DNA from: Hygrocybe punicea
Lineage: Eukaryota; Basidiomycota; Agaricomycetes; Agaricales; Hygrophoraceae
Direction of reading: 5' to 3'
Assembly: GCA_963556145.1 (NCBI GenBank)
Contig: OY744469.1
Location: forward strand, 5,676,767 to 5,740,766
Length of the DNA: 64,000 nucleotides
Below the pieces are notes generated by a model. That model searched no databases. It was not told where the DNA came from and saw only the letters and a program-made list of their open reading frames with translations. This document shows, one piece after another, positions 1 through 64,000 of the stretch. A program made the translations under genes and the position numbers. Within the stretch, counting starts at the first letter, position 1, and the number at the start of each line of letters is the position of its first letter.

Positions 1-2200
1 GATCAAAGATGTTCAATCCTTCCTTGGATTCACCAATTTTTACCGGCGTTTCATTCCGGACTATTCCTCCATCACTATTCCACTTACCCGGCTCACTCGT
101 AAAGGGTTACAATGGAATTTCGATGGTAAGTGTCGTTCCGCCTTCAATGACTTGAAATCCGCTTTCATTTCCGCCCCAATCCTTTCCCATTGGTCACCTG
201 AGTTTGACACTCTGGTGGAGACTGATGCTTCCGATTACGCCGTTGCTTCCATTCTCTCCGTACGCCATCCTGACGGTGAAATTCATCCGGTTGCTTTCCG
301 GTCTCGTACCCTTTCGGACTCGGAGTTGAACTACAATACCCATGACAAGGAACTCCTTGCCATCTTCGACGCTTTCACTGCCTGGCGGCATTATTTGGAA
401 GGTACTGCTACTCCGGTCGACGTTATCACCGACCACAAGAATTTGGAGTACTTCTCCACCGTCCGCTTACTTACCCGCCGTCAAGCCCGCTGGTCGGAGT
501 TCCTTTCCCGCTTCAACTTTGTTATCCGCTTTCGCCCAGGCAAGCTTGGCACTAAGCCCGATACCCTTACTTGACGCTGGGACGTCTACGCTAAAGGGGG
601 AGATAGCGACTACGCCAAAGCCAATCCTCACAATTTCCGCCCTGTTTTTGGGCCGGAACAATTGGCTTCGTCCCTCCGAGTGACTTCCCTCGAAGATGTA
701 GTCCTTGGCGCCGGATTCACCATAGACATCGATTCCCTTCACTCCGATATCATCTCCGGACTACAGGTTGATCCTATTGCCTCCGGACATGTTTCCCGTA
801 CCACCTCCGGCCCAGATCCTCGATGGTCTATCGACGATTTAGGTTTTCTATGCCTCGATAATCGTATCTATGTCCCCGATGTCAATGACCTACGACTCCG
901 GATTTTGCGTTCCAAACATGATCATCCTACTGCAGGACACTTCGGGCAAAACAAGACTCTCGAAATCATCCGGCGGGATTACACCTGGCCCGGACTCCGG
1001 ACTTTTGTGCGTGATTACTGCAAGTCTTGCACAACCTGCGCGAGATCCAAAACCCCTCGGCATCGTCTGTACGGATTGCTTAAGCAGCTCCCTATTCCGG
1101 AGAAACCATGGAATTCAATTTCCATGGATTTCATCGAACAACTTCCGGACTCCGAAGGATTTACGGCCATCCTAGTTGTGGTTGACCGTCTTTCCAAGCA
1201 AGGGATCTTTATTCCAACTTAAGATACGATTACTTCCCCCCAACTCGCACATCTTTTCCTTATTCACGTTTTTTCTAAGCACGGAGTTCCTAGTCACGTC
1301 ACCTCCGATAGAGGCACAGAATTTGTTTCCCATTTTTTCCGGTCTCTCGGAAAGGCCCTCGACATGAAACTCCACTTTACCTCCGGTTATCATCCTGAAG
1401 GCGATGGCCAAACGGAACGCGTCAATCAAACCCTTGAGCAATATCTCCGCGTTTATTGCAATTATCAGCAAGATAATTGGTCGTCCCTCCTTCCTCTTGC
1501 GGAATTTGCTTACAACAACGCTCCAAACGCCACTACCGGAGTTTCTCCTTTCTTTGCCAATAAAGGTTACCACCCTAATCTTTCCGTTCACCCGGAGCGC
1601 GACCTCTCCTCCACCCACGCACGAAAATTCGCTGTGGACCTCGATGAGTTACATCAACAACTTCGACAAACCATCTCTGAGGCACAACAATGTTATCAAC
1701 ACTATGCGGACTTGAAGCACGCTCCGCCTCCGGACTTCAAGGTTTCAGATTCCGTCTACGTCAAAGCTGAGCATTTCCGGACTACTAGACCCTCCAAGAA
1801 ACTTTCTGAGAAGAACTTGGGGCCTTTTGAAGTTATTGCTAAGGCCGGTACTCACTCATATACCCTCCGTCTTCCGGAGGCTCTCCGCTCTGTTCACCCG
1901 GTCTATCATGTCTCTCAGCTTGAACCAGCGACTCCGAATACCATTCCTAACCATGTCCAACCTCTGCCTCCTCCGGTCGTTGTCGACGGAGAACCGGAGT
2001 TTGAGATCTCCGAAATACTCGATTCCAAGATCGACAACCGCCATCGTGCTTGCAAGCTACTGTACCTTGTACGTTGGGAGGGCTACGAAGGCACTGACAA
2101 AGAAACTTCTTGGATCTTGGCCTCCAAACTTGGACATGCTACTGAGCTCGTTTCGGACTTTCACTCCGCTTATCCTTCGAAACCGGGCCCATCCTATTAA
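1..2200 (+). pseudogene. Decayed Gypsy pol: RT end, RNase H, integrase, chromodomain
   Basis: The plus strand encodes the RT thumb/connection (FLGFTNFYRRF at the very start), RNase H (VETDASDYAV, DHKNLEYF), an integrase HHCC zinc finger (about 905-1050, ending CKSCTTCARSK), the DDE core (SMDFIEQLPD, TSDRGTEFV, GDGQTERVNQ) and a C-terminal chromodomain (FEISEILDSK...YLVRWEGY, about 2000-2150). This order defines chromoviruses, whose chromodomain steers integration to heterochromatin. Two in-frame stops break it: a TGA at about 572 where family members have Arg (a CGA-to-TGA change), and a TAA at about 1220 inside integrase. The final stop is TAA at 2198-2200. All other motifs are intact, so the decay is recent. 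Confidence 0.92.
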
Positions 2201-2210
2201 TTCTGTCTAT

Positions 2211-2787
2211 TTACGATTTTCGCGGACTCTTTTCAAAGTTTCCTCCTTTCCCCAAAAAATCCCCCTCTTCCCACTGCATTTCCGTCTCCTCCAGCGCGAT
2301 GTCCTTGGACTCCGGAGTGTACTTCCGGAGCTCGTATGAATTATCTCTGAGGAACTCTAAGTTCCTCAGATGGTTGGCCCATTGAGCCGCATGTTCGCGG
2401 AGATCCTCCACGGTGTCCCATACCCCCTCACATGCCTCCGCGACCCGTCCCAACATCGCCGTGTTTTCTTCTGTCGCCCGGAGCAGCTTGTGAAGAAGCT
2501 GCTCCGTCCTCGTCAGCGGCTTCTTTACCGCGGGCTCCACTCCGCGGTACTCTGATCCGGATTCCTCCTTTTCCTCCTTTGTCTTTTTCTTCTTCACTCC
2601 ACCCTCTTCACCATCTACCTCGCATCGCGCTTTCCTCTTCTTGCATGCATCGCAACTCCGCGCCTTTCCGGACGCGGGCCACACGCAGTTTTCCCGGCGT
2701 TCCGCACACGCCTTGCATTGTATGGCCCTGCTTCTGTAGTCAACTCCGGTCTTTCATTTATGTGCCTTTGCTTACCCGTCTCTTTTT
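2211..2787 (-). pseudogene. 3' part of chromovirus antisense ORF with Cys cluster (rest at 9929-10201)
   Basis: The minus strand directly behind pol encodes CKACAERRENC...CDACKKRKARC, a double CxxC zinc-cluster-like motif, then a Lys/Glu-rich stretch and a long helical region (TRTEQLLHKLL...ATEENTAML). Similar antisense ORFs with a CxxC...CxxC motif and a coiled coil lie between pol and the 3' LTR in many Agaricomycete Gypsy elements; that comparison is from memory and the function is unknown. The reading continues on the far side of the palindrome (9929-10201), so the palindrome cut this ORF in two. A small intron near the junction is possible. The stop is at 2211. Confidence 0.6.
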
Positions 2788-2879
2788 CAGTAGACCCAGT
2801 CGTTTTGGTTAACCCGATCGCAGATATAGTTGCAAAAGGTAGGTACACATAGCGCAGTTGCTTGCTGGGGGGGTAGGTT

Positions 2880-4660
2880 AACCCAAAAGACAGCACTTGC
2901 TGGGGAAATGTGGTGTGGTAGGTTGACCCAGGTACAGTTCTTGCTGGTCAAGGGTGGCTGGTTGGGTCAACCTGGTGCCAGCTCTGCCATGGAGTCGGTT
3001 AACCCAGGGCAGCTATCCCAGGACGGTTGGGTTGACCCAGGCCCAGCTGTTCAAGCCATGTGGGTTGACCTGGCTGCAGTTATTGTTGCAGCACTGGGTT
3101 GACCCCAGTCCAGCTCTTGCTGCAGGCTTGGGTTGACCTAGATGCAGCTTTTGCTGCAGAACTGGGTTGACTAGGGCCCAGCACTTGCTGGAGGGTGGGG
3201 TGACTGGGGTCCAGTGATTGCTGCAGCACTGGGTTGACCTGGCCCCAGCTCTTGCTGCAGCACCGGGTCAACCAAGGGCCAGTTATTGCTGCAGGATGGG
3301 GTTGACCTGGTCCCAGCTCTTGCTGCAGCACAGGGTCAACCTGGGCCCAGCCATTGCTGCAGCATTGGGTTGACCTGGGCCCAGCTATTGTTGCAGCACT
3401 GGGTTGACCCGGGTCCAGCACCTGCTGCAGGGCTTGGGTTGACCAGGATCAGCTATTGCTGCAGCACCAGGTCAACCTGGTCCCAGGTATTGCTGCAGCA
3501 TTGGGTTGACCCAGGTCCAGCACCTGCTGCAGGGCTTGGGTTGACCAGGATCAGCTATTGCTGCACCACCAGGTCAACCTGGGCCCAGCTATTGCTGCCG
3601 CATTGGGTTGACCTGGGCCAGATATTGCTGCAGCATTGGGTCGACCTGGTCCCAGCTCTTGCTGCAGCATTGGGTTGACCTGGCCCCAGCTCTGGCTGCA
3701 GAACCGGGTCAACCCAGGGCCAGCTATTGCTGCAGCATTGGGTTGACCTGGTCCCAGCTCTTGCCGCAGCACTGGGTCGACCTGGGCCCAGCTCTTGCTG
3801 CAGCATTGGGTCAACCCAGGTCCAGCTCTTGTTGCAGCATTGGGTCAACCCAGGTCCAGCACCTGCTGCAGGGCTTGGGTTGACCAGGATCCAGCTATTG
3901 CTGCAGCACTTGGTTGACCCTGGCCCAGCACTTGCTGCAGGGTAGGTTGACCAGGGTCCAGCTATTGCTGCAGCACTGGGTTGACCCAGGTCCAGCACCT
4001 GCTGCAGGGCTTGGGTGGACCGGGAGCCAGTGATTGCTGCAGCACTGGGTTGACCTGGCCCCAGCTCTTGCTGCAGCACCGGGTCAACCCAGGGCCAGTT
4101 ATTGCTGCAGCATTGGTGGACCCAGGTCCAGCACCTGCTGCAGGGCTTGGGTTGACCAGGATCCAGCTATTGCTGCAGCACCAGGTCGACCTGGGCCCAG
4201 CTATTGCTGCAACATTGGGTCGACCTGGGCCAGCTATTGCTGCAGGATTGGGTTGACCTGGCCCCAGCTCTTGCTGCAGCACCAGGTCGACCTGGGCCCA
4301 GCTATTGCCACAGCATTGGGTTGACCTCGGCCTAGCTATTGCTGCAGCACTGGGTTGACCCAGGTCCAGCACTTGCTGCAGGGCTTGTGTTGACCGGGAT
4401 CCAGCTATTGCTGCAGCAATGGGTTGACCCAGGTCCAGCACTTGCTGCAGGATAGGTTGCCGGGGGCACAGCTCGTTCTGCAGCATTGGGTTGATCCTGG
4501 ACCCACTGATGGGGCAGGCTTGGGTTCACTAGGGTCTGGCTAGTGTTCCAGCACTGTGTTGCCATGCCCAGCTTTTGCTGCAGAAAAGGGTTGACCCTGG
4601 CCCACCTCTCCCTGCAGCATTGGGTTGACCAGTGTCCAGCTCTTGCTGCAACATGGGCTC
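2880..4660. repeat. Subterminal satellite of about 38-bp units, left arm
   Basis: About 45 degenerate units follow the pattern GGTTGACCTGGGCCCAGCT + ATTGCTGCAGCACTG. Each holds the palindromic words GGTTGACC/GGTCAACC, GGCCCAGC and the PstI-like CTGCAG. Unit length varies (about 33-42 bp) through small indels. All six frames are open over long spans because of the composition; these ORFs are not considered genes. Such arrays next to terminal repeats are typical places for transposase binding. Confidence 0.9.
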
Positions 4661-5133
4661 ATGTCAGTCGACAGGCTTGCATCACATCCCACTTTGCCTG
4701 CATGTATTTCATGTTCCAAACATTGACAGAGCTCACACCAGCTCAAGCCAATATTTATTCAGAAACTGCCATATAAAGTAATCAAAAATTTTCAATCTGC
4801 ACATGACACACATGTACCACATAATATAATTTGAATGCACTTATTCAAAGCACAGGGAATAGCAAAATTAAAAAATTATTATTTTGACAATGCACAATAT
4901 CTTACTTTTACTATCAGCTATCAGCCATTACAGGAGCTACTTATTCCCAATGACAATCTATGACAAAATCAGAACTTACCCCACTTGGAATATTGTGCTT
5001 TTCTATTTAATATTGCTCAATTACCTCACTATTACTTAAAATAGACACATAAATTTAATGATTATTTTATCCAAATACATAATTAAATAGTGAAGGGCAG
5101 AAGGCAGGTGAGAGGAAGATAGGTGGGTGTGGA
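4660..5133. repeat. AT-rich unique part of left arm
   Basis: AT-rich sequence without coding signs joins the satellite to the G-rich inner part. Its exact inverted copy is 7576-8049. The identical region stops abruptly at about 5133/7576, inside a GGTGTGGAGT word shared by both sides. Confidence 0.75.
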
Positions 5134-5345
5134 GTCAGAAGAAGGTGGGAGTGGGAGTGGGAGTGGGAAGAAGGTGGGAGTGGGAGTAGAGAAAGGTGGG
5201 AGTGGGAGAAGGGGATGGGTGTGGGAGAAGGGGGTGGGAGTGGGAGAAGAGGGAAGGTGGAGGCAGCCGGGAAGGGCAGCAGGGAGAGGGTGAGGGTGAT
5301 GGAGATGGAGGAGGACTGGGATAGGGAGAGGGAGAGGGAGCAGGG
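5134..5345. repeat. GGTGGGAGTGGGA-type G-rich tract
   Basis: A one-strand purine-rich tract of GTGGGAGTGGGA units. A related but unequal C-rich counterpart lies at about 7440-7575. Runs of GGG at short spacing could fold as G-quadruplexes. The arms first differ here. Confidence 0.7.
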
Positions 5346-5351
5346 GTGGGA

Positions 5352-5720
5352 TGTACATACCTCTCCTGTTTCCGTCGTCCTCGTCGTCTTCGTCTGCATC
5401 TCCGCCGTCCTCGTCCCGTCGTCCTCGTCCGCGTCTCCGCCGTCCTCGTCCCCGTCGTCCCCGTCGCTGTCGTACACGTTCCCGTCGTTCCCGTCGTCGT
5501 CGTCATCGTCCTCGTTGTCGTCGTCATCCGCATCTCCGTCCCCGTCGTCGTTCTCGTCGTCACCTGGATGGTTGTCATCGTCCCCCGGATGGTCGTCGTC
5601 GTCTCCGTCGTCCTGTCGTCCCGTCGCTATCCTTCTCCGCCCCGTCGTCCCCTCGCCGGCCGTCTGTGACCTCGTCGACTGTCCTCGTCGTTGCTGTCGT
5701 GGTTGTCTCGGCCGTCCGTC
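5352..5720. repeat. (TCC/GTC)n trinucleotide tract, left inner arm
   Basis: An imperfect (GTC)n/(TCG)n array, whose complement is (GAC)n. It is the inner-arm partner of 6990-7425. All frames are open and give Ser/Arg/Val-rich or Asp/Thr-rich low-complexity peptides, so coding is not supported. Confidence 0.75.
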
Positions 5721-5880
5721 CTGGTCGTTGGCGCATCCTCGTTTCCGCCATCCTCACGGTGGCCGTTTTCGTCGGCTTCCGTTCTGTTTGCTGGCGCGTT
5801 GTGTTCTGCTGTTGGGTGTTCGGAATCGCCTGTTTGGCGTGGGGTAGCTGGAAAAGGTCAACAATTAGTAAAGAACACAA

Positions 5881-6910
5881 GTTAAAATCAGAAATTTACC
5901 TCGGGTGCTCCTCTGCACCCATCTCCCGTTGTTGACGCGTTGTTGAAAACAACGCTTGAACTCGCGCGGGAAAGCCAACCGGCAGTTGCCGATTTCCAAA
6001 ACGGGTTCGAGTTGCCAAACATGGAAGTGTCGCTGAAGCTTTTGAATCTTCTAGCATGCACAACAATGCATGCATACCCAAAGTGAAATCCTCAAAAGGT
6101 GTAAATATGGTATATCTACCCTCATACTAAAATTTGTATTTTATTCGGCCCTGCATCAAGAGCTATTCACAATTTATTCCATTCCTCTGCCAGAATTGGA
6201 CCCTTAATGATCTAACTTTGTCTTAAAAATCTGAAATTAATCTCAGGAGTACTTTAATGAGTACTCATTGTGGTACACATAAGTGCCTGATTGTTGGTGG
6301 ACCAGCACCTTTGTTTCAGCCAAGCAAATGCACAGAATTGTGCATTGTGGCTGACCCATCAACCAAGTCCGAACTTCAAGTTCAGCTTTACTTTGAACCT
6401 TTCATTTCTTGGCTACAACAGATTCTGGGACCACCAAGTGCCAGGCACTGATCATCAATACAATAGATACTTTACATAGTAGTTTCACAATTATTCTCAT
6501 ATTTTTCAGAGCAATATTGGTAAAGTAGCATTTTAAGGGTCCGAAATTGGCAGGGAGGTATCAATGAATCATGGATATCTCTCTATGTATGCCATAATAA
6601 AATACAAAATTTGGGGGGGACGTAGTTAGAGGCTAATTCTATCCCTACGTGGTCTTAAATGTGCTACACAGTTGTTGTGCTCCATGCAATTACACTGAGA
6701 AAAGTAAGATCTTGGTTACATATAAGGCAACTCGCGCCCGTTTGGGCAATCGGCAACCTCCGGCGTGGGTTCAAATCGTCGCGTACTCCACGATGCGTCC
6801 ACGAGAACAGCAACAGCAGCAAAATCAAGTAGAAGGTAAGTAGATTTCTCAAAATTTATTACTATTACTATGCTAGCTAATATTATTGTTTTTATGAAGG
6901 ACTTTCTCAC
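5881..6910. repeat. Diverged palindrome centre
   Basis: The central kilobase is still mirror-related: AACTCGAACCCG...ATCGGCAAC (minus, about 5955-6010) matches AACTCGCGCCCG...ATCGGCAAC (plus, 6729-6760), and an AAATACAA / TTAAGGGTCC pair matches across 6130-6215 and 6530-6615. Identity is much lower than in the outer arms and there are indels. No gene is recognised. Confidence 0.6.
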
Positions 6911-6989
6911 TGCCGCGCCTGGAATTGACCGCAACACGCATGCCCGCGCCATGTCACGTCAACGCCCAACTGAAGGGCCGAAACGGCGG

Positions 6990-7425
6990 ATGGCAGGCAA
7001 CGACGAGGACAGAGGCGACGAGGGCACAGACGGCCAGCCGGGGAAGACGACGGGGACGGAGACGGCCAGCGAAGAGACGACAGGACGACGGAGTCAACGA
7101 CCATCCAGGGATCGACGAGGACGACGACGGGGACGGAGACGGGGACGACGACAACGAGGACGACGTTGGGAACGGGGACAACGGGGACGGGAACGACGGG
7201 GACGGCCAGCTAGGGGACGACAGGACGACGCAGACGACGACGACGATCCATCGGACGACGAGGATGACGACGACAACGACGAGGATGACGACGACGAGAG
7301 GAATGACGGGAACGGGAACGACAGGGACCGGAACGGCGGGGACGATGGGGACGGGAACGGGAACGGGAACGAGGGGGACGAGGACGGCGGAGACGTAGAC
7401 GAAGACGACGAGGACAACGGGAACG
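6990..7425. repeat. (GAC)n trinucleotide tract, right inner arm
   Basis: An array of GACGACGAGGAC and GGGAACGGGAAC units, mirror-related to 5352-5720 but diverged in unit order. One plus-strand frame gives an Asp/Asn/Gly-rich peptide. A GT-AG donor-like GGTAAGTAG lies upstream at 6835. The layout (leader, possible intron, trinucleotide payload) recalls the hAT-like elements elsewhere in the window. Confidence 0.65.
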
Positions 7426-8049
7426 TATGTACAGTCCACTCTCCTCCCTCTCTCCGTCTCCGTCTCCGTCTCCGTCTCCGTCTCCCTCCCTTCCCTGCTG
7501 CCTTCCCACCTTCCCTCTTCTCCCACTCCCACTCCCTTCTCCCACTCCCTTCTCCCACTCCCACCTTCCTCCCACTCCACACCCACCTATCTTCCTCTCA
7601 CCTGCCTTCTGCCCTTCACTATTTAATTATGTATTTGGATAAAATAATCATTAAATTTATGTGTCTATTTTAAGTAATAGTGAGGTAATTGAGCAATATT
7701 AAATAGAAAAGCACAATATTCCAAGTGGGGTAAGTTCTGATTTTGTCATAGATTGTCATTGGGAATAAGTAGCTCCTGTAATGGCTGATAGCTGATAGTA
7801 AAAGTAAGATATTGTGCATTGTCAAAATAATAATTTTTTAATTTTGCTATTCCCTGTGCTTTGAATAAGTGCATTCAAATTATATTATGTGGTACATGTG
7901 TGTCATGTGCAGATTGAAAATTTTTGATTACTTTATATGGCAGTTTCTGAATAAATATTGGCTTGAGCTGGTGTGAGCTCTGTCAATGTTTGGAACATGA
8001 AATACATGCAGGCAAAGTGGGATGTGATGCAAGCCTGTCGACTGACATG

Positions 8050-9830
8050 AGCCCATGTTGCAGCAAGAGCTGGACACTGGTCAACCCAATGCTGCAGGGA
8101 GAGGTGGGCCAGGGTCAACCCTTTTCTGCAGCAAAAGCTGGGCATGGCAACACAGTGCTGGAACACTAGCCAGACCCTAGTGAACCCAAGCCTGCCCCAT
8201 CAGTGGGTCCAGGATCAACCCAATGCTGCAGAACGAGCTGTGCCCCCGGCAACCTATCCTGCAGCAAGTGCTGGACCTGGGTCAACCCATTGCTGCAGCA
8301 ATAGCTGGATCCCGGTCAACACAAGCCCTGCAGCAAGTGCTGGACCTGGGTCAACCCAGTGCTGCAGCAATAGCTAGGCCGAGGTCAACCCAATGCTGTG
8401 GCAATAGCTGGGCCCAGGTCGACCTGGTGCTGCAGCAAGAGCTGGGGCCAGGTCAACCCAATCCTGCAGCAATAGCTGGCCCAGGTCGACCCAATGTTGC
8501 AGCAATAGCTGGGCCCAGGTCGACCTGGTGCTGCAGCAATAGCTGGATCCTGGTCAACCCAAGCCCTGCAGCAGGTGCTGGACCTGGGTCCACCAATGCT
8601 GCAGCAATAACTGGCCCTGGGTTGACCCGGTGCTGCAGCAAGAGCTGGGGCCAGGTCAACCCAGTGCTGCAGCAATCACTGGCTCCCGGTCCACCCAAGC
8701 CCTGCAGCAGGTGCTGGACCTGGGTCAACCCAGTGCTGCAGCAATAGCTGGACCCTGGTCAACCTACCCTGCAGCAAGTGCTGGGCCAGGGTCAACCAAG
8801 TGCTGCAGCAATAGCTGGATCCTGGTCAACCCAAGCCCTGCAGCAGGTGCTGGACCTGGGTTGACCCAATGCTGCAACAAGAGCTGGACCTGGGTTGACC
8901 CAATGCTGCAGCAAGAGCTGGGCCCAGGTCGACCCAGTGCTGCGGCAAGAGCTGGGACCAGGTCAACCCAATGCTGCAGCAATAGCTGGCCCTGGGTTGA
9001 CCCGGTTCTGCAGCCAGAGCTGGGGCCAGGTCAACCCAATGCTGCAGCAAGAGCTGGGACCAGGTCGACCCAATGCTGCAGCAATATCTGGCCCAGGTCA
9101 ACCCAATGCGGCAGCAATAGCTGGGCCCAGGTTGACCTGGTGGTGCAGCAATAGCTGATCCTGGTCAACCCAAGCCCTGCAGCAGGTGCTGGACCTGGGT
9201 CAACCCAATGCTGCAGCAATACCTGGGACCAGGTTGACCTGGTGCTGCAGCAATAGCTGATCCTGGTCAACCCAAGCCCTGCAGCAGGTGCTGGACCCGG
9301 GTCAACCCAGTGCTGCAACAATAGCTGGGCCCAGGTCAACCCAATGCTGCAGCAATGGCTGGGCCCAGGTTGACCCTGTGCTGCAGCAAGAGCTGGGACC
9401 AGGTCAACCCCATCCTGCAGCAATAACTGGCCCTTGGTTGACCCGGTGCTGCAGCAAGAGCTGGGGCCAGGTCAACCCAGTGCTGCAGCAATCACTGGAC
9501 CCCAGTCACCCCACCCTCCAGCAAGTGCTGGGCCCTAGTCAACCCAGTTCTGCAGCAAAAGCTGCATCTAGGTCAACCCAAGCCTGCAGCAAGAGCTGGA
9601 CTGGGGTCAACCCAGTGCTGCAACAATAACTGCAGCCAGGTCAACCCACATGGCTTGAACAGCTGGGCCTGGGTCAACCCAACCGTCCTGGGATAGCTGC
9701 CCTGGGTTAACCGACTCCATGGCAGAGCTGGCACCAGGTTGACCCAACCAGCCACCCTTGACCAGCAAGAACTGTACCTGGGTCAACCTACCACACCACA
9801 TTTCCCCAGCAAGTGCTGTCTTTTGGGTTA
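8050..9830. repeat. Subterminal satellite, right arm (exact inverted copy)
   Basis: This is the reverse complement of the 2880-4660 array with the same order of variant units. That shows inversion duplication or gene conversion of the whole array rather than independent expansion. Confidence 0.9.
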
Positions 9831-9928
9831 ACCTACCCCCCCAGCAAGCAACTGCGCTATGTGTACCTACCTTTTGCAACTATATCTGCGATCGGGTTAA
9901 CCAAAACGACTGGGTCTACTGTCTTTTT

Positions 9929-10201
9929 CTCTTCCCCTTCTCCGCACTTGAGGGCCCCTCCTCCGCCGCCTCCACTTTCTTTTTCTCCTCCTCCGCCGCC
10001 GTTTTCTTCTTTATTTCCTCCTCCACCCTTTTCATCGCCTCCGCCTGGATCTTCTGTCTCCTCTTCCGCTTTCTTCCTCTCGTCCTCTGCTTTTCTCCGT
10101 TCTTCTGCCTCCTCTTTCGCCCTCATTTCGGCGAATTCGCGCTCCATCTCCTTGATGCGCGCGGCTATCTCTTGCGAGGACGATAATTGCGAGGACGACA
10201 T
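9929..10201 (-). pseudogene. 5' part of the same antisense ORF (acidic coiled coil)
   Basis: The minus strand starts with ATG at 10199-10201 and reads MSSSQLSSSQEIAARIKEME, then a Lys/Glu/Arg-rich helix (REFAEMRAKEEAEERRKAED) and a Gly/Glu-rich linker. It runs into the palindromic element at 9921. With 2211-2787 it would form one ORF of about 280 codons encoding an N-terminal coiled coil and a C-terminal Cys cluster. It ends about 120 bp before the LTR on the opposite strand to pol. Function unknown; a DNA- or RNA-binding accessory protein would be a guess. Confidence 0.6.
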
Positions 10202-10309
10202 CTTTTGGGTTGTCTCCTGGCCAGGAGTTTGTTTTATACCATAGGCCCTCCGCTTCGAACTCCGCTGCGGTTCTCCCTTTGTTCCACAGGCGTCTCAAGG
10301 GTTCGACGC

Positions 10310-10323
10310 TAAGGGGGAGATAC
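10310..10323 (+). other. Polypurine tract of the chromovirus
   Basis: TAAGGGGGAGATAC directly precedes the LTR start TGTCATATCC. This is the expected plus-strand priming site of a Gypsy element. Confidence 0.8.
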
Positions 10324-10879
10324 TGTCATATCCCATGCAGCTCCGCCAGATTCCGACGAACTCCGCTCCGGACTTTTCCGCCGACTTATCTTATCTTATC
10401 TTATCTTATCTTCTCGCGTACGTTATTGTTCTTCTCTTGTTAAATACTATTCTTCCCCATCTCCGTTTACTCCGACCTCCTTTTCTCTTCCTCCCCTTTG
10501 TTTACTTATCACCGTACATAGCAACCTTTTATCCCTTTTATTTTCTTCTGAACTCCGGTCCTCTTTCCGGAGTTCATATTGTCTTCACGTCTCCAAGGAC
10601 ATGACAATTAGTTTACCAAGTATATAAACTAGAACTACAATGTCCTGTAACTCCGTTCAGAAAATCAACTTGAGTTCCTTATTTCTTACCCACTCTCAAA
10701 CTTAAGGCTTTCCCTTAAGCTCATTAGTTATCTTAGTACTTAGTCCGGAACTCCGGACTAACTCCGCTCCGTCCACGTCTTCTCAATACGACTTAAGGAA
10801 GTAGTGAACCTACTTCAAGAGTTGACGTCTCCGCTCTTCCGAAGAACTCCGATCCTTCCGGAGTTGCACGCCTCTAACA
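10324..10879 (+). repeat. 3' LTR of the chromovirus
   Basis: It begins TGTCATATCCCATGCAG after the polypurine tract and ends CCTCTAACA (TG...CA rule), 556 bp. It contains a CTTATCTTATCTTATC microsatellite (about 10385-10412) and many CTCCGGA-type words. A TATATAAA-like box lies at about 10619-10627. No second LTR is in the window for comparison. Confidence 0.85.
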
Positions 10880-11277
10880 GGACTGGACAAGACTATGTGG
10901 AGACAGTACTTGCAGGGCCACTATGGGACTTTTATACCCAGGTTTACGACACTTGTGGGGTTGCAAAGGTCATGGAGGATGGTGCTCCGGTTCACAGAAG
11001 CAAGGTTGCAAAAAGATTCCATGATACAAACGCACTCGAGACTATTCCTCATCCAGCACAATCTCTGGATCCCAACCCAATCGAGCATGTCTGGAAAATG
11101 TTGAAGGTAGCAGTTAACAAGCGGCCAGAGATTCCTCGGAGCATTGACAAATTGAAGGAGGCACTTATCGAGGAATGGGAGAAAATCGACATTGAATTGA
11201 TCAATCGGCTCATTGAGAGCATGCCAGATCATGTTGACGCAGTCTTGAAGGCACAGGGAGGGTCTACGAGGTATTAG
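10880..11277 (+). pseudogene. Tc1/mariner-type DDE transposase, C-terminal fragment
   Basis: The reading frame encodes KVMEDGAPVHRSKVAKRF, PAQSLDPNPIEHVWKMLK and a C-terminal helix region ending MPDHVDAVLKAQGG. These are the second Asp region (EDGAPVH) and the D(P)NPIE acidic motif of the DDE_3 (Tc1/mariner-like) catalytic core, which cuts and pastes at TA. The 5' half, including the first catalytic Asp, is missing, because the chromovirus LTR abuts it at 10879. The C-terminus is intact to TAG at 11275-11277. The missing half could lie left of the window if the retrotransposon inserted into this gene. Confidence 0.85.
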
Positions 11278-11397
11278 ATAGTATGATAATCAGTGTGTGC
11301 TGCTGTCGGAGTATTTCTTTTGTTGTTGTAGATACACCGTGTCATGTGATGCTCAAAACTTTTGTCTGGCATCTGTACATAGCACAAAACATGTACT

Positions 11398-11688
11398 CTA
11401 AGCCAATTCATCACCAGACACCTCCATTTCCACCTCTTTTTCAGTCAAGGCCCCCTTCTTAGACCGTGGATATCTATGTAAGACTTGAAGACACTTGACA
11501 GCTGCGAGAAGCTGAGATAGGTATCTATTATATCTTGAGAAAGAGTCCTCATCAAGCTCGAGGTGACATTGATCAGGACTCAGGCTGTGAGGTCCGGGTA
11601 ACAACCATAGCAAGATGTCGGGAGACATGTGTAAATAGGTGTAGGCCTGCAATGCAGCCACCTTCTGGTGGACAGCACGGAACCTCAC
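11398..11688 (-). CDS. Hypothetical ORF fragment, unrecognised
   Basis: A 96-codon minus-strand ORF (RFRAVHQKVAALQAYTYLHM...DEDSFSRYNRYLSQLLAAV) has unbiased composition and a helical look. I do not recognise a family. It may be an exon of a host or transposon gene cut by the LTR starting at 11701. Low confidence that it is a gene. Confidence 0.25.
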   Translation of the reverse strand: MRFRAVHQKVAALQAYTYLHMSPDILLWLLPGPHSLSPDQCHLELDEDSFSRYNRYLSQLLAAVKCLQVLHRYPRSKKGALTEKEVEMEVSGDELA

Positions 11689-11700
11689 CGAGAATGCCGG

Positions 11701-11857
11701 TGGAGTGGTAGCAAGTGCCTAGTCACGTGATGAGGATCCCACGGTTCCTTGTAGATAGTTCCCTGTTTGGTAGTAGTTCCCAATCAAGCCTTCCTCGCCA
11801 GCTCCTCAGCAAGACTCTCCAGCTAGCCCTCGGAGAGGTACCTCCGTACCTCGCCAC
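11701..11857 (+). repeat. Solo short LTR (about 157 bp) with 4-bp TSD CCGG
   Basis: It starts TGGAGTGGTAGCAAGTGCCT, contains the family's GTCACGTGA box and CCCACGGTTC, and ends GTACCTCGCCA. CCGG precedes (11697-11700) and follows (11858-11861). It belongs to the same short-LTR family as 34404-34562, 39195-39347, 40579-40736, 44900-45050 and 63310-63467. Confidence 0.75.
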
Positions 11858-11864
11858 CGGTTCA

Positions 11865-12600
11865 CCCCAAGGTAAGAAATTGCGCCATGAGAGGCAAAAT
11901 TGGTCCAGACATGGATGATGCCTCAACATTTTTGGGAAATTGGGGCTGGATAAATAATTGGGCATTTTCTGGAATTTGGGACTTTTGGTCCAGATAAAAT
12001 GAGGCATAGGGTACTTTTTTTCATGAATTTGGTCCGGATGCCGCGCAGGCATCCCCACTTATATTCATGGGTCCTCATGATGACCGCTCCCTCCTATTAT
12101 GGTCCAATTATCGAGGTTCGAGTTCTCACATAAGAGGGAGAATTTACCGATCTAGGCCCAACTGGACATTGCTCCAAGGAGAATTACCAGATGAATACTG
12201 GTAAATTGAGCATTGCCAATGGTTGCCAGTATCAAGTTGTGTTCGAATGTAGGACGTGGAAATCTTCACCACATTTTACATCAGCGTCCACTGGCAGTAC
12301 CAGTACTGGTTTGAGTTCTCACAGGATAGCTTCAAACTCGACCAAGGGTATGGAATACTAACATCGTGGCGTTATCAGGTTAGTTTGCGCAATGCTGTCT
12401 GAATTAATTCAAGTTGGACCAATAGTCACTACATGGTATTACAGCAAGCCTCATGTTCTTCAAGGAGTGTCAAAAAACGGCTCGTGTCGTATGTCTGTGT
12501 TGACCAGATGCCTTATAAGGCATCTGGCCAGGACTTATGGTCCAGCCAATGAAAATCAAGGATGCTTTTAGAAATTTCTTCCCAGCCCTGCTCACTACCC
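11865..12600. other. No gene recognised
   Basis: AT-rich sequence between the solo LTR and the exonuclease-type gene. I see only short ORFs and no repeat that I can place. Confidence 0.5.
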
Positions 12601-13685
12601 TATTGCCCTTTTTTCTAACAATCTTTAATTTTACTATACCTCTGTCTATACATGGTCCACAAGACTCATTCTACTCATGGTGGGTTATGTCCTGGGGCTG
12701 GTCAAAAGTCATATGCAGTGTGGAATCCACCAATGCATCCCCTTCTTACACGATGTGTTTCTGGAACACAAAGAACACAAGGAGTGGTCCATCCTTTCTT
12801 TGAGCATTACATCAATGCTTCATCAGCAACAAATCTGGATGCAGTGCTGAAGTAGAAGACCCACGCAACCGAATCCAGTTGAGGCGAAGCAACCCTGGGC
12901 CTGGGGGATGGTGCGTCAAGTGTGTCGTTAGCTTTGGACAACAACGGTGTGTACATAGCACCATCACACTCAGGTTTCGATACTGGCATTTTCCTCTTGC
13001 AGGCATTATGGGACCATCTGCAATGCGAACGCCAGGACGCAGCAGAGGTCCTTGATGATCATTGCTCAGATGGCAACACACTCATCGAGGAAACCTTGCT
13101 GGATGATGAAGATGAACCAGAGGAACAGGCGGCACATGTCGCAAATGAGACAGCTGAGGCAGAACCAACCCAAGGTGCTCACCACAAATATTTATACAGC
13201 ACCCTGAACATGCTCAAGGCACAGATAATCAGACATGCATGTCCTGACTGCTATCGGAGTGGCACCTTTTGGATTCGTCCTCGTGATCCTGTTTTTGCGC
13301 TTAACCACATATGGACTACCACAAGTAAATTCTCTCCGATGGAGCTGTATCACCTCCATGTCTTTGTCTGGTTTCCAGACTTCCTTCCTGGTGCACCAAA
13401 GGAGTTTAAATGCCCAAAATGCTCTTGCCATTTAATCCATAACGGTGCATACATTTATTCTGGGTTTTTATCATTTCTAATATTTTATAGGCTATAACAC
13501 AAACCCCATTGCATGGCACATCAGGAATTTGCATGGAGATTACTTCCTCCTAACAAACTGCTTTCATTGTCCTTCCACAGCACTTGCACAAGCTGGCTGC
13601 AGGGCATCATTTCAAGGATCTGACCCCACAATTCCAAGTCTCTCACAACTGCCACCTCATGTTCAAATCGTGTTTCCAGGTACGT

Positions 13686-14758
13686 TGTAGAGACTCAATG
13701 TCCCCCTGAGTCTGTACTGTCAATATCTCATGAATCTGGACGAACCCGACACCTCCAAATGACTCACTTTCCAACCCAACGTAACCTGATGTGACATGAT
13801 GTGATGTGACTAGTGTTGCCTGAACTCAGCTGGTCAGGAAAAGCTGATCCCAGTTCTGATTTTTTGGTGCACAACCAGCTTTCTCACAGGCTGATATTTT
13901 GTAGCTAATGGTCTATAGCTACAAAATATCAGCCTGTGAGAAAGCTGGTTGTGCACCAAAAAATCAGAACCGGGATCAGCTTTTCCTGACCAGCCGAGTT
14001 GAGTCAACACTAGACATGACCTGATGTATGCCGCTTTGTCATGGCCACTTTTGGACCAAATCCGGCAGCCTCATAAGCCCCAGAGTCCCAATTCTAGGAG
14101 ACTGATCTCATCGGACTCGATTCCTGACTTTGGACTTGCCTTATATATGCATCCCCTTGTCCTTTCAGAGATATGTATGAATGTTTAGATCTTTTTCTTG
14201 GACATTCATTTTCCCCTCCATTTTCCTGTCTTCATTGCATTGCAACCCCCCTCTTCAGATCCCCTTTCCAACTTTCCTTTGTAGTTTCCATCAGCCAAAA
14301 TAGACATGACTGAAAGTAGACTACCCACTCATGTACTATAAAAACAGTCCCCAATGACTGTACAAGAAAGAGACACCCTTAGTCCCCATTTCCTTACAGT
14401 CAGAATCATGTTTTAATCCCTTCAAATGCTTGTCCTTGTAGACCCTTAGATTTTCATAGTTGACCTTGTCGTCTTTATCATTGTTCCATTATTTGTTCAT
14501 TGTTCCTGACCCAACCCAACCAAACCCGCCGTACCCGATGTCATTGGCATCGTTGGGTTCATTATTATTTATCCGTTTTCAGTTCGTTCATCACTGGGTT
14601 CATCATTATTTGTCCAGTTTTACATGGCGGCTTACATTTTTACTTCTATTTCCATTTCTTTACTATTATTCCTGACACTGATTATCCACCATCACTTCTA
14701 TGCTGACACCCTCAGGTTAGGATTTATATTCCAAAGCCACCCCGAACCCACATCTACA
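13686..14758 (+). repeat. Solo LTR, family TGTAGAGACTC, containing a hairpin MITE
   Basis: It starts TGTAGAGACTCAA and ends CACATCTACA. The flanks are ACGT (13682-13685) and ACAT (14759-14762), a 4-bp TSD with one CpG-to-CpA change. A TATATATGCATCCCC promoter-like block lies at about 14143-14156. Without the 202-bp MITE and its TSD it is about 863 bp. Sister copies are 22179-22983 and 34753-35650. It lies in the exonuclease-type gene. Confidence 0.8.
13811..14012. mobile_element. 202-bp near-perfect hairpin MITE with hAT-type ends
   Basis: TAGTGTTGCCTGAACTCAGC at one end mirrors ...GAGTTGAGTCAACACTA at the other, and almost the whole length folds as one hairpin around TAGCTAATGGTCTATAGCTA. 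Flanks are GATGTGAC (13803-13810) and GACATGAC (14013-14020): an 8-bp TSD in which the middle reads TG on one side and CA on the other, both derivable from CG. It is inserted in the solo LTR. Confidence 0.85.
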
Positions 14759-17725
14759 ACATAATTTCAAGCCCAATAGTAGCGGATTACTGATTTCCTT
14801 GCAGCATATCTCACTGCTAGGAGTGCAATAGATAAGGGCCTCATGGACGTGACACAGGCACTATTCACAGGTCGATTTGGTCCTGATCTGCTTGCTTCAT
14901 TACTTGCTGAGATGTGCTACTTACATCACTCATAATGCAAGCTCACTTATCTCGCTGCTGCTGCTCAGGTAAATGTGTCAAATATACCACCATTTTCAGA
15001 ATTTTCTGACAAGAATGCTTATGTGGGAACCTGACCATCAGTTCAGTTTTTCAAGTCTGTCTTTGTGGATTACAGCCAAGCGTTCCCAGCATTTTATGAT
15101 TGCATTGTTGCATCCTTGCCTGGGACTATCCTCAAAGGTGACCATACATTTAAGGTCAGAATTGTGTTTATGGAACATACCATATCAACTAACCGGCATT
15201 TTCTTAGATTATCAAGAATATGGCACATCTTGGTGGTCAGCCAATGCATACGGCATTATACACAGCTCTAAATAAGGATGAACAAGTTCATGGCCAAGGA
15301 CTTACACTAACAAAGTGTTTATTGCTTGTTAAAGATATGTATGCTGGTATTGCTAAGGGCCTCAAAGATCACAGCCATCCTCTGACAGCTTGGATGTGGA
15401 CTGATTTTGCCGCAGGTATTTGGAACTTATGTTTTTTTTCATAGGGATATTCTTATGGTGACTTTTCACAGGAGAGCTTTCATTCCACAAACTGGCTACC
15501 CTGTCACTCACAGAAAATGTTTCACACATTGATATTGACCCATATATTTATCTCCTGCCCTTGAAATTACCACCAGAACCTTATCACTGTCTCTACTATG
15601 AAATAGAGACCACCATTGACATGGCATGCTACAGTATTCTTTTGCTGCTACCTGACAATGATGATTCCCAACTTGTTATTGGCTTTGAGGTCAAATTTAA
15701 TGTGGATATCCCTGGAATGGGTAGTCAGCAGAAATCTCCTGTGGATGTGATACAGATTGCTTATGGCAATTCAGCATACATTTTCAAGGTAATGTTCTCC
15801 TAAAAAATTGATTGTATCAGCTAATGGTGAGAATTGTAAGGTTTCTGCATTTCAGTCGGGGTCCCAAGTGCCAGGGAATCTTTGATCTATCATCACCTCA
15901 TGCCCACCCAAAGTTTGTTTTTTTGATGGCCTATGTCACTATCTCAACATGATTATTAGATTCGAAAATTCATTTTGGCAGACCTCATGTGACTATGGCA
16001 ATCTTGGTCATTGAATAAGTGGGTGCCTGTGGAGGTTACAAGCTATATCAATCTTGATGAATTCGCACAACTGAAGGGTCAATCCTCCAGCCCTGCCAAG
16101 AGCTTATCACATCTCATGGCCATAGTACTTCAACACCAGTTATCTCCACCAAAGGATCTCCACCAAAGGATCTTCACCACTTATTGTGGTCTACAGGAAG
16201 TCTGGCTCAGTCTCAGCAGGATTTTGCTGCACTTGAGGCCTATGCAAGTTGGAAGATCTGGAAGAGCCTATTGTGTCTTTCTCCTGTTGGCCTGACATTG
16301 GATAAGCAGAATCTCACCATTGGCCAGCCAATTAGTCTTTATTTTGGGAAGAAGATTGTCGCACATGGTATTACTGTTGAACAACCCCAAAGACTGAATG
16401 TTGCCTTGGAGAGTGAGGAGACACGCATGATCAAGAATACACCATCTTGCATTGTTGTCAAAATTCAACATGTTCTCATTCCAGGCCATATTTCCAGCTA
16501 CCATTTGCAGCCACTTTCCCATCTGTAGACATCTCAGTCCTCATTTTGCCTCATTGCATCTTTATGGTGTGTTCAGACTTGGTCATCTGGACCACCAATA
16601 GATATTCCACCACCAATCAATACTTCCCCTGAAATGACAATATCTGCTGAGCCTGCGGCATCTGTGCCTCTCCCCCAAAGCACAATTCACAGTCAGGCCC
16701 CATATGACCAGTCCAAGTCTGAGCCTGAGTCTGAGTCTGACTCAGACTTTGGATCACTGGATGCACAGCATGATATTTATTGCAAAAATATCTTGAAGTT
16801 GTGTTAAAATTAATCTATGTTACTTTAATGTACCAAAAGCAACAAAATATTGCATAACTTTTATACATTTTCAACAAACATATAATGAACAAATAATGTA
16901 TTACTTTGTGTCCAGTGGGTGAGTAGCTTCATTCTTTATTTCATAACATTCATTGTGTTTGAAATAATACTTTGCTTAGAACTATGTAGAAATGCCACAA
17001 TATATTTTCAGAATCTTTCTTCTAATCATGTGTTGAAATAAAATAGATTAATTTTAAGATAACCTTTTCATATTTTTTTATCAAAATATTATACTGTGCA
17101 TCCCATGGATCAGACTCTGAGTTTTATTTTGAGTACATCTCATCAAGTGCAGGCATGCTGCAAAATATTGTGCCAAAGGTAACACACATTTATAATGTTG
17201 TTCTGATGTGTGCTTATGCAGTATAGGTCAACATGGATAGTGTTGCCGTAGTTCGGTTCCGAACCTAGCCGAACCCGGTTCAAACCCCGAACCGAACCCT
17301 AAGTTCGGTCTAAGTTCAGCCAAGTGCTGAACCGGACTGCGGGTTCAGTTCCGGGTTTCGAGGCCTGCCGGATTTCCTGAACGGCTCCAAACCGCGTTCA
17401 TAGTGTATTGCACGGGTACGGGTAAACCCGCGGGTATTGCCGCGGGTACAGCCACAGGTGCGGGTACGGGTACAGCAATTTGTACCCGTACGATTACCCA
17501 TACCCGCGACGGGTAACCCGTGACATTCAGTCACACGACTGATGCATCGGGTTCAAATGCAACCGCAACAATCCAACCACAACGACCACGACAACAAAAT
17601 AGAAGACCACGGTGACGAAGACCATGACAACGGCAATGGAGAGCGTGGCCAGGAGGGTGGTGCACCCACCTACCGGCCCCGGTACATATCTAGATTCTAC
17701 CTACATTGACATTGACTAATTCCAT

Positions 17726-17768
17726 ACCTCGCGAACACGCCCTGACGCGTCGACGTCGTTCGCGAGGT
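17726..17768. other. CCTCGCGAA...TTCGCGAGG inverted-repeat motif
   Basis: ACCTCGCGAA and TTCGCGAGGT form a perfect 10-bp inverted repeat around CTGACGCGTCGACG. It is one of three copies in this element (others 18066-18119 and 19106-19158). Confidence 0.85.
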
Positions 17769-18065
17769 GATAGGCACCAAGAAAGATGACGGGGCTCAAG
17801 ACTCATCCCAGGCCCCCCACATACTGGTCGGCAATGAGCCAGAGTGCCCGAAGACAACCACCCCCATTCACCTTGTGTCCACCAGCCCACGCGTCCACCG
17901 GCCCACGCGTCCAATGATGCATCAGCTGGCTTTGTGCCCACCACCCCCGTTCACCTCGCATCCACCAGCCCATGTGTCCACCGGCCCACGCGTCCAACGA
18001 CGCATCACCCGGCTTTGTGCCCACCCACCAACTCCACTGCACCGGGCCCGCACCCACACCCATTC

Positions 18066-18119
18066 CACCTCGTGCTCACACGGCATGCGTCAATTGACAC
18101 ATGTCCGGTGTCGCGAGGT
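18066..18119. other. CCTCGCGAA-type hairpin motif, second copy
   Basis: ACCTCGTG at the left and TCGCGAGGT at the right flank the core GCGTCAATTGACAC. Confidence 0.75.
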
Positions 18120-18455
18120 CAAAGGGTGTGCATGTCCAGTGTCGCGAGTGTGAGACCCGCGGGTTACCCGCTACGGGTACGGGTACGGGTCAGGTACGGG
18201 TAGGAAAAAAAAGACCCGGCACAAAACCCGTACCCGCGGTGATGGGTACGGGTATTCATGGGTATGGGTACAGGTATCCCCAAAAGTACACGGGGGTTAC
18301 CCGTGCAATACACTACGCGTTCAAACCGCGAACGCGGATATTTTTAAGGTATTGATTTCATTTGTTTTTCATATTTCTTTACTTACTATTTCGTGTTAAA
18401 CGGCATCATGTGACCAGCCGTGACCTTTCACGCAACACAGCAACTTCAACGCGGG

Positions 18456-18486
18456 TTGAACACAACACAAATTGTGTTGTGTTCAA
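18456..18486 (+). other. Perfect 15-bp hairpin just before the 5' splice site
   Basis: TTGAACACAACACAA, one base, then TTGTGTTGTGTTCAA. The stem ends two bases before the intron donor at 18489. The same hairpin sits at 33042-33070 before the donor at 33076, with weaker versions in 33975-36177 and 59973-61242. Confidence 0.85.
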
Positions 18487-18488
18487 AG

Positions 18489-18535
18489 GTAAGTTTCCAT
18501 TTTTTTCTTAACTTTACTAATGTTATTTGCGGCAG
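18489..18535 (+). other. Conserved 47-nt intron in hAT-like element
   Basis: GTAAGTTTCC at the donor, ACTTTACTAATG as branch-point-like sequence and TTTGCGGCAG at the acceptor. Equivalent introns of 46-49 nt occur at 33076-33121, 34299-34345, 42422-42467, 50064-50110, 55085-55133 and 60304-60350. Splicing is inferred from the consensus only. Confidence 0.75.
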
Positions 18536-18589
18536 GCAACTCGACTGCGACCACATCGCAACCACATTGGCACAAGATGAATGCCAACG

Positions 18590-19090
18590 CCAACACAATG
18601 CCAACGGACGCGGGGCAGCCGCAACACCACCACCACCACCACCAGCGGCGGCAACGGCAATGGCAAAGGCAACGGCAACCAGGCAACGACAACGGCAATG
18701 GCCAGCAGCAGCAGCAACAGCAGAAGCAGCAGCGCCGGCAGCAACAGCAGCAGCAGCAGCAGCAGCGGCAGCGGCAACAGCCAAAGCCATCCAACATCAC
18801 CACCAGCGGCAGCAACAACAATGGCAACCACAACTATGACGGCCAGCAGCAGCAGCAATGCCGGCAGCAGCAGCAACAGCAACAGCAGCAATGCCGGCAG
18901 CAGCAACGGCAGCAGCAGCAACGGCGGCAGCAGCAACGGCCACGACAGCAGCAGCAGCAGTGGCAGCAGCAACGGCAACAGCAGCAGCAGCAGCGCTGGC
19001 AGCAGCAACGGCGACGGCAGCAGCAGCAGCGCCGGCAGCGGCAGCAACGGCAGCAGTGACAGCGGCGGCAGCAGCAGCGCCGGACGGCTC
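18590..19090 (+). repeat. CAG/CAA/CGG trinucleotide payload
   Basis: About 500 bp of imperfect CAGCAGCAACGGCAG units. One frame after the intron reads as a Gln/Arg-rich peptide, another as Ser/Gly/Asn-rich and another as Ala/Thr-rich. Because all frames are open by composition, translation cannot be claimed. Confidence 0.8.
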
Positions 19091-19105
19091 CCCCGCAGCC
19101 CAACT

Positions 19106-19158
19106 ACCTCGCGAAGTGTAGCGCCGTATCGATTGATACGTGCCTGCCATTCGCGAGG
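19106..19158. other. CCTCGCGAA-type hairpin motif, third copy
   Basis: ACCTCGCGAA at the left, TTCGCGAGG at the right, with the core CGTATCGATTGATACG, itself a perfect palindrome. Confidence 0.85.
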
Positions 19159-21609
19159 AGAACAGAGCTCATGGGGTGAGCCCACCTCGGTCCGGGGTTC
19201 AGACCGCATCTGAACCCAGACCGAACGCGGAGAAACGGTTCAATGCCGTCTGGGTCCAGGTTTGGCCATGCGCCAAACCGGACCCAAAGTTCAGTTCGCG
19301 GTTCTGCCAAAAAGGGTCGGAACCGGACCAAACTGAACTTCGGCAACACTAAACATGGATGATGAGGACCCTGATCCTGAATATTCCCAGCTTGATGACA
19401 TCATGGCCAGCATCCCACTCAATGATGACTCTGATCTTGTTCAACCGGCAACTGCTACCACCCCACTTCTCACTCGCCTCCTAGATGACATATTCCATCG
19501 ACTTCTCAAAACACTCTCAAAGACACATTCAGGTTTCAAGCCATTTGCATGTGCATTCAGTGAGGCTTTACTCATTCCTGACAAGAGTGATGAAGATGCT
19601 GTCAAAACCTTCTATGCACAACGAAATATTCCATGGAGTGTTGCTCTGAAGTCGAAAGCCCATGCCATCCAATGATGTGTCCATCAGTATTGTCCACATC
19701 CAGCCTGACTAGTTCCTGACCTTGAGAAACTCTTTGCAAGCTGGCTGATGTCAAATGCTCAAACTATCCCAATGACAATCCATTCTTCAGTCATGAGTCA
19801 CACAAAGAAGCTGCAGGGATTTTGCAGGTTGCAGCTTGAGGGCTACTTTCAGATCCACTGGGATTTCCACTATATCACAAACATGGTGTTGACCCACATG
19901 GCCTAACGGTTTATTGGTGCATCCGAGGCAATAACCTGGAACACTTCCAGAATGGCATGGTGAAGACATGCAACCATGATACCACGACACTGAAAGACAT
20001 TGAGGGTGATGCCAATCTGGCAAAGCATCCTGAGCTGGTCCACAATCCCACTAACAATGTGTGGGTATGGGGCAAGGATGTTGGTACGATTCACATGTCC
20101 AGGTGGTTGATTTCTGTTCTCTGCTCTTCATATAACCTCTGGCTTCCAGACAGGATGTGTACTGCTGCAATCAATCCAGGAACCAATGACCTGAGGAGTA
20201 ATCTTTGCAAATTGATCTGGATTGCAGCACTTGAGTTCTGCAGCAATTGCAGTCAGGGACATTCCATATCCTATGTATGTTGCAGCTTGGACAATTTGAG
20301 ACCAAAGTAAAGGATGTTGCCAATTGATGTGAACAGCATCTGTCAGACTCATGTTCTCTGATTTGTGTTTCCTCCCACATGAATTTGGATCATGTAAGCT
20401 CTCTTGGAATGCACAATGGGGGCATGATGCCTCTGCCAGGCTGTGGGGAAAGGTAATCGTGGATGACATTGCTGCTTTGTCACGAAGAACATCATTGACA
20501 GTTGTTTCTGGCTTATTGGATGTCTGGTGAGACGAGTAACAGAAGAGTGTTGGATGCACTCACTTGAGCTTTTAAGCGGGCACAATGAGCACACTTGCGA
20601 TTCTGGGCTAACATCCTCTTCCTTGCTTTCTTCTCAATCAATTTAAGTGCATTGTTCTCAGCATGCCACCATATTTCATTCTCATGTTTGTCCTTCATTG
20701 CTGCATCCTGCTGGTATATTGCTATGAGATGTTGATCACAAGAGACAGGCTGAAAGAATTTAAATAAGCCAACACCAGATTCTGAAGAGGTTACACGAAG
20801 ATTGATAAAAGGCCAAGGGGCTCATGGGACAGCAGAGCCAGGTAGTGAAGCCATGGAAAGATCAGTCATGATCTCCACATCACTGTTGTCAGTGTTGGTG
20901 TTGCATTGGGAATCACCATCAGAAAGGTCCTTGGCATTGGGTTGGAAGTTGCCATCAGCAGGTCCTGCTGATGATGGAATGAGATTGTTGTGCTGGTGCA
21001 AGAATGACATATCAGGTCAATTTTAGATTAATGAAATAAATAGCACACCTGCATGATCCTTAAGTACTCTTGGATACAGAGGAAATGCTTGTTCTCATTG
21101 GTAAAGAGAGGATTGCCAAACAGGTTGTGTTGAATGATGTTGATCATCCCTATGGCACATGAATATGAATCCGACTGTAGCCTGTGTGGCATGCTTCCAG
21201 ATTCTTGGAACATTGGGAATCTGTGTAGGTTGAGCCATTGCTGGATGCACTTGACATCTTGAACTGGCCATGCCCATTCAAGAGTATCACTGTGTTTGAT
21301 CCATTTGTCAGGAGCATTGACAAACAAGACAGCCCAGTGCATCTTTTCTTTGTTGAAAGGTATGATGACAATCTCCAGAGACCCTTCATGAAGGTGGTTG
21401 CCAAGATTGCGTGCACAGGTGAAGCACCAGTGGTGCTCATACTGTTTCCAGCGGTCAGCATTGAGCTGGACAACAACGGAGAAGGTAAGATCTTCAACTG
21501 AGACATGTTCATGAAGACCAGGATTGAGATGAATACACCGGACAATGGGCTCATTTGTGGCATCAACAACACAACCACAGATCATCCACATTGATAAAAG
21601 CTCCACAAT

Positions 21610-23659
21610 TAGTGTTGCCACAGCTAAGGCTAGTGGTCAGCTAGTAGCCATTAGCCTAGCTGAATTTAGCTTAGCTGGACCCCAGCTAAGCTGCAGTTAA
21701 TTACAGTACATTATCAGTTGTATTTTAGGTAGTATACAATTTATTTATCTAATGTTTTGTAGTTAAAATGTATGAATATGAAGGTTCTCGTGCATGTGAC
21801 ATGTGTGACATACAGTCTCACATCCTCAAACCAATGTCAATGATGCTCACAATAGCTCATTGCGAGCTTGAAGATGACGATGATGATGGAAAATGGCTGG
21901 GAGGGTGGTGTGCCCACCTACCGGCCCAGGTACATGCCCATATTCTCTTCACATCGCGTCTACTAACTCCAAGTTTGCTATCCCATCACCCATCCATCCC
22001 ATAACCTCGCAAACACAGGCAGATGCACCAACTGGCGCATAGATGCATTTGCGAGGTATCTAGCATGGAAACAGGTGACGAAGCCCCAGTGACAACAATG
22101 GGAATGCAGGTGTAGCCTGTGTTCCCATATCACCCTTGCCACTGGCCCTTCACACCTCGCGAACGAGCACTGACACGTTGTAGAGACTCAACGTTCCCCT
22201 GAGTCCGTATCGCCGATGTGACCAACGTGACCTGATGTATGCCACCTTTGTCCCAGCCGCTTTTGGACCAAATCCGGCAGCCTCACAAGCCCTGGAGTTC
22301 CAATTCTAGAAGATGGATCTCATCGGACTCGATTCCCGACTTTGGACTTGCTTTATATATGCATCCCCTCGTCCTTTTGGAGATACGTATGAGATTTTAG
22401 ATCTTTTTCTTGGACATTCATTTTCCCCTCCATTATCCTGTCACTGTTGCATCACAACTCCCCTCTTCTCATCCCCATTCCAACCTTTCTTTGTAGTTTA
22501 CCATCGGCTGAAATAGATATGTCTGAAAGTAGATTACTCACTCATGTACTATAAAAACGGTCTCCGATGACTGTACAAAAAAAGAGATACCATTAGTCCC
22601 CGTTTCCTCATAGTCAGAGTCATCTTTTAATCACTTCAAATGCTCATCCTCGTAGACCCTTAGCTTTTCGTAGTTGACCTCGTTGTCTTTATCATTATTC
22701 CTTTATTCATTCATCGTTTCCGACCCGACCCGACCTGACCCGACCCGCCGTACCCGACATTGTTGGCATCATCGGGTTCTTCGTTATTTATCCATTTTCA
22801 CTCCATTCATCACCGGGTTTGATATTATTTGTCCAGTTTTACACAGTGGCTTATATTTTTACTTCCATTTCCACTTTTTACTACTATTCCTGACACTGAC
22901 TTATCCACCGTCACTTCTACACTGACACCCCTTGGTTAGGATCACCTATATTGTTCCGAAGCCACCCTGAACCTGCATCTACAATGTCAACTGGTATCCA
23001 GCACCAATGACGACAATGGGAATGTGGGTGTAGCCTGCGTTCCCATCTCCTCCTCACCACTGGCCCTTCACTTCATGAACAAGCACTGATGCATCAACTG
23101 ACACGTAGTGCTCATTCGGCACCAATGACTCAGATGATGATGGGAATGTGGGCTACACCCATGTTCCCATTTCCTCCTCGCAACCCACCCCCCATCTCAA
23201 CCTCATGAAAACAGACAGACTGCATCAATTGACATGCGTATGTTGTTCACGATGTAGAGACATATATATCTCTGGGTACGTATTCACTCATTTCACCATA
23301 TTCCCTATTTGTTCTATCATTTGTATGTAGTGGCTGTTGTAAATAGTTACAAATAAGAAGAGTTTTGGGTTTTCACCCCAATGACAACGGACTCGCAAAA
23401 CACGAATCCACACCTACCCAGGCCGCATTCACTACAACAAGGTATTTAGACAACAGGTGTGGGTATGTATAGCTGTGGCTTCATCAGCTCAGCTGCAGCT
23501 CAGCCGCAGCTAAGCCACCATGTCGACTATAGTCGACTGTAGTTGGTTATAGTTGGCTATGTCCGGCTACTGGCTTCGACTAGAAAAAAAAACCCATTAG
23601 CTTAGCTGTAGCCGCAGCTAACCTTAGCTGGCTTGCGTAGCCTAGCTGCGGCAACACTA
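21610..23659 (+). mobile_element. hAT-like element, GCTAGC/AGCTAAGCT family, 2050 bp
   Basis: TAGTGTTGCCACAGCTAAGG...CTAGCTGCGGCAACACTA with a perfect TSD TCCACAAT (21602-21609, 23660-23667). The subterminal words are AGCTAAGC, GCTAGTAGCC and TAGTCGACTA, not GGTTCG. It carries a GGGTGGTGTGCCCACC block (about 21903), CCTCGCAAA/TTTGCGAGG motifs (22004-22057; further ones at 22154 and 23200-23256) and a solo LTR (22179-22983) that splits one of those motifs. It interrupts the Ulp1 gene. Confidence 0.92.
22179..22983 (+). repeat. Solo LTR, TGTAGAGACTC family, 805 bp
   Basis: TGTAGAGACTCAACGTTCCC...CCTGCATCTACA, flanked by ACGT (22175-22178) and ATGT (22984-22987), a 4-bp TSD with one CpG-to-TpG change. 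A TATATATGCATCCCC block lies at about 22355. Confidence 0.82.
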
Positions 23660-24695
23660 TCCACAATGTTGAGGGATTGCAGATTGGACAGTGGAATGTC
23701 CCAGCCAAGGGTTTTAAATAAGTTGATGGCATTTTGGACAACACCAGCCATCAGATGGATGGAATCTTGATGGGTGAGCAACCACTTTTGCACCTTGACT
23801 TTTTGCAGTGACTGTGTGGCCCATTCAGAGCCAGTACTGCAGGATCCAGAATGGTAAACAAAGCTCATTGTTGGTAGGATTGACAACCGAGCATTTGCCA
23901 TCAAACCAGGCTTGGCCAAAGGACACGAGCATGCTTTGCATGTGAGCGAGTGGGGGCAAGTGAAGTGCCAAAATATTGTCAATAAAAAGGATGGGAAGGT
24001 CAAAGGAGAATTCAGTAGCTAATGGTGTCATAATGGAGAGAGGTGGAAGTGTCATAAACGAGATAAGATGGGCAATTGGCATTGAAGGCTGTGGAATGGT
24101 GGCAGCATGTTCAGCAGGAATCTTCTTCAGAAACTGTCGCTCGAGAGAGATTTGGGCAGGAGTGTTGGAACTGGGATAAATTTTGCCATGCAAATAGGTC
24201 CATTCTTTGAGGTCAAAATGTTGAGCCATGAGTTCCAAAGTGGATTGAAATTTTTTTACACACCTTTAAAGGGGTGGAACGTGCTGAAACTGGGTGGGAT
24301 GATTATCCAGTACAAGACCAACACCAAAGCCAGCCTCAAAAGTGACAGGGGAGGAGGAGAAATTGAAGCCAAGAAGGAGGTAAATTTGAAGCTGCGCCAC
24401 CATGTCATGAAGCAAACATAGGCCAGGTCATGTGTCATGCTCACCTCTGAAGCTCTGAAGCTAGGGTGACTTGTGGTCACACTGGGATTTCATGAAGCTC
24501 CAATCAAAACAGTACAGTATTCTACTCAAAATATCTAAACACAGCACCTGCAAACCGCAGCCGCGGCCATGGCAAATAAATGTATTGAAATACAAGCATA
24601 CACCACATCAATGCATGAGAGGTGAACTGACCAATATGGGTATGGTTGGGTCATGGGCCCCAATTTGGCAACCCATACCTGTACCCACATGTACT

Positions 24696-24830
24696 CATGG
24701 TATATAGTCAAAAGTACTACTTTACCTTTTATTTCATCAACAACTTACTGTACAATAAATTTTGTCCAAATGTAATTACAGGACCTGATAGCTTCAAAAA
24801 TAGTGCCAAGTTCACATTTCTCAATTGAAA
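24696..24830 (+). repeat. Dispersed AT-rich repeat, fragment 1
   Basis: It shares GTCCAAATGTAATTACAGGA and neighbouring words (TTTCATC, CTCAATTGA) with 48705-48920 and, inverted, with 31690-31885. It contains no gene. Probably the end of an uncharacterised transposon. Confidence 0.6.
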
Positions 24831-25058
24831 AAGCCCATCATGGTCACGGAAAACAGCTGTAACCTGACTGGCTGCTCGTCGAGAGACTCAGACAGTCACT
24901 GGTCTAGCAAAGACTGCCGCAGTGAGATACGAGACAAGCTCATTGCGGAGGCTTTGGTGAGTTGGTCGTTGCATGTTTCAGCGCAGTCTACCAATACATT
25001 ATACGCAAGAAGGGGCCGTGAATGAAGTAGAACCGATGCTACCCCGTGGAAATGTAAA

Positions 25059-26381
25059 CTACAGATGCGGGATGAAAATGGTCCAATGAACAGTTTTGAA
25101 TGCTTCGGGAGGAAGTGAACGAAGTGTCATAAAAGCCTGTACTAGCAACACAAGCCGAGCAACAATGTACAGCAGCAACGTCGGGCTGTATGTGATGTTT
25201 CCTATACTTTTGAGTATCTTGTTCGGAATGTTGACGAGAAAGAGGCACCGGGCGAATGCTGCATAGTACAACGGTACACAGATGAGGGCGATGGAAGAGG
25301 AACGCCAAAGCCATTGCTCCATCGATGTCGGAAACGAAAATGGCCAGGCAATGCAATGCATCCCTCCAAAAAGCATCGCCATCATCAATGCACCAAAAGC
25401 GGCACGGTCCCGTTGGTCAGGTTCCAAATCCCCTGCATAAAATGTTGGAACTCCCTTTTCTCCTGTCAGGTCAACTGTATCGTCTTGGTCTCCAAACATT
25501 ACATTCACTGTCCATTCTACCCATTCGAGCATGCTTTTCCCGCTCTCTCTCGGAATATTCTGCACGTTGGCGATCGGTTTTTTGAGCAAAACTCGAAATG
25601 GTCGGTGCACGTTGAGCGGCTTGTCCCACCAGAAAATGTACGTCACGAAGTTGAGTGTCGCAAATGCGACCGTCACGAGCTCGAGCTCCGTCACGGGTAG
25701 TTGCTCGATCGCACGAGCAATGCACTGCGTAACAAACCAACCTGTTTGCAGAATGACCAAGGATTTCGACAGCACATCTCCTTTGCTTCGATCCCTAATT
25801 TCTCTCTCACTGATGTCAGGAAAGTCGATATAGTGATCATGAACAAGATCGTTGATCATCTTAGCTGTGAGGGGGAAGTATGGTTCGTCGCCATAAAACA
25901 GCATGAACCCTCCCATACCAGCGAAAAATCCGTGGGTCTGTGTCCATCCGCGGTCTGGGGTATAAAAAAATGAGGAAAACACCCTGGAAATTGGCTGCAA
26001 AGACTAACACCTTTTAGAACCTTGGCTAGGTTGAGAGCGGCGAAATGCTGTCGGATGGCCCACACAATGATGAATTCTGGCGCAACCAATGCGAGCGCTA
26101 CAATTTTCAAACGACGGAAAGAAGAGGTAACCCAGCTATCGTCCACACTTGGAATATTCGGATGAATTGAGACCCAGGTGCATGCAAAGATAGTTGCAAG
26201 GCAGCTCCAGATGATGTGCCAGACTGTTCGACAATAATGTAGGTCAATGCAATGTTGCAACGTTTCATTGCTGGATGGGATGGGAAGTCCCTGGACGGAA
26301 CTGGGTCTGGCAAAAAAATACTGAAAGATAAGGAGGGTCAACATCGTCACCGAAGCCTACTCACCTCGCAGAAGTGCCCAT
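25059..26381 (-). CDS. Multi-pass membrane protein of unknown function
   Basis: A likely intact minus-strand gene. Exon 1 is tiny (ATG at 26381, MGTSA). Exon 2 encodes SSNETLQHCIDLHYCRTVWH, then IWSCLATIFACTWVSIHPN and a hydrophobic run. An intron at about 26008-25955 (GTGTTAGT...CCCCAG) joins to RGWTQTHGFFAGMGGFMLF. The main exon follows with ISEREIRDRSKGDVLSKSL, LQTGWFVTQCIARAIEQLP, VAFATLNFVTYIFWWDKPL and three to four further membrane segments to PHL-stop at 25059-25061. This series (CRTxW...ATIFACTWVS, THGFF, RSKGDxLSK, WFVxQCIAR) belongs to a large unnamed basidiomycete family. Predicted in an endomembrane or the plasma membrane; function unknown. Confidence 0.85.
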
Positions 26382-27470
26382 TAAAGCTGTAACACACCGA
26401 TACGATTACACAGCTTTGGTAATATGGTATTCCGAGTGGCTCTTCAGTTCCTTTCTCTTAAAGTAGAGTATTTGACACACAACAGAAGCGCGCGCAGACG
26501 GATAACGGCCGTCCGAGTAACCATAATAACCATATGGACTGCTGTACGATGAATGGTGGGCTTTGAAATGCGGACATCTGGAAGACTATCAGTGACACTA
26601 GCACTGGCACAAGGCTGAAGCCGCCTGGCCACAGTACCAGAACGTCGAGATCTGCCTGATGTACAGATGTCCTTGGATTCTTTCACTTCCGTCCCTTCCG
26701 AATAGATCAAAATCTGGACTGTTTTAGGTAAAAAGGCCAGCGTAAGGTCCAGGAGCTACTCAGGGGAGGGCCGAACCTCAGCGGTGTCGAGTTGGTCTTT
26801 GTTCTCCCTTCCCATGGCGTCGCCTTCCGTCCTGGCAGTAGATAAGTAGTGGGCAGAAAATGATTATTACCATCATCGAGGAAGACCGCGAACACCAGAG
26901 GGCTACTAAGCACCCAATACACCACCCAGCCAGTTTCTGCCTGCTCTAGTGTTGTTGGCAGAGTGGTGCGGTGGCAAAACTCTTACAGTATTCCGAAGTA
27001 TTCGGTCTTGCAGAAAGTTCCGTCTGAGCCGCGGCGGCCCGAGTCCAGACGGGTGCAACGACTCAAGAAAAGAGTTACAGATGGTGGAAGCACGGTGTGT
27101 GGATGTTCTGCTAGTTCTGCTGGCTGAGCTAGTAATATATCGTAACTGTATAAATGTATTTTTCACTGTACTTCTGGCATCAGTAAATTTACTTCTCCCC
27201 TCTCGCACCCTCGGAAATTCGGCTTGGCAGGAGCCTGGGTGTTAGCTGGCTTTTGGTTAGGTTATAACTCTTGCTTTGAGATTATGGTTAGTAAGGGTTA
27301 ACTTGGTTAGAATTATCCCGCAACTTAGTCAGTAAAAAAGTCGTGAGGACTTAGAAAAATTCTGTACCGCTCACGTGACTTCGTTTGGAGGGCCGTTTGT
27401 CGGGCTCATCGTCCTCGCTGTCGCTGTTGTCCCGGGCGAGGACCGGGGTCGGGGTTGCTGTCCAGTAGCT
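26382..27470. other. Intergenic region between divergently transcribed host genes
   Basis: About 1.1 kb separates the membrane-protein gene (leftward) from the OPT gene (rightward), so both promoters should lie here. Short ORFs in several frames show no family motifs. No TATA box can be assigned safely. Confidence 0.5.
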
Positions 27471-27500
27471 TTGGCGATGTTGGCAATCTCAATCTCACAG

Positions 27501-30500
27501 TTGTCGGGACCACCAAATGTGATTTCGACGATCAGCCCCGGTATTCACCGAATCACCCTCCATCATCACCCGTCCCGGAGTTTCCGAACGAAATTCACGG
27601 TTCTTACGGGATCTGCTATATTGTGGTCCTCCGAGTTCATTTAGCGAAGCCACGCTACAGTCTTATGTATTCTCAATCTGGCACTCGTCGCGTTCTCGTC
27701 AAATCCTAGAACCTACGAGAACTCATACTTGACTTTAGGCTGTGAAAAGGGCTGCCGTCGGGCCTGCGCGATGCGCAAATTCCAATCATACTGTGATCTT
27801 AGCGGTGGGCATGTACCGTTATAAGAGATGTAACCACAAGGGGCAGTGGACCCGTAATGTCCGGCACATATTCTTTTAGCATTGGGAGCGTCTTGCGTTC
27901 GTGTCATCAATTTTTTTTGTGTCCCTATTGACCAATTTGTTGTGTTAGAGGTGGAGCCCGAGGTCCTCCCTGTTGCGGAATTTGATGATCCCAACAACGA
28001 CGAAGGCACGACGATTCGCGATGCCCTTGGTAGCTTATATCTTGAACAGACATAGTTGTTGTCTAATATTGTTGGGCTTTCACAGAGGATGAATCCCCTT
28101 ATCCCGGAGTTCGTTCAGCTGTCGCAAACGCAGATGACCCTGATATCCCCGTGTCCACGCTGCGTGCTTGGGTCCTCGGTACGATAAGCCATATTTTTTC
28201 CCCAAATGATATTTAAAACGATATCTAAGGCTTGATTTATACTATTATCGTTTCTGTATGCTCCTCCCATCAGTTGATGTCACTTGTTTCTCACACTGTT
28301 ACGTGTAGGGTCTGAACCAGTTCGTCCACTTTCACAGGATAGCAATTTTTATCCCTGGTGGAGTAAGTAACCAATCACTGAACTTTACCACAACTAATAT
28401 GTCGTCTCATGCTTGCATTTCAGCTCATTGCCCAACTTCTCTTGTTTCCTGTTGGTAGAGCATGGGCACGAGTGGTACCCAACATCAAGGTCCTCGGCGT
28501 TCCTCTTAATCCTGCACCATTTAGCATCAAGGAACATGTTCTTATCGCCATCATGGCCAGGGCCAACGATGGCCCCACCTACGGTATAGGTATATTCTTG
28601 CTTGCTACTCACTTCAGGTGTGCTGGCTAACACGTAGACAGATATCTTCGCCGTGCAAACGGTGTACTACAATCAAAACTACAACTTTGGCTGTCAGTTC
28701 CAGATCCGTTCTACACGTACATTATTTGAGCTAAGGTATTGAAGCTTTCCAGATCAATGGATGATAGTCATGTCCACGCAACTCATTGGGTTCTCAATCG
28801 GTGGTATCACACGACGGCTTCTTGTCCAACCACCTTCCATGAGTGAGTTTCAATAGATACTGACATTCTTTATTCTACAATTGTGAAAATCAAGTTTGGC
28901 CTGGGATTCTCCCGTACTGTGCTGTCTTCAATGCACTTCATTCGCAGCAGTATGTTGGCATTGGTGAACGAAGAGGCATCAGCCGCAAACGCTTCTTCTA
29001 CTATACATTAGTAGCCTCCGCTTTTTGGTGTAAGTCTTCTTCATCTAAGCACCACAGTGTTGATAATTTTATCAGATTTCTTTCCCGGATACCTTTTCCA
29101 AGCTCTCAGCTACTTCTCCTGGGTCTGCTGGATTGCTCCTGACAATGTTGTATGTTGAACATTTTTGGAGTCCGAAACTATAGCTAAGGCTTCATTGTGA
29201 ACCTCCAGCCTATCAACCAAATGTTTGGGTGAGTATCATGCCAACAATTTTTGTTGTATGCAACCAACTGATTGTTGTATTCCAGTTACCAATCTGGGTT
29301 GGTTAGTCCAATTTTTATTGGGCCACAGAATGTTACAATTTACTCACTACTGTCTGTCAGGGCATGAGGTACACTGGGCACATTGATGAAGCCATAGCAA
29401 TACTGACCCTTTTACATGTGCAAGTTTGATTACCTTTGATTGGGTGCAGATTACATCTTCCATGGGAAGCCCCCTTGTTACCCCGTGGTGGGCCAGTGCA
29501 AACAGTGCTGCAGGATTTGTTTTCTTCTTTTGTAAGTGAACCTATATAGCCTTTATTGTCTATTATATTCATATTGCTCACAGGGTTTCTTACACCCCTA
29601 CTCTATGTGTGTGAATGATTTAATATAATGATCTGGTCATTCACTTTCACTTCCAGTACACCAACACGTGGAGTGCCAAGTACCTACCGTGTGTTGCTAT
29701 TTGACCTTTGCTGACTTGGTTGATGATAAATTGAGGCTAGGATTTTTTCTCATACATACTATGACAATACTGGCTCTAGTTACAATTTCAGCAAGATCTT
29801 GAACCCAGATATGACTTTTAATGGTACAGCATATAAGTCTTATAGCCCTATCTTTTTGTCGTATGTCTTCCTATCATGCTCCTGGATGTCTTCTGAAATT
29901 GATGCCAAACAGGACAACATTTGCCATTGCCCATGGTCTTTCATTGGCTTCTCTTACAGCAACATTTATGCATGGCTTCCTCTACTTCCGCAAACAAATC
30001 TGGGTGCAGTCCCGCTGTACCATGGCAGAACAGCCTGATATCCATGCTCGCTTGATGGCAAGGTATCCCCAAGTCCCTGAGTGGTGGTACATGATTATTT
30101 TTGGTGAGTTCTCAATGCAATTCTGGGCACATTACTTTACCAAGTGGTGTTTGTTTATTAATAGTGTCCATGTTTATCTTGGGTGTGGTTTCTATTGAGG
30201 TTTGGCACACCCAGCTTCCAGTCTGGGGCTTTGTGCTAGCTCTTCTTGTTGGTATGATAAATATTGCTGTTTGAGGCTATTTCTCATGAAAACAGCTTTT
30301 GTCAACACTATTCCCATTGGAATGATTCAGGCAATTAGCAACCACCAAGTTGTCCTTAAGTCAGTATATCCTCCTCATGCTTGTAGATGCTGATCTTGTT
30401 ACTAGTGTCATCACAGAGTTGATTATTGGTTTTGTGCTTCCAGGACATCCTATTGCAATGATGATGTTCAAGACTTGGGGACATGTCACCATGATTCAAG

Positions 30501-31451
30501 CTTTGAACTTCACCTCCAACTTCAAACTTGGTCATTATATGAAGATTCCCCCCTGTGCCATGTTCTGGTCTCAGCTGGTTGCCACTGTTCTTGCTGGCAC
30601 AGTCCAACTTGCTGTAAAGGCATGGATGTTCTCCAACATCCCTGATATCTGTAGCAGCCACCAGAAGGATGGCTTCACCTGTGATGTAACACAAATTTTT
30701 GGAAATGCATCTGTTGTCTGGGGTGTCATTGGGCCTGGTCTCATATTCTCAAAAGGTCAGATGTACTACTGTGAGTATTCACTTCCCAGAGAGACATGCT
30801 CATCTGACCTCACCTGGCCCCCAGCACTCACTTTCTTCTTCTTTATTGGTTTCCTTGCTCCCCTCCTTGTGTACATTCTGTCTCTGAAGTGGTCCAATAG
30901 GTGGCTTAGGTACATTAAGTAAGTAATAATTCCAGAGTCTTATGATATGTCACAGTTTACAAACATTCTTAGTTTCCCAGTTTTCTTTGGCATTTTTACC
31001 TTGAACGATCTGGAAAGCTCCATCAATTACATTCCCTGTGCAATTCTGGGATTCATCTTCCAGATTGTTATCTGCAAGCATCATCTCTCATGGTGGACCA
31101 AGTACAACTGTGTGCCAAACTACTTGTGGATACTGTTTGATTGGCATTTGACTGACAATTTGAATAGATATTCTGTCTGCTGGTTTGGACCTTGGTGTGG
31201 CCCTGGCTTCTCTGTTGATATTCTTCATGTTCGTCAGACCATTTAACCTTATTTTCTGACATTTGACTTACTGGGTGGGTTCCCTGCCGCTTATGGTTTC
31301 CAGACTGCAATACCCAAATGGTGGTAGGATTGGTGCAAATAACATTCAAACATGGTGGGGTAATACTGTCTTCAACACTGCTGCAATGGGAAGGCCTTTG
31401 CATTATATTGGTGAGAACCAGACTTTTGGGTATGTTACTCCAATGCCCTAG
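27501..31451 (+). CDS. OPT-family oligopeptide transporter, many introns
   Basis: A proton-coupled plasma-membrane importer of small peptides (OPT superfamily). Exons show ESPYPGVRSAVANADDPDIP, VSTLRAWVLG, FPVGRAWARVVPNIKVLGVP, NPAPFSIKEHVLI, the NPG/QPDIHARLM region, PEWWYMIIFG, TIPIGMIQAISNHQV, VITELIIGFVLPGHP, MMMFKTWGHVTM, FKLGHYMKIPP, VWGVIGP and a terminal GANNIQTWWGNTVFNTA. I placed introns at 30252-30295, 30360-30405, 30771-30824, 30919-30972, 31109-31167 and 31229-31303; splicing them restores family sequence without a break, so the gene looks intact. The stop TAG is at 31449-31451. The N-terminus is unresolved: a plausible exon reads DDQPRYSPNHPPSSPVPEFP at about 27520-27590 but its ATG was not identified. 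Confidence 0.9.
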
Positions 31452-31689
31452 TGTGTTTCCATGACTCAAGTTTTGACTGTCCTCTGACCAGTCCATTGTC
31501 ATGGTAGTTGAGATGATTGTGGAAGTTTTGTCCTATGAATAAAAGACCTTGCATTGTAATGTCACCCAGCTGACAAGCCATTGCTGTGTGAGATTTCTTG
31601 GTGCACATTACAAAACCACTTTTCTCATGGATCTGTGAGCAAGCTGTTTTTTTATGGCAACACTCAAAATCACAAACTTGTTAATAAGA

Positions 31690-31885
31690 AAAATATGGAC
31701 TGAGTAGAACTTTGAGTGCTGTGTTTTGTATCTCAAGAAATATTGCATGGTTATAGAGGGAAATTTATACTATTTCTTAAGGGCTATCTACTTTTGCAAT
31801 TACATTTGAACAATATTTAGTGTATGGTGAGCTGTGGATGAAATAAAAGGTAAACCAGTGTTTTTTGACACCCAAAATGATATTG
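31690..31885 (-). repeat. Dispersed AT-rich repeat, fragment 2 (inverted)
   Basis: Its reverse complement contains ATCATTTTGGGTGTCAAAAA, CTAAATATTGTTCAAATGTA and AGTAGATAGCCCTTAAGAAA, matching 48715-48850 in the same order. It lies about 240 bp after the OPT stop codon. Confidence 0.7.
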
Positions 31886-32745
31886 TCAAATTATGGCATC
31901 ACATGAGTTGCTATACAAAGGATTGCAGGGAGAAAGTTGTTCAGTTTTTCAAGTGATAAAAGTACATATACATTTTTCTTTATTTTTGTTCTTTGAGGCA
32001 ATATTTCATCTGTGCTATGTTTGTCTGCATTATAGTGTTGCAAAGTTTGTTTCAGTCAGGTTTAGTGTTACTGCGGCTTGGCTAGCTGGTCAGCTGGCTA
32101 CACAAGCTGCAGCTACGGCTACTAGTTGGCTTAAGCCGCTAGCCATGGCTCAAGCTGACTAGCTGCAGCTCAAGCCAACTTGCTGCTGGCTAGTTTGGTG
32201 TCATCAATCACCAGGGGGACAGTTACCATGCCATCAACCTTGCAAAGGCCATGTACATGTCAATTGACGTGATGACACCATTTGTGAGGTGAATGGCTGT
32301 GTGGAAGCAAGTGGGGGGGGGAATCTGAAGCAATTTGTGGGCTGCCAGAGGTGTGTCAACCAGAGGTCCTGCATGATGCACAAGTCTTGGGCATTTCCTT
32401 GCTGGATACCTCACGAATGTCGGCTGTGTGTCAATTGGTGCTGTCCATGCATGTTCACGAGGTGTGATGGCTGGCAGCAGGGAGATGGCAGAGACTCCCT
32501 GCTCCCTGTGGTTCTTGCCCCAACTGACCTCCTCGTTGCCCTCGTTGTCACCCACAATTGGCCAGTGGGTTTATGTTGATGTGATCATGGTCATGATCTG
32601 GGTGGTTAGTGGATGTTGATGGGTTAGTGTTTTGGGTATGTACCTGGGCCATTTGGTGGGTGCACCACCCTCCCAGCCTTGCTCTCCATCATCATCATCA
32701 CTGTTGTTGGTGCTTAGTTGTGGTTGTTGCCATGTGGGTGGTGGC

Positions 32746-33874
32746 TAGTGTTGCCGTAGTTCGGTTCCGAACCTAGCCGAACCCGGTTCAAACCCCGAAC
32801 TGAACCCTAAGTTCGGTCTAAGTTCAGCCAAGTGCTGAACCGGACCGCGGGTTCAGTTCCGGGTTTCAAGGCCTGCCGGATTTCCTGAACGGCTCCAAAC
32901 CGCGTTCAAACCGTGAACGCGGATATTTTTAAGGTATTGATTTCATTTGTTTTTTGTATTTCTTTACTTACTATTTCATGTTAAACGGCATCATGTGACC
33001 GGCCGTGACCTTTCACGCAACACAGCAACATCAATGCGGGTTGAACACAACACAATTTGTGTTGTGTTCATCAAGGTATGTTTCGATTTTTTCTTAACTT
33101 TACTAATGTTATTTGCGACAGGCAACTCGACCGCGACCACATCGCGACCACACCCACCTTGGCACAAGTTGAATGCCAATGCCAACGCAATGCCAAGGGA
33201 CGCGGGACAGCAGCAACACCACCACCACCACCACCACCACCACCACCAGCAGCAGCAACGGCAACGGCAATGGCAACGGCAACCAGGCAACGACAACGGC
33301 AATGGCCAGCAGCAGCAGCAACAGCGGAAGCAGCAGCAACAGCAGAAGCAGCAGCGCCGGCAGCAACGGCAGCAGCAGCAGCGGCAACAGCAAAAGCCAT
33401 CCAACGGCAACGACAACCACGACGGCCAGCAGCAGCAGCAACAGCGGCAGCAGCAATGGCAGCAACGGCGGCAGCAGCAGCAGCAGCAACGGCCACGACA
33501 GCAGCAGCAGCAGCAGTGGCAGCAGCAATGGCGACGGCAGCAGCAGCAGCACCAGCAGCGGCAGCAACAGCAGCAGTGGCAGCAGCAGCAGCAGCAGCAG
33601 TGCCGGACAGCTCCCCTGCAGCCCAACTACCTCGCGAAGTGCAGCGCCGTATCAATTGATACGTGCCTGCCATTCACAAGGAGAACAGAGCTCATGGGGT
33701 GAGCCCACCTCGGTCCGGGGTTCAGACCGCGTCTGAACCCAGACCGAACACGGAGAGATGGTTCGATGCCGTCTGGGTTCCGGTTTGGCGCAGGGCCAAA
33801 CTGGACCCGCAGTTCGGTTCGCGGTTCCGCCAAAAAGGGTCGGAACCGGACCGAACTGAACTTCGGCAACACTA
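32746..33874 (+). mobile_element. hAT-like element, GGTTCG family, 1129 bp
   Basis: TAGTGTTGCCGTAGTTCGG...ACTTCGGCAACACTA, perfect TSD GTGGTGGC (32738-32745, 33875-33882). It matches 17238-19351 closely at both ends but lacks that copy's GGTACGGGTA section. It has CATGTGACC at about 32993, a pre-intron hairpin 33042-33070, an intron 33076-33121, a CAC then CAG payload (33215-33600) and a CCTCGCGAA motif 33629-33681. Confidence 0.93.
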
Positions 33875-34403
33875 GTGGTGGCAACATGGCAGTTGGTTGC
33901 ATGTTGTGGTGTCTTTTGCTGGTCCAATTTCAGTGGTTCTTGCGGGACATGTGAGAGATGGTGGGAGATGGGGATAGTGTTGCTGTAGTTCGGTTCCGAA
34001 CCTAGCCGAACCCGGTTCAAACCCCGAACCGAACCCGGGGTTCAGTCTAAGTTCAGCCAAATGCTGAACCGGACTGCGGGTTCGGTTCAGGGTTTCGAGG
34101 CTGGCCGGATTTCCTGAACAGCTCCAAACCGCGTCCAAACCGCGAACGCGGATATTTTTAAGGTATTTATTTCATTTGTTTTTCAGATTTCTTTACTTAC
34201 TTTTTCGCGTTAAACGATATCATGTGACCATTACAGGTTTCTTCACGCAACAACGCAAGGCCAATGAACCCGACACAATGTCGCGTTCGTGAATACAGGT
34301 AAGTCTCGTAAATACTCTTAACTTTACTAATATTATCTGCCACAGGCAACTTGACCGCGACCACATCGCGAGCACACCACCACGGCACAACATGGATCCC
34401 AAC

Positions 34404-34562
34404 GCTGGAGTGGTACCGGGGTACCACTCCGGGGGCTCATGCAGGACTCGAGGGAAAGGTCGACTGCATAGGAAGGATGGACTGACTACTACATCTGGAA
34501 GGCTACTAACTAGGTCAAACCGTGGGAACCTGGTCACGTGACTGGCAGGTCCCACTACTCCA
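34404..34562 (-). repeat. Solo short LTR, 159 bp, TSD ACGC
   Basis: On the minus strand it starts TGGAGTAGTGGGACC and ends GGTACCACTCCA. ACGC flanks both sides (34400-34403, 34563-34566). The central GTCACGTGAC box and CCGTGGGAACC are family hallmarks. Confidence 0.85.
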
Positions 34563-34752
34563 ACGCCAATGCCAACGGACGCGGGACAGCCGTTACACCA
34601 CCACCACCACCACCACCAGCAACAGCAACGGCAACGACAACGTCAACAACGACGATGGCAACAACGACGACGGCAACGGCCAGCAGCAGCAGCAGCAGCA
34701 GCAACGGCGGCAACAGCAGCAGCAGCAGGTGCTGCATCAAGCCATCCAACGC

Positions 34753-35650
34753 TGTAGATGTGGGTTCTGTGTGGCTTCGGAACTATATAAAGAAATAATA
34801 TAAAGATCCTAACCTGTGGGTGTCAGCGTAGAAGTGACTGGATAAATCAGTGTCGGGAATAGAAGTAAAAAGAAGGGAATGTTAGTAAAAGTAAAGCCGC
34901 CGCGTAAAACTGGACTAATAACGACGAAGCCGGCGATGAACGGAGTGAAAACGGACAAATAATAAAGAACCCGACGATGCCGATGATGTCGGGTACGGCG
35001 GGTCGGGTCGGGTCGGGTCGGAAACGATGAACGAATATACGGAAACAACGATGAAGACGACGAAGAGGACTATAAAAAGCTAAGGGTCTACATGGACGAG
35101 CATTTGAAGGGATTAAAAGGCGATTCTGACTGAAGGGAAATGGGGACTAAGGGTATCTTTTTTTGTACGGTCGTCGGGGACCGTTTTTATAGTACATGAG
35201 TGTGTAGCTACTTTCGGACATGTCTACTTCGGCCGATAGAAACTACAAAGAAACACTGGAATGGGGAAGTGGAAAGGGGGGTTGCAAAGCAACGAAGACA
35301 GGAAAGTGGAGGGGAAAACGAATATCCATGAAAAAGATTGGAAAAGTCCTACATATCTCCGAAAGGATGAGGGGATGCATAAATAAGGTAAATCCAAAGT
35401 CGGGGATTGAGTCCGAAGAGATCCATCTCCTGGAATTGGAACTCCGAGGCGTTTGAGGCTGATGGATTTAGCCCAAAAGCGGCCGTCACAAAGCGGCATG
35501 TGTCGGGTTACGTCGGTCACGTCGGGTCACGTCACGTCACGTCACGTCGGGTTACGTCGGGTTCGAATGCAAGTTGAATGGCGGCATCGGGTTGGTCCGG
35601 ATTTGTGATATATCGATGATACGGACTCAGAGGGACGTCAACCCTCTACA
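34753..35650 (-). repeat. Solo LTR, TGTAGAGACTC family, 898 bp, TSD ACGC
   Basis: It is the reverse orientation of 13686-14758 and 22179-22983: on plus it starts TGTAGATGTGGG and ends CCCTCTACA. ACGC flanks both sides (34749-34752, 35651-35654). A GTCACGTCACGTCACGTCGG repeat (35519-35560) is still CpG-rich, so this is the youngest copy. Confidence 0.85.
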
Positions 35651-36548
35651 ACGCCAAGGAACCTCGCGAACACGAGCTGACGCGTGGACATCGTTCGCGA
35701 GGTGTTCGCGAGGTATTCGGCACCAAGAAGGATAACGGGAGCGTGGGTGTACGCTCCCATCTCCACGGCGGCTCATCCAATGCCGGCAGCATCAGCAGCA
35801 ACAACAGCAGCAGCAGCAGTTGCAGCAGCAACGGCAGCAGCGCCGGTAGCGGCAGCAACAGCGACAGTGGCAACGGCAATGGCAGCAGCAGCAGCAGCAG
35901 CAGCGCCGGACGGCTCCCCCACAGCCCAACTACCTCGTGAAGTGCAGCGCCGTATCGATTGATATGTGCCTGCCATTCGCGAGGAGAATAGAGCTCATGG
36001 GGTGAGCCCACCTCGGTTTGGGGTTCAGACCGCGTCTGAACCCAGACCGAACGCGGTGAGACGGTTCGACGCCGTCTGGGTCCAGGTTTGGCCATGCGCC
36101 AAACCGGACCCGAAGTTCAGTTCGCGGTTCCGCCAAAAAGGGTCGGAACCGGACCGAACTGAACTTCGGCAACACTAGATGGGGAGATGGTGGGAGATGG
36201 TGGTGGTGGGTTGTGTTGTTCATTGTTGTTGTAGCTGGTGTTGTAAGGAAGTAGGCTGTCAACATAATTGAAGCCGGTCAATCTCAGCTGGTGCAGTTTC
36301 AAACTCAGTTTCAAAATTATTTTGCACAAGATGGCCTTGTAATGTAGATATATCATTTAAGTTTGGGTAAATACACAAACTGGATGTGCAATATAGTACT
36401 GGCTAGCTGGCTGAATGGCTGCAGCTAATGGCGACAAGAAATAGTGTAGCCGTAGCCATAGCTGGGTTGAGCTGGTCACAAGCCAAGCCGATTTGGTGGC
36501 TTGGCTATGGCTAGTAGCCAGCTTCTAGCTGTAGCCATGGCAACACTA

Positions 36549-36720
36549 GTCAGGTTTTCAACTTTTTTGGAAAACCAAAACCAAAACTGCTCATTGTGTT
36601 CAGTCTTTGGCCAAACCTGAACTGGAGCTGCATTGAACAGTTCGAGGCACATTGGTTCAGTCCATGTTCAAACTCAGTTTGACCTGTGATTTGTCATTTT
36701 CCACACTCATATTTCCTCAC
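36549..36720. repeat. Decayed GTTCAG-type element end
   Basis: The words GGTTTTC, GTTCAGTC, TGAACTGGAGC, GAACAGTTCG and CAAACTCAGTTTGACC resemble the subterminal arrays of hAT-like elements with most CpG lost. With TAGTGTTGCAAAGTTTG at 32033 it may be the remains of an older element into which 32063-36548 inserted. Confidence 0.5.
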
Positions 36721-37066
36721 AAGCTACAGCACCATCTTGATTGATGTGGGCCTGGGGTTGTGAGACCATTTATGGCAGTATGTCCTATTGTTTTGGTTCT
36801 TAATTCTCTGAAATGTGTGCTTATTTTTCATCTTATTATAATCTTGAATTTTCTTGACACCATTTCTTATAATGTGTTGTGTTATCTTTGTACATCTTGG
36901 TTGGTTTGAACTCTTCTTACATTCATCATCTTAATTCTGGCTTAGCCATCTTAAGCAATATACCTTTCTTGATTTCTCTTGACTTAAGATTTTCACTTTT
37001 CTCAAGTGACACCCTCCTGGATTTAAGAACTCTATATCTTAATATATATTTTCTTACATTGTCTTA

Positions 37067-37628
37067 CAGTGGTTTCAGAAAACCTGGTCATGCAACTTTT
37101 TTTAAATAAAAAAAAACAGCTTACCAAGGCTCAGCCACCTGCCCTCAGCCATAACAGTCTTGCATCATGTGACCTTGAGATAACTGCACAACCATTGTAA
37201 AGTGTGAATTATAAACTCAGTGAGGGGTCTATTGAAAATTTAAAATGGCATAAAATTATAATGGGGTTGATTGAAGGGCTAAGTAGGTTGAACTCATTTT
37301 GAGTCCTGTTTTCAAGGAGGAGTTGAATTATTGGTGCCAGTTCAGCCCAAAGTCATGTTTTTGGGCCTAAAGTATTTATTCTCTCCTTGGATGTAAGACT
37401 TGAAAATAATTTTGACCCTTCAACCAACCCCATGATAATTTTATGCCATTTTAAATTTTCAATACACCCCTCACTGAGTTTATAATTCATATTTTACAAT
37501 GGTTGTGCAGTTATCTTGAGGTCACATGATGCAAGACTGTTATGGCTGAGGGCAGGTGGCTGAGCCCTTGTAAGCATTATTTATTTAAATAAATAAAAGT
37601 TGCATGACAAGGTTTTCCGAAACCGCTG
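37067..37628. mobile_element. Tc1/mariner-type foldback MITE, 562 bp, TA target
   Basis: CAGTGGTTTCAGAAAACCTG at the left pairs with GGTTTTCCGAAACCGCTG at the right, and both are bounded by TA. The arms match over about 240 bp (for example TCACTGAGTTTATAATTCA, ACAATGGTTGTGCAGTTATC). It has no coding capacity. The internal TGCATCATGTGACC is kept in both arms. Confidence 0.85.
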
Positions 37629-38014
37629 TAATTTTGATTTTAAGACAAGTTAAGATTCAATAAGATTACTTAAGATGAACTGAGTTTTCCTGATGCTCTT
37701 GCAAACCTCATTACCCAACAACTCCAGCTTTTTCCTCTCCAACTCCTTCTGTATCTATATGTGAAAACAACTGCTTTATCTTCACTCCCTGCCACTGACC
37801 CCAAAAGACAATCAGCCCCGTGACCCTCAAAAGAATCATCACTCTGAGTTTTCCATTAAATACTAGGGAAGGGACATTCCAAATGCCCCCAGACACCCTC
37901 TCTGTTAGATCCCATAACATCAAATGTTGTCCAATGGGCCAACCCATATACCAGACCAGGGACAATGGAATGTTCCAACCTATCATCCCAGGGCTGCCCA
38001 ATACTTTTACCAAC

Positions 38015-39178
38015 TAGTGTTGGGGGAGTTCGGTCTCTGGTTTGGAGATTTGGCCGTGGGCTGAAACGGTTTCAAACTGAGTTTGAACCGCAAACCGATA
38101 TTCGCAAGTCGGCCACTTGGCTGACTTCCAAAGTCACCAAGACACTTCTGCAACCACCAAGAACGCCCACAACGTACGCCAAACAAGGACGACGGAGCAC
38201 CTGAGGTGGACCAAACGTGGCAGGGTACTCCCTGCCGCCCACCTATGCTTTGTTTATTTTTTTATTTTTTTATTTGACACTAACAGTAGCAAGTTACAGT
38301 CAACGGCCACCACGGCCATCACCACCACTACCACCACGGCCACCACCACCACCACTACGACGACGACGACGATTGCCACCATGACAGCCGCAACCACCAG
38401 GACCGCTACAACCACCAGGACCGCCACGTCGGACGCCAACAACAACGTGTCCAAGACACGCGCGCACGCAAATGAACATGAACAGGGTGGAGTGGGAGTC
38501 AGAGAGGTGGAACGAGCGGCGGGGTGTGGTGCATCCACCCCCGCTCCTTCGTGGTATGTTATTTTTATTCTTTCTTTTATTGATTTTATTTGTATATAAC
38601 GGAACGCGGCACAACACCACCACCACCATGCAACACCAATGCGGCCAACGTGGGGTCAACCCGCCCACCACGCATGTACAACACGCATGACGCGTCGGGA
38701 CACCCATGCGGAGAGGCCCATATGCCACCACCACGCGCTCGCCGAAAACAACCAATGCAGGACCAACGCGGGGCCAACACGCCCGTCGTCACGTGCACAA
38801 CACGTCTGACGCATCGGGGCATCACCACCACCACCACCACACCCAATCGACAACAGCCGAGGCGGAACACACGCGTTCGACACATGTGTTTCACTAGGAC
38901 AGGGCTGTGCAGCCCACCAACCCCCAATCCCACCTCGTAATGAGGCTAGCCACGTCGATTGACGTGTGCAGCGCTCTTGTGAGGTCAGATGGGAGGGAGG
39001 GCCCCCAGCCCACGCGGTTCGCGGTTCAGACCACGTCTGGACCGAAACCAAACCGACGTAAACCGTTTACGTCGGTTTCAGTTTCGGTTTGGGATTTTTT
39101 GGTAGGAACCGAACCGTTCGGTTTCGGTTTGGGGCAAAAAGGCCGAAAACCGGACCGAACCAAACTTCCCCATCACTA
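38015..39178. mobile_element. hAT-like element, GGTTTCGGTTT family, 1164 bp
   Basis: TAGTGTTGGGGGAGTTCGG...AAACTTCCCCATCACTA, perfect TSD TTACCAAC (38007-38014, 39179-39186). The terminal inverted repeat differs from the others after the first eight bases. It has ACC/ACG trinucleotide payloads (38300-38450, 38820-38845), the words GTGGTGCATCCACC (about 38527) and a CCTCGTAA...TTGTGAGG motif (38932-38985). An intron was not identified with confidence. Confidence 0.9.
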
Positions 39179-39194
39179 TTACCAACATGGTGAA

Positions 39195-39347
39195 TGGTGG
39201 AGTAGTTGTGCCTGGACAGTCACATGATAGAGTTCCTATGGTTCATCATAGTCAGTAGCCTTTTGGATGTAGTAGATAGTCCTATCTCAGCCTTTTGGCA
39301 GCTTCTACCATCTTGTGATCCTGAGGGACCTCCAACCCACTCCAACA
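39195..39347 (+). repeat. Short LTR followed by a primer-binding site
   Basis: TGGTGGAGTAGTTGTGCCTG...CACTCCAACA, with the TCACATGAT box. It is directly followed by TGGTGATAAGAG (39348-39359), like a tRNA-iMet-type primer-binding site. The internal region that follows is only about 440 bp before the next LTR fragment. Confidence 0.75.
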
Positions 39348-39787
39348 TGGTGATAAGAGTGGATTCTTAGCCAGCCCTTCTGCTAGCAGTTTTCAGCACC
39401 TCAGTAAGCTTTCTTTTCTTTTTGGTAACCCAGCGATTCTTCAAGCACTGAGCACCATTCTGAGAACATTTCTGAACCAGAGCACCTTTTTGAGCACCAA
39501 GAACTTTCTGAACAGAGAACTGAGCACCAAGCACTTTTTGAGTGAATCTATTTAACTTTGACATGGCAAACAATAAAAAGAAAACAAGAAGAGAAACCCC
39601 AGCATCAATGCATCAGCAAGAGCCTGCATCCACCACTTCAGCTCAAAGATGGCAACATTATGCATATCACAGACCTCAAGAGATTGGTCTTCTCATGCAT
39701 TGAAAAAGGCCAAGCACAAGGCATTGTGGAGAAACACACTCATTGGGAATCGACCCAAATGACTCTGTCAACCTGCATATCAAGGAT

Positions 39788-39919
39788 GGATCACGTGACT
39801 TAGTTCCCACGGTTGAACCAGTGAGTAGCAGATCTGGTTGTAGTAGATACCCTTATCCTAGTCTTTCCAAGACACACATCCTCTGAGTGCCCTGAGGGTA
39901 CCCCCGGTACCTCTCCACC
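39788..39919 (+). repeat. Short LTR, 5'-truncated, followed by a primer-binding site
   Basis: ATCACGTGACTTAGTTCCCACGG...GGTACCTCTCCACC, then TGGTGATGAGAG (39920-39931). The LTR start is missing. Confidence 0.7.
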
Positions 39920-40578
39920 TGGTGATGAGAGTGTGGTTTGAACCCACACACACTGCTTTTGCTCTGTTTTTCACTTTTTAGCCTGCTTGCTTTGACTTGG
40001 ATATCTCCCTCAACTCCAATGTCGGATTATGAAAGGCTTTTTGTGTTTTGGGGCTCATCTGGGCACCCAGCCGACTGGCTGAACCTGGTAGACCGAGAAG
40101 TTGCCTTGGGGAACAGTGACCACAATAAAATCAAGATATTTGCTGGCAAAATTGTTGACACGGTTCCTTGAGCTTCTGAAACAACTACAAAAACATTGGC
40201 CCATAGTTTGGGAACTTATTTGTCACTCAGTGGATTGACAAACTCAGTGCCAATGCCTTGGCAGCCAAAGAGTCCTCATTACTCCAAAGTCTGGACCCTT
40301 TATATTCCGAAACATTTATGCTCAATGTCTTCTCCACGCAACCAACGTCAGATGACTCAGAATCCCATTTACCAGAAGTAAAAGGTACATGAGTTGTTAC
40401 CACAAGAACTACAGCCTTTGGAACAGAGGCACACATTGTGAATTTGAGCACTGCAACTTCTGAGGACAGAGTACGGAGTACAGAACACAGTGTGAACTTT
40501 GAGGACAGAGTACAGAGAATGTTGGACATGATAGAGGCCATTTACCAAAAGAGGACTGAAGAATACAAGGAACGAGCA

Positions 40579-40736
40579 TGTTGGAGTAGTAGCGAGGGTA
40601 GGATCACATGACTCAGTTCTCACGGTTCGAGTTGTTTGTCAGTTCCAAAAGTAGTCAGAGACCAACCAATCCATGACCTTCCAGACTCCAGACTCAGTTT
40701 CCTGTTAGATGCCCAAGAGTCCTGACCACTCCAACA
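40579..40736 (+). repeat. 5' LTR (158 bp) of a short-LTR Gypsy element
   Basis: TGTTGGAGTAGTAGCG...CCACTCCAACA: clean TG...CA ends with a 10-bp inverted terminal match. TGGTGATGAGAGCAG (40737-40751) follows at once as primer-binding site. The gag-type reading frames start about 250 bp later. Confidence 0.82.
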
Positions 40737-41209
40737 TGGTGATGAGAGCAGCATTCGACCTCTACACCCAATAGACTCACCAGAGACCTGAGAAGAGCAT
40801 GTGAGCCGAGACCCAAGACCAGAGCACAGAGACCAGACCCAACCACCAAAACCTAAATACCAGTACACCAAGACATTGTACCTACACCCATACCTGCCCA
40901 CATGAGATCTTTGTAGATCATTCATCTCAAACTTCCTGAGATGAACAAGGTAGATTCACAGGCAGTTCAACCTCCCTATTGAGCTCAAGAACATCCACTT
41001 CAACATCCATCACCACCTCATCCAACAACTCAGAATTCTCCAGCCACAGCACACCGGACACACCACCCACATCACCACCACACAACAACATGATCCACCA
41101 CTCTGACCAAAAATGGGTGAATTGGGATCCCAACATTGGGATGGGGGACCTGACGAAAATTAGCACTGGGGCAATTTATGTGCAAAATCAAAATCAAGAT
41201 TGAGGACAA

Positions 41210-44200
41210 AGAGTACACTATCGACAAAAAGAAAATAGAATGCTTCCAAAACAACCTTGAGTATGCAGGAATAGCGGATTAATGGTTTGATAAACTTGCA
41301 AACGACACGAAAATGGATTAGGACAAATTAGTTGAGGAATTTGAGAAGGAATGGCTGAAGAATGCAATCCCAAAACCAACAAAAACTGAGCGAATCCATA
41401 CCCTCAAAGAGTGGATCATAACCACAGATGAGCTGGGGAGGAAAACAATAACCACAGGGTCAAAGGAGGTATGGACACACGTGAAGTAGGTGAACAGACT
41501 AGCCACCAAAGCAAAAGACGCAGAAGATACAGCCAGCCTACTACTACAAGACATGTTTGACAATTTACCAGCACCAGTTCATGAACTTATACGGTACAAA
41601 ACACATACCAACTACGAAGAACTTGCCAAAGCCGTACACACTCTTGACACTCTTGATTTATGCAAGGTCGTTGACAAATACAAAAAGGATGAGGAAACTG
41701 CTCAACTTGCATGCATCCCAAACTCCCCAACAAAAAGCCTTTGCAACTTGCTAGCAAACACCCACCTCCAAACACCTGCAGGCCCATGCCACCAATACGA
41801 TACCCCCCTGACCCTACCAAAACCATTCGATACAAGACACCAACCATGACCCTTTAGCAGCAATACGGGCAACCACGGAAACTTATTTGCAAGCCAAGGG
41901 TCCATACGACAACATTGAGGTGCAGGCCCAGGTGCGTTGGGTGTAGACAGAGAACCAACCACCCCATCAATCATCCCCATTGCCAGAAACCAACCTATCA
42001 CTGTTAGACACAACAACCTACAAAATTTTGCCATACAACAACACCCCAACACTGAAGTGGGACACACAGCATACAATAGTGTTGCTGTGACTACAACTAG
42101 CAGTCGACTTGACGTTGTAGTCATAGCTGATATTAGCCCAGTCGACCTCCAACTCGACTACAACTATCCGATCAACTTGACTTTGACTATGCCAATCTGG
42201 CAAGCCGTAGTCGAGCTGACTTAGCCGACTGTAGTTGGTATTGTAATAATTATATAATTTTATTTATTTATTTATGACCTGTAAATTTAAATGGCTTGAG
42301 AGCAGATTTGAAAGAGTTTGGGGGTGGCTTATATACCCTTCTCGCTGCGCACGGACCATGTGACCTTGTTTGGTCAACTGGAACAAACTCAATCACGCAA
42401 CAATTACGCGTAGCACCCAAGGTAAGTGTAATTCGGTTTATTCTACTAACTACTTAAACATCTTTAGGTTTTTTTCCCGCACCCTCACGCCAAACGAACA
42501 CGAACATGGCAACAGCAACAAGCAGATGGGATGCAGTTGAGAACAGGGACAACCCAGGCCAACCATGACAGCAAGAATGAGGATGATGGGAATGAGGACG
42601 ATGGACTAAACGAAGACAAAAACGACGACAAACGCAACGACGGTGAGAACGGGAAGATGACAACAAAGCGGGAACGGCAACTACGACAATGGGAAGATGA
42701 CAACAGGGGAACGGGACAACGAGGACAACGGAGACCGGGACAAGAAGGACAATGGCCACAGGGACGACGACGGCAACGGGGACGACGATGATGGCAACGA
42801 CGAGGACAGTGAGCATGGGTATGGGGACAGGCAACGGATGACAGAAACAAGACGGACACCCATGGGACGTCCCCAGCGCCATCCAACCTCGCAAAAACAC
42901 GGAGTGCATCAATTGACGTGCCCCTGTTGTTCGTGAGGTACTTAGGATGGAATGTGGTGGGTACCTGCTGTCGTCTTATCCCCTCACCCTCACCCTCACC
43001 TCATCCCCACAGCAACAATGACAACATGGGTGGCAACAATGACAGCAGGGACCGGAACGAAGACAATGTGGACTGGAACGATAAGAACAGGAATGGGGAC
43101 TGGAAGGATGACCACAACGACGAGAACAGGGATGACAATGGGGATGGGAATGGGGATGGTGATGATGACCGGAACGACGACAGCAGGGATTGCAACGACA
43201 ACAACAACAGACACCAGGACAATGAGGATGACAATGAGCAACCATGCCAGACGTGGACAAGAAGGATGCAGAAATGGGGGTGGCCAGGTCGAACGAGGAA
43301 GATGAAAGGTGACAGGGACCCGGAAGATGGGAATGACAGCAACCAGAGGCAATGGACCACAAGGACAGGAATGAGGACGGACCACAAGGATGATGGCAAG
43401 GTCAGGGGCGACCCCTCCTCTCCGTTTCCCCTCCCCCTCCGCCTACTCTTATTTATTTTTATAATATTTAAATTTATTTTAATATATATTCTTTTTACTA
43501 ATGGACTGACCATAGTCAATATATTAGTTGAAGTCATGGCTTGACTAGTCGAAGCCGTGACTTCGACTTTGACTACATCAATTTATGTGTATATAGTCTA
43601 GCTGTAGTCATGACTACATAGTTGCGACTACGACTAGTCAAGTCGTGGCAACACTAGCATACAAGGCCCAGGTCAATGCATGGCATCACACCAATCCCGA
43701 TGGCCAACCAGAAAAATTACACCTATTCCTGTTGACACCAGGAACCACCCTGCTCAGTTCTTGTGAATGCTGGGAATGCGGATATGCTGGCCACAGAGCT
43801 GGAAACCCCGCTTGCTCAGGGAACACCCTTCCAGAACTGGAACGCACCTGATTCTGGGTCACCAGTTACATTACCCATGAAGTGTCAAAGGAACATCAAG
43901 GAACCAGCATCAATTACATTAACTATGGACATTAGGCATACAGAGGTTACAGCAACTACAACTAGCATTATGGAGGACACAACTACATGGACAAAGTAGA
44001 CAACATCCAGGGAAATGGAGGAGGGCCGTCCATGTAGATGCAGGTCAGATGGCCCAGAAAAATCAGAGGACAGCAAACACATCAGTCCCCGACCAGCATA
44101 CAGGATGGGTTGGGGACGTGCACTTAGACCCTCCCAAAATTGATTCACATATGGACATAGAGTGTTTAGTCAGTAAAGACCTGGTACCCCATACCCCTAA

Positions 44201-44645
44201 ACATGAAATGTTTGACATGTACTTGATGAGAGAGGATCTGCTAGCACTACCAAAAAACCAAGCAAGACCGTTCATACACACCATAGGGCTCCACGGCCAC
44301 ATGGGCACTTCCCAATACTTAAAAGGACTGTTTGATGATGGATCTATGGTAAACTCCATCTGCACATCGACATACCAGAAACACTGACACCAACTTGGCA
44401 ACCTCTCCCCATCTCAAACAACCTTATGCATGGCAAATGGAGTGGGCATACCATCACAGGGCCATTGGGTAGGCAACATTGAGCTTGGCGGCCTACACAA
44501 AAATGTCACATTCGAAGTGTTCCCAAGTGGAGGTAACTGGTCACTCCTGTTTGGAAAACCACTGCTACAACAATACAGAGCTGTTCACGACTACAGCAAT
44601 GACACACTATGCATACCCTACAACAATGGGTGGCAAACCCTGTAA
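41210..44645 (+). pseudogene. Decayed gag-protease of the short-LTR Gypsy element
   Basis: Gag: about 41290-41850 reads WFDKLANDTKMDW, EFEKEWLKNAIPKPTKTERI, WTHVKWVNRLATKAKD (with stops) and DLCKVVDKYKKDEETAQLAC. After the hAT-like insertion, a zinc knuckle CWECGYAGHRAGNPAC lies at about 43775. Protease: GLFDDGSMVNSICTSTYQ (about 44320-44380) has Asp-x-Gly as active site, with the flap region LGGLHKNVTFEVFP and the closing LLFGKPLLQQYRAVHDY. Several stops and frame changes make it inactive. Gag packages element RNA; the protease would cut the polyprotein. Confidence 0.75.
42077..43656 (+). mobile_element. hAT-like element, GACTAGTC/GTCGAC family, 1580 bp
   Basis: TAGTGTTGCTGTGACTACAA...GTCAAGTCGTGGCAACACTA, perfect TSD GCATACAA (42069-42076, 43657-43664). 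Subterminal words are AGTCGACTTGACG, CTAGTCGAAG and GTAGTCGAGC. CATGTGACC at about 42357, intron 42422-42467, GAC/GGGAACGAC payloads (42580-42810, 43030-43220) and a CCTCGCAAA...TTCGTGAGG motif at 42886-42939. Confidence 0.92.
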
Positions 44646-44699
44646 ATGAAAGCCAGGAACTGACACTAGACTGCCCCACGATACCAAGTCACATATTGT

Positions 44700-45654
44700 G
44701 CAATGCTATCACAATGCTGACCACTCAATTTTCACAAGAGAAACTGAACCTTTTAAATCACAACAAGTCAACGCCGTCCTCGACAAAGTTACCATTGGAC
44801 CCAACCTCAACATGGAACAATGGAAACAAGTACAGGACCTACTGCGTGAGTATGCAGACTGCTTTGCATTGTCAGTAGGTGAAGTAAACACTATACCGGT
44901 GTGGAAGTAGGTCACGTGACTCATGCCTTAGTCAGTAGCACTTCCCGATGTGGTAGATCAGTCTTATCCAGCATCATCCATGTCATAGCATCGCCATCCA
45001 CCCTGAGCACCCTCTGAGTACCCTGAGGGTACATCCGGTACCGCTCCACTGGGGGCCAAACACCGTATACATGTACCACCAGACACAACGTTTCCCAAAT
45101 GTGTGCCTCGACAATGTTAGTTCACAGCAGTGCAGCACAAATTTTTGAGCAAAACCATTGACGAACTACTGGCAGCAGACATAATGAAACCCATCTGACC
45201 AGAAGACGTCAAATGCACCTTGCCAATTGCCCTTGGCAAAAAGACACATGACAACCCCAGCCTTCTGATAGAAGAGCTCCGTCATTGTGTCAACAACAAA
45301 TGTATAGCCCACGGATTTCCACCAGCCCACAACATGGAACCACGCCCAACACCAGCCGACCCCAACAAGGATGAACAGCACCTGGCGAAATGGCGGTTCT
45401 GCCAAAACTACAACATGCTCAACAGGGTCACCCAAGTTTTCCCAATGCCCCAGGGTGACATATGGATAAAGCAGAGATGCCTAAGTGGTCACAGGTGGGT
45501 CCATGGATTCAATTTCACCTCAGGATTCTATGCTGTCATGATTCCACAAGATAGCAGCTGTACCTCACATTCTACATTGAGGGCAGAGGATTTTTTACAC
45601 AGAAGCGGATGCCTTTCAGGATAACCGGTGCCCCCTCCACATGGTTTTGGTTTT
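44700..45654 (+). pseudogene. Decayed reverse-transcriptase start of the short-LTR Gypsy element
   Basis: Readings ADCFALSVGEVNTIP, then (after the LTR insertion at 44900-45050) TIDELLAADIMKPI, PEDVKCTLPIALGKKTH, KWRFCQNYNMLNRVTQVFPM, PQGDI, GHRWVHGFNFTSGFYAVMIP and MPFRITGAPSTWFWF match fungal Gypsy RT up to the palm. The YxDD motif is not reached. Stop codons include a TGA at about 45197. The family Ile-Pro-Gly-Ala-Lys joint is cut exactly by the LTR. Confidence 0.78.
44900..45050 (+). repeat. Solo short LTR in RT pseudogene
   Basis: TGTGGAAGTAGGTCACGTGAC...GGTACCGCTCCACT. It splits the RT reading between ACCGG and GGGGGCC. The exact TSD is unclear because the target is a G run. Confidence 0.7.
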
Positions 45655-47099
45655 GAAACAAGGATGGGATGCTGGGTATCCTTGCATAACAGCCTGTTCC
45701 TGTTCCTATTTGCAAGTGCAAGTCATGGAGCAGGCAGATGTTTGCCATAGACATATTACATCACTGATTGACTGAGGCTATGATGACTGAGGAGATCCAC
45801 AACATGCCAGTTGGATAGCACCTCATAGGGCAGTCGCTACCTGCTATCATTGACTTGGTGGCTGATCAGCATTGGTTGCACAATGGGTATTGGTGCGATG
45901 GGGTGATTTTCAGGTGCCAGGATAGTTCAAATCTCATCATAAGTTGCTTGGTTAAGTTGCACTGATGTTTTCTCATTGACATTCTCCTTCCATGTCTTCC
46001 AATAATTCTTGAGCTGTTTTGGAATCTGTATGGCCAAAAGGCAAAGATATCAAGAAGAAAATGATTAAAGATGCATCCATACCTTGTAAAAGATGCTGAT
46101 GCCATTGGCATGGCCTGAACAATGTGTGGCTACAGCTTGCCAGTTGGGTTCTTTTCTCCCAGCAAACAGCCCTTGTGAGTCGACAATGAGTAGTCTGAAA
46201 AGGGCTCATTCTGCCTTTGTGTGTATTGGCAAAATGGGTACATGAGTGTTCTGTTTCATGGCAAGGTAATGATGATGAATCTTCTGTTCTGATGCAAAAC
46301 CAGGGTCATAAACAAGCATGCCAAGACTTTGCATAGCATGCTTGGAGAGGGGGAGAATACCAAATACCTTGGTGGATCAAACATACTGGTTGCCATTCAC
46401 CCAACCCCCAGGGCCAAAATTTGAAGGGAGGGATATGAATTTCCTGGCAGTCAGATCAAGCAGATGGAATATTTGATTTATTGTCCAGATGTCAAATGAA
46501 CAAAATATGGAACTCTGGTGTGATTGAATGCTTCCACCTACAGCACAGATAAGTCCAAGTTGCACACATGCATACTGACGATGAAAAGATTCGCTCACCT
46601 GCAAATTGTAATACAAGGTATAGTCACAAAGAAGCTCAGTTGTGAGATCAGGACCAGCATTGAATGATCCAAACCAATGATGGATGTTTTGGTGGACTCC
46701 TCCTCCAATGGTGTTGGTGCCTTGACAACATTTTATAGTGGCTATAGACTGGAGTCTCAGTGTGAATATGAAGAGCAACTAGAATGTATTCATTACCTCT
46801 ATAAGTACATCAGTCTAAGATACAAATTGGAAAAGGGGAATATAGACCTCAGTGTGAATATGAAGAGCAACTGAGGTCTTTCTACACTGCAAAGGGGGTA
46901 AATATACTACTGTAGACAAAGAAGAATGTTGAGACAAAGCATCTTCACTTTTCACTCCTCCACAGGTCCTACTGGACTCCTGGTGGAATCCTGGTTGTCC
47001 TGGTGGAATCCTAGGATTCCTCAAGGAATCAACCAGGAATGACATTCCTGGTGGAATTGGATTCTTATTTCTGGTAAATTCCTGCCGGACTCCTGGTTG

Positions 47100-49000
47100 A
47101 ATTTACTAGGAATGCAGACTTAGAATGATTTATTCCATGAGGATTTATTCCAGGTGATTCCTGATAAAGTCCGACACTCATTCCTGGTGGATTCCTGGTA
47201 AATTCCAGCAATCAACTTGCAAAAGTGTTTCTGCCAGAGATTGAACCCACAACCTCCACAACTCTAAACCAGCCACTCAAGCCACTGAGCCATTAGTCCT
47301 ATACTTAAATCTAGCTTTGAGCCTCCAATAGAGACATCTCCCTCACTTACTCACCGGCTTTTTGAAACCTTTTGACCTTTTTCTCAATCAATATTGACAA
47401 TAGGGGATTTCTGACAACACAGATCAATAAATCCATATAGGGTATATAATTTCCTTTTTAAGTAATAGTTTCTCACTAGATCCATTCCTGGTGAATTCCT
47501 GGTAGAGTCCTGGCAAAGTCCTGGTAAATTTCAAAGACAAGCTTCAAAATTTACTATATGTTGCACTCTTCCACACATTCCTTTAATGATAAGAAAGCCA
47601 TGATCAAATATATCCAGTTGGTATCACAATGTTACTAGTATAAGTAATTATTGTCAATATAAAGTCTCAGTTTCATTTTCAAATACTTTTGCCTTTCTCA
47701 TTCTGCTTTTCCTATATTTCTTATCTCTCTGTTGTTTTGTGTTGCTTTTAAGAAAATCTCCCATATGACAAAATAGCATAGCATGAAGAAACCAGTTGAA
47801 ATTACTTCAAGTCTTTTACTTCAAGATTGATTTAAATCCACCCAACTGTGCATCCAACTGTTCACAAGCCTACACTCAAGGGCTGTCCAAATGACCATAC
47901 AATAACATGAACATCAGAACTGATTTATATTGAAGGCTCTCTTATAGTTAAGTATCATTCCCATCATATTTGCCAATAACCAGATTTGAGTCATTTGACC
48001 ATTCAGTAAGCTGGATTATAATTTTTTGGCACATATACTCAATTGTGCATCCATAATAACACCATGCTGATGGACATATTTTTAAGCCATCTTGAACAGC
48101 CAAATGGGTATCCTCACCACCAAGTATTGGTACTACTTAATTCTAACTCTGTCCAATCAAAGCAGCTGGATCACAACCAACCAGTAATAATATCATGTCC
48201 TTGAGTCATGACTCCATTTTCTCCCAATATTTCAAATGCTTATTCAGTAACTGATTATCTGGCAGTACCAGACTTTCATTTGAAGTGGTAGCAACTGAAT
48301 ACAAAGATCTCTGAACAAATATATGCCAGATCTATTAACAAGGAATCTGGAATTTGCTTTCTGAGTTGCCCTGAAAACTATTCTTCCAAAACTTAAAGTA
48401 TGTAAAGGCTGATGCATTAGAAGCTATACATGCCATCAAGAACCCTAGAAAATGTGGGATTCACTCATAGACTATCCAAATTTAAGATACTTTATTGAGT
48501 TTAGATGATATAGTCTCATGGTGTCCTTCATCTGACCTAACAAAACTCTGGTCTAACCTTCCTTCCAAGTTCCAACTACAAATTCTCACTGATCTTGTCT
48601 AATTGGAAGTGAACAATTCTGGAGGAAGGTTGCATGCTTTAGTATGGACAGCCACTAGTGACTGTCCATACTGTCCAAAGCCTTAGTAATATTCCTGACT
48701 ATTCTATTATTTGACATTATCATTTTGGGTGTCAAAAAGTACTGGTCTACCATCAACAACTCACTATATCCTAAATATTGTCCAAATGTAATTACAGGAG
48801 TAGATAGCCCTCAATAAATGGTACAACTTTCCCTGTATAACCATCTTAATCCAAGCAGTATTTCATGAGATACAACACACAGCACCCAAAATTCTACCAA
48901 GTCCAAATTTCTCAATTGATTCAAAAAAGTTCAGTTACTGCCAACAGATGTTAAAACGGCTGTAATATTCCACAAATTAACTAAACAATACTAAAATAAG
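47100..49000. other. AT-rich interior of the 5-kb element, no gene seen
   Basis: No ORF of family character occurs on either strand. A GTATGGACAG...CTGTCCATAC hairpin is at 48641-48671. 48705-48920 repeats the dispersed sequence also seen at 24696-24830 and 31690-31885. A TGCACTCTTCCACACATTCC word at about 47561 resembles the element's own end. Confidence 0.55.
48705..48920 (+). repeat. Dispersed AT-rich repeat, fragment 3
   Basis: It contains ATCATTTTGGGTGTCAAAAA, CCTAAATATTGTCCAAATGT, AGTAGATAGCCCTCAATAAA and TTTCATGAGATACAACACA. It is the best-preserved of three related copies. Confidence 0.7.
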
Positions 49001-49765
49001 GGGAAGAGGAGATAGGGGGAATGGGGAAGGGAGGAAGTGGGAAGGGGAGGGGGTTAGTAAGAGGGAGAGGATAGAGGGAGAGGGTAAAGGGAGACAGAGG
49101 TTCCTACCTCGCAGTCCGGTCATCCTCATTCATGGTCCTCGTTTGCTGGTGTTGCTGCTGCTGGTGTTGCCGTTGTTGTTGCTGTTGATGCTGCTGCTGC
49201 TGCGATCATTGTCCTTTGCAACTCTTGTGGCCACTGTCATCCTGTCGTTGTTGTCCTTCGTTGTTTCCATCTCCGTTGTCCCCGTTGCGTCCTGTCACCT
49301 TCGTCGCCCTTGGACCTATTCCCATTCCCGTCTGGTCATGGCCGTTGCCATCCCATCATCTGCTTCCTTGGCACTGGCCTACGTAGGGGTGGGGCCAAGG
49401 GAGGTGGGGTGCGGCACGAGTCAGTATATATATATGAATTTTAAACAAAAAAACTTACAGAAGGGCGTGGGTGGTTCACCCATGCCTGGTGCATCTCCTG
49501 TGGGGTCGTCATTTCTGTTTGTCGATCTCCGTCCTCTCCATTGCCCCCATCTCCTGATTGGTTGCATCACAGTCGTCTGGGGGCCGTTGCTGCCCATTGG
49601 GTGTCCCTCACTGTCTACGCCACTTTCAGATGCGGGATGTTGAGGCTGTGGTCATGGGTGTGGGCATGGGGGTCGTAGTAATAGTCAGTACTGCAATATA
49701 AACACAAAGACATGAATGAAAAATATACCGATGTGGGGTTGGGCACATTACCACCCCTGCCATGG

Positions 49766-51266
<1,501 letters not shown>

Positions 51267-52022
51267 TAGGTAATGGTCAGTAACAGAAATTTAAAAAATA
51301 TAAAATGTACTGATGCGGGGGTGGGCACATCATCACCCCCTCCGTGGCCGCCTGCGTTCGTCTGCGTCATGAAGTTGCTGTTGCTGTTGCTGCTTGGTGT
51401 TCTGTTCCCTAACCCATTCCCTCCTTCTCATTCCCGTTTGCATTCCCGTTTGCGTTCCTGTTTGTGTTCCCATGGTTCCCGTTCCCCTGGTGTCGTTCTG
51501 TTTTGTGCTCCCTTTCCTGTTCATGTGTGTGGGGCGTTGGGCATTGGGCATTGTCGTGTTGGGCATTGTCTTGTTGGACGTTGGTTGTTGGCGTGTTGAA
51601 CACGTGATTGCGGCTGTGTTGAATTTTCAGGTCATGTGATCATGCGCATCTGTGTTGAATGGTCCATGCATCACTCATTTTGGGTATATAATTGAGTTTC
51701 CACCACCGTAAACTCTTGGGACACAACCCCAAACAGTAGATATTAATTATATATTATATAATGTATTAAACAGTATAGCCTAAATAGGATGCCTAGGCAT
51801 TGCTATAAATGGTGATTTAGGGATTCCTGGTGGATTCCTGGTGGAATTCATCAGGACTCCTGGTAAATACTTGGTATTCCTGGTTGACTCCAGGAGGATG
51901 TGTGGGGGAGTGTAAAGTCCTCCAAAGCATGAGTGATCCAAAAAGGAAAGAGTCTAGAATCTTATCTAATCATTGTCTAATCTTATCATCGATCAGAGCC
52001 TTTATGTTTGCCCAGTTCAACA

Positions 52023-54420
52023 CTCCCCTTCAAACTATTTGCAGCCTGAGTTCGGAGGCAAAATGCTTTGCTTTGGTGGATGGGAGGGCCTTGGTCAACA
52101 TATCTGCTACCATATCATCCGTCAGGCAGTAAATCAGCTGGAGCATGCTGTTCTCGATGACCCATGAAGATGCACATCAATGTGCTTGGTCCGTGTATGA
52201 TACTGGTGTTCCTTGGATAAGGCGATCGTGGATTGATTATTGGAGAAGAGAGTCATTGGAATGGTTATGGGTTTGAAGAGTTGGGACAACAAAGAACGAA
52301 GCCAGATGGCTTCTTTTGCCGCATTCATAGCAGCTATGTATTCACTCTCCATCGTTGACAACAAAACAATCTCTTGTCTTTTGCAGCTCCAGGAAATGGC
52401 TCCCCCCATCCAGAATGAAGGCATAACCATTTATCGCACGTCTGTCTTTGGCCATGCTGCCATCTGCATCTGCATATCCAAGGAGCTCCTTTCTCATGCC
52501 ACCATACGATAGCAAAAGACCCTTTGTCCCTGCAAGGTATCAAAAAACCCACTTTTCTGCGTCCCAGTGAGTGGGCCCTGGATCCTTAAAGAATCTGGAT
52601 AGCATTGTTATGGCCAACACAATGTCTGGTCGGGTCCCAAGACAGCCTACATAAGACTACAGCTTCCAAGTACAGTACATCCTGTATTGTTGCAAATTCC
52701 TGGGCGGTGACCAGCGATTGTGACGAGGTGAGCTTTACATGTGTTTCCATTGGGGTTGAAACAGGTTTACAATCTTCAAGGTTGAACCGGCGTATAATGG
52801 AACTTATATATGATTGTTGCGATGGATGGATAGTCCGCATCTCTCAATCCTGACAGATTTCAATTCCAAGAAGCCAATGTAACTCTCCTAGGTCACTAAT
52901 CTTGACAAATTTTCGAATGCCGGCTTTGGTTTTGTCGATGAGCTGAATAGATGTAGTGGCAATCATGCAATCATCGACATGAATGGCAATTATGGTGAGT
53001 CTGTCACTGACTTTGAGTATGAAAATGGCCTGATCAACTTCACATCTCTTAAAGCCTAAGTTGTCGATGAGGATAAAAACCAGTTTTTGGTACCAGTGAT
53101 GGCTGCTCTGTTTTAGTCCATACAGGGTTTTGTTTAGGCAGCAGACTTTCATTGTGGAATCTGGGGCATGGTAGCCAGGTGGTTGTTTCATATATACAAC
53201 TTTGTTATTGGTAAGTTCTCCGTTTAAGTAAGTGCTCTTGATGTCATTTGATGCATTTCAAGATCAAGTCGGGCGCCCATTGCAAGGATGGTACAGACGG
53301 AAGCAAGTTTAGCGACAGGTGTGAAGGTGTTGAAGTAGTCGATGCCAGGGACTTGTGAGAATCCTTGAGCTACTAAGCGCGCTTTGTGTCTAACAGTTGT
53401 ACCAGCAGTGTCTTTTTTGGCACAGAAAATCCACTTGGATCCGATAATGTTTGCCCCTTCAGGTTTATTGACTAGACTCCAGGTTTTTGCTTGTCATACG
53501 GTCTCGAGTTCTTTGTGTATGTCCTTTTCCCAGAGTAACCAATCTGGTCAACGCTTTGCTTCGTTCAAGGTTTGTGGTTCAACAGCTTCAGCAACTGCTG
53601 TTTCGAGCGCTAACAGATACTCTTCCCAGTTTTCATTCATTGCCACGAGTTGCCATTCCTCATCGGTGTCAATGTCGTTTTTGGGTAGTTCAGGGTTGGT
53701 TGATGGGAGCTGGATGCCAGTGGTTATGAGTGGATCAGCCGGTTTGTTAGAGGTGCATCCTTTTCTGGCTATTAGGTCTGATATGAGTTGACCCAGTTTT
53801 CTGACACGTTTAGAACCTTTGGGTAAGATATTCTCAGGACTAACTTCATTGCTCCACAGTTTTGGGAAGGTAAGGTGTTGGGTTTGGGTGTCGGCTTGTG
53901 GAGTTGTGACTGGTACTGGATTGTCAGATGTGATGGGAGTGTCTTGAACTGTCATTTCGGGTGGGACTTGTAAGTGCTTGTCGACTTGGGCTGGTTGATT
54001 AGTTTCTTGCTCAAAGTCCAATCTTCCCCCTCAAGACGTTCATTGGCTTGCCATCATTTCGAGTGTGTATGTTGCACTCAACAGAAACGGTCTTCGAGTC
54101 TGGCCAGTAGATGCGCGAGCCCTTGCTGTTGTCGTTGAAACCAACCCATCAACCCAGACACACATGACCGCCCAGCTTGTCACCCAGCTTGTCACCTTTT
54201 TCAACCCTTACACAGACTCTTTCTCCCCCCACTCGTGAACGCCAGCAACGCTAGGCTTAACCCCGGTAGTGGCTTCAAGAGGAGTTGAATCGTTCAGGAC
54301 CCTAGTTGGTGTGTGGTTGATTAACCAGACAGCATGGTGTGCAGCTTCACCCCAAAGAAACCTCAGCAGGCCGCTCGCTGTTATGTGAATGTTTGTTTCA
54401 CCAAGAATTACCGGAGTTGA
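52023..54420 (-). pseudogene. Copia pol 3' part: integrase end, RT, RNase H
   Basis: The minus strand shows the integrase tail (LLRFLWGEAAHHAVWLINHT, about 54370-54310), a linker, RT (KTLYGLKQSSHHWYQKL, IIAIHVDDCMIA with the catalytic V-D-D, LHWLLGIEI, SYISSIIRRFNLEDCKPVST) and RNase H (STMESEYIAAMNAAKEAIWL, HTRTKHIDVHLH). This RT-after-integrase order defines Ty1/Copia. Frameshifts or stops lie near 52840, 52585, 52430 and 53230-53540, so it is dead. It is followed by the polypurine tract and 3' LTR. Confidence 0.88.
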
Positions 54421-56910
54421 CTTTGTTCAGGTACCTTGTTGTTGTTCGTGGGTTTCTAATATCTAAATAACCTAGCAGGAAGGGGTTTGTAGGTATATGT
54501 ACTGTATGAGTCAATAGAATGTAATGGTGAGGTCTCTTCAATTAAGAAGTGAGACTTTGAATGGGTGTGGATGATGGTTGATATGCGTGATGTACTGAAA
54601 TAATATATATTCACTACTGGAATATAAAATGTGGATTAATGAATACTGATAGCAATATTCACCAATTTAATATGAATTGTTTTGGTTACAGGGCCTATTC
54701 AATCAAGAGTATCTCTGGGTATTATAATATTTGACTTAAATCCGAAGCTTCAAACGCACATTGGCTACTAGTTCTAGTGTTGCCGAAGTCCGGTTTGGTC
54801 CAGTTTTCGGCCTTTTTGGCTGAACCGAAAACTGGACCCTTGGTTCAGTTCGGCCCCCCTGCTGAACCAGAACCGGAACCGCATGGAACCGTTCCATGCG
54901 ATCCGGTCTGCGTTCCGATGCGGTTTGAACCGCGAACCTAGGTAGATACTAGAATATTCAATTTTTATGTTAATTTTTTGTGTATGAACTCGCGAGAACT
55001 TGGGTCATGTGACCTTAAACATACACGCGAATGCACGCGGATTCGACTCAACCACAACAGCAATGAACAGTAACAGCAACACTGGTAAGTAGTTAGTTTA
55101 TTTCATACTTTACTGACATTTTCTTACACAAAGAAGCCCCCCACGACCCATGCCCATGCCCACGCCCATGCCCTCGCCTGCCCGCGCCCATGCCAAAACC
55201 ACACGCCAACACCATGCCCATGCCCACACCACGCCCACGATGGGAACCAGGGACCATAGCGAGAACGGGACACAGCGGGGAGTGGTGCGCCCACCCCCGC
55301 TGCTAAGATACGTCGCCTTTTATTTTTGATTTTTCACTTATTTATCTATACTTACCCCCCACAGCTCCATGACGCCCGTGAGCGTGGACGTGGCAGCAGC
55401 CCCACGGCAACCCCAGCAGCAGTGGCAGCAGCCATGGCTGCAACGAAAACGGCAGCGGCAACAATGGCAGCAGCAACAGCAGCAGCTACGGCAACAGCAG
55501 CTATGGCAGCAGCAGCAGCAGCAGCGCAGCTACGGCAGCAGCAGCGTCGACAGCAGCGACGGCGACAGCAGCAGCAGCAGCGACCGCGGCAACGGCAGCA
55601 GTTGCAACAACGGCGCCGGCAGCGACGCAGCACCCACGGCAGCAGGTGGTCCCCCCCTTCCTCCCCACCCTCCCAACTCCTTGCAACCCCAGGCCCACGT
55701 CAATTGACATGGTGCTGCGGCTTGCGAGGAAATTTGAGGGTGAAGGAAGGTCAATGAGTTCACGGTTTGGACCCGGTTCCAAGCCGTTCAGAAATTTCTG
55801 AAGGGCCCTGAACCCCGCACCGGACCCGCGGTTCAGTTCAGCCAAAGTTGCTGAACTTGGACTGAACTTAGGGTTCGGTTCTGGGTTTGAACCGGGTTTG
55901 GATCGGTTCCGAACCGGACTTCGGCAACACTAACTAGTTCAGGGATATCTTTAATACCTTTTGAATACTCTGTTTTGTTTAGGATGAAACCTTAACCTTA
56001 GAAGTGTATCTAGCTGACTAATGCTGACTAATGAATTGATTGGACTGAGTGAATTCTCCTTGCTGACAAGGGGAACTCAGAGAATGATAGAATGAGAGTG
56101 CACTGGACTGGATTACCAGCACTAGCTACTACAATGAGTGACTACTAGTACTAATAGAATGAGGGATCACACTGTGTGAACCCAGACTAAGACTGACTAA
56201 TGATTGGTGAGGGGGGAAATCCTACTGACTACTGGAATTTGGGGGCCCTATTTATACTGTTGGAGAACAATGGGGGACTGAGAACAATGGGAAAGTGAGA
56301 ACAATAGGACTGAGTCATGAGAACAATGGATGGCATCAAAGAGGCGGTGAACAATGGGCTCTATCTCCATTTGGACTGTTTAGAACAATAGACTGCTCAG
56401 AACAATAGACCATTGTCTTTATGTAAGCAGAATATCACAATCACTCTCTGATGTATCCTATCTTATCATTATCTTATCATCCTCTTGTTCACATCTTATC
56501 TAATCATTTCCCATTATCTAGCTGAGCCGCTCTTGATCAATATAAGTAAACAAGATTTGTAATCAATCCATTACTGCTAATATAGGTAAGAATGCTAGTT
56601 GGGCTTGTCTCCTTGCACGCGCAATACAGAGAAATATCTAATAAATACTAATGAGTGGGGGATGTGCCTCTGTGCACCATACATAGACGGCTAGGTCTGG
56701 GCATTGCTAGTGAAGCCATAATAAATGATATAAAGGTAAGCATATATGCTATTTGTGTCTGTTCACTAGCATGCGTAATGTGGAAAGGCATAGAATGGGT
56801 ACTAATGAGTGTAGGTGTGCATCTATAGTTTTGCACTTAAATATCTAAGTCCGTGGTCCAATGGTAAACCCATGACATTACACCCAAAACCATTTGGGGT
56901 CATGACATCG
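54388..56910. mobile_element. Unclassified insertion in the Copia integrase, probable TSD TGTG
   Basis: The integrase reading breaks at 56911 and resumes at 54387; TGTG stands on both sides (54384-54387, 56911-56914). After removing the hAT-like element 54775-55932, 1.36 kb remains, with GAACAATGG/GAACAATAGAC repeats (56265-56420) and no recognised ORF. It could be a solo LTR or a DNA transposon; the ends do not follow a family I know. Confidence 0.55.
54775..55932 (+). mobile_element. hAT-like element, GGTTCG family, 1158 bp
   Basis: TAGTGTTGCCGAAGTCCGG...CGGACTTCGGCAACACTA, perfect TSD ACTAGTTC (54767-54774, 55933-55940). CATGTGACC at about 55007, intron 55085-55133, GCCCATGCCC repeats (55148-55245), CAG/CGG payload (55390-55640) and a partial hairpin motif with GTCAATTGACATG (about 55698). 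Terminal inverted identity is about 16 bases. Confidence 0.93.
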
Positions 56911-58290
56911 TGTGGAGCATGGCGCAGACGCGTTCAATAAGTGTTCAATTGAAACTTTCGGATACACCAGCATGTTGAGGGGTGTCATGCATGTTTAGCT
57001 TGCGGTGAGTGCGGCTGCCTGCAAGTGAAGGATAAAAGTCTTTCCGGAGTACTCACCCCCCTGGTTAGAATTAAGTGTGCAGACGGTCTTGCCGAACTGG
57101 GTGAGCAGTCGAGCCTCGAAATCCTTGTAAGCTTGAAAGGTCTCACCCTTGTTTTGTAACAAAGTGACGTGAGTGAGTCATGTCTTATTGTCGATGAAGC
57201 TAACATAGTATTGCTGGCCCCATAACATCGTGACAGGAGCTGGTCCCCATACATCGCTGTGGATTTCTCCTCCTAGTTAACTGGTGCATTCACCCTCCCC
57301 CTCCTTTGGAACAGGCTTGTCTTGGCATATATGCACAAATGGGGGTATCTAAGAACTTCTTAACATGTACACCCATTATGAAACCTTTAGTGACCATGCA
57401 TCTAGCAGTCTTGGGGGCTATGTGGCCCATATGCCGGTGCAATTTGTTGATCGTTATTGTTTCAAGTGCATTCACTGATTCATTCTTACTGATCAGCTGG
57501 TAGAGACCACTCACATCCTTTGGGATCTGGCCAACGACCTTTCCATCCGGCGCCTGAATGGTGCAAGTGCCTCTGGTGAAAGGCACCTCGAAACCAAGAT
57601 CATCAAGTTTCCTGATTGATATGAGGGTGTAGCCGACCTCAGGGGAGTAAAGAACCTCATGAAGGTGTAGACTTGAGACATCAGCACCATTGGGCAGATC
57701 CAGCACGAGTGTACCCACTTCGGTGGCACTGAACTGTTGCTTGTTGGCTGCTCGGACAGTCTTGGAATGGACTTCGGTCAGATTCTCCAGGGCATCACGG
57801 TAAGGTGATATATGCATGGTACAGCCGGAATCCAACAGGCTAACCCTGGATCCTTGCGCAGCTCCATTATCCATGACAGCAGTGGTTCCCTCTGGCGACT
57901 TGGACACAAGAAAAGCTCTTACTCGACTCCAGTCGATGTTGTCAACTGTGTCGATATCTGGGTCATCACTAACGACATTGAAGAGAAAGTCGTCAACCCA
58001 AATGTCTTCCAGAGGATCAGTTGGGTTGTTGCCCACATCCAAAACACCATTAGTGTGTTCGTCGGACAAGTCGTCAGTCTCACCATTGTCACTGGAGTCA
58101 CTGACATCAAGTAGGCCTGGCAGACTATTGGATGCTGAACAGAGGGGCATAATGAGATGGGACGAGGTGTCAGTGTCAGCGTCATCCCTGGATGATGAAA
58201 CAGAGTCGACACCAAACGCCCCATTGCATTCCTCAATGTGGGCCGATATAGGTGCGTCGTCGTTTTTGGCCCTATCACTGGCCTTGGCCT
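56911..58290 (-). pseudogene. Copia protease and integrase N-terminal part
   Basis: The minus strand reads an acidic linker (SDSSDNGETDDLSDEHTNGV), protease VSLLDSGCTMHISPYRDALE (D-S-G active site), a gag-pre-integrase HHCC-like region (NKLHRHMGHIAPKTARCMVT) and the integrase core (SFIDNKT, ARLLTQFGKTVCTLNSNQGG with the second Asp mutated to Asn, EYSG). The D-to-N change and frame breaks near 57290 and 57090 mark it as inactive. Confidence 0.85.
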
Positions 58291-58291
58291 T

Positions 58292-59131
58292 TCAGGGCCT
58301 TGGGCAATACCTGCTAATATGGCCTAGCTCGCCGCAATTGTAGCAGTTTTTGTCTGCAAAGCGATTTTGCCTTTGCTTTCTCTCCAGTGTCGCAGCCATG
58401 GCATCGTTCTCATTGTCGGTTGCCAGCTTGGTCATCATCCGTTTTGACCTCGTCTGTTGGGATCTGTAGCAGTCCCACTCGTCAGCAATTACTTGGATAA
58501 ACAGGTTGGCCTCGATGGTACAAGTGGGGCTGTACAGCTTGGCTGCGGTGAGCAGCATCAAGGTGAAATTTGCAAGGTGGAGAGAGAGAGACAAAATAAT
58601 GGTCAACCAGTAATCCTTGTCATCAATGTTGACATACAATGAGACCAGGTCCTCTCTCTTCATGTGAAACTCATCCAAAAACTTGTGTATGTTGCCTTTC
58701 TCAGGACACCTCGAGTCGAGGAAGGCAGCCCTCAACTCGGTCTGGGCAAAGACACTCCGATGAGTGTACTCCTCAATGATGGATGCCCAGGTGAGGGCAA
58801 CAGTTTGGTGGCGATGGATCTTCATGGCCACTGAATCAGGTATCTTCTGTAGGAGAAGGTTCTTTGCTGTCACTTTGTCCTTTACCCACTTGTTCCCATC
58901 AGGGTTCGGGGCTGGTGACCCATCATCCGAAGAAGGTGGAATTGAGGGCTGGGGGGTGCTTCCATCAAAATGTCCCCAATGCCCTTTTGCCATAACAGCG
59001 GCTGTAAATCATAGTTCAAAAATAGCCCAGTTGAGCCCGCTGGAGGCAAGTTTTGGGACATCCAATGGGATGGAGTCAGAGATAGCTTGAAGGGTGGTGG
59101 ACATTTGGTCAGACAAGTGGGAGGCAGACAT
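58292..59131 (-). pseudogene. Copia gag with CCHC zinc knuckle
   Basis: ATG at 59131 (MSASHLSDQMSTTLQAISDS), then VPKLASSGLNWAIFEL, one TGA stop at about 59005 where the family has Arg (CGA), TAAVMAKGHWGHFDG, the capsid-like domain, and the zinc knuckle CYNCGELGHISRYC at about 58345-58300. Apart from that stop the frame is open to 58292, so decay is slight. Gag binds and packages element RNA. Confidence 0.88.
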
Positions 59132-59157
59132 GCAGTGAAAATGGAGGGCTTATAAAC

Positions 59158-59458
59158 TATAGTGGCTATAGACTGGATTCTCAGTGCGAATATGAAGAGC
59201 AACTAGAATGTATTCATTACCTCTATAGGTACATCAGTCTAAGATACAAATCAGAAAAGGGGAATACAGACCTCAGTGTGAATACAAAGAGCAACTGAGG
59301 TCTTTCTACACTGCAAAGGGGGTAAATATACTACTGTAGACAAAGAAGAACGTTGAGACAAAGCATGAGTAATCCAAAAAGGAAAGAGTCTAGAATCTTA
59401 TCTAATCATTGTCTAATCTTATCATCGATCGGAGTGTTTATGTTTGCCCAGTTCAACA
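59158..59458 (-). repeat. 5' LTR of the Copia element, 301 bp
   Basis: On the minus strand TGTTGAACTGGGCAAAC...GTCTATAGCCACTATA. It holds a duplicated CTCAGTGTGAATA...AAGAGCAACT block. TSD CATTT follows at 59459-59463. Confidence 0.9.
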
Positions 59459-59972
59459 CATTTGTATATCATAAGCCCATATTTGCCCCAGCCACAGGTA
59501 TAATAAAGTGCGATGTTTGGAGGGTCTGAATAGTAGCCATGACAGATGTTCTCTAGAACCAACTCAGAAATATCCCATGCTTTGTCATTGAAAAGTGGCA
59601 GCACTGTCTTAGAATCTTTAAGAGGGCCATAGGCTTATAACACTTTTGCAATACTGGCAACAGCTGCTTGGCTGGAGGTACAAACTGTTTGATCTGCTGC
59701 CATAGCAAACCTGAATGACCCTGAAGCATATAGTTCCAAGAAACCCCTTTTGACGCCAAAAAGGCTTTGACAAAGGCTTTGTCTTCTGGATCAGGTATGA
59801 AAAATATGTCCCAAAGAGCTTGGGCAAATGGATGACAAAGACCATGATGCATTGAGATGGGAAATTGGTGCATGAGGTGCCAAATATCTCCCAAAACCTG
59901 AGAGTGCACAAAGCCAACACCATCACTCTTTTCATTGACAGGATGGGAGAGCCTGTGAGCACGGATATCAGC

Positions 59973-61242
59973 TAGTGTTGCCATAGTTCAGTTCCAAACC
60001 TAGCCAAACCCGGTTCAAACCCCGAACTGAACCCTAGGTTCAGTCTAAGTTCAGCCAAGTGTTGAACCGGACCGCAGGTTCAGTTCCAGGTTTCAAGGCC
60101 TGCCGGATTTCCTGAACGGCTCCAAACCGCGTCCAAACCGTGAACGTGGATATTTTTAAGGTATTTATTTCATTTGTTTTTTGGATTTCTTTACTTACTT
60201 TTTCATGTTAAACGGTATCATGTGACCATTACAGGTTTCTTCACCAACACCACAACAATGCAAGGCCAATGAACGCAACACAATGTCACGTTCATGAACA
60301 CAGGTAAGTCTCGTGAAGTATCTTAACTTTACTAATATTATCTGTTACAGGCAACTTGACCGCAACCACATCACAAGCACACAACATGGATCCCAATGCC
60401 AACACAATGCCAACAGACACGGGATGGCCGCAACACCACCACCACCACCACCACCACCACCACCACCACCAGCGGTGGCAACAGCAATGGCAACATCAAC
60501 AACAACAATGGCAACGGCAACATCAATGCAATGGCAATGGCAACAACGATGACGGCAATGGCCATCAGCAGTGCTGGCAGCAGCAGAAGTGCCTGCAACA
60601 GCAGCAGCAACGCTGGCAACAGCAGCAACGCTGGCAGCAGCAGCAACGCCAGCAGCAGCAGTCGTGGCAGCAACACCACCATGACCATACCACCACCTGA
60701 AGAGGACAACAGCAGCAGTGCCAGCAGCAGCTGCTGCTGCTGAACCAAGCCATCCAATGCCAACGGACACGGGACAGCTGCAACACCACCACCACCAGCG
60801 GTGGCAAGGCAACGATGACGGCGATGGCCAGCAGCAGCAGCAGCAGCCATGGCAGCAACACCACCACAACCATACCACCACCCCGACGAGGACAACAGTT
60901 GACAGCAGCAGCACCGGCATTGCCATGCAGGGACCATGGGACAAGACCCCCCATCCCTCCACATCCCTTGGAAACACCAGAGGGCTCCTGAGCACCCATC
61001 TACCTCATGAAGTGCAGTGCCGTATCTATTGATACATGCCTGCCATTCGTGAGGAGAATGGACGGGGTGAGCCCACCTTGGTCTGGGTTTCAGACTGCAT
61101 CTGAACTTAGACCAAATGTGGAGAGACGGTTTGATGCCATCTGGGTCCGGGTTTGGCCATGCGCCAAACCGGACCCGAAGTTCAGTTCGCAGTTCCACCA
61201 AAAAGGGTTGGAACCAGACCAAACTGAACTTTGGCAACACTA
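59973..61242 (+). mobile_element. hAT-like element, GGTTCG family, CpG-depleted, 1270 bp
   Basis: TAGTGTTGCCATAGTTCAG...AACTTTGGCAACACTA, perfect TSD ATATCAGC (59965-59972, 61243-61250). Compared with 17238-19351 many CG words are TG or CA. CATGTGACC at about 60220, intron 60304-60350, CAC/CAG/CAA payload (60430-60900) and hairpin motif 61002-61054. It splits copy B of the exonuclease gene. Confidence 0.93.
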
Positions 61243-61671
61243 ATATCAGCAGATGGATCAGGTGAAGAATCTTCAAGTCTTTGCTCTGGCTTTTCCACAC
61301 TGTCTAGATCATGACACCAATCTTCAGAATTAGACACTTCCTCCAACCTGGAGTCAAGCTGGGCTCTGCCTGCATGTTCCAAGTCCAGTTCTGGCAATAA
61401 AAGTGTTGGCTCATGAGTGGGACAAAGGTATGGTTGGGGAATAGAATTATCAGTAGATGTGCGAAGATGTTTTGCTTTGCATAGCAGTAAAAATGGGGGA
61501 GGGGGGAAAGAAGAGAAATGAGTTGGTGTTTGTGACAGAAGTAGTTCACCTGGTATAAGATATCCTGGAATGCAAATGGATGTCATATTGACAAGGATGC
61601 AGGTTTTGGAAATATTAATTCCTTGATACTTTTTTGGCCGTTCTAAAGCAATGTGGCCATGCACCTGTATG

Positions 61672-61985
61672 TCACACTCTACCACACATTCCTCAGGACT
61701 CCTCAGGGACTCCTCAGGAACCCAGGAGTTCTTAAGGAGTCCTCAAGGACTTCAAAAAAATCAAGGAGTCCCCAAGGAGTCCCCAAGGAGTCCCCAAGGA
61801 GTCCTCAAGGAGTCCTCAAAAAGTTTTCATATACTTGATCAATAAACCATTATTTGTAATGAAGTCCTCAAGGACTCCTTGGGGACTCCTTAGGGACTCT
61901 TTGAGGAGGAGTCCATGGGACTCCTTGAGGATAGACTTGATCAATAAACCGATATTTGTGATGGAGTCCTCAAGGATGCCTATAA
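61672..61985. repeat. AAGGAGTCCTC minisatellite with ACTCTACCACACATTCC end
   Basis: A run of CCCCAAGGAGT 10-11-bp units (61730-61820) and inverted AGGACTCCTTGGGGACTCC (61865-61930) frames two TTGATCAATAAACC words. The left end CACACTCTACCACACATTCC resembles the terminal sequence of the 46943-51922 element, so this may be a small relative. The right end was not found. Confidence 0.55.
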
Positions 61986-61999
61986 GTTTTCTTTTACAG

Positions 62000-63232
62000 A
62001 ATGTGGTTTGTACAAGTATTTCAACAGTTATTGTCAAAATACTCAAAAAAAGCTGGTGAAATTTTTGTAAAATTGTCACTATTTGAAACCCAAACAAGTG
62101 TAAGGCTGAAACCAGAGTGTCAAATGCTTGAAACAAAAGTTTTCAAGCATTTGCAAGCCATGCCAACAAGTTTTCACATGGATCAGAGGTCATATTTGTG
62201 ATATTCAGGTCACGTTTGTATTTACAAATGATTTGCTGACCAGAAAGTAAAATTGCATTTTGGTTGTAATGAATGACCTCACTGAAATGGTGCAGAATTA
62301 ATATTAATACAAGATCTGTTGTAATTAGAGAAATTGAAAGCTCTATAACTGAGAAAGGTTCAGCTGTCTGGAAACACCAGAATAGGTGGATCCCCCCACG
62401 ATAGTGGGCACAATTGTGCTTGGGTAGTACAACGACCTGAGACTCGAAAGGTTGTGTGAACTGTATTGCCTGTTCAGGTTGAATTAACTTGTGGGGTTGG
62501 GATTGGGTCAAGTGTTTTGGGTTGAAGCTTTGTTAGATGTGTCTGAAGCACAGTAAGCATGAAATATCCTGGACAACTGTTCAGATGGTCATTGCAAATG
62601 TTTTGCAGTATTTTAACAGGAAGGAAAGACCTTGCAATCAGTATAACTGAATCAGACAACATGGCATCCTAGGCTGCATTTCAACTTGACATTTTAAAAT
62701 ATACAGATATTCCTGTTACAGAGCAACAGTATAAACTTTAACTAATCTAGATTCTGTTATTAATAGTGCTGAAATTTCAAGTCAGTAAATAGTTGGACCA
62801 AAACTAAGCCTCTACTCAGCAGACATTAGACTAATATGTGAAAGATTAGGTTCAGGTTCAAACCAGTTCAAACCAGGTTCACAAGATTCCCTCCTTGACT
62901 GAACCTTGAACCAAACCTAAGGTTCAGTTCAGGCATTACCCTGAACCTTGAACTGAACTTAGGTTTGGTTCATGTAGGTTCAGGTTCAAACCCAGGTTCA
63001 GAACTGAACTGTACCATCACTATGTACCAGCACCAGCAATTCCAGAGAGCCCCATGAGAAGATGCCTGATACTGTACATCTTGGTGCCTCCTTTAACAAC
63101 ATGGTAGTGCAGTCCCTTCCCCTCACATTCCTGATGGCAGTTTCCACACCAGATCTCAACTTGGTGTTAGGACCTGATGGATCTTTTTTGATTGACTTGG
63201 TATCAGTTTGAAAGAGCAGTCCTTGTTGACTT
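62000..63232 (-). other. Possible further exons of copy B; otherwise no gene recognised
   Basis: Minus-strand ORFs at 62143-62511 and 62474-62662 (ILIARSFLPVKILQNICNDH) have gene-like composition and may belong upstream in copy B of the exonuclease gene. No motif confirms it. 62840-63005 is an array of GGTTCAGGTTCAAACC words ending near CCATCACTA, a likely decayed hAT-like end. Confidence 0.3.
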
Positions 63233-63309
63233 GCTGTTGATAGTGTTGCCACAGCTAAGGCTAGCGGTTGGCTAGTAGCCATTAGCCTAGCCGAATTTAG
63301 CTTAGCCGG

Positions 63310-63467
63310 TGGAGTGGTACCAAGGTACCACTCCGGGGGCTCACGCAGGACTCGAGGGAAAGGTGGACTGCATAGGAAGGATGGACTGACTACTACATCT
63401 GGAAGGCTACTAACTAGGTCAAACCGTGGGAACCTGATCACGTGACTGACCAGGCACAACTACTACA
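63310..63467 (-). repeat. 3' LTR of a minus-strand short-LTR Gypsy element
   Basis: On the minus strand TGTAGTAGTTGTGCCTGGTC...GGTACCACTCCA. Just upstream of it on that strand is the purine run ATGAGGAGGAGGGGCACT (63468-63485), a good polypurine tract. So the element body extends to the right, beyond the window. Confidence 0.75.
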
Positions 63468-63485
63468 AGTGCCCCTCCTCCTCAT

Positions 63486-64000
63486 GGTGACGTCCTCGTC
63501 ACCATACCGCTACTAAAAGAAAACAAAAAGCAAAACAAAACTGACCAAGAAAAAAACTCTCCAGTCATGACTCCCAGTCCCTCACAATGCCCCGGGCCTT
63601 ACACGTGAGGCGGGACCATATCGTCCATCGAAGATCGGTGGTGGCAGATGACCAAACTGGACTCTCTCTCAGCTCTCCAAAACTCCTCAGTCACGACTCC
63701 CAGTCCTCCATCTCATGGAGCGGGACCATATCGTCCATGGAAAACGGTGGTGGTAGATGACCAAACTGATCCATAATCATAACGCAGGTTCTCGGTTCTC
63801 GTATCGCAGGTTCTAGGTTCTCGTATCGCAAGTTCTCAGTTCTCGTATCGTGGGTTCTTGGTTCTTGTATCGCAGGTTCTCGTATTGCAGGTTCTGGGTT
63901 CGCAGTTCTCGGTCGGTGCTTGTTTGGTTCTGGTGACTCGTTGGGTAACTCGGTTGGGTAGCGTCTGGTATCCAGGTGACAGATCGAGGGCATAGAAAAA
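63486..64000 (-). pseudogene. 3' terminal region of a short-LTR Gypsy element
   Basis: The minus strand encodes a repetitive Glu/Pro/Arg-rich tail and MDQFGHLPPPFSMDDMVPLH, a phrase that recurs in degenerate form at about 63655-63600. Between them lies a minisatellite of GTTCTCGTATCGCAG units (63780-63910). No enzyme domain is in view. It may be the C-terminus of pol or an extra ORF of the element whose LTR is 63310-63467. Confidence 0.4.

Follow-up and report, generated by a model that had tools for sequence, protein, structure and literature searches.

The 64,000-nucleotide stretch of Hygrocybe punicea DNA analysed here, referred to below as the window, contains ten complete elements with similar ends, and it raises the question of what these elements are and which transposase could move them. 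The preliminary description had read them as non-autonomous hAT elements in which one set of ends carries at least three unrelated families of subterminal words, an architecture that it took to be undescribed.

Elements in the window

The ten complete elements proved to be as first described: they lie where stated, their tips read TAGTG, and each is flanked by a perfect 8-bp target site duplication (10/10). TAGNG is the usual short-tip form of the hAT superfamily. The elements are listed with their type (A, B or C, by subterminal word) and with the agreement of their two ends, out of 100, with those of hAT elements from the same genome that carry hAT genes (A1, A2 and B) or gene pieces (C), see below.

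17238..19351, plus strand: non-autonomous hAT of A-type (word GGTTC); duplication AACATGGA; ends nearest the A2 hAT (93 and 81 of 100)
21610..23659, plus strand: C-type (GGCTA word) element; duplication TCCACAAT; copy of a 745-bp repeat inside; ends nearest the C element L081 (77 and 76 of 100)
32063..36548, plus strand: C-type element (GGCTA 11, GACTA 1), split by two A-type elements; duplication GTCAGGTT
32746..33874, plus strand: A-type, inserted within 32063; duplication GTGGTGGC; ends A2 92/80 of 100
33975..36177, plus strand: A-type, inserted within 32063; contains the 745-bp repeat in inverted orientation; duplication GATGGGGA; ends A2 87/81
38015..39178, plus strand: A-type, both tips diverged; duplication TTACCAAC; includes the L002 and L063 empty sites; ends A1 62/76
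42077..43656, plus strand: B-type (GACTA word) element; duplication GCATACAA; ends B 72/81 of 100
49766..51113, plus strand: A-type element; duplication TGCCATGG; ends A1 79/83 of 100
54775..55932, minus strand: A-type element; duplication ACTAGTTC; ends A2 73/81 and A1 70/80, about equal
59973..61242, plus strand: A-type element; duplication ATATCAGC; ends A2 87/78 of 100
63241..64000, plus strand: incomplete C-type element that crosses the window end; 79% identity to an L081 end over its first 66 bases
13811..14012, unstranded: 202-bp hairpin with a tip as in the elements; small family with 158 matching ends genome-wide

The element at 32063-36548 is a nest that holds those at 32746-33874 and 33975-36177, each with its own perfect duplication, and it measures 1,138 bp once these are removed; its end comparison is less clear (C 69/71 vs B 71/62, of 100). 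Tips have diverged at both ends of 38015 (TAGTGTTGGG and TAGTGATGGG) and at the left ends of 49766 (TAGTGATGCC) and 32063 (TAGTGTTACT), and the window copies differ by 2-31% where they can be aligned. The hAT target bias is nTnnnnAn; here T occupies position 2 in 12 of 28 targets and A occupies position 7 in 10 of 28. The 202-bp hairpin, which had been grouped with the elements by its ends, is real, with 91 of 95 outer arm positions complementary, but the sequences that flank it, GATGTGAC and GACATGAC, agree at just six of eight bases and one of its tips is TAGTGTTGAC. The preliminary description saw no hAT transposase in the window, and a tblastn search of the window with the A1 and B proteins gave no match at E 1e-3. 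Rfam likewise returned zero matches to the window.

Matching ends and words around hAT genes

Across the genome, exact TAGTGTTGCC ends number 3,230 against 104 for the reversed pattern, and the tip together with GTTCGGTTC is matched 534 times against 0; the abundance of the tip is not due to chance. By eye we count at least 16 exact tips in the window, where the genome average would predict about 2.2, a comparison to be read knowing that the finding was chosen for them. The first ten GGTTCG loci by coordinate comprise eight with perfect duplications, one with a single mismatch and one without a partner end in its 3-kb locus.

A search of the same genome for a transposase with matching ends, as the preliminary description had proposed, recovered hAT genes. 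Three elements of lineage A1 (L061, L062 and L063) and one of lineage A2 (3,562 bp) carry such genes within GGTTCG-type ends, and two of lineage B (L064 and L067) do so within GACTAGTC-type ends. Lineage C, with GCTAGC-type ends, is represented by L081, a shortened element with pieces of a hAT gene inside; for C-type passengers, the candidate partner is indicated by this element and by ends near relatives of B. The attempt to find a C element with both ends did not succeed: L080 with L083 gives one end only, and the best lead is C35, from 1285136 to perhaps 1289000, which has an end and a gene. Perfect 8-bp duplications surround all seven of these elements, and the 10-bp tip is identical across A1, A2, B and C. 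A transposase with the hATC dimerisation domain lies inside matching ends in A1, A2 and B (the domain is found by Pfam in A1 and B), and visual inspection of all four lineages shows a BED-like C-x2-C exon, although Pfam gives no BED match. Lineage B matches Hermes chains in its C-terminal part (E 1.8e-06 to 4.2e-06), and the transposases associated with GCTAGC and GACTAGTC are related to each other, being 38-62% identical in pieces. The nearest proteins to the B transposase (87-89% identical) are on JGI contigs, and relatives with hATC in Amanita muscaria, Grifola frondosa and Piloderma croceum are 47-49% identical to it over 67-97% of its length. Almost all of the relatives that have a name belong to the Agaricomycetes, and one is a Rhizophagus.

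The passengers agree with the transposase-bearing hATs in their word counts, which were taken over 200 bp inward from either end, omitting the first 15 bases, and compared with 60 shuffles. Each A-type element has 6-17 occurrences of GGTTC (1.6-2.4 expected), GACTA 14 times in 42077 (1.4 expected), and GGCTA 7 times in 21610 (1.9 expected) and 11 times in the de-nested 32063 (2.5 expected). The full GGTTCG is absent from the outer 200 bp of 59973, where GGTTC occurs six times. At one end, 17238 and the A2 hAT have their first 50 bases in common.

Word and gene go together in position: an inward-facing end lies within 600 bp of 15/15 long B genes (shifted genes: mean 0, maximum 0) and within 7 kb of 23 of 32 looser relatives (shifted genes: mean 0.6, maximum 3). 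Outward-facing ends near either set number zero, and for nine of the 32 looser relatives none of the listed ends is close by. The words thus sort by transposase lineage. The undescribed architecture of a single set of ends bearing three unrelated words is therefore not supported in the form first given; the ends belong to several hAT lineages that have a 10-bp tip in common. Three word classes are also too few, since one B relative (C6:7678252) has the word GACTAG and three others have GGCCCGGTTAAC.

The internal modules said to be shared among the elements are present, but they are only partly a property of the elements. We reject the 745-bp module as part of their architecture because it is an independent dispersed repeat, with copies in 21610 and, inverted, in 33975; no duplication was seen by eye around three copies of this repeat. 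A 162-bp module also occurs outside elements, and an 89-bp stretch is common to 42077 (B) and 49766 (A). Two related empty sites, each with a single copy of the target, confirm that the target is duplicated upon insertion:

38543..38550, unstranded: related empty site with a single GAAGGAGC (minus-strand reading), for the 1,262-bp A-type element in L002
38804..38811 (+/- one base), unstranded: related empty site with a single GTCTGACG, for the A1 hAT element in L063

Transposases that may move the elements

The tips, the 8-bp duplications, the hAT genes (A1, A2 and B) or gene pieces (C) inside the ends, the match between word and lineage, and the two empty sites together make it very likely that the ten elements are non-autonomous hATs, probably excised and re-inserted by at least three hAT lineages of the same genome with matching TAGTGTTGCC tips and words. 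Counting against this reading are the want of a complete C element, the nine looser relatives with no end close by, the further words in relatives of B, the negative Pfam result for BED and the 89-bp stretch found in both a B and an A element. By analogy with Hermes and Ac, the transposase would cut at the tip, its N-terminal zinc finger would read the subterminal words, and staggered insertion would produce the 8-bp duplication. As the lineages have a common tip but different words, a passenger would be expected to respond chiefly to the lineage that it belongs to, with GGTTCG passengers pairing with A, GACTAGTC with B and GCTAGC with C.

It is possible, though we put it at somewhat below even, that a 10-bp tip frozen in hATs only about 27-33% identical, together with words that switch between related transposases, constitutes a natural recognition code in which finger and word change together. 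The difference between GGCTAGCC and GACTAGTC is a symmetric change in a palindrome. If finger and word did change together, passengers would be partitioned among several transposases in one genome.

A less probable reading is that the elements are relics that no living transposase now moves. Stops interrupt the main frame in two of three A1 elements, many A and C relatives are fragmentary or stop-bearing, and the divergence of the window copies points the same way; against this, no stop occurs in ten of 13 full-length B matches or in one A1 frame, and the duplications are mostly perfect. We consider it still more doubtful that all families are moved by a single promiscuous hAT transposase for which the TAGTGTTGCC tip is the main signal, the words being passive leftovers of ancestry. 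The one tip of A1, A2, B and C is consistent with such an enzyme, as is the fact that the best-preserved transposases belong to one lineage, B, with its ten stop-free matches. The words are, however, enriched and repeated in each family; in Hermes, BED domains bind subterminal repeats (PMC10368747), and in maize, tested Ds-like elements that share little beyond the tip did not respond to Ac (PMC3260210). An origin from a different superfamily that makes 8-bp duplications, for instance KDZ/Zisupton, is rejected as highly improbable: the genome has 186 KDZ transposase matches and Zisupton makes duplications of this length (PMC12730594), but the genes bracketed by the matching ends are hAT and not KDZ, and a TAGTGTTGCC pair with duplication was found in 0 of 20 KDZ loci, which reach only 1.5 kb on each side. 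Both outcomes that the preliminary description had named as contrary to it, genome-wide copies without 8-bp duplications and ends from another superfamily, were looked for and did not appear, given the GGTTCG sample above and the hAT genes inside the ends.

Precedents and implications

The closest precedents are maize Ac/Ds and MarorhAT of the fairy-ring mushroom. Hundreds of maize elements have one short tip and 8-bp duplications but vary in size and filler, and some subterminal regions differ greatly from the autonomous element (PMC3260210); one autonomous lineage (Ac) is studied there, whereas here at least three lineages have one tip and a word of their own each. In Marasmius oreades, the 3,396-bp autonomous MarorhAT-10 has close non-autonomous relatives (MarorhAT-4, -11 and -12), and new insertions were observed (PMC9674265). 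We liken it to the present case as a mushroom hAT with closely matching non-autonomous relatives, although its non-autonomous copies are about 0.6 kb. Hermes (PMC10368747) resembles these elements in its 8-bp target, short tips, subterminal repeats, which in Hermes are bound by BED domains, and sequence match to the C-terminal part of B, but it comes from an insect, and its tip and its repeat word (AAGT) are different. We recognised no publication describing these ends, and the matches listed in a search for TAGTGTTG with hat were unrelated, which does not show absence from print.

Because the hAT class is well known and transposase-bearing relatives with matching ends are present in the same genome, the find is ordinary in kind: elements that looked like orphans become unremarkable hAT passengers whose partners lie elsewhere in that genome. 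Several transposase families with a common tip but different inner words nevertheless make a useful natural experiment. If the words are read by transposases, matched sets could test whether passengers are chosen by tip, word or both, and lineage B, with its ten stop-free full-length frames, is the natural first candidate for such tests.

Element ends in the window and across the genome

Ten window elements had been proposed to be hAT-like, and direct reading confirmed all ten at the stated positions, each tipped with TAGTG and flanked by an 8-bp duplication without mismatch; their assignment to hAT is likewise supported. We call such non-autonomous elements passengers. Types A, B and C are defined by the subterminal words GGTTC(G), GACTA and GGCTA/GCTAGC, and A1, A2, B and C also name hAT transposase lineages from elsewhere in the genome.

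Window elements and the lineage with the nearest ends (first 100 bases, both ends; end gaps are free, so unrelated ends also score 55–65)
17238-19351: A2
21610-23659: C
32063-36548: C, with B close behind
32746-33874: A2
33975-36177: A2
38015-39178: A1, distantly
42077-43656: B
49766-51113: A1
54775-55932: A2 and A1 about equally near
59973-61242: A2

The elements at 32746 and 33975 are nested within that at 32063, and removing both leaves a host of 1,138 bp. Departures from the 10-bp tip TAGTGTTGCC occur in the tips of 38015 and in one tip each of 32063, 33975, 42077 and 49766. In a hairpin at 13811-14012, 91 of 95 arm positions are complementary, and the flanks agree at 6 of 8.

Across the 92.2-Mb genome (42 contigs, the window included), the exact tip has 1,613 matches on one strand and 1,617 on the other, against 50 and 54 for the reversed control. 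In the first 100 listed places, neighbouring tips form 28 plus/minus pairs no more than 5 kb apart, compared with 7 minus/plus pairs; three of the 28 are spaced at 201 bp, four at 371–372 bp and fifteen at 1,107–1,510 bp. The tip joined to GTTCGGTTC gave 534 genome matches and, with up to 3 mismatches, the GACTAG, GGCTAGC and hairpin end patterns gave 110, 100 and 158, with zero matches for every control. As 38 tips are common to the 100 listed GACTAG and 100 listed GGCTAGC ends, these two classes overlap at this tolerance. The duplication is perfect in 8 of the first ten GGTTCG loci by coordinate; one locus (L002) has a single mismatch, and for another (L007) no partner end was found in its 3-kb locus.

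hAT genes behind a common tip

A search for the hATC domain (PF05699) returned at least 152 matches, with 150 of 573 candidates scored. The following elements carry hAT sequence; the A1 and B elements, each with a perfect duplication, were found around hATC matches near tips.

Elements with hAT genes or gene pieces elsewhere in the genome
L061 562-3828: A1
L062 1341-4650: A1
L063 1853-5178: A1
L064 1078-4022: B
L067 468-4637: B, its gene interrupted by a GGTTCG element that has a separate duplication
Contig C39, 3,562 bp: A2, duplication GTGTGGGC
L081 123-1922, 1,800 bp: C, duplication AGCCAGGT

Pfam places hATC in A1 and B frames, while its search of two further A1 frames found no domain. The B transposase matches four Hermes-type chains (E 1.8e-06 to 4.2e-06), and in all four lineages (A1, A2, B and C) BED-type C-x2-C exons were seen by eye ahead of the main frame. 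Ten of 13 full-length B matches (1-722; the query among them) are stop-free, at 95–100% identity, and these frames suggest that B may have been active recently. The A1 frame of L061 is stop-free over 503 residues; that of L063 has one TGA and that of L062 two.

Identity between A1 and B transposases is 27–30% (tblastn, B against L061), or 29–33% over the parts found in another comparison; A2 pieces on C39 are 59–74% identical to A1, and a C-side transposase in L080 is 38–62% identical to B, in pieces. Despite this divergence the 10-bp tip is identical across the lineages, with a single change at one end each of L062, L064 and L067. Within L081 lie two B-like pieces (57% identity over 171 residues, 25% over 185). 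This element retains the N-terminal part of a hAT transposase but not the catalytic middle, and its 187-residue frame recurs at C8:2002196-2002921 and C40:4582268-4582993. We speculate that such a DNA-binding remnant might serve as a repressor.

Linkage of word and gene was analyzed using all 200 listed GACTAG and GGCTAGC ends and the listed transposase matches, with 50 gene shifts as control. Each of the 15 long B genes (87–100% identity) is followed on its 3-prime side, at no more than 600 bp, by an end that faces inward (shift mean 0); this end lies 169–172 bp past the match in 14 and 367 bp past it in one. For 23 of 32 looser relatives, an end facing inward was listed no more than 7 kb away, on the 3-prime side in 21 (shift mean 0.6, maximum 3), and the other 9 have no listed end nearby; outward-facing listed ends at the same distances were found for 0 of the 47 genes. 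The words beside the looser relatives are mostly GGCTA-like, with GACTAG in one (C6:7678252) and GGCCCGGTTAAC in three, a mixture indicating that switching is more frequent than three classes suggest.

Passenger interiors and neighbouring repeats

Word counts in the outer 200 bp agree with the assignments from end identity. GGTTC occurs 6–17 times in A passengers and 16–22 times in A hATs; GACTA 14 times in 42077, and 18 and 19 times in B hATs; and GGCTA 20 times in L081, 7 in 21610 and 11 in 32063 once its nested copies are removed. Shuffled sequence would give 1.1–2.8 throughout. By blastn, window elements and hAT elements show little likeness beyond ends and nested copies, so most window elements are not simple internal deletions of hAT elements. 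Two relatives of 38015 have been entered, one by the 1,262-bp element of L002 and the other by the A1 hAT of L063; in both cases the 8-bp word is single in the window copy, these empty sites being related sites in other repeat copies rather than the same locus of another strain.

The internal modules reported as shared between types stand only in part.

Copies of the 745-bp module in the window
14014-14759
22225-22983: within a C element
34753-35525: within an A element

This module is an independent dispersed repeat: of at least 40 genome copies scored (from 1,152 candidates, query included), 39/40 end at query 744–746 and 38/40 start within 1–19, and the module is present, too, in the sequence upstream of the A2 element, beyond its bounds. 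An 89-bp stretch common to 42853-42939 (B) and 50630-50717 (A), at 88% identity, does stand as a shared module and recurs in other GGTTCG loci. A 162-bp stretch is common to 34403-34563 (A) and 63307-63468 (C) and is present in L036, L061 and L082.

The window holds other features. Ulp1-type proteases occur near some fungal transposons, and one of the minus-strand frames at 20128-21621 resembles, we presume, such a protease. Frames at 152-2200, which we take to resemble the RNase H, the integrase and the chromodomain of Gypsy-type retrotransposons, adjoin a large palindromic element (2788-9921). Its two 2,387-bp arms are 100% complementary and packed with a 34-bp minisatellite, and it has CA..TG tips with 7-bp direct flanks TCTTTTT. 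Allowing up to 2 mismatches, its end matches 350 places in the genome, against 0 for the control, and these often form pairs 5–10 kb apart; no transposase was tied to the element. In the consulted part of PMC12730594, Kyakuja elements are likewise described with CA..TG tips and with 7-bp duplications, inverted repeats being absent from them.

Relation to known hAT systems

The architecture had been suggested to be undescribed, a view that is not supported as stated, and the kind of system is already known. The sections consulted on maize Ac/Ds (PMC3260210) describe a system almost like this one. Its 903 elements have 11-bp tips, 8-bp duplications and variable filler; they include classes with little in common with Ac except the tip, and Ds-like elements that did not respond to Ac. 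In Marasmius oreades, the authors, in the part consulted, think that a 3,396-bp autonomous hAT drove the new insertions of its non-autonomous relatives (PMC9674265), and the Hermes account, in its consulted part, has BED domains binding the subterminal repeats of one end (PMC10368747). While claiming no novelty in the literature, we would call unusual the single tip common to several lineages with differing words.
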